From assembly GCA_007449985.2 (NCBI GenBank), contig VIIQ02000064.1:392626-456625 (forward strand): a DNA stretch of 64,000 bases. Reading direction: 5' to 3'. Below, in pieces: positions 1-64,000 of this stretch. Numbering within the stretch: the stretch's first letter is position 1; each line of letters opens with the position of its first letter. The notes under the pieces were generated by a model, which had not been told where the DNA came from, did not search any database, and saw only the letters and a list, made by a program, of their open reading frames with translations. The position numbers were made by a program, and so were the translations under genes. The DNA comes from Desmodesmus armatus. Its lineage: Eukaryota > Chlorophyta > Chlorophyceae > Sphaeropleales > Scenedesmaceae.

Positions 1-123
1 ACCATCACTGGTATGGGTCACAGCCAGGCCTTTTGGTCTAGCCGATGCATGGGCAGCTGCAGCTGTGCTGTGTGCCACAAATGCACTGCCAGCTGCAAGG
101 TCACTGCTGCTGGGTGAACTCAC

Positions 124-705
124 CATCTGTGGCCCTAGTAGCCGCAGGAAGGAGTAGTGTGCTGGGTTGCGCTGCATATTCTGCGAGACATGCACATACA
201 GCACATGCATGCAGTGTGAGTTGGTCCACATCCAAGGCAAACCTACATGGGAAGCAGCAGGGTTCAGAGTATTCCTTTTTTTGTCATTGGTGTGCCCTGG
301 GATCCCACTGCGAGGTGAGCCGGGACACCCCCCTTCCCCCGCCCCTGGGCGCCTACACAGTCACCCCCCCCCCCCCTGCCCCACATCCTGTGCATTGTAC
401 CTGTGAGTGCCACTGCTGTGGGTTGTCCACCGCCAGAATAAAATCCAGCATTGGCCCTGACCCCTTGGGGGCGTTGGGGCATACAGGTCAGGTTGCACAA
501 ACACCCCGCTGCCATATGCAAAGCCGTAGCTGACAGGGGGGAAGTGCTCCTTTATCAAGCGTGCGAGGTGGTGGTTGTGCTGCTCCTGCTGGTGCTGTGG
601 TGGTGTTTGTAGCTGGTGGTAGTGCCTGCTGACCAGCTGGTGCAGCACATTGAGCTGGGCGAAGGTTGACCTGGCAGTCAGCAGGCTGGCAGCTTGTGAC
701 AGCAT
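124..705 (-). CDS. TAM41: Mitochondrial phosphatidate cytidylyltransferase TAM41 (5' part, runs off left edge)
   Basis: TAM41 makes CDP-diacylglycerol from phosphatidic acid and CTP at the mitochondrial inner membrane, the first step to cardiolipin. Two exons are visible: about 401-705 and 124-180. The larger exon contains the family motif FPPVSYGFAYGSGVF, then MLDFILAVDNPQQWHSQ. The small exon continues in phase 0 with NMQRNPAHYSFLRLLGPQM, matching the family block after the WHS motif. The intron between them starts GTACAA and ends TCTCGCAG. A base appears to be missing in the five-G run at about 467-471 (C on the sense strand); restoring it joins the two halves of the large exon. The start at 705 gives a plausible presequence (MLSQAASLLTARS), but the same frame stays open to an acceptor-like site near 768, so an upstream first exon is possible. 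Later exons lie outside the window. Confidence 0.82.
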
Positions 706-923
706 TTGTGTCACTTCTGGGTCACGGCACCCCTCTGCATCAGTTGCGAGTCTCAAGGCTTCTGACCTGGGTGCACGAAGCTAGACAGATCACGCTGCAG
801 GCCAAGGAAGAACACACCAAAAACCATGATCACTTGCTGGTTTTGGACTTCCGACAGCTGTGTGCCCCCTGCCTGTTCTGGGCTATTGAGAGTCTCGGCA
901 AGAATGTTGCGCAAGCAAAGTGG

Positions 924-3900
924 ATGAACACCCCTCAGCCCAAGCTTGATACAGCTCGGACAGCAGCAGCAGCTGAGCGGGCGTGCGTGAAATGCGGTGA
1001 AGCTCGGTGCTGTCACACTGCAGCTCGCTGAATGGGCCCAGCACACTGTTGCGAGGAGGGGTCAGCTGAGGGCAAGTACCGGCAAGCAGCAGACCCGGGG
1101 GCAAAGCCAAATCGCAGGCAGAAGCAGCTGTGCACCGGCTTGTGCAGGAAAACGAAGAAACCATAAGACGTGCTGCATATTTCACGGCTGAGGTGAGGCT
1201 GGCTAGGGAGTGCCTGGCAGGAGTCAACAATTGGCTGTTCTGGGCTGTTTCCAAGGTAGTGCTTTGGGGTGGTGCTCGCAGGTGGAAGAGCTGGAGGCAC
1301 AGCAACAGCGTGCTTGTGACTCCGTTGCAGCAAAGCTGGAGACGTCTTTCAGCCCTGAAGGTAAGGGAGCACCCAGCCAGTGTCGCTGCAGCGCTGCTTT
1401 TGGTGATGGCAGGACAGCAGCGACTTGCCCATGCTGCTCTGAGACGTGCTGGACCCTTCTGTTGTTTCCCGCAGTGCTGGACATCCTCAGGGGGAATGCT
1501 GACCAGCTGTTCCAGCTCAAGCAGGAAGTTGTGGCCGAGAAACAGGTGAGCCAGCACTGTGACCCCTGTTGGCATGTTGCAGCAGAAACCGTGCACTCCT
1601 CAAGCGCTGGGGCAGCTCCCGCATGCTCCTGTAACAAAACTCAGCAAATTTCTAACAACTTTCACCTGTGGCCACTCACAGGTTGCCAAGGAGCACGCGA
1701 AGAAGATGATGTTCTGGATGTCAGGTGGTGGGGGCGGGGAGCAGCAAGCCAGCAGCAACGCAGCAGCTGGGCAGATGCCGGGCTCTGATGCCGTCAAGCA
1801 ACGTGGCTTCAGGCCCCTCCAGCTCCCAGGCAGCAGCCTAGCAGCAGTGCAGAAAACACAGGCCGGCAGTTCAAGCTCCACATGGAAGGCTCTCAAGTTC
1901 TGGCAGATCGGCACAAACAACAGCAAGCAGATGACACGGACAGCACCTGCTGCTGCCGACAACCAGGGCCTAGCTGACCAGCAGCCGCAGAAGAGCCTCT
2001 CCAGCATGCTTTTCGGCAAGCACAAGCGCCACTCCTCCGGCGGCGCTGATGGAGCATCACGCCACACCACCATCGACCCAGCAGCCAGCTGGAGGTCGTC
2101 TGTGGATGGCAGCTTCAATGGCAGGAGGTCCACACGGTCCAGCGATGCAGGAGCAGCGATGGCCGCAGCAGCAGCTGCTGCAGCAGCCGCTGCTGCTGGC
2201 AACGGTGGGGTGATGTCGTCGCTAGCTGCTGGGGAGGGGCCTCTCAGCAAGAGCCACTTGATGCTGGCCACCAAGCCAGGCACACAGCAGGAGCAGATCC
2301 TGGGCAAGTCACTGGAGATTGTGGCAGAGGACGAGCGGGAGGGGCGAGGTGCGGGCAGCTTGCTGATGCTTCGTGGCTGCTGGGCACTTGCCCCTGTGCT
2401 GCGCACGTCCTGGATGTGAACAACCTGCATTCAGACCAGCACACATGCGCTCACACTGGCATTGCCGCAGGAAGCACGTGGTGTTCTCAGTGTGGCATGG
2501 GATTTGGATAGCGCACAGACTGCGCCTAATGCTATGACAACATGGCTGCTTTGCGCGATGGTGGCATGCTGCTGTGTCGATATCCCCATTGTTGCCTTCT
2601 CATTCCCCCCCCCCCCCCGCGCAGACTCCCCTGCCCCCGCTGAGCCTCCTGGGCGGCGCCTGGGGCACCCAGCCAGTCAGTCCCTGGGGCTAGCACCCAT
2701 CCGTGTGCCCCGTGGCATCGGCAACAGGACGGGCAGCCCTGTGGACAGCTTCTCGTTCGGCAACAGGCCAGATGAGGAGGTGCGCCCTGGGGTGTAAGGG
2801 GCTGGATGCACTGACTGTGCTGGACTGATGCGCTGTACAGTGTGCTGGCAGTGAAGATGTGCATGCATGACATCAGCCTTGTACTGCTGGTAGTCGCTCC
2901 TCCCATCACATAATTTGCTGTGACTATGGAGTCCTCGCACAACCCCCAAAACACTCTCAGCAACTTTACATTCCCCCATGTGCTGCCCTGGTTTGTCCTG
3001 CAGCAACCGCACTCCCCCAGCTTCCTGCGAGCTAGCGTCAGCAGCCGCACCGCACAGCAGGGCGGCAGCATGGCCGGGCCCCTGGTGCGCTCCTCCCTCG
3101 CCCTCAGGGCCAGCATGGTGGCGCGCGTGGACCCCTTCGAGGCACCAGAGCCTGAGGCACAGCCATTCATGGAGCAGCTGCGTGAGGGTGACGGCAGTGC
3201 TGGTGGGGCGGGGGGTCCTCAGCACGGCATCATGGCAGCCCTGAGGCGCAGCATCAGCGGCGCAGGGGCCGGCAGCAGCAGCAGGCGCACACCTCGCCAG
3301 TCGGGCGAGGGTGCAGCATGGGGGCCGCATCAGCTGGTGGGGCTCAGACGCAGGTGCAGAGGCAGCAGGGCCAGGCTGGCTACACCCAGGCCGGCTTCAC
3401 CCAGCAGCAGCAACAGCAGGTGTCTGAGGGCGGTGCCAGCATGCAGTTCCTGGACTTGGACGCCACGCGCGCCTACGCACTGGGTGTGCACCAGGTGATG
3501 ATGCGGCTGGAGCAGGGCATGCAGTCGCTACACAGCCAGTCGGAGGCTAGCAGCAGGCCCACCACACCCCGTGGCAGCAATGCCTACGCCGACGCTGCAG
3601 GTGCAGCTGCCGAGGGCACAGCAGCAGCGGCTGCTGCTGCCCAGCAGGCGCAGCAAGAGGCTGGGATGGGTTGCAGGTCCCGCGCGCAGTTGCACTCGGC
3701 AGAGCAGTCGCCGGCAAAGGCAGCAGGCGAGGAGCAGCTGCAGGAGGAAGAGCCGGCCAGCGATGAGGACGAGCAAGACCGGCAGCAGCAGCAGTCAGCA
3801 CGAGAGCATGCTGCAGGGGGCGGTAGCCCTGCAGAGGAGGGGCCACTGGGTCTTGGGCGTGCTGCTCCTCTGCGCGTGGAGGGCTCCGACGCTGGAGGGA

Positions 3901-6326
3901 TGCCGCCGCTGCGCTCGGGCATGTCTTCTCCTGCAGCTAGCAGGTATGTGCTGACCATAGTCGGTTGGTGGTGCAGATAGCGCATTGAGCCAGTATCTTC
4001 TCCTTCGTACTCAATCAAACCGCATCAACTTTACTGTTGGGTGTGGACACATTGTTAAAACCTCTCTGTTTTGTTTGCTGCAGGCGCCAGACGCTGGTGA
4101 GCATTGGTCCTGGGGTGCCTCTGCAGCCTCCCGTCAGCTGCCCCTTATGGGCCAGGCCTCCATGGAGATCCTGGAGAGGCGGCCACAGCAGCTGGGGGCC
4201 AGCAGGCAGACCTCGCTGGTGGGCAGCAGCACGGCTGTGTCACTGGCCGAGGTGTACAAGCAGACCTCTGGCAACCTGGCGCCCCTGTCCAGTCACTTGT
4301 CAGGCATTGGCAGGAGGTCCAGCAGGTGAGACTGGGTTTGATGGGTGAACATTAGGCATGGCGGCAGCCAGCTAGCCACACAGGTAACCTAAAGGGCAGC
4401 ACATGCGCCTCAAAGTTGGAGCGGGGCGGTGAAATGCACCACGTACAACACGCGCAAACTCCTGCGTTTGCTCAGCAGCTGTTAGCTAGCAGCATGCACA
4501 GATTGTCTTGTGCTGACCTCGCTTGTGCTGCTGTTTCCATTGCTGCCGCAGCACCGCTGCCAAGGGCATGCCCCCTGCTGCGCCCGCAGCTGGGCTGGGC
4601 CTGTCCTCCCGTGGCCCCTCAGGGGCGCTGGCTGCCAGCAACTCCCGCAGCATCTTGGGCGAGGCAGGGCCGCAGGCAGGTGCCCTCGCAGGCGGAGGCC
4701 TGGGCCCGCTGTCCATGCAGTACGGCAGCACCATGACCCAGGCCAAGAAGTCAGCACATGCAGCCGGGCTGGCGGCAGGCGCTGTGCAGTCAGAGCAGCG
4801 ACAGGCGCAGGCTGCAGCATGGGCTGCGGATGCTGCTGCAGCTGCCGCGGGTGGTGGGGACGCAGCCGCGGCTGCTGCCGCTGCGTCAGCGTTTGCAGCC
4901 AACAACAAGTACGCGTCTTCCTGGGGCATACTAGATGCAGGGGGTTTGTCCCGCCAGGGCTCAGTCAACGGCCAGCAGTCGATGTCGCGGCTGCCGTCTG
5001 GTGCGACACCCCTCACCCGGCAGGGCTCTGGCTCAGCACGCGCCTCACCCCGCGCAAGCGGCACCGACGACGGCACCTGGCAGCAGCAGCAGCGGCTGAG
5101 GGGTGCTGCAGGGCGCTACGCAGGCACCTCCCTGACCCCCGGTCGGTGTCCCCCAGGAGCGGCACCGCCACGCCTGCACGTGAGGACAGCATGTCCGGCC
5201 AGCAGTCTGGGCCAGCGGGCCGCAGGAGGGTTGCAGCTGGTATGGGTGCGGGTGTTGGGGCCCTGACAGCATCCATTCGGCAGGCAGAGCAGGGCGCTGC
5301 GGGCGGCAGGGGCGCAGCAGCAGCGGCGGCGGCTGGCGGCTTGAGGGACGGCAGCACTGCTGGCAGCGATGACTACGAGAGTGCTGAGGAGCAGCTGAGC
5401 AGCGGAGCATCAGCCTCTGGCGGCTACACAGGCCTGTCAGGCTCGTACGGCAGTGGTGCTGTCACAGTACCCAGCACTCGCGGACCCTCCTCCACAGCTG
5501 CAGGAGGCAGCAGTGCGCTGCCCAACCCGCCCGCGTTCCTCTCCAACCGCCCCACCTCAGCACAGGCTGCAGTGGCCACCCAGTGGAGCCCCAGCAAGAA
5601 CCCGGCCGCGTACGCGCAGGCGCCCGCGTACATGCGCGACGCAGTCCTGCGAATCTCCCCCGAGGCCTCGGGCACCAGCGTGGGCCTGGCCCCCACCCCG
5701 CAGCGCCTGCAGGACACCGCCACCCGCGCAGGCTCGATAGGATCGCGTGGGGTGAGCCCCAGGAGGGCGGAGTCCAGCGGCAGGGAGGAGGGCCGCTGTC
5801 GCGGCCCAGCAGGGTGAGCAGCAGCAGCATCGGGGCCTCACGGGTGAGCTCTGCATCCACGTATGAGGCCGCTGGCCAGCAGGGGGGTAACAGCAGCAGC
5901 ATCAACATCTACGCACCCCTGGACCCCCCTATGGCAAGAAGTCAGTCCGGGCGCCAGCCCTACACGCAGTCTCAATTCCAGACCCAGCAGCAGCCGCAGG
6001 TGGTGACCGCTGTGGACCTGGCACGGCGGCAGAGCATGGTTAGGCAAGCGTCCAGCACTGGGATGCAGCAGGGGGCGGGGGAGTTTGGCGGCGGCTGGGG
6101 CAGCAGCACTGGCAGGGTGTCCAGCAGCAGTGTGGGGTACAACGGTGGCCAGAGCAGCAATGGTTATGGGGCTGGCGCTGGGTTTGCGGCTGGGCGGCAG
6201 TCGCAGCAGCAGCAGCAGCAGCAGCAGCAGCCGTGGGGCCAGCAGGGCAGCAACATGCAGTCTGCGGGCATCTACGGCACGATCAGGCGTGAGCAGTGGC
6301 AGCAGCGGCAGCAATACAGGCTGTGA
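924..6326 (+). CDS. Coiled-coil, Ser/Ala/Gln-rich protein of unknown function
   Basis: I do not recognise this protein. Exons by splice site and phase: about 924-986, 1024-1192, 1282-1360, 1475-1545, 1682-2348, 2625-2779, 3004-3943, 4084-4325 and 4552-6326 (stop TGA). The N-terminal exons read as helical, charged sequence (for example VQENEETIRRAAYFTAE, VEELEAQQQRACDSVAAK, LFQLKQEVVAEKQ), suggesting a coiled coil. The rest is low complexity: Ser, Ala, Gln and Gly rich, with alanine runs near 2160-2200, polyglutamine near 6204-6230 and scattered R-x-x-S/T sites (RQTSLVG, RQGSVNG). No catalytic motif is seen. The frame breaks at about 3320, 4141, 5137 and 5790, each beside a short G or C run, and each is healed by one extra base; near 1097-1101 one base seems surplus. 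The start is uncertain: 924 is the first in-frame ATG, but upstream exons are possible. Its 5' end lies head-to-head with TAM41. Confidence 0.6.
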
Positions 6327-7105
6327 TTTGTACGCTGTGAGGTGTTGACTGCGAGGGGTTGCTACCCCATGGGATAGTGACGCCTGGCATGGGAGGGTTT
6401 TGGCAGCGGATTGATAGGCCCTTGATCATGACAGGATAGGCCAGGTGATTTCTGATCCAGACACGTAATTCAGGGAATCCAGCAGTGGGTGCGAAAAGTT
6501 GTTGGCGCTGAACAGGCTTTGACGAGCTCGACACATGCCTTGCGTTGCATCCTGCAGCAGGCAGTTTGTTTGTAGCTGTGTTCCTTAGTATCTTCTACAG
6601 GTGTGACCCCCCGGGGTCCCTGTTGGCGCCTCTGGGGGTGGATTATACCATGCTGTGGCATGCTGTCGTCTGCATAGGCTGGTTGTATGTCAGGCCGGGT
6701 TGGTGGTGGAGCCAGCAGGACAGGTGGTGGTGAGTTGGCGGCTGCATGATGAGTGACAAGACTGTCTTGGCAGCCATGCCTGGCTTGAAGGTGTCAGTAT
6801 AGGTAATGCTGTCTGCGCCTGGTGTGTAACAAGCTGTGTGCTAGACAAAGCAGCGTTGCTTGAGCTGATTTCAAGTCTGTACGGCAAGGTCCATGCACAT
6901 GCAGGTGAACTTGCAAGAAATCAGACGGTTGTACTCTACCACAATAGTACAAGTTGGCACACAGTCGATCACAATGGGAAGCAAGGTCCAGCAAACCAAG
7001 ATGGATACAAGAAGGTTTACCAGAGATGACGTGACACACAGTGTTCATCACGACAGGTGGCAGCACACACCGTTTGTCACAAGAAGGGTGGGTGCGGCTG
7101 ATTTT
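6327..7105. other. Convergent 3' region between the coiled-coil gene and the RRM gene
   Basis: No reading frame here resembles a protein. The stretch lies between two genes that converge, so it should hold both 3' UTRs. A TGTAA motif at 6825-6829 is the best poly(A) candidate for the plus-strand gene and would give a 3' UTR of about 500 bases, ordinary for volvocalean algae. No convincing TTACA (minus-strand TGTAA) was found for the opposing gene. Confidence 0.5.
6825..6829 (+). promoter_or_regulatory. Candidate poly(A) signal TGTAA for the coiled-coil gene
   Basis: TGTAA is the usual poly(A) signal of Chlamydomonadales. It occurs about 500 bases after the stop codon at 6324-6326, before the convergent gene ends. 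Confidence 0.4.
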
Positions 7106-8820
7106 TCAACGTCGCTGCTTGACCACAGGGCAGAGCAGCATGTCCCCCGCCTGCCTGCGCCCCCTGCCTGCCTTCTGCTGTTGTTTTGGGCCCTTAGCTG
7201 CGCTCGATGCACGTGCTGCTGGCTGTGCCGTCACCTCATCTCCCTCACTGTCCACATCCACCAACACCTCCTCACTGTCACTGCCAAACCTGTCTAGGCC
7301 CAAGCTACTGGCGCACCTGCTGCTGCTGCTGCTGGTGCTGCTGCTGGTAGCACTGGCAGTGCAACGGCAGCAGCAGCCCGAGCTGGCCGTGCTGGGGCTG
7401 CAGCTGCTGCTGTCGCTGCAGCAGCGGCGGCAGGCCGATGCCGTTTGGCAGTTGGCTTGGATTGCTGTGGCTTCATAGCTTGAGGGAAGGCACAACAGGG
7501 GGATGCTGCTGCTGCTGCTTGTGTAAGAGCTGTTGCCGTTCCTTCCCCTGCTGCTGCTGTTTTTGCTTAGCCCCTTGGCTGCCTGGCGGCGTTGCGACTG
7601 CAGCTGGTGCTGCTGCTGGTGCTGCTCGCCCTTCGCTGTCAACATCTGAGCCCTCCTCTTTTCCCACCTCCTTGTCACTGCTGCTGGTGACATGTGCAGG
7701 GGCTGCTACAGGCCCAGGCTGCTGCTGCTGCTTCCGCTGCTGTTGCTGCTTCTGCTGCTGCTGCTGCTGCTGTGGGCCGTCATCCTCTGACTCAGCCAGT
7801 CCCTCTGCAGCCAGCCACTGCTCCCACTGGTCACTCTCATAGTCACTGCTGTCACCACCAAGGTCACTCAATGAGGCCACGTCAGCAGCACTGTCAGACG
7901 CCACCTCAACCGCCGCCTTGCCAGCCTGCTGCACCCGCCGCTGCTGCTGCTGCTGCTGCTGCTGCCCCTTGAGTGGGACGAAGCCTGTCACTGGTACTAG
8001 CCCACGCTGCTTCTTGCCCGCCGGCTGCTGTTGCTGTTGTGCCTGTGCAGCATCTTGCTGCTGCCGCTTGCTGCCCGCTAGTCCTGCTGCAGTAGGTGTG
8101 GCAGCGACGGCTGCTGCTGCAGGTGCTGCAACTTTGACAGCAGCAACCAGCAGTTCTGTGTGGTGGTTGCCCTGCTGCTGCTGCTGCTGCTGCCTGCGTG
8201 CTTTCCGTTGCCCGCCATCACTGTCGCTGTCACTGTTGTCATCAAACCTGCTCAACAGCGCAGCAGCATCCCCATCCACAGCAGCAACAGTACCAGCACC
8301 TGCTGCAGCAGCAGCACCGTACCCCATACTGACCACTCCGCGCTGCTGCTGTTTCTGCTGGAATGGCTGAAGGGCTGAAGGGCCGCTGCTGTCCCCATCA
8401 AGGAAGTCCACCACGGCCCTGCTGGGGTGCCTGGGTCCCTGCTGCTGCTGCTGCTCACGTGCTGAAATGCGTTTGAGCAGCTTAAGTTGACTCATCAGCT
8501 CCGCCTCGACAACAGCAGAGGAGCCAGCCTGGAGGTGGAAGCAGCAGCAGCAGTAGGCAGACACCATACGGACAGACATCAGACACCATGAGGACAGCCC
8601 AGCAAACAATACAATGGGTGACCAGGTGGTTCCCCTGGCTCTACCTGATTGGCTGCAGGGAAATCACCCTTGCTTGCTGGCAATGCATCCCACATACAAG
8701 CAAAACACAGGGTCATGAACTAGCGCGCTCAAAAGCAGGTGTAGTGTAGCGTGCTGTGAGATGCATGTACATGACAGGCAGCTGCAAAGCCGACCACTTG
8801 ACACACCTTCTTGCCTCCCG

Positions 8821-8861
<41 letters not shown>

Positions 8862-10513
8862 GTGTAGCTGAAGGGCACGGCCACCCCCTGTTGGTCCTGG
8901 GGCACCACCATCAGCCGCTGCTGTGCTGCCTGCTGCTCTGCAATGTGCTGCAGCAGATCCTGGGTGGCACGCAGCTGCTGTGCTGCAGATGCAGCATCAA
9001 GGCGGGGCACTGCTGCATCTGCAGCAGCCTGCAGGGCAGCCCTGTGGGAGGTTTGGGTGGGGTGTTTGGGAAGACACAGGGGGGGGGGGGGACATGAGAC
9101 ACAAGGTGTGGTCGGGCAGACGAATGGGGCAGGAGAGCTGGCACATGCGGGGCTAAGACCAGGTCGACTGTGGAGGGGGGGAGAGGCTGTTGAGACATGA
9201 TACAGCAGACACATCAGCTCAAGTTGACTACAACAGTGCAGTAGAGTACTACTCCCAACTGGGCATGATTAGAGTGGATGCATACTGGTGCCAGTCATTC
9301 AAGGGCTTGTACACTTGTCTTGGAGCTGGGCACGAGTGCAACAGCGATCAAGGTTTGCCATACCTCTTTGCCTGTGGCAGTGGCTCCCAGTCCAGCTCGT
9401 GGGGTCGCTTCATCTTGTGTGTGGGGAACCAAGCCTTGTGGGACTTGGACTTGGCAGCCAGGTCAACACTGATGTACTGCAGAGGGACGCGCAGGCAGGC
9501 AGGCGGGCGGGCATGGAGGTACAGGTAGTACATGGCATACTTGGCTCGGGGCACCAGCAGGGGCGATGCCAGGCGCCAACATCCCCCGAGCGCTAGTGTC
9601 CAATAGCCCTACTGCTGGGCAGACCATTGGTGGACCTAAACTGCCAAGTCGGGCCCAGAGCGAGACAACCACAGCTGGGTTCATGCTTACGCCTTGCCAC
9701 TGCCAATGCCGTGGCCGCCCCTGCGCTTCTGCTACTGCTACTGCTGCTGCTGCTGCTGCTGTTGTTGTTGGTGGTGGTGGTGGTGTCAGTGGTGACATCG
9801 CATAGCACCTGTGTGTTACACCTCTGTTGCTTTGTGCAGAGTGAACCTGCTGACGAGGCGTGTTGAGATTACGTGTGTCACCAGCTAGCTCACCTTGCTC
9901 CTGGAGCCAGGCACAGCCAACCTGATGACGGTGTCCTGCTGCGTGTCTGCTGCAGCATCAGACTCCAAGTCCTGCTGGCCACCTGGTGGTGGTTGCTGTG
10001 CATCTTCTTGCTGCTGCTGTGCCTGCTCTTGCTTGGCCTGCTCCTGCTGCTGCACCTCCTGCTTTTCTTGCTGCAGTCGAGTGAGGTAGTCTGGCTTGGC
10101 TACTTCTACACGCAGCTTCTGACCCCGCCACTTGCAACCGTTGTACTGCAAGGCATGCAGAAGAACTAGGATCATCAAGATGGTCTGACTGATGCCTTCA
10201 GCATGCTAACTATGAAACTTGCTGGAGGCTGCTCTGCTGCTGCTGAACTGCTGCTGCCGCTGACGCTACAGCAGCTATAGCCAGGCCCTGCCAACAAGCT
10301 TACCAGGCTCAGCATACGCGCCAGAGATACATCATCCTTTGGCTGCAGCGTAACGTAAGCAAAGCCTCGGCAGCTGGTTGGGTCTGCTCCCACAGCCTTG
10401 GACTTGATGATTTCACACGACAGCACATCGCCGAATGGCTTGAAGCGGCCGAAGACATCGCTTTGTGTTATATCTGCAGTCAATCCACCGATGTATATAC
10501 GTTTGGGAGACAT
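7106..10513 (-). CDS. RRM-domain protein resembling nucleolar protein 8 (NOL8)
   Basis: Exons on the minus strand: 10304-10513, 9894-10145, 9364-9476, 8807-9041 and 7106-8528, with phases that join correctly. Exon 1 starts with MSPKRIYIGGLTADITQSDV and carries the RNP2-like RIYIGGL and RNP1-like CRGFAYVTL of an RNA-recognition motif. Exon 2 opens with YNGCKWRGQKLRVEVAKPDY; in NOL8 proteins the RRM ends with the same NxxKWKGxxLxxxLAK block followed by a charged helix, which is why I name that family. NOL8 acts in the nucleolus in ribosome biogenesis. The rest is low complexity: long polyglutamine tracts, acidic serine stretches (RFDDNSDSDSD, LGGDSSDYESD) and lysine/arginine patches. The last exon changes frame near 7480 and again inside CAG-type repeats near 7310; its tail (FGSDSEEVLVDVDSEGDE) is clearly coding-like. 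Equivalence to NOL8 rests on the RRM only. Confidence 0.72.
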
Positions 10514-11322
10514 AGGCGACCGGGCCGAGCTGAAGAAAGATCTACCCTCTGTCTGCTACTGCTGCTACTGCCTCCAGCCACTGATGTTCGCAGGCCTCGG
10601 GAATGCAAAGCATGCAATTACATAAGGTGACAGGTTACAGGTCTAGTAAGAGGGCTGTCTCAACACACACCTGTGCCCTTGAGAATGTTCAAACTGCAAG
10701 ACAGCCTGGCAGCATGCAGTGCAAGGAAAACCCCCACGCATGAGACAGCGTACCAAGAGATCAAGCAGTCAAGATGACAAACGTCATGCAGGTGAACATG
10801 GCATTCTGGCCAATGGTCCTCAACATCAAAACTGGCACTCCACTCGGCCCCAAAACCTGCAATTCACACCATCCAAACAGCACTGCATCTGGTAGCTTGA
10901 ATTGAGTTTATGACGCAGCAAGCAACTCCAGTGAGCTACCATGCAGGCGTCACACTAACAAAGTCTGACAGATCTTGAACAGCATCACACCAAACACGCT
11001 GGCCAAGGCGTGCCTGGGCCAAGAAACAACATGACCGATCCAACATCAGGCAGACCTTCAAGCAGAGTGCAAGGCACACCGCATCATCACAAAGACAATC
11101 CACAGCAAACTTATTGGGGGTCACACTACAGCACTCGGCCCAATCACTCCGCGCCTGTCACATGGTGGCTCCATCTGTACATGTCTGCACATGTCACAAG
11201 CACATGTACATGTACATGGCTGCCTGTTCACCACTCTGCAGGTGCACGCTGCGCCTGTTGGGTCAACCCCTGTATCTGCACAGGGAGTGCATCTTGGGAA
11301 CCCAGTACACCGTGGGTGTCAA
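10514..11322. other. Intergenic: RRM-gene promoter and KCS 3' UTR
   Basis: No protein-like frame was found. The stretch follows the stop of the ketoacyl-CoA synthase gene and precedes the start of the RRM gene, both on the minus strand. TTACA at 10618-10622 and 10635-10639 (TGTAA on the minus strand) are poly(A) candidates for the synthase gene, giving a 3' UTR near 700 bases and leaving only about 100 bases before the RRM start codon. Confidence 0.45.
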
Positions 11323-14139
11323 TCAGTGCATGCACCTGTCAGCGATCTGCTCGTCTGTCTCTGCCTCATCGAAGGCCTTCACCTCCACAGTGGGCTTGCG
11401 CGCAACAGCGGGCTTGGAGCCTGTGGCAGGGGGGAGGCAGGAAAGGGGGGGCGGGGGCGTAGTGAGGAGTTAATGATGATGGCGTAAACATGCATACTGC
11501 CACTACTACCAGTGCAGAGGAGAAGTGCAGCCAGGGCGCGGGAGGCTGGAGAGGGAGCCCAGGGCACCAGTGCAGAGGCAGGGCTGGTTGAGCTAGGTAC
11601 ACTGGACTCCTGCATGTGTGCAAGACAGGCCTGGCGCATGTGCCGCGGGGACGACACAGCAACACAGCAATGCACTTTACATCGGATGCCTCAGCCAATC
11701 AATGAGCCACCAGACGCTCTGGAATGCTGTGTTGAGCCCCAGCTTTCTCACCCTTGTGTGCAGCCGACTCTGGTGCTGCTGCCGCCCCTGTCGCCATGTT
11801 TGCCCCGTCTGTTGGCTCGATGCTGCGTGGCAGGTCTGCCTCTGTGAGTGGTGCTGAGGCCAGGTGCACCCAGGCGGGGTGCAGGGCGCGGATGGGCTTC
11901 AGGGCACGCCACACGTTGATGCCCACCTTCATGCCACCACCCATGCCGATCTGAGGAGGTGGGGGGGGGGGGCGCAACAGCACGGGGGGAAGGGCCATCC
12001 GGGATGGAAAGGTTCAGTTGAGGGCGCTCTGCTGTATTGTTGGTGGCAACCAAATTAGCCAATGCACCAAGTTGGGAAGTATTTGACAAGACAATGCAGG
12101 GTGCTCTGCACTCCACCCACACTGTGGATGATCCAAGCCTTGGAGTCCAATCATCAGGTTCTAATATGGTCTAGTGGTGCTGCCCAGGCCAGCACCTTCA
12201 CTAGAGCCGTGACGGCTAAACCTAGTTCTAGGCAATGTAATGTTCAACAGCGAGGCTCCCTACATGGCGCAGCTGCTGGCACAATGTGTAGTCCTGGACT
12301 GTGCTGCCTACAAAGGCGCTGTGCTTGTGGCTGCCATCAAAACCATCAAATGATGGTGTCCACACAGCACAACACAGCATCCTTCCACCCACCTGCATGA
12401 TCTGCTGCCCCTTGGCCACGGCCCCCACGGTCTCCATGTAAGCCATGACGTACCATGTTGTGCTGCAGCTGGTGTTGCCGTAGTCACGCAGGGCTGCAAA
12501 GCTGGGCAGCAGTGTGGAGGCGGGCAGGGACATGCCGGCCTGCACTGCCTTCAGGACAGCATAGCCACCTGCAGAAGCAGCAGCAGTAGTACTGAGTTGC
12601 AGCCATACTGACAGTGACCCTTTGCCCTACTACAAGCTTGGCGGCCCGAGGCAGCTGCTGTTGCCGCAGCGTAAGCAGCCGGAGCAGCAGCAACAGCAGT
12701 AGGGTTGCCAACAGCAGCAGCGGCTGGCACTGCCACCAGCAGACCTACCTCATAGAACAACTTGTGACAGTGGTTCGTGCCCTCCCACCAGCCTTGGGTG
12801 GCAGCAGGGTCACATGTTGCACATCAGCTCGCCCCCTTCAATGACCCAAACGGACCCCCCCCCCCCTGCTCCCTTTCCTACTGGCTGCTTACCTGCGTGG
12901 ATGGCAAAGTGGTTGACTGTTGACTTTGTGTAGTCGGGCTTGTAGCTCTCTGAGGTCAGGCCCAGCTTCTGTGACACCACGTGGGAGGCCGCCTCAGCAT
13001 ACTGGGTCCAGCTCATGATCTGCAGTTGCAAAAGGCAGGGGTGGGCGCACCAATCCGTGTGGGTTTGCCCGCCCGCCCCCAGCAACTCCGTACTACAACC
13101 TGTACACAGGAGGCAGGGGTACGTTTACCCCCGCCCCCTGTGTGTCTCAAGCCCCTGTCTGTGTCCCTTACCTTTGGTGTGATTGCGGTGAGTGCCATCT
13201 GCAGTGCCTTGCCTGCCTCAGCAGCAACATTCTTGCCCAGGTACACACCATTGACACCATCGGGGTCGGGACCCCAGCTCATGCAGCTGCAAGGTATGAA
13301 CAGGGTGGGGGGGAAGGGGGGGAGGGGGTTGTTGACAATGAGGTCGTCTTGTGAGGGGAAGGGGGAGCTGGTACAAACAGGCAGAGCGCCCCACAAACAG
13401 ATTGCTGCACTGAGGGTGCCTTGGTGACGGGCTGGTGGTGACAGAGGGCAGTGGGCACTCTCACACTGTGAAAGCTGTCTTTGCTGTGGGCTGTGCTGGC
13501 CCTGTGCTGATCATGATGGCTTCTCGTAAAACGGGGGATGCTGAGGTCAATGATGCCGGGTCGCTCACCCGTAGGACTCATCTGTCTGGCCAGTGTGGAC
13601 ACGTGCGGTGTGCATCAGTTGGTACCTGAGGGCAGCAGAGCACAAGTCAGTGAGGATCATACAATGATCGTGAATCAATGGACCTCAGCAGACTGGCAAG
13701 ATCACCTCCAAGGTAACTGAAAGCTTGAGTGACCCAACAACAAATTGACACTGTGCCAGCGCTACATCACAGCTCCAGTACTGCACAGCTGTTCCCAAAG
13801 GACATGGGCAAGAGTGCTGCACTACTCTGCGCAAGTAGTCCAGCCCGTACTGCATGCTCCAAGCCCCCCCCCCCCCACCCCGCCCCCCACCACCCTTCTG
13901 CTCCCCCACTAGCTCTCACTTTGCTGTGCGTGCATATTGCCTCATGTTAGACAGCAGTGCCGCTGCCCCTCCCATCCTGAAGATGCAGTTAGCCACCATG
14001 TACTGCTTGTGCTTGCCCGGGTAGTAGGCGTAGGTGGTGATCTCAGCAGGGACAAACAGCGCAATGGAGTTGGGGCGGGCCTGAAGCAGGTCGCGGATGA
14101 GACCGATGGCAGTCACGCCGTTGCCACAACCCATACCTT

Positions 14140-14188
<49 letters not shown>

Positions 14189-16562
14189 CAGTAGCACGTT
14201 TCGTCAGCGGCAGGTGGTTTGAGCAATAACTCACAACAAGCTGGCGCGTGGATTTGACGGCATCCCGTGACTACAGAGCACGTTCCTGTCGTGACATTTC
14301 CATCAGCAAGGGCTGCACAGCACAGCCTGTGCCTCGCTCAAACGCCTCTACTGCAGTGCACACACCATGAATGTCAGTCCGAGTCCAGGTGTACGTCCTA
14401 AAAAGGGGTGCGTGGGCTTGTGCTGTGTGTTGTCGTGCATTGCTACTGACTCCCCCTCCCCCCCCCCCCCCCCCCCGGGTGGTGTACTACACCTGCACGC
14501 ACGAGCCCACTACCATGGCATGTTTGTAGGTCCGCCCTAGTCGCGGGTCCTACAAGACATGCCATGCTCGTGTGCTCAAAATTTCTGTGTGTTGCTCACC
14601 CCCGGGTAGGGGCCCACAATTGAGTGGTGTACTACTAGTCGGACGGTCCTACACACTTGCAAGTGGTGCACTAGGATCGTCTTACGTATACGGTTGATCA
14701 ACCTGACACTGAGCTCCTGACCGTCACGAGTGCCTGAAGCAGATATGTGTCACACAGGGGCTGGTAGGGATCAGCCACTGTCTGACCGCACAGGGGTGAT
14801 GGGTTCCCTCAAGATGCCATGCTATCTGCCGCTTCGGGCAACAGTGATTCACTCACCCCCCAGGTGGTACGTCTGTATGTCGCTGCGCAGCTTGAAGTGG
14901 TTGACCAGCATGGAGGCCAGGCTGGGTGTGGGGCAGAAGATGCTGCAGTTGGTCACCAGGATGTCTACCTGGGAGGGGTGAACACCTGCAGGGGGGGGGG
15001 GGGCAGGCAGCATCAGCAGTAGCAGCAGCATGAGGCCACCTCGGGTGCTCAGAGCTGCAGGACAACTCAAGTTTGTTCAGCAGGTGCTGGCGGTAGAGAT
15101 GCAATGATCATCATCTCACGCGCTTTAAGTGCCACATGCAATGCAGATTCTGCTATGCTTGCCTCCTTCCTGTGCTGGCACTGCTCCGAGCAGTCCCGAA
15201 GGATGCTTATACAGTTGTTGGGGGGGGGGGTGCCAAGGACTGGCACATGCATACATCCCTTCCTTTGTCTCTAAACGTAGGACACAGCTTGCCCCCTCCC
15301 TTCAAATTTCACCTCATACTCCTGCCTGCCTCTTGCCCTACCGTCTGCTCCCCCAAACATCACCCACCTGTCTTTGCCAGCAGCTCGCTGACGGCCCCCG
15401 TCATGACCTGCTTGGCCTCAATCAGGGCAGTGGCCATGTCGTTCACAGGCTGGATGGCACGGCAGCACAGCACGGTACAGCAGGGGGCGGGGCATGTCAG
15501 ACGCTATGCATACATGTGCATGTGTGTGTGAGCAGTTGGTGCTGTCTGCTTGGAGCGAGACAACACAAAAGATACATGTACGCGGAATGTGACCGTGAAC
15601 AGTCAGAAGAGTCAAGCATGGCATGGAGGCGGCTCCACTGCCGGCAGTGGTAGCAACTGTCACACAAGTGCCCATAGCTACAGTTTGGGCATTCACTGAT
15701 GGACTGATTTAAGTTGATCCACATGATAACACAATCCCCTCGGGGGATGGGGGTGGACGTAAGAATCTGGTCTACCAGAGCGGCTGTGTTCAATCGTGGT
15801 TGAGACTGGTGGGTGGGCAGCGCAACGACTCCTTTTCCAAAGGAACGGCAGCCGTCCCACCCAGCTCGCCGTTGTTGCTGCCTGCACTCCAAGCACCGCT
15901 TACCTCCGCTGTGTGCTCTGGGTGAATGGCTGGTGGCAGGAAGGTTCCCTTCTGGCTGAGTCCTGAGCGCTGCACCACCTTCACCATGAACTCACGCATC
16001 TCAGGGCTGTAGCTCTGTGTGTGTGTGGGGGGGGGGGTGAGGGATGCGAGGGAGGGTCGGAACAGACAGGAAGGAAATGTCAGTCGGGGCACCAGGCAAG
16101 GCATGGTTGTAGTGATGCAGCAGCCACAGAGCTGGCCACAATGCTGATGAGGCTAGTGCGCAAAGTGTTACAGCCACTACAGAGGCATGCATGCTGGTTT
16201 GTGCTTTCATACAGATGTGGAAGAGTTGGCCCTCACCCCCTCCTCCTTTTTTGGTCAACCCGGTGTAGGTGGTGCAAACCACCGCAGGGGAGACAACTTA
16301 TGAGGTTCACCTGGCTCGACCCTGGTGGACATTGCCATTGCTGTTTGGAACAAAATGTCCATGTAACATACTCCCCCCAAAAGGCACCTTCCTCAGGCTC
16401 CCCACCCCCCTTGGGACACAGATTCAGTCAGCCACTCACGCTCCAGCTTTGTGCCTTGACCTCTGCAACTGCCCTGTCCAGCTTGTACTCCTCAGGAGGC
16501 TTGTACACTGAGAAGTCCACCAGGTAGACGGGGTTGGGGTGGTGGGAGGTGAGCAGCGCCAT
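11323..16562 (-). CDS. KCS: 3-ketoacyl-CoA synthase (FAE1/KCS type), very-long-chain fatty acid elongation
   Basis: It condenses malonyl-CoA with acyl-CoA, the first and rate-limiting step of the ER elongase. Eleven exons: 16440-16562, 15904-16014, 15368-15449, 14857-14985, 13920-14136, 13569-13625, 13172-13286, 12893-13019, 12393-12568, 11752-11950 and 11323-11420, together about 477 residues with no frame break. Order of landmarks: NPVYLVDFSVYKPPEEY; a helix ending SELLAKTG; VDILVTNCSIFCPTPSL, with the nucleophilic cysteine; GGMGCGNGVTAIGLIRDLL; NCIFRMGGAAALLSN; YQLMHTARVHTGQTDESYG; HFAIHAGGYAV with the catalytic histidine; YGNTSCSTTWY with the catalytic asparagine; QIGMGGGMKVGINVW near the C terminus. 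The triad is intact. Plant enzymes have two transmembrane segments before VYLVDF; here the only ATG in the exon sits 11 codons upstream, so either an N-terminal exon is unseen or the protein is unusually short at its N terminus. A charged tail of about 70 residues follows the family core. Confidence 0.93.
14138..14183 (-). repeat. (CTG)n tract abutting the 3' splice site of a KCS exon
   Basis: On the sense (minus) strand a run of about a dozen CTG units ends in CTGCAAG directly before the exon that begins GTATGGGTTGTGG. The repeat forms the whole region where a polypyrimidine tract would be expected. Confidence 0.75.
14500..14572. repeat. Imperfect hairpin within a KCS intron
   Basis: The arms at 14515-14530 and 14549-14565 pair over about 16 bases with a single bulged base and an 18-base loop. 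The outer heptamer CACGAGC (14500-14506) pairs with GCTCGTG (14566-14572), leaving an 8-base bulge on the left arm. Similar GTGGTGTACTAC strings lie outside the hairpin near 14480 and 14622, which could mark a small inverted-repeat element. It lies between two well-supported exons and is not coding. Confidence 0.6.
16248..16378 (+). mobile_element. 3' terminal fragment of a LINE-like element (KCS intron)
   Basis: About 125 bases from TTTGGTCAACCCGGTG to CCATGTAACATACTCCCCC match 57328-57450 with only scattered differences and one small indel. The second copy directly follows a reading frame with the zinc-knuckle signature of non-LTR retrotransposons. Here only the 3' end is present, in the opposite orientation to the host gene, consistent with a strongly 5'-truncated insertion. 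Confidence 0.6.
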
Positions 16563-17738
16563 ATCTCCTGGCTCCTGTCCTTGCTGCTGTCAGTTGGAGA
16601 CTTGGGGCACAACCTGTGCAGCAAGCACACCGGAGCCCTCAAATAAGCTCAGATGGCTTAATCTGGGTTATTTTGAGCAAGGATCGTTGTTTGCTGTTCA
16701 GCGAGGTTGCAGGCTTCGCCAGGAGCCGAAGACACCGACACTCACAGTGCTTGGGTGCTGACGTAAGAACCTTTTGTTGTGCGGGAGGCTCAATTCAAGG
16801 TGCCACGCACTGTAAGAGACCCACTGTGCGTTCTGGAGAGCGACAACGAAGGTCCACCAACCGGTCGGTTGACCAAGGTTGCCCGCCAAGGATCCGAACA
16901 CAGCTTCGCAGCAGCGTCTGCCACACACATTATGCTGCAAAGTGACATAGTATGCCATTTGGCTATTTCTGCCATCTATACGTTCGTTTTCTTTGACATG
17001 TACCGCCTGCCCAAGAACGTCGTGTGCTTCGCTCACGGACCTGCGTGGCGTGTATAAACAGCTGAAGTAAATAAATACCGTTTCATTTACATTGACAAGG
17101 CTGAACAGGCTGTGTTGGGACTTGGGTGGACCCACGTGGCAACCGTCGATCAAGAGTTGCCGACCAGTCCGTAAATGTACAGAGTGATCGACACAACAGC
17201 CCGACTAAGAAGGCAACACTAAGGAAGTTGCCCAAGCGCACCTGCATGTAAAGACACAACAACTATCCACTGGCCTTGCACCCTGCAGGGTGGTTGCGCA
17301 AAGCTGCATCCAGCCCTTGCAAGGGCACGCAACCAACATCTCAACCATCCTTCCACCATGTCGCACTGAGACATGGAATGCAGCAGTCCTGCCCTGGCTT
17401 ACTGTCTACGATCCCGCCCACAAGCCCTCCCGTATAGGATTGCTTTGCCAATGGCCAGGAGAACAGCCAGCTGCCCTTTAAAAACAACCGGCAGCGTGGG
17501 GCTATTTGGGTCGTACATCCTGCACAAACATACTCCCGTGAAAAAAGAACCAAGGAAAACACAAAAAGAAGAATGCAGGGTTCAGTGGCACACCCAAGGT
17601 GGCCAGCAACCGTGCGCAGTCACAGCAGCGAGCGCCCCGGCAACCCAGTTGTTGCAGCTACAGTCACTGCACATGTCCTGCCAAAAAGGAGCCTGACAGC
17701 TCCAAATGATGATTACCCGGACCCACAAAGACACCCTT

Positions 17739-17925
17739 GAAAAAGCAAGACATGCAGGCAACAGCAAACACTGTTTGCTGTTGTGTGACACTCACGCCAT
17801 TAGGAGAACATGCAGCAAACACTCACACAAAAAGCAAGACATGCAGGCAACAGCACACCTTGTACCTAAAAAAAACAGCACACGCTTTACGCAATAAAAA
17901 GACATGCAGGCAACAGCAAAACACT
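17739..17925. repeat. Short direct repeats with core AAGACATGCAGGCAACAGCA
   Basis: The core occurs near 17747, 17838 and 17909, each time preceded by A-rich sequence and followed by CAC-rich sequence. Spacing is about 90 bases then 70 bases. It is non-coding. Confidence 0.7.
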
Positions 17926-18099
17926 CACGCATTAGCATAAGCTGTCGTTTGGCGCACAGCCAAACACACCACCTGCACTGTACAGTGCCAATACCATGCT
18001 GAAAGGAGTTGCCTCAAGCCCACAAGCACCATGTCGACACACGATTTATTGCACCGATACTGTCATGACAGCATGACCTCAGCAATACCACACTCATAC

Positions 18100-18460
18100 A
18101 TGCCAAGATGAATTGTGTCAGCACAGCAGGTGCGTGCACCAGACCAACCGCCAAGCAAAAGAGAAAGCCACAACAGCCACAACAGCCCGTCGACACATTT
18201 CATGTGTGCATCAAACGGCATGCAGCTCACCCACTGAGCCCACTGGTCAGTTGCCCTCAAAGCATATACCATACTCATAATTGCCAGGGTCAGTTGTGTC
18301 CACCCGGCCCGCAGGTATGTGCAATAGGCAAAGCCAAGCCAGCCGCCAAGCTCGAAAACGAGAAAGCCCCAACAGCCCACTCTCCAGACACTTCATGTAT
18401 GCACCAAATGCCATGCATGCATGGCATGCAGCCCACCCACTGAGCCCACTAGTCAGCTTG
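18100..18460. repeat. Diverged tandem pair of about 200 bases
   Basis: Two adjacent copies share the order AATTGTGTCAGC/AGTTGTGTCCAC, then CCGCCAAGC, GAGAAAGCC, CAACAGCCC, TTTCATGTGTGCA/CTTCATGTATGCA, and CCCACTGAGCCCACT. The second copy has a short ATGC expansion near 18412-18428. Confidence 0.65.
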
Positions 18461-18589
18461 CCCTTTAAGGGTCTTGAGCGTCTCAAAGTGGTGTGTGTGT
18501 GTGTGTGTTGGCAAACCCCCTGATGGCATGATCGTCCTGCCCACATGTGACTGATGGGGGTGACCCCAAAAAGCATGCAGCATGGATGA

Positions 18590-19410
18590 CTCAGCCACCA
18601 ATCTCAATCAGCAAGAAGCCCTACTTCTTGAGGTGCAACGGTTGCAGCCACGACAGCAGTAGCAGTCACGGTGCGGTGACATACACACGTAACAGACGGG
18701 ACGGGGAAGACATGAGAGTCAGGCAAACAACACGCGTCGCACAGCATATGCCCAAGTGTTGCCTGCTTCACAAGACCACTCAGCAGCCGCCATGTCCAGA
18801 CATTCCCACACGACCTGTACATGGACCTGGTACATTTGGACACTGTACTGCAAGCACGCACGCACCTGGTCAACATGTTTACGTCAGGGACCTCAGACAG
18901 GCTGTCAACAGGTCGTGGCATCAGGAAGAACCTTTCATGCATACCCCGCTGGTTGTCACGAGCACAGCACAGGGATACACACACGCACAGTGCGCCAATG
19001 ACTCAGCAACCAATCTCATCAGACAAAGACAACCTCTTTCTTGAGATGCAATGATTGCAGCCAAGACAGCAGTAGCACTCACGGTGCGGTGACATACACA
19101 CGTAACAGACGGGACGGGGAGCAAAACATCGGAGTCAGGCAAGCAACACATGCCACACATGCTCAAGTGTTGCCTGCTGCTGCACAACACCACTCAGCAG
19201 CCGAAATATCGCAAACAAATACACACCACCTGTACATGCACCTGATATATTCTGACACTCAGGCTGTACTTCAAGCAGGTACTTGGTCAACGTGATGACG
19301 TCAACATGTACTGTCAACAAAATGTGACAACATCAGGAAGATCCCCGGGCCAAGGTTGTCATAAGCAAAGCACAGCAGCGCAGTGTGCCTATGCAGACAA
19401 GCACTCACGA
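18590..19410. repeat. Tandem duplication with a period near 410 bases
   Basis: Copy one starts near ACTCAGCCACCAATCTCA (about 18590) and copy two near ACTCAGCAACCAATCTCA (about 19000). Both share CACGGTGCGGTGACATACAC, GTAACAGACGGGACGGGG, GTGTTGCCTGCT, CACTCAGCAGCCG and a CATCAGGAAGA block in the same order. A third partial copy is suggested near 19540-19575 (ACACATGTACAGGCACACA then TGCGCCGATGAC). The minus strand of each copy keeps a fairly long open frame, but the two translations diverge in a non-protein-like way. Confidence 0.75.
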
Positions 19411-21522
19411 CCCATGCGACTGACAACACCCGACTGCATCATGCAGTCCTTAATCTCAAAAGCACAAACCCATGGCTCTGTCAACATGAGTCAACCCCAT
19501 AGAGCTGCTTTCATCCTGCTGAGTAGTCAGCAGCACAGGACACACATGTACAGGCACACATTGCGCCGATGACAAACACATTCCCACATGGTGTGAGGTC
19601 TGCTGCGTAATGCCTGACACCTGGATAGACACCAACACTGTTGTCCAGGTGGCACCTGGATAGAAAAACAGAACCTTGCACACAGGGCCACAGCCATTGA
19701 ACTTGCTGACACATGCAACCACACTTCCGCAGTCGGGCTGGTGAACCCCATACTTAATTCTGTCACACACACCAAAACAAGCACGTCAACCTTGAGCAGG
19801 CAGTTGCAGGTTGGTGCCTGGCCGGTCAAAACAAACCTCACGATAAATAAGACCCACCCATAAAATGCACCCACTGCGCAGCACCGTCGATGGAGCAGCG
19901 GGCATACCCTGCGTCCACAGCCGAACCCTGTTGCCTGTACAGATATTGCTGGTGCCCTGCTCCCCTTGCCCCAGCAAACGAGGCAATTGAGAAACCCAGC
20001 CGATCTCCCAGGGCCCGCATCAGGAGGTAGACAGGACCATTTGGGGCTCAGCAGCACATCTTAATTGTGAGCAGCACACAAACATATACAAATGCCAAGC
20101 CGGTCAACGGGCCGTTGCACATCCACCAGCAGACCTTGGCAGCAACGCAGAGCTCCCAGCAAAACACACTTGTTGGTGATGCCACTATAACCTGATGCAT
20201 GCCACCACAAAGCTTGGCCTGCTCTGAATGGCAAGACGACACTACAAGAGGACTTCCCAAGCGGAATAAGATCTTACTGTCGCGCACAGAGCGCCAAGAG
20301 CGCCAAGAACCACCAACAAGCCTGCCTGGCAACATCCTGTTGTTGGCTGGACTACAGCCACAACGAACGCCTATGAACATCACAACAGCAAGGGGCGCTA
20401 GTGGCTAGTGCCCCTCATATGATCAGCTGCAGCACAAGCGGTGGCTTCAGAGGGCAACAAAGAGTGCATGCGCTGTCCGCTGAGCCAAAAAACTCGAGCA
20501 GCGATTTGTGAGCTCAGCTCAAAACAGAAAAACAAGCAGCAAGAAGCACACATGCAGTGCCCAGTCCTGCATCTACGGCCAATTGCTGTGGCCAAAAAAG
20601 CCCAAACACCCTTCGATTCACCTGGGACAAAGCAGAAAGACCTTGCAAGCAGTCATCCACTCGCTGCGCTAATGTACCATGCAAGGAAACTGCCACAAAA
20701 ACCAAACCCCTGAAGCAGCATACGGCAGCGCAGAGCCAATCCCCAGTCGCAGGCAGCCGTAACACATCCTGTACCACTCAAGAGTGGCGATCACGAGCCA
20801 TCAGGCACACTGTCTCCCAGACCATTCAGACCATTCATACATCAGCATAACCCCACAGAACCAAGACTTTCATCAGCATGCTGCCCAAAACCCCTACAGA
20901 TCCATACGCCCAAACCCCAAGCCAGACCGAACATACTCCCTGACCTGAAGCCCCCCTGATGCAATCACCTCATGCATGCGACCAGCCGCAGGGAGTGAAA
21001 CCAAATCACAGTGCTTCCCAGGTGGCTACACATGCCAAACCACAGCCATCTCGCCAGTCTTGACTGCGTCAGCAGTGTATTTGCCGATCCCACACAATCA
21101 TGCCATGTCAGCCAGACGACAGTGTGCTCAGGATAAGGGTGGCCTTGAAACGGCCAGGAGGGAGCATCCCAGTGCACGCCCCCCAAGCGCAAGGAGTCCT
21201 ATGGAGGGTGATCGTCAAACATCTGAATCACTGAGTAACACGCCCCCCAAAACAAGCACCTGAGAGTTTCTTACCACACCACTTCCACATGCACAACCAC
21301 GGCCATAATGGCACCGTCCACTGAGTGCCCTGTGACTCAGGTCAATCCCACACAGTCACGCCGCATCAGCAACACAACACTGCCATCCACAATCAAAACA
21401 GTGGCCATGACGGATGCGCACAGCAGTGCTTATACCCCCCTGGGTCAAAGCAATGCCACCAGACACGTTGAAGCTCAGTGTCTGATACTGTCACAAGCGC
21501 CAAGCAGACAAGCACAAACGGC

Positions 21523-21527
21523 TTACA
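21523..21527 (-). promoter_or_regulatory. Candidate poly(A) signal TGTAA for the membrane-protein gene
   Basis: TTACA on the plus strand reads TGTAA on the minus strand, about 140 bases after the stop codon at 21665. Confidence 0.5.
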
Positions 21528-21664
21528 GTTGCAGCCGGCATTCTCATATCCACAGGAGGTCACAATTTGACAGGGTGCACACCCCACATCACACCTTACC
21601 ATCACTCCACGCCACACCTTACCGCACATCCACCTTGCGCAACACCGTTCAAATGCTGTGAAGT

Positions 21665-23524
21665 TCACACTACGAGACACACCTCACCAGCCTTTGCCAC
21701 TGCCAGTGCCAGCAGCGCCATGAACGGCACGTACACCAGCACACCAAGAAGAACGCACAGCTGCTGCTCAACCACCCCAAGCCGCAACCACCAGAAGGAA
21801 TCTATGGCACAGGGAAACAGACTGAGCAGTATGCAGCCCTGCTCACGCTGAGGGACCGCAGCCAGACTAGCAAAGGGTTGTCTGTTGTAAACCAGCACAA
21901 GCACCAGCACCAACAGCAGGGCCAATACACCAGCTGCCCCAAGCAGCACCTGGAGCCCCAGGCGCCAGCTGCTGCGCCCTGTAGCATGCTCATCGCCATC
22001 GACCTGCTGCTGTGCCGGCAGCCCGGCCACGCTGCTGTAGCTGGTGCTGGCGCTGCTGCCCTGCTTTGTGCTGCACAGGCTGCTGCGGCAGCTGTCAGCG
22101 CACGCCTCCTGCAGAGGTGTGCTGTCGAAGCTGCAGGTGTTGCTGCTGCTGCCACAGCCCTGCGCGCAAGATGACGCTGCACTGTGATAGCTGCTGCTGC
22201 TGCTGTCACCATCGCTGCTGGGTTGCGCAGCAGCAGCAGCAATTGCGGGACCAGACAGACCGCGGCCAGCAGCACCAATGCTACTAAGGATCCTCCTGCT
22301 CCTGCTGATGCCCACCGATGACGCATGGCTACCTACAGGCTTAGCCCTGGCCGGGCTTCCGGCCAGATTCAGCACGAAGCGCGCGCAGGTTGCTGCAGCA
22401 GCAGCAGGCCCGCCGGCCCATGCGAGGGCCTGCGTTTCCTGCAGGCGCTGCTCTGCCGCGGCCATTGCGTGTGTGTGCAGGTTGGCGGCGACAGCGCTTG
22501 CTAGCAGCCAGCTGATGGTGCTCCAGCAGCCGTGGTGGCCGAGGAACTCCAGCACACCCAGCAGCAGGCCCGCTGCAGCATTGACAAGGGTATGGTCAGG
22601 CACCCCATGATCAGAGCATTATATAATATAAAGCTTGAGATTGGATGTACGGCATGGTCGTCGCTCAGTTTTGACATGCTGTGCTGGCCTTGCACCATGG
22701 GAAGACTTGTATGTACTAGACGCCTGCCAGGCAATCAACAAACCCTGCACACATGGTTGCCACCACCATCACTGCAACACAGTACTGTACAGTACAGGAA
22801 TTGGGGACAAGGTCCCAACGGGTGCTTGACATACCTGCTGCGTGTGCTGGCAGGCACCCGGGGCGTCCTGCAGTGGCGTCCTGCAGGGACCGGATGTCCC
22901 ACAGCAGGACCTGGTAGTGACCAGACCAAGTGAGCTTGCTGGCTATGTCCTGCAGCTGCGCAGGGTCCATGCGGTCGGTTTTCCCGCCCAAATGGAGCTC
23001 CTGCTGCACCACCTCCTGCATGGCTGTGAAGACAGCGTTCATCTCCGCCTGCACTGCTGCGTTGGGCGCCACCAGCACAGGTGCAAACGCATGCAGCTCA
23101 GGAGGGGCTTCTGCGCTGCTGCTGCTGGCACTGCTGGAGCATACAGCGATGCTCTGCACACCAGGGCTATCTGGCCGGATACGGGCCCTGCAGTAGCATT
23201 CCAAGGGGCACCAGCGACACGGCACAGTGTAAGCAAGGGGTTGGTGGGTGTCCAAGACTGCACCAGCTTGGAGTACGGATGGCAAGCCAAAACAAGAGGT
23301 CAGCAGAATGTGCAACTTGCTGAGAAGTATACATTACGTAGCAGGATGGAGGTATGACCGCACCTGAGAGCCATGTCCTGCATGCCAGCGTTGATGTGTC
23401 CCAGCTGCATGTCGATCACTGACGCTGTCCCAGCAGGCTGGCTTTCCCCTGCTGCAGGACACATGTGCACCAGCCATTCTGATCCTTTACTTTGAAGGTG
23501 TCCTTCGGGGAGTGCTAGGTCTAT
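21665..23524 (-). CDS. Predicted multi-pass membrane protein, unrecognised
   Basis: Three exons join in phase: 23364-23524 (ending in MQDMALR), 22835-23187 (beginning ARIRPDSPGVQSIAV) and 21665-22572 (beginning AGLLLGVLEFLGHHGCW). At least one more upstream exon is likely, because the first one opens after an acceptor-like AG; the first internal ATG is near 23463. The middle exon is amphipathic and probably soluble (NAVFTAMQEVVQQELHLGG). The last exon has a weakly hydrophobic start, a long Ser/Ala/Gly-rich linker with several cysteines, then a strong hydrophobic segment (VLLGAAGVLALLLVLVLVLV) and two more hydrophobic stretches before the stop. I cannot assign a family. The TGTAA signal at 21523 fits the 3' end. 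Confidence 0.58.
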
Positions 23525-24612
23525 CTGCACTGGCTGTGATGAGCTGTCACAACAGCACAGGCTGGCAGGAGATATCAGCTGGACTGCGGAAGTGCTCTGG
23601 AAGGTTAGATCACTTGTGGCTGCACATCTTGGTGCTTCATCACAACATGTTGAGCCGCTTTGGCGTGGTCTGGACGTCTACTTGGCTGGACGACGGTTCC
23701 GAAATTTCCAAGAGAGCGCTCTATGGATCACCAAGGACAGCTAAGAGACTGGCCACATGTAGAAACATTCATATTGGCCGCACGAAGCTGGTTGATTGGT
23801 GTTCCCAATCAGTTGGCCAGTATTATGTAACCTCCTGGCATAGAGCTAAAAGAGCTGAAATTCGCAAGTGTTCCCTGAACCCAGCACTTCATCTCATGCG
23901 TGAGCCTACGGCGCAGCGCTCATCCAGCATGTCTCCCAGGGGTGTCCTGCCCGTTGAAGCCAACACCCTCTGCTGCCCCTGACCCCGCCCTCCCTGCCAC
24001 ATTCTCTTCTGACTCGCCTACTACCTTCCCTGTCCCTCCCACTATGGCCCTGATCAAGAGAGCACAGTGCGTGGCCTGCTCCCCTCCCCCCCCCCCCCTT
24101 GCGTGTGTCATCAGGCAGTCGCACAAGACAGAGTGCACCTGATGGAGAAAGGTTCCAAGAAAGCCGCAGCATGACGAGCACTCCAGCTACACAGAAATTT
24201 GTACACACAACTCAGGATTTACATCCAGACCACTTGCAGGTTGTACAGCTGGATACAAAAAGGACACCAACTTGCTGTAATGGCTATCGATGCTGCCTGA
24301 TGCAGTCACACAAACCTAATGACAGCTCCCTTCCTTAACAGACAAATACGTATAACCTTCGAAACATATATTGCAGTACAGATATTTGTCACCCACAAAA
24401 GTGGCAATGGCTACGCAGCCAGGTGTCTCAGTACAGTCTGTCGAGCCAAATGATACACGACAATCACAGACGCAAGGGTGGGGTGAGACATTTGCTCACA
24501 CACACCCGCATCAGTGGTCTCAGTGCGGCACTGCCCACAACCCAAACCAGGCACAGCATTCCGCCCAGCAAAGTAGGAAAATATGCACGTCGAATCAGCA
24601 TGTACTTGCTGC
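23525..24612. other. Intergenic stretch with an unexplained open frame
   Basis: Between the membrane-protein gene and the Obg gene. On the plus strand a frame stays open for about 150 codons (23512-23982) in sequence with visibly lower G+C than its surroundings; it matches nothing I know and has no exon-like borders. TTACA at 24219-24223 is a poly(A) candidate (TGTAA on minus) for the Obg gene, about 390 bases past its stop. The rest is C-run-rich non-coding sequence. Confidence 0.4.
24219..24223 (-). promoter_or_regulatory. Candidate poly(A) signal TGTAA for the Obg-like gene
   Basis: TTACA on the plus strand, about 390 bases downstream of the Obg stop codon at 24613-24615. Confidence 0.45.
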
Positions 24613-27600
24613 TCACTCCGCCTGGTCAGCCAGCTTCAACAGCTCGTCATCAGACAGCTTCAGCAGGTATGCATCAGGGTCACTAGGCGGCAGCGAGGGA
24701 GGCGGACCCTCCTCCTCCTCCTCCTCTTCATCATCATCCCCCCAGCCGTCGCTGCCGCTACTGCTGCCATCACTGCTGCCACCTGCCAATGCTGCTAGGA
24801 TGCTGGGGTCCAAGGCTTCCCACTCCCCCTCCTCACCCCCCTCCTCCTCCTCCCACTCCCCTCCTCCCAGTCTTCTCCCTCCTCCTGATCTTCAGCTGAC
24901 ACAGCTTCCGTTGTCGCATCTGCTGCTGCTACTGCTGCTGCTGTTGCTGCTGTTGAGTCACCACTGCTGCCTGCACCAGCCCCCGCAAGTGCCGCTGACA
25001 CTGCAGCAGCTACACCAGCAGCCGCCGCTGCATCTGCATGCTGCTGCTGCTGCTTGTCCGGCTTTGCTGGCTGCTGCGGCTGCTGCTGCTGCTGCTGCCG
25101 CCGCCGCTGCTGGTCCTGCTGCTGCAGCTCCTGCCCCACCAGCTGTGCGATGGCGCTGCCTTCACTGCCTGGTGCTGACAGTTGCTGCAGCACTGACTGC
25201 AGAGCTGCAGCCAACTCCTGAAGGCCCTCACCTGCAAGAAACACATATATACAGGGAGAGCAAAGGAGGCAATGCAAGCGGGTGAGGGGCGTCCTGTTCT
25301 CCTCCTGCATCCAGCGCTCAACCCTCTGCACCAAAGGATTTCCCACCCCAGCAACCCATTGATGGAACAGGACGCAGTCACGTGTGTGAATGCGACACCA
25401 CCACCTAGGCAGGGTTCTGTTCTCCCGCCTGACCAGCATCAGTGACAAGAGTACTGTGTCTACAGGCAATCTTGCTAAGTTATAACAAAGTGTCAAGCAA
25501 GGCAGCAGCCTGTGCGCCCACCTGTGATAGCGCTGCAGGGCACCACAGCAGCGGGAGCTGTCAGCCAGATACATCGTCCGCGTGCTGCTCCTGCAGCTGC
25601 CGTGCTGCAGCCATCACCTCGTCAGATATCTCCTGGCGCAGGCCACCTGGCAGGGCACAACACAGGAAGGCAGGGGTGACGGCAGCGGCAGCGGTAAGGG
25701 TGACGCAGCGGCAAGAGAGGTGTTCAGGCAGTTGCATGGGGTATGCAAGTGACTATCTTGAGATACGCGGCAAATGAACATTCTGGGGGAAAAGAGGTAC
25801 TTCCAAACAGCTGTGTAACCCCTTTGCTTCTTCCCCCCAAGAGACCCCCCCCCCCGGGTGACTCAAACCCCCGTAGCTGCATCGCCCTCCCCTCTCCCCC
25901 CTCACCACACCACAGCCCCCCCCCTCCAAACACCACACAGCCACGAGACCTACCTGCGTCCTCCAGGTCCACCTTGTTGAGTGCCACCACGTGAGGTCGT
26001 GTGACGTACTCGGGGTTGTACATGCGCAGCTCCTCACGCACAGCAAGGTAGTCAGTGCCGGGGTCGGCCGCAGACGCATCAACAACCTGCAGCAGCAGCC
26101 GTGTGCGCCGCAGGTGGCGCAGGAACATGCGGCCCAGGCCCTTGCCTAGGTGGGCACCTGCAGCAACGACAGCAGTGCGGGCAGCAGAGGAGGTGACTGT
26201 CTGTGTTTCGAGCCCACGAAACAATGGATGTACATGCTGAGGAAAAACAACGCGAGCACCAGCAGGCCAGGTAGCTGCAAGCAATGAAGCAGTGCTTTAG
26301 GTAATAGACATCAACGCAGACAACAGGCACCCCTCAATGCTGCTGTTGCTGCTGCAACCATAACTGCTGCTGATGTCCCGCTCACCCTCAATGAGTCCTG
26401 GCAGATCTGCCAGCACCGGCCCCGACCCTCCCGCTGCCAACACCCCCAGGTTGGGCATGAGGGTGGTGAAGGGGTAGGGGGCAACCTCAGGACTGGCACG
26501 AGTCAGCGCAGCAAGCAGCGACGACTTGCCTGCAGGGGGGACAAAACACACATGGGGTTGCAACGCACAGCATTGCTTGCAACACACAGCAATGTGCGTC
26601 TCAGGGGTGTAACATGCAGCAAGCAGCAACGACTTGCCTGTGCGAGAGATAGTGACACACAGCGGGGTTGCGACACACAGCAGGTTGACAACACACAGCA
26701 AGTTTCAGGCCTCCAACATACAGCAGGTGACACACCGAGGCACACCTCACACAGCGACGGCCGCCTGCAGGGGTGCTACAACGCCCCCCCCCCCCCCCCC
26801 CCCCAAAAAACCACGACAGACTTGTGACAGACTGACAGGCAACATCAGGGCTGTCCAAAGAGCAACGACATTCCTGAAAATCAAGACCACCAGAACCACC
26901 AGGCCTCAGTAGTTGCAAGGAGTTGTTGTCAGCAGGTGGCAAAAAGCCACTTAGCTTCGGGAAAAAGGATTGGTTTGCGCCCTCACTGGCCTTTCATGCC
27001 CATCAACAATCATGCGCATGAACATAACCCACACAGAAACTCACCACACCAACCACACAATGCTGAATCACCACACCGGACAACATTTGCTGCATGCTGA
27101 AACACCAGAAAGCCCCAAGCTGATATTTTTTTTCCAAGCTGATATCATCAGGGAACATGAGCTGCTGCTGCAGTACAAATAAAGAGCAGCAGTGCGATGC
27201 GGCAGCGTGATGCGGCAGTGCAATACAGCGGTACGACATATCAGCTGCAGCAGCCTGCCATGTACTTGAAGTTGGTCAGCAAGCCAACCAAAACCCTGGC
27301 CCCCATACCATGTTACTATCGTCCACCACAATCACCACCACCATCACCAGGCCTCAGTAGTTGCAAGGAGTTGTTGTCAGCAGGTGGCAAAAAGCCACTC
27401 AGCTTCGGGAAAAAGGATTGGTTTGCGCCCTCACTGGCCATCAACACCCACCACCACACATCACACGGCACCACACCACACAAACCATAAGAACCACCAC
27501 CCTAACTCAACACCCCCCCCCCTCTTGATCCCATATGGCAACATGCATTACCCTCCTCATTCAGCATCCTCTACAAGAAACCCTTCCTTCTGCACTTATC

Positions 27601-30507
27601 TCCAAACCCCATCCTGCCCCACCTCCCCTCCTCCCCCCCCCCCCACCAGACCCCCCCCCCCCCCCATATGGCAACATGCATTACCCTCCTCATTCAGCAT
27701 CCTCTACAAGAAACCCTTCCTTCTGCACTTATCTCCAAACCCCATCCTGCCCCACCTCCCCTCCTCCCCCCCCCCCACCAGACCCCCCCCCCCCACACAC
27801 ACACACCACTTCGACAGCACAGACATACACATGTGTTGGAGCCGACCCCTCCCCCTGACATACACATCTGCGCTGTACCAGACCCCTCCCCCACACCACC
27901 CAAAACCATACACACCTGCGTTGGGGAATCCCACCAGGCCCACGTCCGCCACCACCCTCAGCATGAGAGTCAGGCCCAGCTGCTGACCAGGGTGTCCCTT
28001 AGCATCATCACGCCAGTTGGGGTCCTCAACAGCAACAACCTCGGCACCAGCTTTCTGTGGACACACGCATGTAACATGCAGCAACAGCAGCAGCAGCAGT
28101 AATATGAGTAAAATCAACCGTTGAGGCTCAACACAATCTTTCTGTGGACCATAACACAACACACACAAGCAGTGTAAGCGATGATGTGTAGTGCCATCAA
28201 GCAGTGATCCAGATTTTGAGAGCACATGCTGGACCTGGGCCTGCACACCTGCGGTGTTCCCTGGCAGTCAAACGCTCAACGTCTTCAATTGCCCACCCCC
28301 ATCCCCACAAACAACAAACACACATGATCAGCACGAGGATAGGTGCCCCGGGTGGCAAGGCAGTACCTTGTCACCTCCAGCCCCCCGCCGCCAAAGCCAC
28401 CACCACCACCCCACACCCACGCACCTGTGCCCGCTGGTACTCCTTCTTGAGTTCCGCCTGCTTCTGTATGCGTGAGGGCGCCACCACCCCGCGACCACCC
28501 TTGCCCCCTGCAGCAACCACCAGACGGTCACCAGGCTGAATCACCTCACCCAGCACCTGAAACAGCAGCACATAGCACAGCACAGCACAGCATGGCACGG
28601 CAAGCAGACAGCCAAAGGCAGCAAGGTGACATACTTAGAGGAATGGGGGTTGCATGCCACAAAGACAACAGCACCGTAACACACAGCGGCCTGTCATGCA
28701 CAGGACAAGGAGGCCAAAAAAAAAAACAGGCGACTCTGGTGCCATAGGCCCCCTTGCCTTCCCTCCTTGCACTTGCCTTCGTGTCCCTCAGCCGCTGGAG
28801 CACCACAGACCCCACCTTAACATTAGCACTGGAGCAATCCAAGCAGGCTGACAGCAGGAAACTATACAAAAAGATTACCTGTACCAAGCCCTCTCCAGCC
28901 CTCTCCACCCCCCTGCTTCCCTGCACCCACTCACCTGCCCTCCCTTGCGCTTGACCACGGTACCAGGCGGTACCGGTATCTCCAATGGGGGTGTGGCTGC
29001 CTTCTTGTCTTTCAGCCGCTTGGGCCCCGCAGACCCAACAGCGGGGTTGCCCTGTGCCCCCCTGCGCCCTGCCCACTCTTTGCGCTTGTGTAGGTGCAGT
29101 AGGCTGTCCAAGGAGGGGTCACACACAACCACAATATCGGCACCGTCTGCACCCTCGGCGGGGAGGCCTGTACATGGAAGGAGGGTGACCGCCAGGGTTT
29201 CCGTCAGTAAAGGTTAGTTGGTTACCCAGATAACAAAGGATGCTAACCATCAGCACGCACAAAGTGCGCAAACATGTGCAACCTTATGTATGTTGAATGA
29301 GCAGGGGCCACACACCACCACCACATTCGCACCGTCAGCGCCCCCCCCCCCCCCCCCCCGCCCCCCGCCCCCGTGCTGTCCAGTGACTGCTTACTTGCTG
29401 GCAGCCATATCTTCTTGGACTGGTTTGCTCCTGCGTGGTACTTATTGTTGCTCACCCACTTGCCACGACCAGCCTCAACTATCTCACCATCACCTCCATG
29501 ACCAGACCTGGGACACAGCAGCAGCAACAGCAGCAGCAGCAGAAGATGATGAAAAGGCTGTGTGGTTTGACCCTCCAATGCTGTGCTTGTTGTCCAACTA
29601 GGGCAGCTGCTATCAGCTGCTGAGTCAGCATCTGGCCACTCGTCCAAGCGATCATGCATATGGTGTGTATTCCACCAACCACACAGTTGTCACTTTTGAG
29701 CAAGCGGATGCCCCAACTTGTAGCTGTGTGCCTGTGTCCATGCTGCTGCTGCTGCTGCTGCTGATCCTACCCACCTGACAGTGATGGCTGCTTCATCAAA
29801 GATCTTATGAGCCTCTTTCTCAGCTGGAATTGGCACACACATCACACAGCAAACAGCACATGACACAGCAGCAGCAGCAGCAAAGGCATGACCCTGCTGA
29901 CGCACACTGTATGACACGCGCAAGCCTGGCAGGCCAACTGCAGTGATGGTCTGCTACTGCTGTGCTGCTTGATGGGGTGACATGTTGAAACACTGAACCT
30001 AATGGTGTGGTGCATTGAGCAACACTGGAACATGCTCTTCATGACTAGCAGCCTTTCAGGTGGGCCAGGCTTATTTCCACTGCTTATGCTTGCGAAGGGC
30101 ATTCAGAGCTGCACGCTGGTACCATCTGGTGTACTTCAAAACATGCAGTGTGCAGGTGTCTGTGGCACAGCACGTGCACGCTGCTCCTTTCAACTGCTGT
30201 ACACAAAATTGCTAACCATAAGCAGCGACTTCGGGCTAGCCACTCACTCACCATCAATTGGTCCAGCCTTGGTGCGTGCAGCAGCTTGGCATTTGCTGAG
30301 CTGGCGAGTGCGGCAGCGAGGTGTGCTGGCTGCTATGCTGTGGTGCTGATGCTGTGACTGTGGCGGGAAACATGCTATGCTGTGCTGTTGTACACGTGTG
30401 GGGATGCTGTGTGATGGTTGAGGGAGCACCAACTGCTGTGCTGCGTGGTTGTGACTGGTGCTGCAGCTGCATCGGACAGGGTGACCCCTCGCAAATGATG
30501 CAGACAT
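24613..30507 (-). CDS. OBGC: Obg-family GTPase, plastid ObgC/CPSAR1-like
   Basis: Obg GTPases act in late assembly of the large ribosomal subunit. Ten exons: 30252-30507, 29775-29823, 29395-29507, 28935-29167, 28425-28556, 27916-28054, 26386-26529, 25954-26157, 25522-25646 and 24613-25231, about 670 residues. The first exon is Ser/His/Arg-rich with no acidic patches, like an organelle transit peptide. The Obg fold follows ([49 protein letters not shown]), with the divergent spacing typical of the plastid form. G motifs: G1 GFPNAGKSS (split by an intron after NA), G2 [12 protein letters not shown]3 DLPGLIEG, G4 NKVD, G5 CSAITG. The C-terminal part is Gln/Ala-rich and ends in an acidic tail ([11 protein letters not shown]). 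Frame breaks near 25570 and 24858 each need one added base. Plastid location is inferred, not proven. Confidence 0.92.
26902..26993. repeat. Ninety-base direct repeat, copy 1 (Obg intron)
   Basis: Begins AGGCCTCAGTAGTTGCAAGG and ends CCCTCACTGGCC. A near-identical copy lies at 27350-27441; about one base differs (CCACTTAGC versus CCACTCAGC). Both copies are in the intron that splits the P-loop of the Obg gene. Confidence 0.85.
27350..27441. repeat. Ninety-base direct repeat, copy 2 (Obg intron)
   Basis: Same unit as at 26902-26993, same orientation, about 450 bases apart. The near identity of the copies suggests a recent duplication. Confidence 0.85.
27533..27797. repeat. Perfect or near-perfect tandem duplication of about 133 bases (Obg intron)
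   Basis: Both units begin CATATGGCAACATGCATTAC and end in long C runs (CACCAGACCCCC). The first unit runs to about 27664 and the second to about 27797; only C-run lengths differ. Sense-strand reading of the C runs is G. Confidence 0.88.
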
Positions 30508-30894
30508 ACGTGATGTGCTGTTTTAGCTGACTTTGACAGGAGAGGTACTCGTAAGCAATGATCAGCAGTCAGGGCAGCAGTGGCAGCAGCAGCAGCAGCA
30601 GCAGCAGCAATGCTTGTGCAGAAGCTTGGAGGACGGGTGCTCTCAATATCATCACAACAATATCCTTGAAACATTAATATATCTACTAACGTTTCCTTGT
30701 AGCGGTTCCCTTTGTAACACAGAAATAACGTTGTGATCATCCTCCATCTTCTCTTCACACTCAACACATGCTTCGCCTGACACTGCTATCCAAACAGTGA
30801 GCATTCATTGATCAAGTTCCTGCGTCACATCACTTCTCTCAAGTCGGCAGTAGACGCCTAGCCAAGGGTGTCAGGGAGTACCCGCCCCTGTCAT
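30508..30894. promoter_or_regulatory. Divergent promoter region between Obg and peptidyl-tRNA hydrolase 2
   Basis: The two start codons face away from each other with 387 bases between. The stretch contains a CAG/AGC run at about 30580-30610 and an AT-rich patch (ATTAATATATCTACTAACG) near 30673. Both genes concern translation, so shared regulation is possible, but no specific site was identified. Confidence 0.5.
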
Positions 30895-32424
30895 ATGTCC
30901 ATAGGCTCCCAGTCCATGGCTGCCCAGGCTGGTACTGATGGTGGCGTGTTCAAGTTCATAGGGGGTCTGGTACTGGGCTTCGTACTGCGGTCTGTAGGCG
31001 GATACTTCTTGGAGTCACAGGTGGGCTGGTTGAATCAAACGGCAGCCGTCCCAGACAGTTGCTGTAGGGGATGTCATGCGCTACTGCTGCTGCTGCTCTG
31101 CATGCAGTGACAGCAGCTGCTGTTGCTGTTGCTGCTGTTCCAAAGTTGATTGTCAAGCAGCCATGCACGCCGTCTGGCAGGCCCCACAGCACAGCTGGTC
31201 AAGGGTTGCACACAGCTTCAGGCATGGTTGTGTCCAAGTACTGATGCACAACCAACAAGAACTCACCTGCATGTCCACTTCCTGCTCACTTAGCTGCCGT
31301 TTGTCATGCCGCTGTCTGACTATGTGTGTGTGCCATGTGTGGATTTGTGAACGTGCCTGCAGCCCCCAGCTGAGAGCAGGAAGGGCAATGCAGCACGCAG
31401 CAGAAAGCCTGCAGCCAGCAGCTCAGCAGCAGCAGCAGCAGCAGCAGCGCAGCGGCCGCGAGAGGAGTGCAAGATGGTGCTGTGCGTCAACACCAGCCTA
31501 GGGATGGGCAAGGGAAAGATAGGTGAGCGCTGACAGACAGCAGTGATCGTGTGTGTGGCCAGCTGGTGGGGGTCCGCCCGCCCTGTACCTATTCAGAAAA
31601 AAGACAGTCAGCAATCGTGTGGCACAGCTTTGGTCGTAGCAGCAACAGCAAGACTGATGGCAGCAGTAACGGCAAGGTTGATGAGGGCTGACAGCAAGAA
31701 TTGGTGGCAGCAGCAGTGGCAGCAGCAGCAGGGGGATATTGCCGGTATGCATGAGGGGATCTGCAGGCACCACCATCAGCACCAGCACGAGAATATCGGG
31801 TGCTGACACCAACCAAGCTGATGGGCCACAGTTACTGCTGCAGCTGCATCAGGAGAGGGTCAGCTGCCACCATGCGGCACCAGCGGGCTCTAAACGAACG
31901 CTGGTGCAGGCCAACCCAACAGCCATAACAGCAGTCGGATGGGACGTGTCAGCTGGCTGCCTTTTGGCTTGGGCAAAAGCCTTCCCACGGAGCACACATT
32001 TAAACAGCCACCGCAGCAGCAGCAGCAGCACCAGCAGCGGCAGAGCAAGTTGAGTCGTGCGCATTTACTCACTGACTCGCTCTTACTTGCGCTTGGTGCT
32101 GCAGGTGCTCAGTGTGCACATGCGGCAGTGGGTGTGATAGGTATGTACAGGAGCAGCAACTCGGAGCTGTTCAGGCAGTGGGAGCGGCATGGGCAGCCCA
32201 AGATTGCACTCAAGATAAAGGACGACCAGGAGATGGTGAGCAAGAGGGGGCGGCAGCTCTCTTGACAATTGACCCAACATGTAGCTGGTATAACCTTGAA
32301 TTTGCAGGAGTTTGAGGGTCTGCTTGTAGTGTGATGCCTGCATGAGTCTGTTTGCTGCTGTATAAGAGGCCCGCCAGGCTGCTGCTGCTGCTACTAGTGA
32401 CCCATACCGGCTGCTCTGACTGCA

Positions 32425-32457
<33 letters not shown>

Positions 32458-32621
32458 AGGCGGAGCTTGCCAAGCAGGCCCTTGCGCGTGGGCTTCCTGC
32501 CTACATTGTCCATGATGCTGGGCGCACCCAGATAGCAGCAGGCTCACAGACAGTGCTGGCGATAGGCCCAGGGCCCAAGAGTGTGGTGGATCAGGTCACG
32601 GGGGGCCTCTCACTCTTGTAG
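30895..32621 (+). CDS. PTH2: Peptidyl-tRNA hydrolase 2 (Pth2/Bit1 family), membrane anchored
   Basis: It releases the peptide from peptidyl-tRNA that has dropped off the ribosome. Four exons: 30895-31020, 31363-31522, 32105-32235 and 32460-32621, total 192 residues, no frame break. Exon 1 encodes [11 protein letters not shown] and then one hydrophobic segment ([19 protein letters not shown]), as in the animal form, which is anchored in the mitochondrial outer membrane. An alanine-rich linker follows. The catalytic domain is complete: [20 protein letters not shown] with the active-site lysine region, CAHAAVGV, then a KxxLxxKxxDQEM block, [19 protein letters not shown], and TVLAIGPGP near the C terminus. 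A TGTAA signal lies at 32778. The third and fourth acceptors follow ordinary and (CTG)n tracts respectively. Confidence 0.95.
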
Positions 32622-33488
32622 CCAACCCCAAAACACAGCTTCTCACTCTTTGGTCTTGTATTGACTGTCACTCTGTTGGGCTGGGGCAGTTCCCGCTGGT
32701 GTGACAAGCATAGCCGGGTGCTGACGCTGCCAAGCATGGCTGTTGGGGTCTATGGCAGTGCCTGCACAGAGCTTGGGTGTAAAGAGTGTGCGTCGAGACT
32801 TGGATCCTGATCAGCTCAGCCTCTAGTGGCCAGGTGGCAGCTGCATGGGGCATTGTTTCAGCTGATTGTGTGTATGTTGATTGAGTGCAGCGTGCTGGGT
32901 GTCTTGGCGTGGATGCTTGTCTTGGCGTGGTGCCAAGACACTGAGTGTCTCAGCTGCACATGTAGCAGCTTACAGCGCAGGATTTTGCAGTTTCCAAGCA
33001 GAGATTCATATGAAGATAACTTGTACTCACCACATGCACCTGCTCTCCCAACAGAGTGACCCATTAAAGTTGGAATATTCAACACAGCGCCAGCAAAGCG
33101 CCTACACAAGTGTCCAATTGTGACAAGATACCCCTGTGACAACCAGCCTTGCTGCCTGGACGCTGTTTGTAAACAAGGTCAGAGTTCTCAGCCTGAACAT
33201 GCTTCTGCACGGCCATAGGCCGTGTGTATCCGCTCCTCACTTTACTCAACTGATCCCCCCTCCACCCGTGCTTCCCACGTCGCCCGCCACACGTCTGCAG
33301 CTGACGTTCAGCCCTCTATTACCCTACACATGCATCTGGCTTGGAGCCTGACTCCTTATGTCTCTCTAGCAAGCAGAACAACTCTCTTGCATTCCAAGAG
33401 TTCTGCTGGCACGTCAGCTCGACCAGCAACCCTCAGATGGCGCTGACAGGTTGAAAGCTAATTGCTGGAAGCTTTAACACTAGAAAGC
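32622..33488. other. Intergenic: PTH2 3' UTR and promoter of the giant gene
   Basis: No protein-like frame. Composition shifts from G/T-rich (PTH2 3' side) to more balanced sequence from about 33150. No TATA box could be placed with confidence. Confidence 0.45.
32778..32782 (+). promoter_or_regulatory. Poly(A) signal TGTAA of PTH2
   Basis: TGTAA lies about 155 bases past the stop codon (TAG at 32619-32621), the expected distance for a short algal 3' UTR. Confidence 0.6.
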
Positions 33489-36400
33489 ATGGCATGGGAA
33501 TGTCAGAGCGAACTGCTCCGCAAGCTGCTGTTGTTTGGATTGCTGACCGGTAAGTGTGGTTGTCTGTGACTTCCTCTGCAGTAGGTGTTTACGCTATGGA
33601 ATCGGAGGATGCGTGTTTGTTCTTTAACGAGAACCAGCAGCAGCGCTGAGCATGTATGAAGTGAGATGCGTCTGCCCCCCTGTGTAGTCTGCTTACTCCA
33701 CCGCTCCGGCCCTCAACCTGATATATAACCATAATACATGGTCTTAACCAATCTCGATGCCTGCCAACCGATCATCCACGCGCTATCATCGACATTCTGC
33801 CGTGGCGCGCTGAACTCTCGGAACCCTTCCCAGCCATCGCTGCCGGCGACATCCACAGCATTGTGGACTGTGAACCACTAGAAGAGGTTCAGCAAGGTGA
33901 GCAACTGCCTGCGGTTGCTGCAGCAGCTGTGCCTGCAGCTGTGCCGGTGATCTGGATCAGTCTGTTTGTCAACAATGCAATGATTGGGCGGCCAGCAAAT
34001 GGTTGCAGTGTTTTCAGGAGGCCAAAGCATCGATGACGTCATTGCTGGCGCCATGTAAGCGGTGTGTTTGTGGTGAAGCTGAGAATGAGTCCAATCAGGG
34101 CCGCCATGTGACAACGCCATGTCGTGTTGCTGCTCCTGCTACCACTGCTGCTGCTGCTGCTGCTGCTGCTGCGTGCAGCCCCTGTCCAGAATGCTCTGAG
34201 GCGCCTGCTGCAAGGGTCTCCAGATGCTCCTCTGCCAAATGCCAGGATACTTTATCAGTACCGTAATGGAAAAATTGGAGGATGTGATTTTGACCTCAGG
34301 GGTGAGAGGGGGCTTGTGCAGGCTTAGCGCAGCCCAGAACTTTCCTCATGTTTTTGTTAAGCTGTGATGCAAGCAAACCGGTCAGCGTGCAATGGCCAGC
34401 TTCACATCGACCATGCCCGGCACAAAAGGGCTGGGCCACACAAAAAAAAGCATGGTTGTGTCTGATGTGCTGTATCAGGCGGCTGCTTGCCGACGTATGC
34501 ACACACATATGGGGTGTTGCAATGCTGCCGCTGCAGGTTTGAAAATGACATGCCACTTTGCCCTGGAAAACTCTGCATGGCCTCAAGGTGCTGCCACGCT
34601 TCACAACATCACCATCGAGGGCTACAACGGGACTGCAGTGGCAGTATTGCCTCCTGGAAGCACGTTCGGTTGGCAGCAGGTGTTTACTTTCACGGCTGCA
34701 GATGTGTATGAGAGTTACCTGAACATCAACTTGACGGCAAGGGGGTACATTGCCCTTGCCAATCGGACTGTGCCATATGATGTGCCTTTCTCCAGCAAGC
34801 AACAGATTCCTGTCCCGCTTTCTGCATTGGATTTCAGAGTCTTCCCAGCCCTTCGAGGCTCAAGTAAGTTGACCATGCGCATTGCGCATGGGCAGCGCTG
34901 CCGGCCTAGTGCATGCGGCTCGTCAGAGAGCACTACTGCCGTGGTATCGCGTTCAACGCTGAGCTGGGCTTGTGACTCTGAAGCAGACACCCGGCATGCA
35001 GAAGGGCATTGCGCAACTCATGCTTGGGGGTCCGCCCCTCTTATTTTTTTACCAAACAAAGCGCATGCTGTGGGCTGACAACCACAAAGGTATAACGACC
35101 ATCATGATGATCATGCATACACTTGCAAGCGGCAATTGCCGCTCGTTCACTGCATGATGCCTTCATACCAGCGCATTGGCAATCTGTCTGCCTTGGGAGG
35201 AACACCAGCTGGTAGCGTGTGGAAAATTTCGTAAGTAAGTAACATCCTCTGACCTACTGCATCTACTTATTGCCCGACATCTTGCACCAAATCTAGTAGA
35301 GCAAACCCGCAACTGCTGGGTGCCTGCTCCTGTTCTGCACTTGCAGGGAACGCACCCAGCGTGACAGTGGAAGTCGCCAACATGGGTCAAACCAAGCCGG
35401 GACTGTGGCTGGTGCAGGCTGCAACTGAAGTCAGTATCGACGTGATGACTACAGACGCTGCGTACCGAGGGCGCGCAGGGGGTTCCTTCAAAGTGTACGA
35501 ATGCGCACGCAAGGACGCAGGATCGGACTCCTCGATACAGTTACCATGGCAGGATAAGTATGGGGGTAACTGGGACGAGTACGAAAGGATCTCTCTACTG
35601 TACAATTTGCCGCCCGGCAGCAACTTGGCGTGTAAAAGCGACCGCGCGGATATTACTTGGCTGCCACCCGGGGAAGTCAGATTTTCATGGTGGTACGCAA
35701 CCAACGGTGCTGGCTGGTTACCCAATTACGGAGAGGTAACAGTTCCAGTTCCGCGCAGCCCACATCTGTCGTTGGCTTTGAAGCCGTCAACCTGCATGCC
35801 TTCAAGCAAGACTGGTAAGCAGGGACACTGCTCTCCAGGCAACTTGATCACGTCAAATATGTGAGGGACACAGGAGGACAGTGCAAAAGCAGCACGCATC
35901 AGGCATGAGCTTGCCAAGGTTGCATTCCAACCTGATGTACACTTTCTGCATGTGAGCATCCCTGCCCAAGCGCTTGTGTGTACTCATGCAGCTACATGGT
36001 GTGTGTTGTCATGCTAGCCCACTCAGATGCTAAATACAATGCGACGTCCAACTCTGCAGGACTTGATTTCTACTGCCCAGACGGGCTTGCCGTATCCAAC
36101 GACGGCAACACGCCCATGTCGCTGGCGGCTCTGTCCGCAAGCGCAGTGCTGCCAGACGGGTCCCCTTGTCGACACAGTGACCTCCAGCCAGAAGAGACCA
36201 CCTTTTGCGACGTAACATGGACGCTGTCGCAGCCTAAACTCGAGCTAGGCGAGACCTTTGTTCAGATCACCATTCAAGGTAATGACACAAGCAGCCCTGC
36301 AGCCAGCAGCTTGAACTTCACTGCCACTGCAGCCGTGCCTGTCCCTCAGACCCCTGCCATGTCGGTCAAGCTGGAGCAAGCATATCCTGCTGGAGTGCTG

Positions 36401-39400
36401 GAAGCAGGTGCGCTGCAAGGGACTATGAAGTCATGGCTTGTTATGCTACCAGCTCACAGCCTGTCGGTTCGGAGTTTCACACTGGCAGCCGCATCTTTCC
36501 CACAGCAAGTCACCAGGCTTTTGCGGTCCTTGGTGGCGGGGCTGTGCCAAGCTGTCAACCCAGTCCAAACTACACCGCCTTGTTTTGATACTGCAGGTTT
36601 GATTGTACACGTGAGGGCAACCATCAGCAACAAAGGTATGTGCACCTGGTACAGATGTCCTTGGGGTGGGTTGCTGGGGCTCTTGCTGGTGCGTACTCTT
36701 GTGAATGTGGGGCGATGTTGTGGACCGCAGGGGCAATGGTGGATAGGACCGGCATTATACACAGTGGGTGGATGACGGAAATGCCTTGTTTCTTTTTCTC
36801 ACAGGCAACCTACGCCTACGGAGCGTCATTTGGACGTCACGAAGGGATGAAGTGCAGCCAGCATGCACCGCCTACGGCGATCTCCAGCCATCCCTGCCCT
36901 GGGTTTTCGGTTCAGACATTGCAGTCGGCCAACATGTAGTGTGTGAGGGGGCGTACGTGGTCACCGATATCGACTTGCAGCAGGCCACTCTGTCACCAGG
37001 AGGTGCCATACAGGTTCAGCTGTCAGTGTCAGTGCAAGCGTCCGTTGGTCAGAGCCTCAGTAAGATCAACAGCACATGTAGTGGTGTGAATTGTTACCAT
37101 GTATTTTCCTCGCCATTGCTTCACTTGCACAACACTACACATCACATATCTCAGTGAGTGCTGTAGTCACAGGAACCGAGTATCCTTACTGTTATGACCT
37201 CATCGACATCCGCTGTAACCAGACACACTGACACACGCGTCATGCAGGCTGTACAACTGATTCAACTCCTTTCTCACTCTCATCACGACACTCTGCTACA
37301 GTATAGCGTCTCCTACTCCACTCACTGAACCTGACACCCTGATAGAATGTAGTGTCCACTTCACCACAACAGGCTGATCACTGCATTCTCACTGCAGTCT
37401 CACACATCTCTACACACGTCAGTCCCCAACTGCTGGACTAACGCCGGGCGCCCTCCGACTCCACCATATAGTTTGACAAGCGAGGGGTACAAAATTGCAA
37501 GAAAGGGACGCTGTCCTTGACCGCTACGCGAGAAGCAGCCACCTGACGATCTTCTCACTGAAACCAACCACAGAAACGACTCGAGACTGAAGACTCAGGA
37601 GACCACGTCTATCGACTGAGCTGGACCGTGTTAATCCCAAACACCGGACAATGTTGCAATGCAGGCACAGCCTACATGCACACACAGATGCTGTTGTGGG
37701 GTTTAGGGCTGTGACATGAAAGACACAACAGCACAACTCAAACTACTACACACAGCGGATGCACTGGTGCAGGTGCTGGCTGAACCAGGGCTGGCGCTGC
37801 AGATGGATGCCACCAATTGCACTGTGGGTGAGTCGCTGCTGTTTTGAGACAGCAACAAGCCGCCGGCTGTATGGTGGGGTATGTGGTGCCTGTTTGCCAA
37901 GCCCCATTGAGCATGTCAAAGACACCCGTGGCAATGATTTCCCTGCTCATGTGGACATCCATAGCAGCTGATTTGAGAAGGCGACACACTGCTGGCTTTC
38001 ATGCTACATAGCCCCAAACGCATACCTGACCCAATCAGGCCTGACAGCGGTTTACGCATTGCTTGTAGTGCAAAGTACAATGTGCATGCTCAGCAACACT
38101 GTCGAAGACCGTTTGCCTGCTGATGTCTGCACCTGTGCAGGCGCTGAAGTTGTTGTGTGTCGTACTGCCATCAAGAACACCGGCCTGCTCCCTGTGAAAG
38201 CCATCACAGTCACTGGTGCAGACAACAACTGCAGCATATCTTACATGGCACCTTCAGACACATACCAGTGCAGCATGTGGACACAAGTGGGCGCTGTAGC
38301 TGATACGTACAGCATTGAAGCTACGGGCATCACTGGTACTGTTGTGGGCCCCAATTTGCTGCCGGATGTGCCACCCAGCCGGGTCACAGTTGCAGCACCA
38401 CAGGCAACAGTTGCCTTGCTGCAAGTTTTGCTGGAGGCCAACAGCAGCAGTGTGGCCAAAGCAGGAGGCTCTGTCATGCTGAAAGTGACGTTGGTGAGTC
38501 GTAATCAAGTGATGCTCCAGCCAGCTTACTGTGATGCTGCATGTCTTTGTGAACCTGCTCAGACGTCCCTTGCTGGCGAGGCTCTGCCTCCAGCCTCCGG
38601 CAGTTTGGGTCACTCTGCTGATTTGTGTGGCGATTGCGAGTGGGGGTGCGCCTCGCTTGGCTGCCTTTTGTGTGGGCAGCCGTTACAGCACCAAGTGTAT
38701 GGATTTTATTGGCGACTGTATCTTAGTTGAACATCCATTTGCGCCTCACTGCTATGTACATATGTCACATTGCAGGAGAACACTGGCTCTGTTGTGCTGT
38801 CAGGCATAGACCTCAACAGCACCTCCCTCGGCCAGCTGAGCAGCCCCCTGACCTGTGGGGCAAGCGGCACCCAAACAATTGCCACCCTGGCACCTGGAGA
38901 GAGTGTGACATGCACCGGATCCATCCTGATTGACCAAGCCTCCTTTGACCAAGGGCCCATGCTGCTATCAGTTGTGTTTACAGCAGGCACTGCTGCACAG
39001 CAACAGACCATAGCAGCTGCGTCAAACACTCTTGGCGTGACACCCCTGCGAGCAGCAACTTTACAGATCACACACTCCTGTGGCCGCATCCCTGAAGCTG
39101 CAGGTAGGACCAATGGGGTTTGGCCAGAGAAGGAGATGCATCGTGTCGACTTTTTTGCAGCCTGCAGTCATGCTGCTTGTTGTCGGTTTACATCCTGCCT
39201 GTTGCCGTGACCGCCTGATCACTGCACATAGTAATCGATATTGCACGCTCCAAAATGCACTGCGGTCAACTGAGCACCCGTCCATACATGCATAGCGCCA
39301 AGCATTGTGGTTGTCTGACCCTGACCTGCCCTGTCTGTGTGTGGCTACATACAGGTCAAGACTTATCCTGTACGTTGAATGTCACCAACACTGGCACTGT

Positions 39401-42400
39401 CCTGCTCAAGAATGTGACCGTGCCATTGTCACCTGGCGTTACCTCCGCCACACCATGTGACTTTCCTGCCCTAGCCCCCTCCTCCACCGCACACTGCACA
39501 CTTATTTGGCGGGCGACGCAGCGAGACTTTGACATATGGGACGAACAGTACGAGCAAATTGCGTCAGGCCTGATGCTGCGGTCGGTTGACGTGCAGGCTG
39601 TTGCATCAGCTGTGCCCGCGCTGACAGCTCATGCTGTCGTTGAAGTTGCAGCCCCCCTTACGGCACGGCCAGCCCTCAGCATCAACATCACCAGGCGGTT
39701 ACCTCCGATGGGAGGTTCTTCGTCGCAGTATGATCCTATGTGTTGTGGTGGATCATCTGGAAGTGCTACTGGCGGGTCGTGCTTCTGCGACCTTTACAAC
39801 AAGAATGACCAGCGGGTGACAGGCTCTTGGACTGGGTGGACACGTCCGTTGCAAAGCAGTAGCAACTTTGTGCTTGTGCCAGGTAAGTGATTTCCTCAGC
39901 AGCCTCAAACCTTGACCTTGTACTTGCCACTGCTTGAGTAAATCTGTCCACAGCATGCTTGCTATAATCCTTGCCATGCCTTGTCGCTGGGATGTGGACC
40001 ATCAGACTGTTGGATTCTTTGTGGTCTAGTCGTGTTCATTGCTAGTTGGCAAGCTGGTTTTGCCAGTCAGTTTGTGATGTACTAGCCCAGGAACGCATGC
40101 ACATGCTAATGGTGCTGCTAACCCACCTGTGGCCAACCAAGTGATGCTTCCCTGGCACAGGTGACCCTATCCTCTATTCTTTCACACTGTCAAACACGGG
40201 AAGTGTGGCCCTACGTGACCTACGTCTGCGGCAGAACAGTGACATCGTATCTGTGACCTGTCAGCCCAGCCTCAACAGCACGCTGCCCGTGGGGGCTACC
40301 ATGACGTGTCTGGCCCGCCGTTACTTGACCCAAGACGAATTCGACTTCAATCACACGATATCAGCGCAATTTGTTGCCAGCAACATTGTGCCTCATCCTG
40401 ACGGCCTGCAGGTGAACAGCAATACACCCAAGTCTGACACACCCCGGGTATTTATGCAAAAGGTTGGCCTGACCAGCCCGGGCTTGACAAGGCTGGGTGA
40501 TCTGCGGGCTGAAGCTGAGGGATGGCAGTGCAACCATATGGAGTCCACAGGTGGGGCTTGCTTCTGGCACATGCACTACTCGTCATGTAGCGTCAATGCT
40601 ATCAAGAAGCATCAAGGAATGCTATTTGAGGTGTCATTGCTTCTACTCAAACCCCAAACGTGTTGCACCTTGTTGCAAAGGTTCGGGTTTGCGGTGCTGT
40701 GTGTTGCCCTTGCAGCCTACATGCTGGAGTGTCATGCCGTCATGCGGAACAATGGCACCCTGAATCTCTTTGACATCCATGGTCCCTGGGACTTCCATGC
40801 ACCTGCGCTATCTTCTGGTGCATATCAATCAGTGTCTGTGAGTGAGATGCCCAAACCTACAGCACTGACATCTGACTGACTTGGAGGAGCATGCTTGCAT
40901 CACTGCATCGCTTTAACTAAAACGGGGGGGGGGGGGGGGTGCAGCCGCTGCTGATGGGTACCTCCGGCACAGGTGCTGCCAATGTAGGGTGGTAAAACCT
41001 GGGCCTAACCATGATATCTTGTTTCTTGACACTACCAATGCAGTACTATCTACCATTAACAGAGCAGGACCTTGATGCTGGCAAGGCCAACGTCAGTGGC
41101 ACAGTGTACGCGAGCTTCAACAAAGGAGGCAACATATCTGTGGTGGCCCGAACCTATTCTACAATAGCAACGCTGTGGCAACAATGGCCAACACTGGAGG
41201 TCAGCATCGCTCTTGCACCCAACCAGTCTGCATGGATCAGCAGCGCAGGTGAGTGGCAAGGCAACAGTTGCGTTGGGCAATTGGTCCTGGGAACACTGCC
41301 ACATGCAGTCCATGTGCAGTGCTGCTACCAGCTTGTCTCAAAATGTCAGACTGGCACCCTTTGCCAGTGTTGCGCAACGAAAGCGGAGCTCCAGCACATC
41401 TCAGTACTGTCTGTGTACATGTGTAAATTTTTGCAGGCTCTGTTGTGTCATTCATCCTTACAGCAGTCAACAGGTAAGCTGCTAGAGCAACCAGTAGTTG
41501 CTCTGGATGGCCTCCTTGACTGACTGTTCTGCTATGCCGCAGCCTTCAAGCATTCAGCTGTTTGGTGGGACAACAGGTCCATGCCTTGAATATCATGGCC
41601 ACATGCTGCCAGCCAATCAATCATTTTCACTGCATGCGCATGCACACTTACAAGATCCCTGAACGCCTGCCACTGCTGCAGGGGTACTACACGGCTGTAC
41701 AATGTCACGGTCAACAGCCCAGACCTGGATACTGTCCACTGCCCTACCACCAACACCACCTTGCGCATTCGGCAAAACCTCACCTGTACCGGAACCTACA
41801 CCATCAAAGAGTGGGACCTGCAACAGCCCTCTCTGTCCTTCAACGTGCAAGGCAACTCACCCACCCTACCGCCTGACAGGCAAGCACGTATTGGTCCCAC
41901 AGCTGTCCTGCACATGCTGGTGACCTCTCAGCTGCACCTGGATGTTGTGGCCAGCTCGTGCCACAGAGCAACGCTACCTGCAAGTGAGTGCCACTGAAGC
42001 ACTGAATCCCGGGTTGGTTGATACGGCAATGCTCCTTGAGCACGATGCATGAACGAAAGGTCATTCATTCTGCTAGGGTATTCAGAGTATCACAACAGCT
42101 GTCTCAGCCATCTGTGAGTCCCCTGCTACTGCCTCCTATCACCCTCAAAGCAAGCTTGCTCCCTATTGGCCTTGCAGGTGGAACACAAGCAGGGGGCATG
42201 CTTGATGTGGTACGCTGCACTGTGATGCTTGCCAACTTTGGCAGCTTGAGCTTGAGGGATATTGTGCTGGATGGTGTTGATGCTGGGTGCAATGCCCTTG
42301 AGCTTTCGCCAGGGCAGTCTGTCAACTGCACAGCTACAAGGTAACACCACTGGAGCACACGTGGAGCTGCAAGGCCCTTGAGCAAGTCGCTCAGCAAGAT

Positions 42401-45400
42401 CTTGGCAAGATGCTGAAACACAGTGCCCCTGCTATGAACCACACACAGTGTACTACTAGTACGCTTTGAAAGCGAAGCCGGAGCGCAATGCCACACATTT
42501 CCTGTTAGGGGAGGTTTGCTTGATAGGAGTAGGATGCTTTGATGTAAGCGGTGACACTCACCATTGAATGTGCACTTTGTGGCTCTCAGGCTTCTGGCGT
42601 CAGATGATCTGGAAGCTGGCTTTGTCACGGTGATTGTTCCTGCTGCATCAGGACAGCCTGACAATGGCAATGTGCCCAGAGTGTTCAGCACACCTGACAG
42701 CGCGGTTGTGGTTCTGGGTGGCAGGGTTTCTATGATGGACATCAGCGTTGCAGCTGTACCTCTGGTGATACACCAGCACGGTGAGTGCTGAGATGGCTTG
42801 TACTGTGGGTGCAGCACCGTCCTGCAGTGGGTTGCAGCCTTGGCCTTCTACACACCACACCTTGTAATTTACCAAGTAGTTCAGGTAGCTGCTGTGCCAC
42901 TTTTGTGAAAGGGTTGCGGTGAAACACCTGCACAACCTGCGTGATCCTGCAGGAACACCCATCAATCTCACCGCCACTGTCACCAACACCGGCAACATGA
43001 CCCTCAAGGGCGTGATGGTGGACGTCCCAGACGTCTTCAGAGCCACCATGGTCTGCACCATTGGCTCTCAGCCATACAACACCACATCACTCCTGCAGCC
43101 TGGGGCAGTGCTGACCTGCAAGTCTTCCTATGTGGCCACGCTCTCTGATCTTGAGGAGGGAGACCACACTGCAACAGTGACTGCGGTGACCCCTGCTGCA
43201 GACCTGTCTGTTTCCCGAGACATTACCTTTGTTGCCCAGCGGCGACCTGAGGTCTCAATAGAGATAAACAGCGCTGAATGCAGCAGTGTGCCGGCTAAAG
43301 CAGGTGAGAGCGTGGATGGATTGTGCCAGTGCACGTCTTGAGTCTCATCACGCAAAACAACGTCACAACTGTTACGCGGGTCGCACCACATCCGACCCGA
43401 CCCCTGGCTTAGTGGAAGAGCAAACATTTCACACGCGCTGCTCTACTTTCACAGCACAAACATCACGTCGACCATCGCTAGACCGCCGCCCGTCGCACCG
43501 TGCTATCCGCCATTACGGCGCAAGTGGCATGGGTGGGTCGCGCAACCCATCGATGCTGCACAACATGCGTAGGGGTTTCTGGTTGACCTCACATATGCAT
43601 CAATCATTTGTTCGCTCGCAGGTGAAACGCTCGTGTGCCCCTTCTATCTGCGCAACAGTGGCAACGTTGGCCTCAGCAGCGTCAGCTTGACTACGCCTAC
43701 AGCAGCTGGCTGCGTGGCAGGAATACTGGAGCCGCTGGCAAGGGCCCCTGCATGCAATATCACAGCCATCGCCACCCAACAAGACTTTGAACAGGGCTTC
43801 ATGCGTCTCACAGTGGAGGGAAGTGCTCTGCCGCGCACCAAGTCACCGGTACCTTTCCCTTGGGTGCAGTCCTCTATCCCTGTGCAACTGACAAGGGTTA
43901 GTAAAGTCAGCGTCACTGGCACAGCAGACCCTGCCACAGTCTCTGCACCAGGTGAGCTGTGCATCAGTCAACAAGTGAGGCAGCAAGGTGGTGCAGGACT
44001 GGTGGATGTGTGCACGGTACTGTTACCCAGTCCAGCCACATGGGGAAAACGAAGTGCACATCGCCTGGATGTGTGTATGTTCACGGGAAATTCCATCTGT
44101 CCTGGTGACCTTAGTAGCAATCCAGAAGCGCAGGAAGGTAGAAAGTATGACCCTGAGCCCTTTGCGCTGCACCGCTGCAGGCCAGAACGTGACCTTGGTG
44201 TACACCATCTACAACACAGGCAATGTGCTGCTGCGCAACCTCAGTGTTGTGGTGCCAGACCTTGGACAGCTTGCCTGCATGCAGGACGGGGGCAGCATTG
44301 GGGTTGACGGGCAAGTGCAGTGCAGGTGCGTAGCACTGCTACTGCTGGCTGTTGGCAACAGTAGGAGCACTATCAGCCGCAGATTTTGCATAATCAGCAC
44401 GAACAAGGCAATCGTTGACGCCTCTTTGCATTGTGTGCATTCATATGACTGCAGTGCACAGCCCACTTGGGAGATAGCAGAAGATCAGATGCTTGGCAGA
44501 CACACACACCAACAGTTGCCTACATGAAGTGCCAAAGTGCTGTTGATATCTTGCCATTTTTGCCACAACAAGCTGCGCAGCAACCATATGCAGGGTGCCT
44601 GCTTTGGCTGCATGAGCACTACCTGACATGAATGGTCTTACAGTTTGTACCGGCTGTTACTTCCTGCAGGGCGTCATACACCTTCACTCAAGACTCCTTT
44701 GAGGCTGGCACCAAGGTGTTCAACGCATCTGTCACAGCAGCCAACCTGACATTGGCGGGGTCTGTTGTACAGCCAATCACCGTAGTGGTCCTGCAGTCGC
44801 CCAGGCTTGCACTCACCACCAGTGAGGACAACTGCACACTGAACTTCAAGGGTAAGGGCATGTTGATAGAAGCTGACCTCTGCACCGGGCGACTATGTGT
44901 TGGCGTCAGCACCTCAATTGGCGCCTAGAAATGATATTACCCTGCAGTCAAAAGGTGGGGCAAAGAGAGAAGCCCTCAGTCAAGTTACAGCATGGTAGGT
45001 CATCATCTGCATGACCAAGTGTGCCAGCACTAAAATCCCGCTGCTGTTCTGTGTTTTCTGACATGTTTTTGCTCTGCAGCTGGCCTGGTGGAGTGCACAG
45101 TTGAGGCCAGAAATGAGGGCAATGTACGTTTAAACGGTTTCAGCCTAGCTGGTGACGCCGTCACCTGTGGTACGGCCACTGCCCAAACCATTCCTCCTGG
45201 CGGGTCTGTCAAGTGTGTGCTGCGCAAGGCCGTCACTGCCCAACAGCTGGCTGATGCTGGACAGCTGCAGCTGTCCCACCCTGTCACTGTCACCCCAGCT
45301 GGGCAGGTGCCGGCTTTGCTCAACGCACCCCTCAACACAACTCTATTGAGCCTGGCCAGCCTCATTGGGGCATCTCCAGCTTGCAGCGCCTGCCGCAGCT

Positions 45401-48400
45401 GCATGCAGGCGACACGTACCTTTGTCCAGAGCCAACCTGTGGGAGGAAGCGCGACTGTACGGGCAAGCGCTTTTGGCACGTTCTGTGGCCAGCATGAGGC
45501 GCTCAAGCAGTCACCACTGTGCAGCAAAGTCCAAGGCGACATAGCTGCCAGCACCTTTGGCAACCTGGGCAGGCGTGCAGCTGGGCTGTGCTTTGCCCTG
45601 GAGCTGTGTGACAGGAAGTTGGGTGCTGCATGTGCGATGCAAGTCCCAATCAACACCAGCGCGGGCGTGCAAATGGCGAATTTGTCTGTGGCAAGCCTGG
45701 ACGTCTGCACAGGTAGGCATCTCAAAATCTATCACCGGTCTACAATGGTTCAGTGGCAGTACTTGAGTCGCACAAGGATGCTGTTCGATCAGCAAGTTGC
45801 CTGCATAATGGACCTTGACTCAAATCCTCACTACTGTTCTGCTGTATCATGTTCTGCAGCCGAGGGTGTTCCTGCAGGCAGCCTGGTGCCTTCTGGCTTC
45901 ACCTCGGCCACCCTGCCCACAACGACATGCACACCAAGCAGCGGCAACTCAACATGTCCACCACCCTACTTGCAGTGCAGCACTGCACGCCAGGCCTGCA
46001 CCTGCGCAGCAGGAGTGGACACGTGTTACGGCTACTGCATCGACACTCCTTGTGGCGCGTGCAGCAAGTGTGTTGCAAGTGTGCGGAGCTTTACAACCCA
46101 ACACAACAGTTCAAGCAAGGCTGTAGTTGCTGACGCCTGGACACCGTTCTGCACCAACACCCTGAACCGCACAACCACCAGCTGCGAGTTTGTCAAGACA
46201 CAGATCCTTGCCAGCACAGATGGAAACGTGGGCAAGCGTGCTGGCATGGTGTGTCAGCTGCTGCAGGACTGTGCAGCAGTACCATCAGACTGCAGGCTGC
46301 AACCCAACAACACCAGCTCCGCACCAGCTGCCGTGGACCTGTGCACTGTTGGTGGCACAACGGCAAGCATACAGGTGGCAGGAGTTCAGTCAACCGTTGG
46401 CTTCACTCCTGCAGCTGGCCTGTGCCTGGATGCCAGCCACTGCACGTATCGGCCCGGTCAAGTCTGCAACAAGCAGGTCACCACTGACGAACCCACATGC
46501 AGTGCTGGTGTGGATGGCTTTGTTACAGTGGGCACCTGTGAGCGCACACCCTGCCAGACCTGCAAGGTAAGCTGCTGCCATGTGTATCATGCGTCAGCTA
46601 CAGTGTCCTGCGCATGTCATGCTTTTTTAATGTGTCAATGCTGGATGTGAGCATGATTTGCCAACTGCACACACTTTTTGAACAGCATACAAACCTCCTC
46701 TGCATGCCCATTCAAGGGGCATGGAGTTGGTATGGGTGTCATGGCATGGAGTCTCAAGCATGCTGCAACGTGATGTTTGTCCTGCAGGACTGCATGGGTG
46801 TCACTCGTCCATTCACCAATGCCCACGTCAACCAGACCAACGCCACATCACTGGGGGCTGCCTTCGTGCGGCTGTGCAATCTGGATGGCGTGCTCAACAG
46901 CACATCCCGCTGCAACATAGCCCATGACGCCATTGTCAAGTCATTCCAGGGCAATGCCGGCAAAAGGACTGCTGGCCTTTGCTCAGTACTGCAACTGTGC
47001 ACCAGCAGCCTCAGCAGCAGCTGCATGGTAGAGATTTCAACCGTTGAAATCTGGCTGGCCAGTACTGTGGTGTTGGTTGCTGCTCCGTCCTTGGACAACT
47101 GCACCATCACAGGCCACCCTGGTGGCACACTCGTCCCTGTTGGTGTTCCCACCCTGACCCCTCTACCTGCCGGCAAGTGCACTAGTGCCAGCCAGTGTGG
47201 CGATCCAGAGCACTTCACATGCAGCGCAAACAAGGGCACAGCATGTGCGTGCTCCCCTGAAGGCCAGGAGACCTGCGTGGAGCTTTCAGAGTGCTCACAG
47301 ACCCCTGATGGTGCCTGCAGCAGCTGTGTGGCGGACATGCTGGCCTTCACACGTCAATTCGCTGCTGACAAGGCCACCGCAAGCACCAACAGCACCGATG
47401 TTGGGGAGCGCTGGTCAACATTCTGTGCAAGCAGCGGGTATGACACCTCCATTTGTGGCAACATCAAGGCGCAGATCACAGACAGTGTTGCAGGCAGCTT
47501 GGGCAAACAGGCGGGCATGCTGTGCAGGCTGCTGGGCCGCTGCTCGCCGGCCAACATCACCTCCAGCTGCCCTATCATCACACAGCTGTTGAGCGGCATG
47601 CAAGTGCGCCAGACACTGGACTTGTGCACCATGGAGGGTATTTCTGGTGGCTCACGTGTACCTGGGGTGTCCGCAAGTGCAGCCCTGGCACCTGGCCGCT
47701 GCCTCAACACAGCCGACTGCAAGTCAGACTCCCTAGAGTGCAACATGGACAATGCTGCCACCATCTACACGTGCAGCCAAGGTGTGCTGAGCTCAACAAC
47801 GCAAGGCACTTGTGTCAAGACCGCCTGCCAGGTTTGCCGTGATTGCATGGCGGCAACCCAGCCCTTTGCCATTGCACAGGCTACGGTCATCAACGCTAGC
47901 CGGATTGCAGAGGAGTGGCTCTTGTACTGCCAGCGCAACAACCTGGAGGGCGATGCCAAGTGTGCTGAGGTGGCAACACAGATCGGCACAGAAGGTGCCA
48001 TGCCAGGCAACTTGGGCAAGCGTGCTGCAGGCTTGTGCTTTGCCCTTGGCCAGTGCAACACCAGCAGCTGCGGCAGCAGCCTGCAGCTCGACACGTGCAC
48101 GGTGCAGGGGCTCACAGCAACGGAGGGTGGCACACGGGTGCCTGGTGTGTCTGCCAGCATGGATGTGTCACTGGGCCGCTGCTTCACTGCCAGCGACTGC
48201 ACTCTGCCGGCTGACACATGCGACAAGTCACCAGCCAGCAAGCCCAGCAAGCTGTGCACCTGCACAGACGGCCAGGACACCTGCACTGACGACACGGTTG
48301 GTAGCTGCAGAATTGCCAACGGAGGCTGTTATGACTGCAAGGTCTGTCTTGCCGCAGTGCAGCCATTCATCAATCAGGTCCTGCAGGACAGCAAGGCAGT

Positions 48401-51400
48401 CAGCACATGGGTGCAGTCTTGCACTGAGGCACAACTCGGCACAAGTGGTGCTTGTGCAGCGGTGGGCGCAAGCTTTGGCACTGACGTCAACAAGTACCGC
48501 CGTGCGGGGTTGCTGTGTCAAGCCCTGCAGCGCTGCAGCCAGGGTCTTGCAGCAAGTGCCGACTGCACAATTCCTGGCATCCCTCTTGGTGCTGGCGGCA
48601 GCTCCAGCGCCCAGGCTCGCCTTGACTTCTGCAATGCTGAGGGTGTTACTGGCGGGAGTGTCATCCCAGGGGTCTCAGCCACCAAGGCACTGCCATCCGG
48701 CAGGTGCCAAAACGACATGCAGTGTGGCAGTGCAAACCTGTGGTGTGACTCCAGCAACACCACAGCCTTCTGTTACTGCGACGGTGGCTCCGACCTCTGT
48801 TTGAGTGTGGGCGACTGCGTGCGCACACCATGCGCGATCTGCAACGACTGCCTGGATTCCGCCAACAGGCTCACGGAGACAACAAGGTTCCTGCAGGACA
48901 GCACCATGGTGGTCGCTGCTTTTGACAAGTGGTGCAGCACACCCTCCCTGCAGGCCTGGGCGCCTGCATCGACATGCAGCGCGATCAAGAGCCTCGTCAG
49001 CACAAACATAAACGTTGCCAAGCGGGCTGGGCTGTTGTGCCAGAACCTGGGTGCCTGCAATCCTGCAACCCTTTCAGCTACGTGCAAGCTGGCATCACGT
49101 TCCGTTGCAGCCAGCACAACTGTGCTTGTCAAGGGAGGGCAGCTGGTAAGGGTGCTGGTGTCAAGCCGCAATGCTGCTGGGGTCGTGCATGCAAAACTGT
49201 GTGATCTGCATTATGCCGTGCAATGGTTTGTCAAGACCATCGTTACACTCACTGTGACTGTGACTGTGACTGAGATAAGCACACCTTTGGCCCTTGTCTA
49301 CTGCTGTCCGTATGTGCTGCAGGACAATTGCACACTTGAGGGTGTCAGTGATGGTGACCTACCACCAGGCGTCAGGCCAGCAGGCTTCAAGCCGCTCGGC
49401 ACCTGCTTCAACAGCAGCGGCTGTAGCGCAGGCTTCGACTGCACCAAGACCGATGGCAAGTCCATCTGCAGCTGCGATGCAGCCACTGGCACTGACACCT
49501 GCCGCACCATCGGCAGTTGTGTCATGCAGCCCTGCAAGGCATGTGAGGTGTGCGTGCAGGCCATGCAGCTGTTCCCTGACATTGTCAAAGATGAAACAAG
49601 GGCCGCCACTGTTGCTGACAAGTTCAGGAGCTTCTGTGCTGGCACCGGGCGCAGTCCTGTTGTCTGTGAAGCAACAGCTTCATCCGTGGCAGAAAGCGTG
49701 GCAGGCAACTTGGGCCGCCGTGTTGGCGCACTGTGCCGTTCACTGGCCGAGTGCCCTGCACAGGCTTCTGATTGTGAGGTGGCTGTTGCAGCTGGCCAAG
49801 CACCTGAGTCCTTGGACTACTGCACCATCATGGGGTGTTGCTAGTGAAACTTTGGAAGGCGTCGCTGCAGGCATCAAGCCCACAGGCGGTTGCAGTACAG
49901 CTGATGACTGCACTGGTACTGGCTTCTTCTGTAGTAGGGCCACTCAAACCCGTGTGTGCACCTGCACAACCAGCACTGGTGCTGTCTCATGTCAGATGTT
50001 TGGTGCATGTGAGAGCACACCATGCAAGGTCTGCAGTGACTGCGTTTCAGACCTGCAGGAGTACGTGGGTAGTACTTCAGATGCCAACAACGTTGATGAC
50101 AGCAAATCCGTGGCAGCAGCATTCCAAGCCACATGCGCAGACAAGGGCAACACTCCGCTCATGTGCGCGGCATCTGCCATGTTCATCCAGTCGAGCAACC
50201 GGGGCAACTTGGGACGTCGTGCTGGTGCCCTCTGCAGCATGCTGGGTGAGGCACGGTGCTGTGGTTGTTGTGCAAACTGCATTCACTCGAGTGTTTGTTC
50301 GTGACTGCTTTTGGTGTAGCATCAAGCAACATGTCATCAGACAAGCCTACATGCATAGCTCTTCGAAATTCCGAAGGCTTCGAAGCTTTCCCAGCACAAC
50401 CTCTTGCTGGGCCGTCATGCAAGTAGCACCCAGGCTGCTGTGTGTTTGTCTGCAGGCAAGTGTGCTGGGTCTGTCCTTGCTGATGCTACCTGCGACGTTG
50501 CAGCGACGCCATCCCTGTCCGGCAGACTGGACCTCTGCAGTGTGCAGGGAGTGGTTGGTGGAAGCTACAGCTTGCCAGACGTATTCACAGGGGCAGGTGC
50601 GAGTTGCTGTTGGAACAGTGCGAAGTATCGGCAGGCACAGCATGTGATAGAACGTCAACAGCATTTCAGTGCTGTTCATAACATGTGCATCTGCCCGGGC
50701 GTGTGCTGACACGCAAGTGGGAGTGAATGTGTCTTGCAGGTCTGCCTCCAGGGGCATGCACATCTGACGGGGACTGCACTGTTGGCACTGAATGCAACCT
50801 CAAGAACACCACACGGGTGTGCCGCTGTACCGGTGGCTTTGACAACTGCCAGCCACCTCCCCCAACTGGTTTCTGCCAGCCCAAGCCCCCACCCCTTCCT
50901 GTGCTGACCAGGTGCGCATGACTGACATGTAGGCACATGAACAGGGGAGCAGCAGCATCAACAAAGCCAGCATGCTGGCCCAGAAGCAAACATTTTGCTG
51001 GGCTGTTTGATGGAAGCTGACAGCTGTCACAGGTGCCTCCTTGCATGAGGGCTTCATGCATTTGCAGGGGTGATGCATCTGCTGCTGCGGCACTGCTTGC
51101 AGGTGTGAGACTTGCCAGAGGTGCCTGGACAGCTTCAACGACACTCTCAGCGTGGGCCCCAGCACTTCAGCAGACTCTATTGCGACAGCCTTCAGGGCCA
51201 AGTGTGTTGATATGGGCCGCCCCAGCGCTGCATGCGATAGAGTGGACAAAGCCATACGGGGCAGTTTGAAGGGAAACTTGGGCCGCAGGGTGGGAGGCAT
51301 CTGTCGCCTGCTGGGCGAATGTGATGCTGCACTTGCCACCAATGCCACGTGTGTGCTGACATCTGCCAGCAAGAGTGGCCAGCTGTCAGAGTGTTCAAGG

Positions 51401-54400
51401 GAGGGAGTCAACAGCGGAGAGGCAGTTGCAGGCGTTGGTGAGTACTCAGGCTTCCTGACATCCTGCACCTTGGCTTGGCACAACTCTAGTGGGCGCAGCA
51501 GCCTGCTGAGCTCTGAGAGCATGGTAACTATATGCGAACGATGACACAACCTGACATGCACATCCACAGCCACGTAGGTGCAGCACTGCTCACGGATTGC
51601 AGGTGCAGGGCTCCTTTTCTTATGGCTTGCTCCTGCCGTCCTACTTTCTGATGGCGCCCCGTTGTGCTGCTGGCGTCCCTACTACACACAGGCCTGCAAG
51701 CTGGCACTTGCTTCGGGGACTCTGACTGCGATGATGCTAGCAAGCTGTGCTCCAGTGACATCACGGTGCAGGTTTGCACCTGCAGGGCTGGTCAGGACTC
51801 CTGCGACACCATGAGCACCTGCCAGCCCCGTCCTGCACCACCAGCACCACCAGTGGTTGTGCTGACACCGTGCCAAAGGTGTCAGGCATGTGTGCAGGCC
51901 ATGCAGTCAGTGGTAGCTTCAACCAAAGCGATGATAGACAGGTTCGCAATTGGCGGTGTTGCTTTTGCGGCCTGCAAACAGTACTGGAAGGACACTCCTG
52001 CAACAAACAAGGACCTGGCGTGCTCACAGATGCGCAAGAGCATCAGGGAGAGTGCGGGTGGCATCATTGGCAAGCGAGCTGGCCTGATGTGCTCGCTCAT
52101 GAGCGAGTGTGGGGCAGCAGTTGCCTTGGACAGCTCATGTACCATTGCAGCTAGCGACACCACTGCTGGATCTTTGAATCTGTGCACTGTGGAAGGCGTC
52201 TCCAGTGGAGCTGCCGTGCAAGGCATCTTGGCTGCCGCAGGTGCGCATGGGGTGCTGGGCTGGGCTGCAGGATTTTCGGAAGCGATTCCTGCAACAGTGT
52301 TCGGGTGTGTGCTGAACTGCACGTTGGTGCACACTATGTCGTGCTTGCTGCTCTGCATGCGTTGTCAAGTGCGTTGCATGGCATGCGGCAAGCGCAAGGT
52401 GTCTGCTGAGGTGCGATTGTCCTGCTTTCTGTTTTGCAGGCCTGCCGGAGGGCCGCTGCGAGTCTGACAACGACTGTGGCAAGGGCAGCATCTGCGACCA
52501 GGCCAGCACCACATCAGCTTGCACATGCAATGCTGGCGTGGACACCTGCAAGCAGCTGGGCTCATGCATCAGGTTCTGTGACAGCGCACAGGCAAAGCGC
52601 AAGTTGGAAACTGCCAACAGCCAGGTGGTGGTCTGTGACCCCTTCCTGCCCAACACATGCAGTGGTGGGCTTGTCTGCCAGGCCAGCAGTGCGGGTGTGC
52701 GGCTGGTATGCAACGACGACAGTGGAATAGTGCCAGTGGAGGTTGGTGGTGTGTGCGTGCCAGCAGAGCGCAAGGTGCTGTCAGCCCGCTTCTCACCAGA
52801 TGGCAAGCAGATCACCATCACACTGAACGCCGCTGCGCACACGGCTGCGTTCAGCTGCAGCAGCTTGTTCACAGCAGCAAGCAGCACAGCACTGGGTCCA
52901 CGTGCCTGGTGCAGTGCAGGAGACCGTGTGCTGACCGTGCAGCTTGATGGTTTCTCAACCGTCATACCTGGAGACACACTAGACCTGCTCGGCAGTCAAA
53001 CGGTGCTGGTGGATAAGTTGCAGTCCGATGTGCCCTTCACAGGCAGTGTCACTGTGGCTACCTGCTCAGAGTGTTCTGCACCAGTCGCCACAGTCACAGG
53101 GCCCCAGGTACGGCCAGGCTGCTTGCTCGCTTCATGGTGCAACGGTGTGTCTCCTTTGGTCTGGTTGTCCTGCAGGCTGTGGTTTCCTTGCCATGTGTTG
53201 TCTAGCCGTCCCGTCGCACAGCAACGTTCAACTGCACATTAGCCAGTTTGTTTTGCTTGTCCCTGTGAAGTGCTGTTTCACGTGCTAAAACCCTGCTACC
53301 TCTCATGCTGCTGTTGCAGGTTGTTGCTGAGGCCTGTGACACAACCTCAGCGGCAGCCACCGTCTCTGATGCCAGCTTCTGCTCTGATCCCTCTGGGCGT
53401 GAGCTCACAGCCCTGGAGTGGGGCCAGGACCTGGCTGCAGGCAGCAACCCTGTGCTGGCTGCTGTGATCAACGAGGTCAACAAGGGTGCTACTGTCAAGG
53501 CCAGGAGCCTGCTGAGCCTTCCTGCAGCCAGTGTTGCGCTGCTGAGTGATGGGACCTATGCGCTGACTGTCAGAGTCACCAACTTCCTGGGCCAGTCATC
53601 AACCGCAAAGCTTTCCTTCAGCAAGGTTGGCCCTGGTACCGCCCCTGTGATCAGCATTGTTGGAGGGCCCACACAGTCCTTCAAGATTGCTGATGGAGTC
53701 AACCTGGCATCAGCACTGGAGCCCACATCCGTCTGCGCTGGAAAGACGGTGAGCTGCTGACTCAACTAGGGGGTCAACTGGCATCACGGGTGGCAGATGT
53801 TGGTGAACTCCATGTTATGTTCCACAGTCACTAGTCCAGAGTTTTGAAGAGGAGGAAATGCCTATTTTTTTCTTCACTGCTGTTGACAGCAGTTTGCCAT
53901 GATGATGGTGTGGAGTTTGCAAAACCAAGCCATGCTGCACGCTGGACGTCATGCAGCTGCTGCGGTGGCAGCCTATGTGCCGACCATGTTATGCAGTACT
54001 TCAATGTGACTTTGACTTCGGTTCGCAGGTGACGTACACATGGGAGTCCCTCGACGGCTGGTCAGGCATTCCAGCTGGTGGCTACACCCTCAAGAACCTG
54101 GTGCTGCCCCCTCCAGTGCCTGCTGAGGCAGGACAGACCTACAAGTTGCGGCTCACAGCACGCTTCACAGGCAGCACTGCTGCAGCCACTGCTGACGTCG
54201 CACTCACAGCCGTGGGTTCCCCCCTGTCTGCCAGTCTGCTGGGTCCCAGTGGGGATGTGATGGCTGACAGGGAGGTTGTGCTGGACGCATCAAAGTCACT
54301 TGACCCAGATGATCCCAAGGTACGGATGTGTAAGTGTGGCAAAACTCTACTGTAGTACTGTTGGGCCCAAGGCCTGCAGAGCGTTGTGCTGACACATATG

Positions 54401-57400
54401 TGTGCAGCATGCATGCTGCAGCAGCAGTGTGTGTGCCAGCATGCACATTCGGTATGGCCAGCATGCACACCACTTTCCTGCGCATGCAGCCGGGACCAGC
54501 ACAACCTGCTTTCCCATTGTGCCTGCAGGGTGCCAGCCCCCTGTCCTTCAGTTGGGACTGTGTGCGTGAGGACTTCCCCAAGCCATGCTTTGCCGGCACA
54601 GACATGGGCAACATCAAGGGCAGCAGGTGGGGCCCCCACAGTGCGGCACTGTACTGTGCTGACAGCCGCTGGCAGCGCCACACATACCCTGGGACACACT
54701 CTTGTTTGTTTTTGTGCGCGGCAGCTGTTGTGGTGTGTCTACCTGCCAGCTTGCTGTGTTTCTGTGAGTGTGCCCGCCAGTCTGGTGCTGTAGTCTCCTG
54801 TGACAGTCTCAATGCATACTATGCCCGGTGAGAGGGCAACCGGCCGGTGAGAGGGCAACCCCCTCCCTCGATGCTTGCTGTTCTGTAGGTGGACCATCTC
54901 TGCAGGCCTGCTGACAGGCATGGAGAAGGCCCACACCTTCACTGTCACTGTGTCCAAGGGCTCAGGTGATGCGGCACGCGCTGCCAAGCAGTCACTGCAG
55001 ATCCGCCCTCGCGACCCAGCAGTGCCCATCCCTACTGGTGTGCTGGCCCGTGACTGTGGAGGCTCATGCAGTGCCAGGCATGCTGGCGTGCAACCTCTCA
55101 GTGTCTCGCTGAAGCTCGAAAAGCAAGACATCAAGCTGCTGAGCAGCATTGACAAGCAGGTTCATATCCAGTGGAGCCTCGACCCACCAGGACCGCAGCC
55201 CTTGGTTGTCCCAGCCACTGCTGCTGTTGCCAGCGCCACCCGCAACGCTCAGGTGCAGCTGGTCATCCCTCGGGAGTCCCTGCCAAACACAGCAGCAGTC
55301 ACTGTCTCTGTCAAGCTGACTATTCCAGGACAGGAGGGCTCAGGCTCCGCGAGTCTGACCGTGCCCCTGAACTCCGCGCCTGTGGTGAAGAGTGGGCTGG
55401 AGATGGAGCTGCTTGGCAGCGACCGCAGCTACGGCAAGGCCGCCTTCAGGCTGTCAGCAGCGGGCATCGTGGACGACAACGAGCTCACGTGAGTGCTGTA
55501 GCGTTTCTGTTCTTTTGGACAAAGGCAACATCCCAGAGTCAAACTTCGAGCTTTGTGCGTTTGTGCTGGGGGGCAACCCAGCGTGACGGAATCCACACTA
55601 CATCTGCGATCGTTTCTGGTGTTTGCCCACTGTTCCCTGCAGCTACGAGATCTTCAGGGGGTCCGAGTTCATCAAGCGCACCAAGTCAAACACGTACACC
55701 TTCGGTGCTGGCGAGTTGGCTGAGGGCAACACCACACTTTGGGTGCACGCTTTCGACCCCGAAGGTGCCGTTGTGCGTGCCAGCATCGACGTGTACGTCG
55801 CACCGAAGGGCCCAGACTTCGACGTCGAAGAGCGTATCTTTGCGATGGACGTCCAGCAGGCGGTCGGCGCGAACGACCCGAGCATGCTCTCCCGAAGGCT
55901 CCCTGCTGGGCACGTTGACTGACATGAGCAAGGGCAAGTCAGCAAGCAACAAAAAGGGCCGCAGACTGCAGCAGGAGTCTGGTGGCGACACTTCAGACAG
56001 CGACATTGCTGAGATTGTGCGGGTGAAGGTCCTGCAGCTGCTGGCTGCGCTGACCAGCAGCTCCGCCAGCAGTGTCATGGATGCAGCAACAATGCGTCAG
56101 GTGAGCACAGCCCGGCAGGCGCTGCAGCATCAGGTGTACTGAGGTGGACTGACTGTAAAGTCCACATATGTGGATAAACCGCTCCATCCGGTTGTGTTGT
56201 GACAACTCCATCTCCCTTTCGATATGCGCTTAGTGCCCCACTGACACCATTTTACACTGCGTTTTTGGTTACTGCCCCGAAGCTGCTGATACTTTGTCAA
56301 TGTCATATGCTGTATACAAATACATCCGATACGGTCCCAGCTGATCCGTTGCAGCACTATGCTGCACACACGAAGTGGTGATCCATCTGCAGCAGTACCC
56401 CACTTTTTCAAGACGCCCCGGCGGCGACCAGAAACACGCACGCATGTTTGATGTGCTAAAAATATGTGCTTCGTTTGTGCCATTGCCCTTTGCAGCACTA
56501 GCTCGTTCGCCCGAAGGGACCATCGATCAGCAGCAGTACCACTTTGCGCAGCGTCACGTAGCAACATGCTGGATAATATTGATACTGTAAACTATACCAT
56601 TGAAAATAGGGTACGTGCCAGACAACGGCATGACTTGGCACGTGTGCATGCATAGCCAAAGTCATCACCCACCTCAGTCTGTGCCCCACTTTCTATTTGC
56701 ACCATCGTGTCCTGTGTGCTGGTAGTGAACACCATATTCATCATTGCTGATTGGTAAACGTTGATAGTGTGACTGTCATCCCAACCTGCTGTAGCATGCA
56801 GTACATCCCCCAATACGGCGCAGTTGCCTGGCGCAGTTGCGTGTTGGCTCTGCACATCTTGAAATTGAGCAGGGTCGCAAGCGTAGGGAGTCTGTCCCAA
56901 GGGCGGATCGCATCTGTCGTTTGTGCTCTGGTCAGGACGCTTCGCTGGCCAACCGCGCTGCTGTGCTGGCCCGTACTGGCACCAGCAACAATGTTGAAGA
57001 TCTAAAGCACTTCATTCTTGAATGTCCCGTGTATGATGATCTGCGCACCGCCTGCCCAGCCTTTGCTGACCCGGCTTCAGTCCAGTTGGGTGACCAAGAT
57101 TGTGTTGCTACTGTGTTTCAACATGCCGAACAGTCGGCCCTGGCACACACTTTGTACAAAATGAAAGTGCGCAGAGCACGCTTGCTTGGCCTTACTATGG
57201 GTATTTGACTGACTTTGTTCTGTTTCTTGTGTCCACACTGGTATAGTTGCCTGCCCTCATCTCTGCACACAATAGGTTCCTAGCATGGCTGGCACTTGCT
57301 GCAATTCTGGTGGTTCTGCCTTCTTTGGTCAACCCGGTGTAGGTGGTGCAAACCACCGCAGGGGAGACAACTTATGAGGTTCACCTGGCTCGATCCTGGT

Positions 57401-60400
57401 GGGCAATGCCATTGTTGTTTGGCGAAAATGTCCATGTAACATACTCCCCCAATACAGTCGGTTTCTGCTACCGTCTACTGCACTACCTGACAACCGTAGA
57501 TACTTTCATCATTCTGTTGCAGCTGTTCGGAGTTGATTAGGCTCCAGCTTTGCCACCCACGGTGTGCAACACATAGCCCTGTGTATTACTGCCGTTGTCT
57601 GGCACGTGCAGGTACCAATCACTCATGCACACACCATACCGTGTCACCACCATAGAAACGGCAAAAGACAAGCATGGAATCCAGGTGCTGCCTGCTGAGT
57701 TGGATCCCATTGTGATGTCACACAGAGGCCAGAGAGGCGGGGGGGGGCTGGGGGGGCGCAGCACCCCAGGTAAAAGCGGGGGGGCTTGGGGGGGGCGCAG
57801 CCCCCCCAAACACTCTGACGGACTAAGTGGGGCGTAGACCTTTTGAGGTGCGGGTATGTGCACATTACTCTATTTCTTTTCACATCACAATCCCTGCTTT
57901 GTCCTGCAGATCTCTGGCAGCGCCTACCAGCTGCTCCTTATGCAGGAGGACAGCCAGCTCACTGACCGCAGATTGCAGGCTGCCCTCAGCATCACCGCTG
58001 ACGCCATCACCAGCGCTGTGCAGGCAGGCAAGGGCGTGGACAGCGCGTATGCCACTGAGCTGCTGGTCATGACGGCACGGGGCCTGCAGCTGTCAAGGAC
58101 AGCCAGTGACGCAGGCAGCAGCAGCGCAGGACGTCGGCTGCTGGCTGCCCCTGAAGGCTACACTGCTTCTGTGGCAAATGGAGCTTCCCGTGGCACACTG
58201 TTGGGGAACCTGGATGCGCTTGCAGACCTGCTTGGCGACAATGCCGCCCCTGGGCTTGGCTGGATCACGGCCCCATCAACAGACTTATCGGTGTCAGTTG
58301 TCAATGACCTTGGTGGTAGCTATTTCAACTACACAGTTGCTGTCGGCACTCAAACGACCAATGGTACATCAACCCAAGCAGCAGACCTAAACAGTGCAGC
58401 CAATGCCCAAGTCGCATTCCTGACAGCCCTCATTCCATCCGAAGGCGCTGACAGTGTGCCCATCTGGCTGCAGTTGGTTCAGGACCCCGCCGTGCTTGTC
58501 ACGTCAACACCTGCACCCACAGAGGCTGACATCAATGCATTCAAGGCTGCTGCTTGGAACGACACCCTGCCACGCGTGGCTCCGCCTCTGCTCAACCTGA
58601 CTGTGCTCACTCCTGCAGTCAGGGTCAAGCTGCCTCAGCTGAGTGGTGACGCTGCTGCCCTGCCATGTGCAGCAGCTGAGGGCGATGCCACAGTGGACTG
58701 CAGGATCGTCATCAAGCTTCCAGTAGTTGACCCAGCATATGTGGACACCAGCAGGCTGCTGCTGTGCTTGCGCATCAATGGAGACGGCAACCTTGTGGCT
58801 GCGGCGTCTGAGGAAGATGGTTGGCAGCTGTACGGCAACTACAGTACAGACGGCACCCTCCGCTGCTCCACCAGACGGCAGGGAACCTACCTCATTGCTG
58901 CTGTGGACCCTGTGGACACCACACCGCCTGCTGTCACACCAGAGCCTCCTGCAACAGTCAACATCACGGCATGCAACGGCACCACAGCCTTTGACAGCAA
59001 CGGCACCGCGTGCAACACCACTGCCAATGTTACCTCTCCTGACAGCAACACCACAACCAATGCCAGCCTGGGCGGGGGTGGGGACACTAGCAGTGCTGGG
59101 ACAAGTGGCACCACTGGGCAAGATAGCACCACTGACAGCCAGGACAGCACGGCCAACGTCACCCCTCCCACCACCTCCACCACCACCACGAATGCCAGCC
59201 TAGGCGGCGGTACCAGTGGGGACAGTGCTGGGCTGAATGGCACCAACGCCACCAGCGCCCCACCCGAGCCTGCGGCGTCTCCCTCACCTCAGGTGGTTGC
59301 AGCCTCCCCCAGTCCCTCCCCCCAGGTGCCACTGCAGGGCGTACAGCAGACGCCAGCATCCAAGCTGAGTGGCCTGCTCATCAACCTGGGCGCAGTGCAG
59401 TCATGCACGGTGAGTGAACAGACACACACAGGGCCTGCAGTCGAGAGCCCCTTGCGCCTAGCATAGTCATACGGTATGCATTGCCCTGCTAGCGGTGTCC
59501 GTGCAGATGTGTTTGCGTGCGGTTACTCCATGAAGCTGTGATGGCCTGCTGCATGACTGAGTGCAGTGCTGCTGTTGCCTGCGTGGCAGCTGTGACGGTG
59601 TCTTAGCTGTGTCGTATAGGAACAGTGCTTACTCCCCATAAGGTCTATGCCCCACTGAGTTTGGCAGAGGGTTAGGGGGGGCTGCGCCCCCCCTAAACCC
59701 CCCCGCTTTTCCTGGGGGGGCTGCGCCCCCCCAGACCCCCCCGCACTTTCCCTATGTGCCAGCAAAACCGAAACCGTGCTGAAGGGCCACACCCATTCCC
59801 AGTAACAGTTAGTGCGTAAGGCTGTGAGTGTGTCGGAGGTATTGGTAGTCTCCTCAGCCATGCACATGGGCACCAGTTGAACCCAAGTGCTTGTGAGTTG
59901 CTATGCAGCAGGTGAGTTGCAGGGTTGCGTAGCAGGCTGTGCCCTGCACCAATCAACTAAGCCTTAGCCACAGTGTGGGAAGTGTGGCCTGGACTGCAGT
60001 GTACACTGCCATACATGTATGGCAAGGGTGGGTGTGTAGGTGCACTGAATGGTGTGCCGGGGGGCTGCAACCTGTGCCTGTTGCAACTTGCAAACTGGGT
60101 GGCGCTGCATTGATGATGCCAAGATCTGCGCAGATCTACGCATGCGTAGTGTGTCTGCTCGCCAGCTGGCCATGAAATCCTGCACTGTTATAGTCCAGGA
60201 CTGTCAGAGTGTGCACAGATGCATTGCCTGCATGCTGTGTGGTGCGCTGTTACTAACAGCCCCTAGTAGGGGCTGACAGCTGCCATGTAGTGTAATGAAA
60301 GTAGTGTGTGCATATTCATTGGTCCGACCAAGCGGATTTGGTTGTAAACAGTTGGGGGCGATGTTTGTGCCACCAGTCCCCAGCAGCAGAAGTCAACACA

Positions 60401-63400
60401 AAGATGCCAACGTCATGGTAAGGTGACAAAGCCATTGACACATCACGGACAGGGCATGCGCAAGGTCTTGTGCATTCCGTGTTGTGTGAAGGCATACACC
60501 CAAACACAACAGCTTTAGAGGTATGATAAGCTGAAAACGTCAAGAGATGTCTGTCTGCAGATTGTCAACAGGTGTGGTTCAGCATATCGTAGTGGCATCA
60601 TGTCAAGACACTGCTCAGTGGTGTACATGTGTGCAAAAGAAAGGACAGTGAGGAGCAAGGATGGCGCTTGATGCTGTGATAGCACAATGGAATGTCTTCC
60701 AGCTATGTTTGCCCGCGTTTAAGCGTGCAGGCGACGTGGAGTAGCACAGCGCCAGCTACAGGGTGTACTAGTTGCAGCTCGTACTGCACGGTGCATGTCG
60801 TGTGTGGAGACGCTAACAGCGTAAATATGTTTTATATCATTTATGTAGTGATCGCTAATAAGCGCAGCAGTTGCTGTGCTGCACACGCAAATTGTGCTGC
60901 TGCTGTTGCAAGTAGATGATCTGCTGTGGTCATGTTGGTGCTGCTAAGGATTGGGCAAGGCCGGTTTTGAGGTATGCAAACCATCACGATAAGAATAGAA
61001 AAGTATCAGCTGCTGCAACGCCCTGAGCAAAAAGCGAGTCAAATGGGTGTCAGTGGGGCACCAAACTCAATCAAATGTTGCGAAGGCTGCAAACTTCACC
61101 GTACAGCTGCACTTTACTATGTCGTCCTGCAGGGCACCTACGAGCCTGTGGGGCAAGGCAACGCGCAGCAGGTCACCACAGATGCAACAGGCCGCTTCAC
61201 AGTACCCAGCCCTGTGCTGGCAACCTACACCTTTGTCTCTTCAGGCCCTGGCTCCTGTGTGGATGATGTGACAGACTCCAGCCTGGTGTTCCCCTACACA
61301 CTGGTGCTGCCTCCGTTGGCAAGTGTCACCATCAGTGCCATCTCCCTTCTGGCAGTGCCAGCACGGGGTGATGCAGACCTGCAGGCCAAGCATGGATCCA
61401 TGGCTGAGGTGGTACCTGCTGAACTCTGGACTGACGTATATGGCATGTTTGGCTACACAGCCAACGACAAGGTGGGCAAAAAAGGCTTGGGGAGGGCTAG
61501 TTGAATGCCAGTGCAGTTGGGCACATCTGTCTGCATTGCAGATCCGGCATGCAGATGAGTGAGATTGTGATTGAGATTGTGGACACTTGTCCTCCTTGTG
61601 ACGGCTCTGAAATGTTTTGTTCAGCAACGCGTGCGTGTAGCATGTTGCTCACTCATGCTGTCGTCTATGTGCTGGTGTCTATGTTTGTCTGGTGGCTGCC
61701 CAGGTGGACTTCCTGGCGCTCACTGGGCTGAGTGGTCCCCAGTTTGCAGCTATGCAGGGCCACAGTGCACAGGCCATGTCCACATCAGTGCCCTGCACAG
61801 CCTGATGAAGAGACTGCTGAATGCGACAGACCCTGCTGACGTGGCAACAGCTGTGGTGCAAGCAGTGTACAACCGGGTGAAGGACACTGCACCAACAAAT
61901 GCTGCACAAGTGAGTACCCAACACACACCCTACATGACCTCACATGGAGTGCATGCCAACTGAAGCCTCTTTTGTGCATCTGGTCTTGTAAACCTTCAAG
62001 GGTTACAGCAATCATATTTTTGATGAAAGGCAATCCTCCCTTACCGTCTGCAGCATCGATGCAACCACTGCTGCAGCTGGCACCGCGCCGGACATGCACG
62101 GTACAATGGACAAGCGACACCTTTGCTGCTGTTGTGTTTCAGGTTCTGACAACCAAAGCCGACCTGCAGGCAGTTGCTGAGGCTGTCTACACTGACAGTG
62201 ACCTCCAGCCCTCTGGGCAGCAACGCAAGCTGCAAGCACCCTCCACCCCCAGCAACCTGGCAGCGCTGTTTGAAGTCATAAGCCAGGTGCGCCACAACAT
62301 TGCGCATTTGCAAATACAGTGTTTGAGCGGTTTTCAGTCTGCAATGCACAGCGCGGAAGCCCTGACACCCTCAGCGCTTGGGGCTTTGGTGCAAAGGCAG
62401 CTGTTGACCTGGTCCATCTGCACCTGCAAGCTGTGACTTGCCTGGCAAAACTTGCACGGTCCATTAGTGGGGTCCAAGAGTTCAATGCCAAGCAGGTGCA
62501 AGCAGCAAACTGCGGGTTTAGTGGTTCTGCATAGTGTGCAAGCTGCGCTGCACAACTGCGCTGCATGCCGCAACCAAGCAAGCAACCGATCACCATCACA
62601 CATGGCTACCAGCCAGCGGCTTGTCCTGTGTGTCGTGCGTGTTGCGCAGGTTGTTGCTGGCATCAACCAGAAGCTACAGGAGCTGGTGGTGCAGGCACAG
62701 CAGCTGGCAGGGTCAGGGGACAGCAGTGACGCGTCAGCGCTGTTACAGCTCCATGTCAGCATCAGCAAGCTGGCGGCAGTGCAGCAGCAGGACGTGGTGG
62801 CAAGCATTGCCGACATGGCAGATAAGGCCGCTGCGGATCCCAGCTACGACCCATCCAGTGACATTGCTGGCTTTTCCAATGTGAGTCGTGGCGATATCAC
62901 AGCAGCCTGCTGAGCAGCAGCAGCATGTGCATCCGGCCATAGCGTTACCTACGTCTACCTAGTAGTCAGACGACTGCTAGTATCTCAATCGCAAGCAGTG
63001 GTTGCGCAGAAGGTGTAGTGGCTGAGGAGCGCTTTTCTTTTCTCTGTTCCTCCTGCAGGCGTTCACTGGAGAAGCGCTGCAGCAGCTTGCCAACTCAAAG
63101 GTTGTTGACACGGCCGCCATATCGAGCCTCCTGGACATGCTGGCGGTCACCAAAACCCCGCCCGAACCCCACCAAACAACGCGTGGATTGCTGGACCGGT
63201 CATCGGCAGCGTTGTCGGGCTCGCGCTTGTCGGTTGTGTGGCTGGCTCCTGTACAAGAGGCGACAGAGGGCCACTGCGCCTGCGCCGTTTGATGCCGCTG
63301 AACCTGCCGCTGAAACCGTTGCGGCTGAAACCGACGCTGCTGCACGCATCCGCCGACTCAGCGACAAGAACGCAGCGCAGCAGGCGACAGAGCCAGGAGC

Positions 63401-63767
63401 AATCCAGGTGAGGATAACATTCATGCAGAGTACTCAATACCTGGTTGGCAACCTTGACGTATGAAAGCTTCCTCTACTACGGCAGTGTGCCAATCTTGTA
63501 AGGCCATTCAAGTCCTGCTGTCCACAGAGAGCGTCTGTCAGTGTTGATCGCCAGTGCACAGTTTGTCAACAAGGGTTGGCTCGCGATCTCTGATCTGGCT
63601 GCTGGCTTTTGTGCGCTTTGCAGGACCCTCCTGCTTTGCAGGCCCTGCTGCCCCTCGTGCTGGCGCTGAGCTCCCAGCTGCCAACAGCCCGTGGGCGACG
63701 TTGGAGCGGGCTGCAGAAACATAGGGCTGCAGCATTGGAGGGACATCACTGCTGTGCGTTGCTGTGA
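33489..63767 (+). CDS. Giant modular cell-surface protein: signal peptide, DUF11-type repeats, saposin-like array, REJ-like region, one TM helix
   Basis: At least 42 exons join by phase. From the first: 33489-33549, 34179-34301, 34537-34863, 35347-35814, 36060-36407, 36597-36635, 36805-37059, 37756-37827, 38141-38493, 38776-39103, 39355-39882, 40161-40550, 40716-40837, 41044-41248, 41437-41473, 41682-41983, 42178-42340, 42590-42780, 42953-43303, 43622-43951, 44181-44325, 44670-44851, 45080-45712, 45860-46566, 46788-49145, 49323-50245, 50456-50596, 50740-50911, 51103-51437, 51692-52240, 52440-53107, 53320-53748, 54029-54319, 54529-54626, 54889-55488, 55643-56100, 57910-59409, 61133-61471, 61704-61909, 62143-62286, 62650-62880, 63059-63407. 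Sum is about 16.4 kb, near 5,500 residues. The signal peptide core is LLRKLLLFGLLTGA. The TM helix near 63190-63245 reads AGPVIGSVVGLALVGCVA and is followed by LYKRRQR. A further in-frame exon from 63624 to a stop at 63765 is plausible. Frame breaks occur near 49832 (surplus G), 55893, 61760, 63160 and 63240. No enzyme motif is seen; a role in adhesion or recognition at the cell or flagellar surface is inference. Confidence 0.8.
34537..45350 (+). repeat. About 14 DUF11-type Ig-like repeats within the giant protein
   Basis: Each repeat starts with a hydrophobic strand ending in the N-[TSE]-G signature and ends with a T-x-x-D-[FL]-x-x-G motif. Examples of starts: GQDLSCTLNVTNTGTVLLKN, GDPILYSFTLSNTGSVALRD, GTPINLTATVTNTGNMTLKG, GETLVCPFYLRNSGNVGLSS and GQNVTLVYTIYNTGNVLLRN. 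Examples of ends: TQRDFD, TQDEFD, TEQDLDAG, TLSDLEEG, TQQDFEQG, TQDSFEAG. This is the pattern of the bacterial and archaeal surface repeat DUF11 (TIGR01451). Cysteine pairs are common in the units. Nearly every repeat is opened by a phase-1 intron placed just before the first residues of the strand. The first two units (34537-35814) are the most divergent. Confidence 0.8.
45367..52240 (+). repeat. Eleven saposin-B-like modules alternating with a second Cys-rich motif
   Basis: Module starts near 45379, 46042, 46549, 47317, 47827, 48329, 48829, 49530, 50020, 51103 and 51870. Each has C-x2-C, then about 25-35 residues, a cysteine after an aromatic position, about 7-15 residues, a cysteine, about 22 residues and C-x5-C. 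The second half carries a strongly conserved GNLGKRAGLxC core (NLGRRAAGLCFALELC, NLGKRAAGLCFALGQC, NLGRRVGALCRSLAEC). This spacing is that of saposin B domains, helical folds that bind lipids or membranes. Between modules lies a linker of the form D-x-CT-x-EG-x-x-GG, then GRC, C, C, CxC, G-x-DTC and G-x-C. The first module shares its exon with the last DUF11-type repeat. Confidence 0.75.
52440..56100 (+). other. REJ-like region of the giant protein
   Basis: After the last Cys-rich motif, the exon at 52440 continues into LSARFSPDGKQITITLNAA and a pair of cysteines (FSCSSLF, AWCSAGDRVLTVQL) that resemble the strand pattern before REJ domains. The exon at 54029 ends with VVLDASKSLDPDDP and the next opens PLSFSWDC, the hallmark start of the receptor-for-egg-jelly domain found in polycystin-1. 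Later exons give further beta-rich sequence ending in ASIDVYVAPKGPDFD. A frame change near 55893, beside a CCC run, separates the end of this region from RRLQQESGG and a helical stretch. The domain call rests on motif recognition by eye. Confidence 0.62.
56790..57450 (+). mobile_element. 5'-truncated LINE-like retrotransposon in an intron of the giant gene
   Basis: The frame at 56837-57208 ends a protein with RICRLCSGQ, then about 25 residues, then LKHFILECPVYDDLR: the C-x2-C...H-x4-C zinc knuckle found at the C terminus of many non-LTR reverse transcriptases. Reverse transcriptase itself is absent, so this is a 5'-truncated copy. The 3' non-coding part (57328-57450) is shared with 16248-16378 and both end at the same CCATGTAACATACTCCCCC, as expected of LINE insertions. 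It lies in the 1.8-kb intron between exons 56100 and 57910, same orientation as the gene. Confidence 0.68.
57738..57844 (+). repeat. GC-rich palindromic repeat, copy 1 (intron of giant gene)
   Basis: Contains two blocks of G runs, GCGCAG and C runs (GGGGGGCGCAGCCCCCCC) separated by AGGTAAAAGCGGGG, and ends GACTAAGTGGGGCGTAGACC. The reverse complement of 59637-59752 has the same order. Each block can fold on itself. Confidence 0.8.
59410..61132. other. Long intron of the giant gene (1.7 kb)
   Basis: Apart from the GC-rich repeat, it holds only G/T-rich non-coding sequence with a short ATGTATGGCA-type palindrome near 60012 (CATACATGTATGG). No protein-like frame was found. Confidence 0.5.
59637..59752 (-). 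repeat. GC-rich palindromic repeat, copy 2, inverted (next intron)
   Basis: Reads AAGGTCTATGCCCCACTGAG, then GGGGGGGCTGCGCCCCCCC twice with CCCCGCTTTTCCTGG between. It is the inverted counterpart of 57738-57844, so exon 57910-59409 is flanked by inverted repeats. Confidence 0.8.
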
Positions 63768-64000
63768 GGCAGTTTGCATTGGGGCTGGTGTGTTTCCTGA
63801 TGGTGCAAGACAGTGCTGAGCAGTGCCGCTAATCTGTGTCATAATTTGCAGAATCTGTGCTGGGCTGGTAGTCACTGAGCTGGAGATCTGTAGAGGTCCA
63901 TGTGTGACAGAGGGGTGGGGGGGTGGGGAGCTGGCAGATGCAACAGGTGGTCGTGAAGGAGACATGAGCTAATGCCATGGGTCTGAAGGTGCCTGCCACA
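63768..64000. other. Right edge, unassigned
   Basis: Beyond the proposed stop of the giant gene. No TGTAA is seen, so its 3' UTR probably extends past the window. A minus-strand frame of 162 codons (63477-63965) opens here; see the rejected list. Confidence 0.35.

What the first reader, a model, noticed from the sequence alone, without database searches (positions are those of the whole stretch)
33489..63767. A ~5,500-residue algal surface protein that fuses DUF11-type repeats, a saposin-like array and an REJ-like module
Signal peptide, about 14 prokaryote-style Ig repeats, 11 six-cysteine saposin-like modules, an REJ-like region, an N-glycan stalk and one TM helix sit in one phase-consistent gene. 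Two exons (45080-45712 and 52440-53107) each span a domain-class boundary, which argues against separate genes. I know of no described protein with this architecture. The combination of lipid-binding-type folds with gamete or polycystin-type recognition domains suggests a cell-cell or flagellar-surface recognition role.
Basis: partly seen in the sequence, partly recalled or inferred. Interest (0 to 1): 0.87.

Follow-up and report, generated by a model that had tools for sequence, protein, structure and literature searches.

The report
Giant algal REJ–saposin surface protein family
A genome that is likely a green alga's carries a family of giant, intron-rich genes; in six of eight copies found, as in a Scenedesmus protein, bacterial-adhesin-type Ig repeats, saposin-like modules and a REJ domain (known from polycystin-1 and sea-urchin sperm) follow in the same order, and the copy in this window is predicted to make a membrane-anchored protein of over 5,000 residues that would likely recognise or hold other cells or matrix.

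Summary
Spliced exons from 33489 to 63198 read as one stop-free chain of 5,307 residues: signal-peptide-like start, about 13 DUF7507 Ig repeats, 11 six-cysteine modules, REJ domain (Pfam E 3e-18), a conserved unknown domain, N-glycan stalk, C-terminal module. Both boundary exons (45080-45712, 52440-53107) are single open frames. Relatives exclude separate genes: a 5,470-residue Scenedesmus protein, undescribed in the papers I could search, has the same order, and the window's own genome holds seven further REJ loci with saposin-type modules, five also with DUF7507. The modules are saposin-like by weak but agreeing lines; Pfam's SapB models do not match. Correction: the membrane helix and basic tail are real (open frame in five of five close paralogs), but in the window copy two frame changes within about 110 bases, 0.8 kb from the contig end, cut them off. 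Most likely this is a long, single-pass cell-surface adhesion or recognition receptor family, like the ectodomain of polycystin-1 without the channel. Function is inferred, not shown.

The parts
33489..33549 (+). First exon: ATG and signal-peptide-like start (continues into exon 33834-33896)
   Evidence: Model; hydrophobic run LLRKLLLFGLLTAIAAG by inspection; no signal-peptide predictor was at hand; no match in the C60 minus copy.
34179..44851 (+). Exons with the DUF7507-type Ig repeats (most of about 13 units, aa 83-1800)
   Evidence: hmmsearch with a local unit HMM; Pfam DUF7507. Intron phase mostly 1 (27 of 49 over the whole model).
45080..45712 (+). Boundary exon: last Ig repeat plus first saposin-like module in one open frame
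   Evidence: Open frame; full length and stop-free in C60 minus (88%), C35 (60%) and C183 (50%) paralogs.
45382..45609 (+). Saposin-like module 1
   Evidence: Six-cysteine pattern.
46051..46272 (+). Saposin-like module 2 (in exon 45878-46566)
46788..49145 (+). Long exon, one open frame: most of module 3 (46788-47000) and modules 4 (47310-47543), 5 (47826-48056), 6 (48327-48536), 7 (48831-49061), with EGF-like cysteine-rich parts between them
   Evidence: 15 homologous unnamed proteins, 33-82% identity.
49533..49754 (+). Saposin-like module 8 (unit folded alone)
   Evidence: AlphaFold2 best model pLDDT 94.0, pTM 0.81; best matches are saposin folds.
50023..50250 (+). Saposin-like module 9 (sixth Cys comes from the next exon)
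51104..51322 (+). Saposin-like module 10 with proline-rich insert before its first Cys
51871..52110 (+). Saposin-like module 11 with proline-rich insert
52440..53107 (+). Boundary exon: last cysteine-rich part into the REJ-side region
   Evidence: Open frame; full length and stop-free in C60 minus (91%), C35 (78%), C746 (69%); 44% identical to Scenedesmus over 129 residues.
53320..55862 (+). PKD-like and REJ region (6 exons)
   Evidence: Pfam REJ E 3.1e-18 on the spliced protein; 44-47% identity to Scenedesmus.
57910..59409 (+). Single 500-codon exon: conserved post-REJ domain of unknown family, then N-glycan/Pro-Ser stalk
   Evidence: Conserved in the 5 paralog loci aligned; no telling Pfam or PDB match.
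61133..62880 (+). C-terminal extracellular module (CarboxypepD_reg-like start, then mostly helix-like by eye)
   Evidence: PF13620 E 0.0021, below cut-off; colinear in C35, C183, C746, C67, C60 minus.
63059..63150 (+). Last extracellular exon part in phase with the model
63184..63240 (+). Transmembrane helix, out of phase with the upstream exon in this copy; basic tail follows in the third frame to about 63407
   Evidence: in one open frame with the upstream part in C60 minus, C35, C183, C746 and C67 copies.

Best explanation
This is one predicted, roughly 50-exon gene of a multigene family, in which DUF7507 Ig repeats, saposin-like modules and a REJ domain stand in an order that is conserved in Scenedesmus, and it would make a single-pass protein of about 5,400 residues that likely works as a long cell-surface adhesion or recognition receptor. 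Shown here: the conserved order, the coding constraint, eight REJ loci in the genome, a predicted helical saposin-like fold, and a TM helix plus basic tail in an open frame in five paralogs. Inferred: the Ig repeats and the disulfide-rich saposin/EGF part make a stiff stalk that carries the variable outer end away from the membrane; the strongly constrained REJ block and the domain after it form the membrane-near core; the short tail, with a shared T-D-x-x-x-R-I-x-R type stretch, couples to the cytoplasm. The outer parts vary most between copies (repeat number; a C-type lectin inside the Ig array of the C183 copy, two in Scenedesmus), as expected if the outer end binds partners and the core is shared machinery. 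Whether the saposin modules bind lipid or are disulfide-locked spacers is not resolved.
Confidence: 0.6

Rival explanations
1. A structural wall or extracellular-matrix glycoprotein: the long repeats serve as scaffold and the anchor only holds it to the plasma membrane; there is no specific recognition.
For: N-glycan and Pro-Ser stalk; the Scenedesmus relative starts with about 1,300 residues of Ser/Ala-Pro repeats, like hydroxyproline-rich wall proteins; parts of the REJ module of polycystin-1 bear force (PMC3677617, passages).
Against: C-type lectins in Scenedesmus and in the C183 copy; a conserved basic cytoplasmic tail; REJ more constrained than the stalk in 4 of 5 close copies. A Scenedesmus wall proteome paper, read in passages, does not hold the name olpB, which says little.
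Confidence: 0.22
2. A split polycystin-1: the giant ectodomain works in trans with the genome's one detected PKD-type channel as its missing PKD1-like partner.
For: Ig row followed by REJ as in polycystin-1, with lectins in two relatives; one PKD_channel match in the genome; in Chlamydomonas a giant lectin-bearing PKD2-like protein, MST3, completes a channel with SIP (PMC11015965, passages), and non-animals typically lack PKD1 homologs (PMC10846610, passages).
Against: No GAIN/GPS signal by Pfam or PDB profile; one TM segment; eight REJ loci against one channel match.
Confidence: 0.13
3. Two or three neighbouring genes that only look fused.
For: No cDNA; long introns (1.8 and 1.7 kb) at 56101-57909 and 59410-61132.
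Against: Single-frame boundary exons conserved in paralogs; full-length Scenedesmus protein, itself a gene prediction; the two long introns are about 190-370 bases in C35 and C60 minus.
Confidence: 0.03
4. The window copy is a decaying pseudogene of an otherwise functional family.
For: Two frame changes at 63150-63260, where five paralogs are open.
Against: The 49 other exons join without a stop (the program requires this); dN/dS well under 1 in every large block against all paralogs; the changes lie in C-rich runs 0.8 kb from the contig end, where consensus errors are plausible.
Confidence: 0.15

Closest known systems
olpB (name as given by the source), Scenedesmus sp. PABB004, 5,470 aa (P0001)
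   Same: Same order DUF7507 - saposin-like array - REJ - post-REJ domain - stalk - one TM; the last two saposin units carry the same kind of proline insert.
   Different: Adds about 1,300 residues of Ser/Ala-Pro repeats and, by eye, two C-type lectin domains (PF00059) near the N-terminus; 6 Ig units and 9 saposin units by eye, 7 by pattern; different membrane-near module and tail.
Polycystin-1 (PKD1) and sea-urchin sperm REJ proteins
   Same: REJ domain after a row of Ig-type domains; lectin domains in two relatives.
   Different: Single TM, no channel, no detectable GAIN/GPS; polycystin-1 as described in PMC3677617 (passages) has LRR, lectin, LDL-A, PKD and REJ parts but no saposin array (absence by recall). 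Details of suREJ1 are recalled.
Chlamydomonas MST1 and MST3 (mastigoneme proteins)
   Same: Giant surface proteins; MST1 is nine Ig-like domains followed by a cysteine-rich region; MST3 has lectins, Ig-like and PKD domains (PMC11015965, passages).
   Different: MST1's cysteine-rich part is of the growth-factor-receptor type; MST3 ends in a PKD2-like membrane domain; the word saposin is not in that paper's main text. MST1 was not among the three PDB chains found with the Ig profile; I did not check that it is in that copy.
[quoted passage not shown]
   Same: Tandem DUF7507 repeats in the stalk of a long surface protein (PMC12617251, passages).
   Different: Eukaryotic, intron-rich; two cysteines are invariant in six aligned units and no Lys or Asp column reaches half in 11 units, so the isopeptide triad seems not to be conserved.
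Saposins, NK-lysin, Na-SLP-1
   Same: Six-cysteine, all-helical unit.
   Different: Here alternating with EGF-like parts in an 11-fold array inside a receptor-like protein; no Pfam SapB match.

Membership tests
REJ (PF02010) | Score above Pfam's gathering cut-off | tested here: met
   66 bits against 25 on the spliced protein, best stretch profile 8-201 of 452.
DUF7507 (PF24346) | Score above cut-off, in tandem | tested here: met
   76.3 bits against 27, three stretches; 10 of 11 units (8 window, 3 Scenedesmus) match at E<=1.
DUF7507/CLIPPER_2 isopeptide domains | Conserved Lys-Asp-Asn triad | tested here: inconclusive
   No Lys or Asp column reaches 50% in the 11-unit alignment; in a smaller one of six units an Asp column does. 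The register to the bacterial triad was not aligned.
Saposin-like (SapB) | Six cysteines with saposin-like spacing | tested here: met
   11 modules by a pattern of my own; six Cys invariant in 16 units of window and Scenedesmus.
Saposin-like (SapB) | Match to Pfam SapB_1/SapB_2 | tested here: not met
   None of 16 units at E<=10 (the filters drop most weak matches); ARMET_N, a related fold by recall, matches 2.
Saposin-like (SapB) | Saposin fold | tested here: inconclusive
Saposin-like (SapB) | Lipid binding | not testable with these tools
   Needs biochemistry.
Polycystin-1 family | GAIN/GPS domain after REJ | tested here: inconclusive
   No GAIN or GPS match in 6 family members by Pfam nor in the PDB profile search; the fold was not predicted.
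Polycystin-1 family | Multi-pass membrane part with channel homology | tested here: not met
   One hydrophobic segment in the whole Scenedesmus protein; one in the C-terminal pieces of C35 and C60 minus; the one PKD_channel match of the genome is on contig C203.
MST3-like PKD2-domain giants | PKD2-like membrane domain | tested here: not met
   As above.
Sea-urchin REJ1-like receptors | C-type lectin domain (recalled as a feature) | tested here: not met
   13 Lectin_C matches in the genome, none on C60; present in the C183 copy and in Scenedesmus.

The most novel reading that the evidence does not exclude
Green algae carry their own polycystin-1-type recognition receptors: a diversified multigene family of 5,000-to-10,000-residue, single-pass REJ proteins whose outer halves were built by taking up prokaryotic adhesin repeats (now locked by disulfides) and tandem saposin modules, working as mate, kin or matrix receptors, possibly in trans with the lone PKD-type channel.
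Probability: 0.25. Interest if true: 0.86.

Novelty: new variant of a known kind. Interest (0 to 1): 0.67.

Why it matters
It shows DUF7507 adhesin repeats as a stable part of a eukaryotic, intron-rich gene family; a 2025 survey of isopeptide-bond domains, which founded this Pfam family, found it in bacteria and archaea and judged its eukaryotic isopeptide hits likely false positives or contamination. It places REJ-bearing, PKD1-like ectodomains in green algae, where the partners of PKD2 are an open question. And it gives a set of paralogs in one genome with a conserved core and variable outer ends, so that recognition, wall-anchoring and channel-partner hypotheses can be told apart by tagging and knock-out.

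Tried and rejected
Self-training gene finding with cheap introns gave 318 exons and was discarded; strict settings lost the Ig region. PHROGs, NCBIfam and PADLOC were not used. Viral contigs: no relative of the saposin exon. GAIN/GPS for the post-REJ domain, suspected by eye, was not supported. The Ig profile found only AbpX (two entries) and an S-layer protein in the PDB, all at E>1. The REJ region alone found no PDB chain below E 0.2. A retrotransposon-like look of the insert at 56795-57205 got no Pfam match. A search with the REJ part of the Scenedesmus protein found only itself among 1,005 scored candidates; the saposin query found only Scenedesmus among 2,033 scored candidates in the length class of about 2,035-6,475 aa, so absence elsewhere, Chlamydomonas included, is not shown. 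C183 and C746 are 81-96% identical in DNA pieces, window and C60 minus 86-94%; C183 and C746 could be alleles, so the number of distinct genes is seven or eight. dS against the distant copies is near saturation (1.5-2.8), one Ig value could not be computed (C183), and 3 and 6 codons beyond the block borders were left out of the dN/dS account. The Scenedesmus tail was not compared again after the wrong frame.
Full report
What was checked. The window is the last 64 kb of contig C60 (G000:C60:392626-456625; the contig ends at 456625) of a 115.8-Mb assembly in 831 contigs. That it is a green alga is inferred from the Scenedesmus relative and the genome's make-up; no marker gene was placed. I rebuilt the gene with a small splice/coding program of my own, start fixed at 33489, and then with hand-picked open-frame peptides as support. 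The refined model has 49 exons from 33489 to 63198 and 5,307 residues without a stop up to ...LLDMLAV. The steering means that exon edges in the Ig region are provisional. Without peptides the program still joined one chain over the same span (3,575 aa), but with a free start it kept only 45637-59805.

Domains. The spliced protein matches Pfam DUF7507 (E 2.2e-21, three stretches) and REJ (E 3.1e-18, 66 bits, cut-off 25); on an unspliced frame the REJ match was only 0.0015, so joining the exons is what reveals it. A unit HMM built from 8 window and 3 Scenedesmus units finds 13 Ig units at E<0.05, 12 of them under 1e-5, plus one weak one. The refined model has 11 six-cysteine modules, with EGF-like cysteine-rich parts between them.

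One gene, and a family. A Scenedesmus sp. PABB004 protein of 5,470 aa in nr (named olpB by the source) is colinear with the window protein, with an added proline-rich N-terminus and two lectin domains by eye (PF00059 listed). Fifteen unnamed proteins (sources ena, jgi, lgn) match the long saposin exon at 33-82% identity over 44-100% of it. In the window's own genome REJ occurs at eight loci (9 matches), and DUF7507 gives 62 matches on only four contigs (C35, C60, C183, C22); six of the eight loci therefore have both, C746 and C67 have none. tblastn of the window protein on fetched stretches shows the same order in C35, C183 and, inverted on the same contig, C60 minus; C746 and C67 share the saposin-to-C-terminus part; a pair on C22 is more distant. 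The Ig-to-saposin exon is full length and stop-free in C60 minus, C35 and C183; upstream of C746 was not held, in C67 it was not found in 3.8 kb held upstream, and in the C22 pair only part of it aligns. The cysteine-to-REJ exon is full length in C60 minus, C35 and C746, split by my fetch border in C183, and partial in C67 and C22. dN/dS of link+REJ is 0.14-0.34 against all seven loci (dS saturated for the distant ones); against C60 minus Ig 0.34, saposin 0.23, post-REJ 0.29, stalk 0.60, C-terminal module 0.32. The tree of the REJ block joins window and C60 minus (95/93), then C67 (90/95).

Array age. In a tree of 24 units most branches are open, but the last two units of the window and of Scenedesmus group together (81/88, with a long-branch warning) and share a proline-rich insert just before the first saposin cysteine. 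This fits an array already joined to REJ in a common ancestor.

The membrane end. In the window the helix WIAGPVIGSVVGLALVGCVAG lies in a different frame from the exon before it, and the basic tail in the third frame. A first motif scan found the helix in open frame in C60 minus and C35 only; a wider hydropathy scan, made when checking this report, found it with a basic tail in C183, C746 and C67 as well, so in 5 of 5 close paralogs. So the anchor belongs to the protein, and the window copy either carries assembly errors near the contig end or is damaged.

What it does. Inferred: a long, single-pass surface receptor or adhesin whose conserved core is REJ plus the next domain and whose outer end varies. 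Composition resembles the ectodomain of polycystin-1 (PMC3677617, passages read) and giant lectin-bearing proteins of Chlamydomonas cilia (PMC11015965 and PMC10846610, passages read), but without a channel part and without a detectable GAIN/GPS. The genome gave one PKD_channel match. The repeats' family is known from bacterial and archaeal adhesins; the survey PMC12617251 (passages read) judged its eukaryotic isopeptide hits likely false or contaminant, whereas here the repeats sit in intron-rich genes conserved between two algae. This does not contradict the survey's isopeptide claim, since the Lys and Asp seem not to be conserved here while paired cysteines are.

Novelty. None of ten paper searches turned up a description of this architecture (listings only, apart from passages of PMC11015965, PMC10846610, PMC11839794, PMC12617251 and PMC3677617). 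That covers an open-access library, not all literature. The parts are known; the combination, the family and its setting are new.

Noticed in passing
56101-57909: This intron is 1.8 kb here but about 190-240 bases in the C35 and C60 minus copies; a retrotransposon-like reading frame (56795-57205, by eye) sits inside, without a Pfam match.
   Followed up: partly
59410-61132: A 1.7-kb intron, about 220-370 bases in two paralogs, with a 39-base tandem repeat at 59675-59751.
   Followed up: partly
32110-32600: Upstream neighbour is a peptidyl-tRNA hydrolase 2 gene (PTH2, E 7.3e-27).
   Followed up: yes
L034 (C183:72000-79999), 4361-4687: C-type lectin exon inside the Ig array of the C183 copy: window Ig exons match on both sides of it.
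   Followed up: partly
C35:190832-246875: The C35 copy has DUF7507 matches over 44 kb before its REJ, so its protein may be about twice as long.
   Followed up: no
L026:251-1945: Beside the C67 copy lies a second, partial stretch of saposin modules, so perhaps a tandem duplicate or fragment.
   Followed up: no
C22:455000-514999: Two more distant family members on one contig in opposite directions.
   Followed up: no
27530-27794: Two 99%-identical copies of a 133-base repeat.
   Followed up: no
61555-61691: Model exon with a hydrophobic end that matches at none of seven paralog loci; probably runs into an intron.
   Followed up: partly
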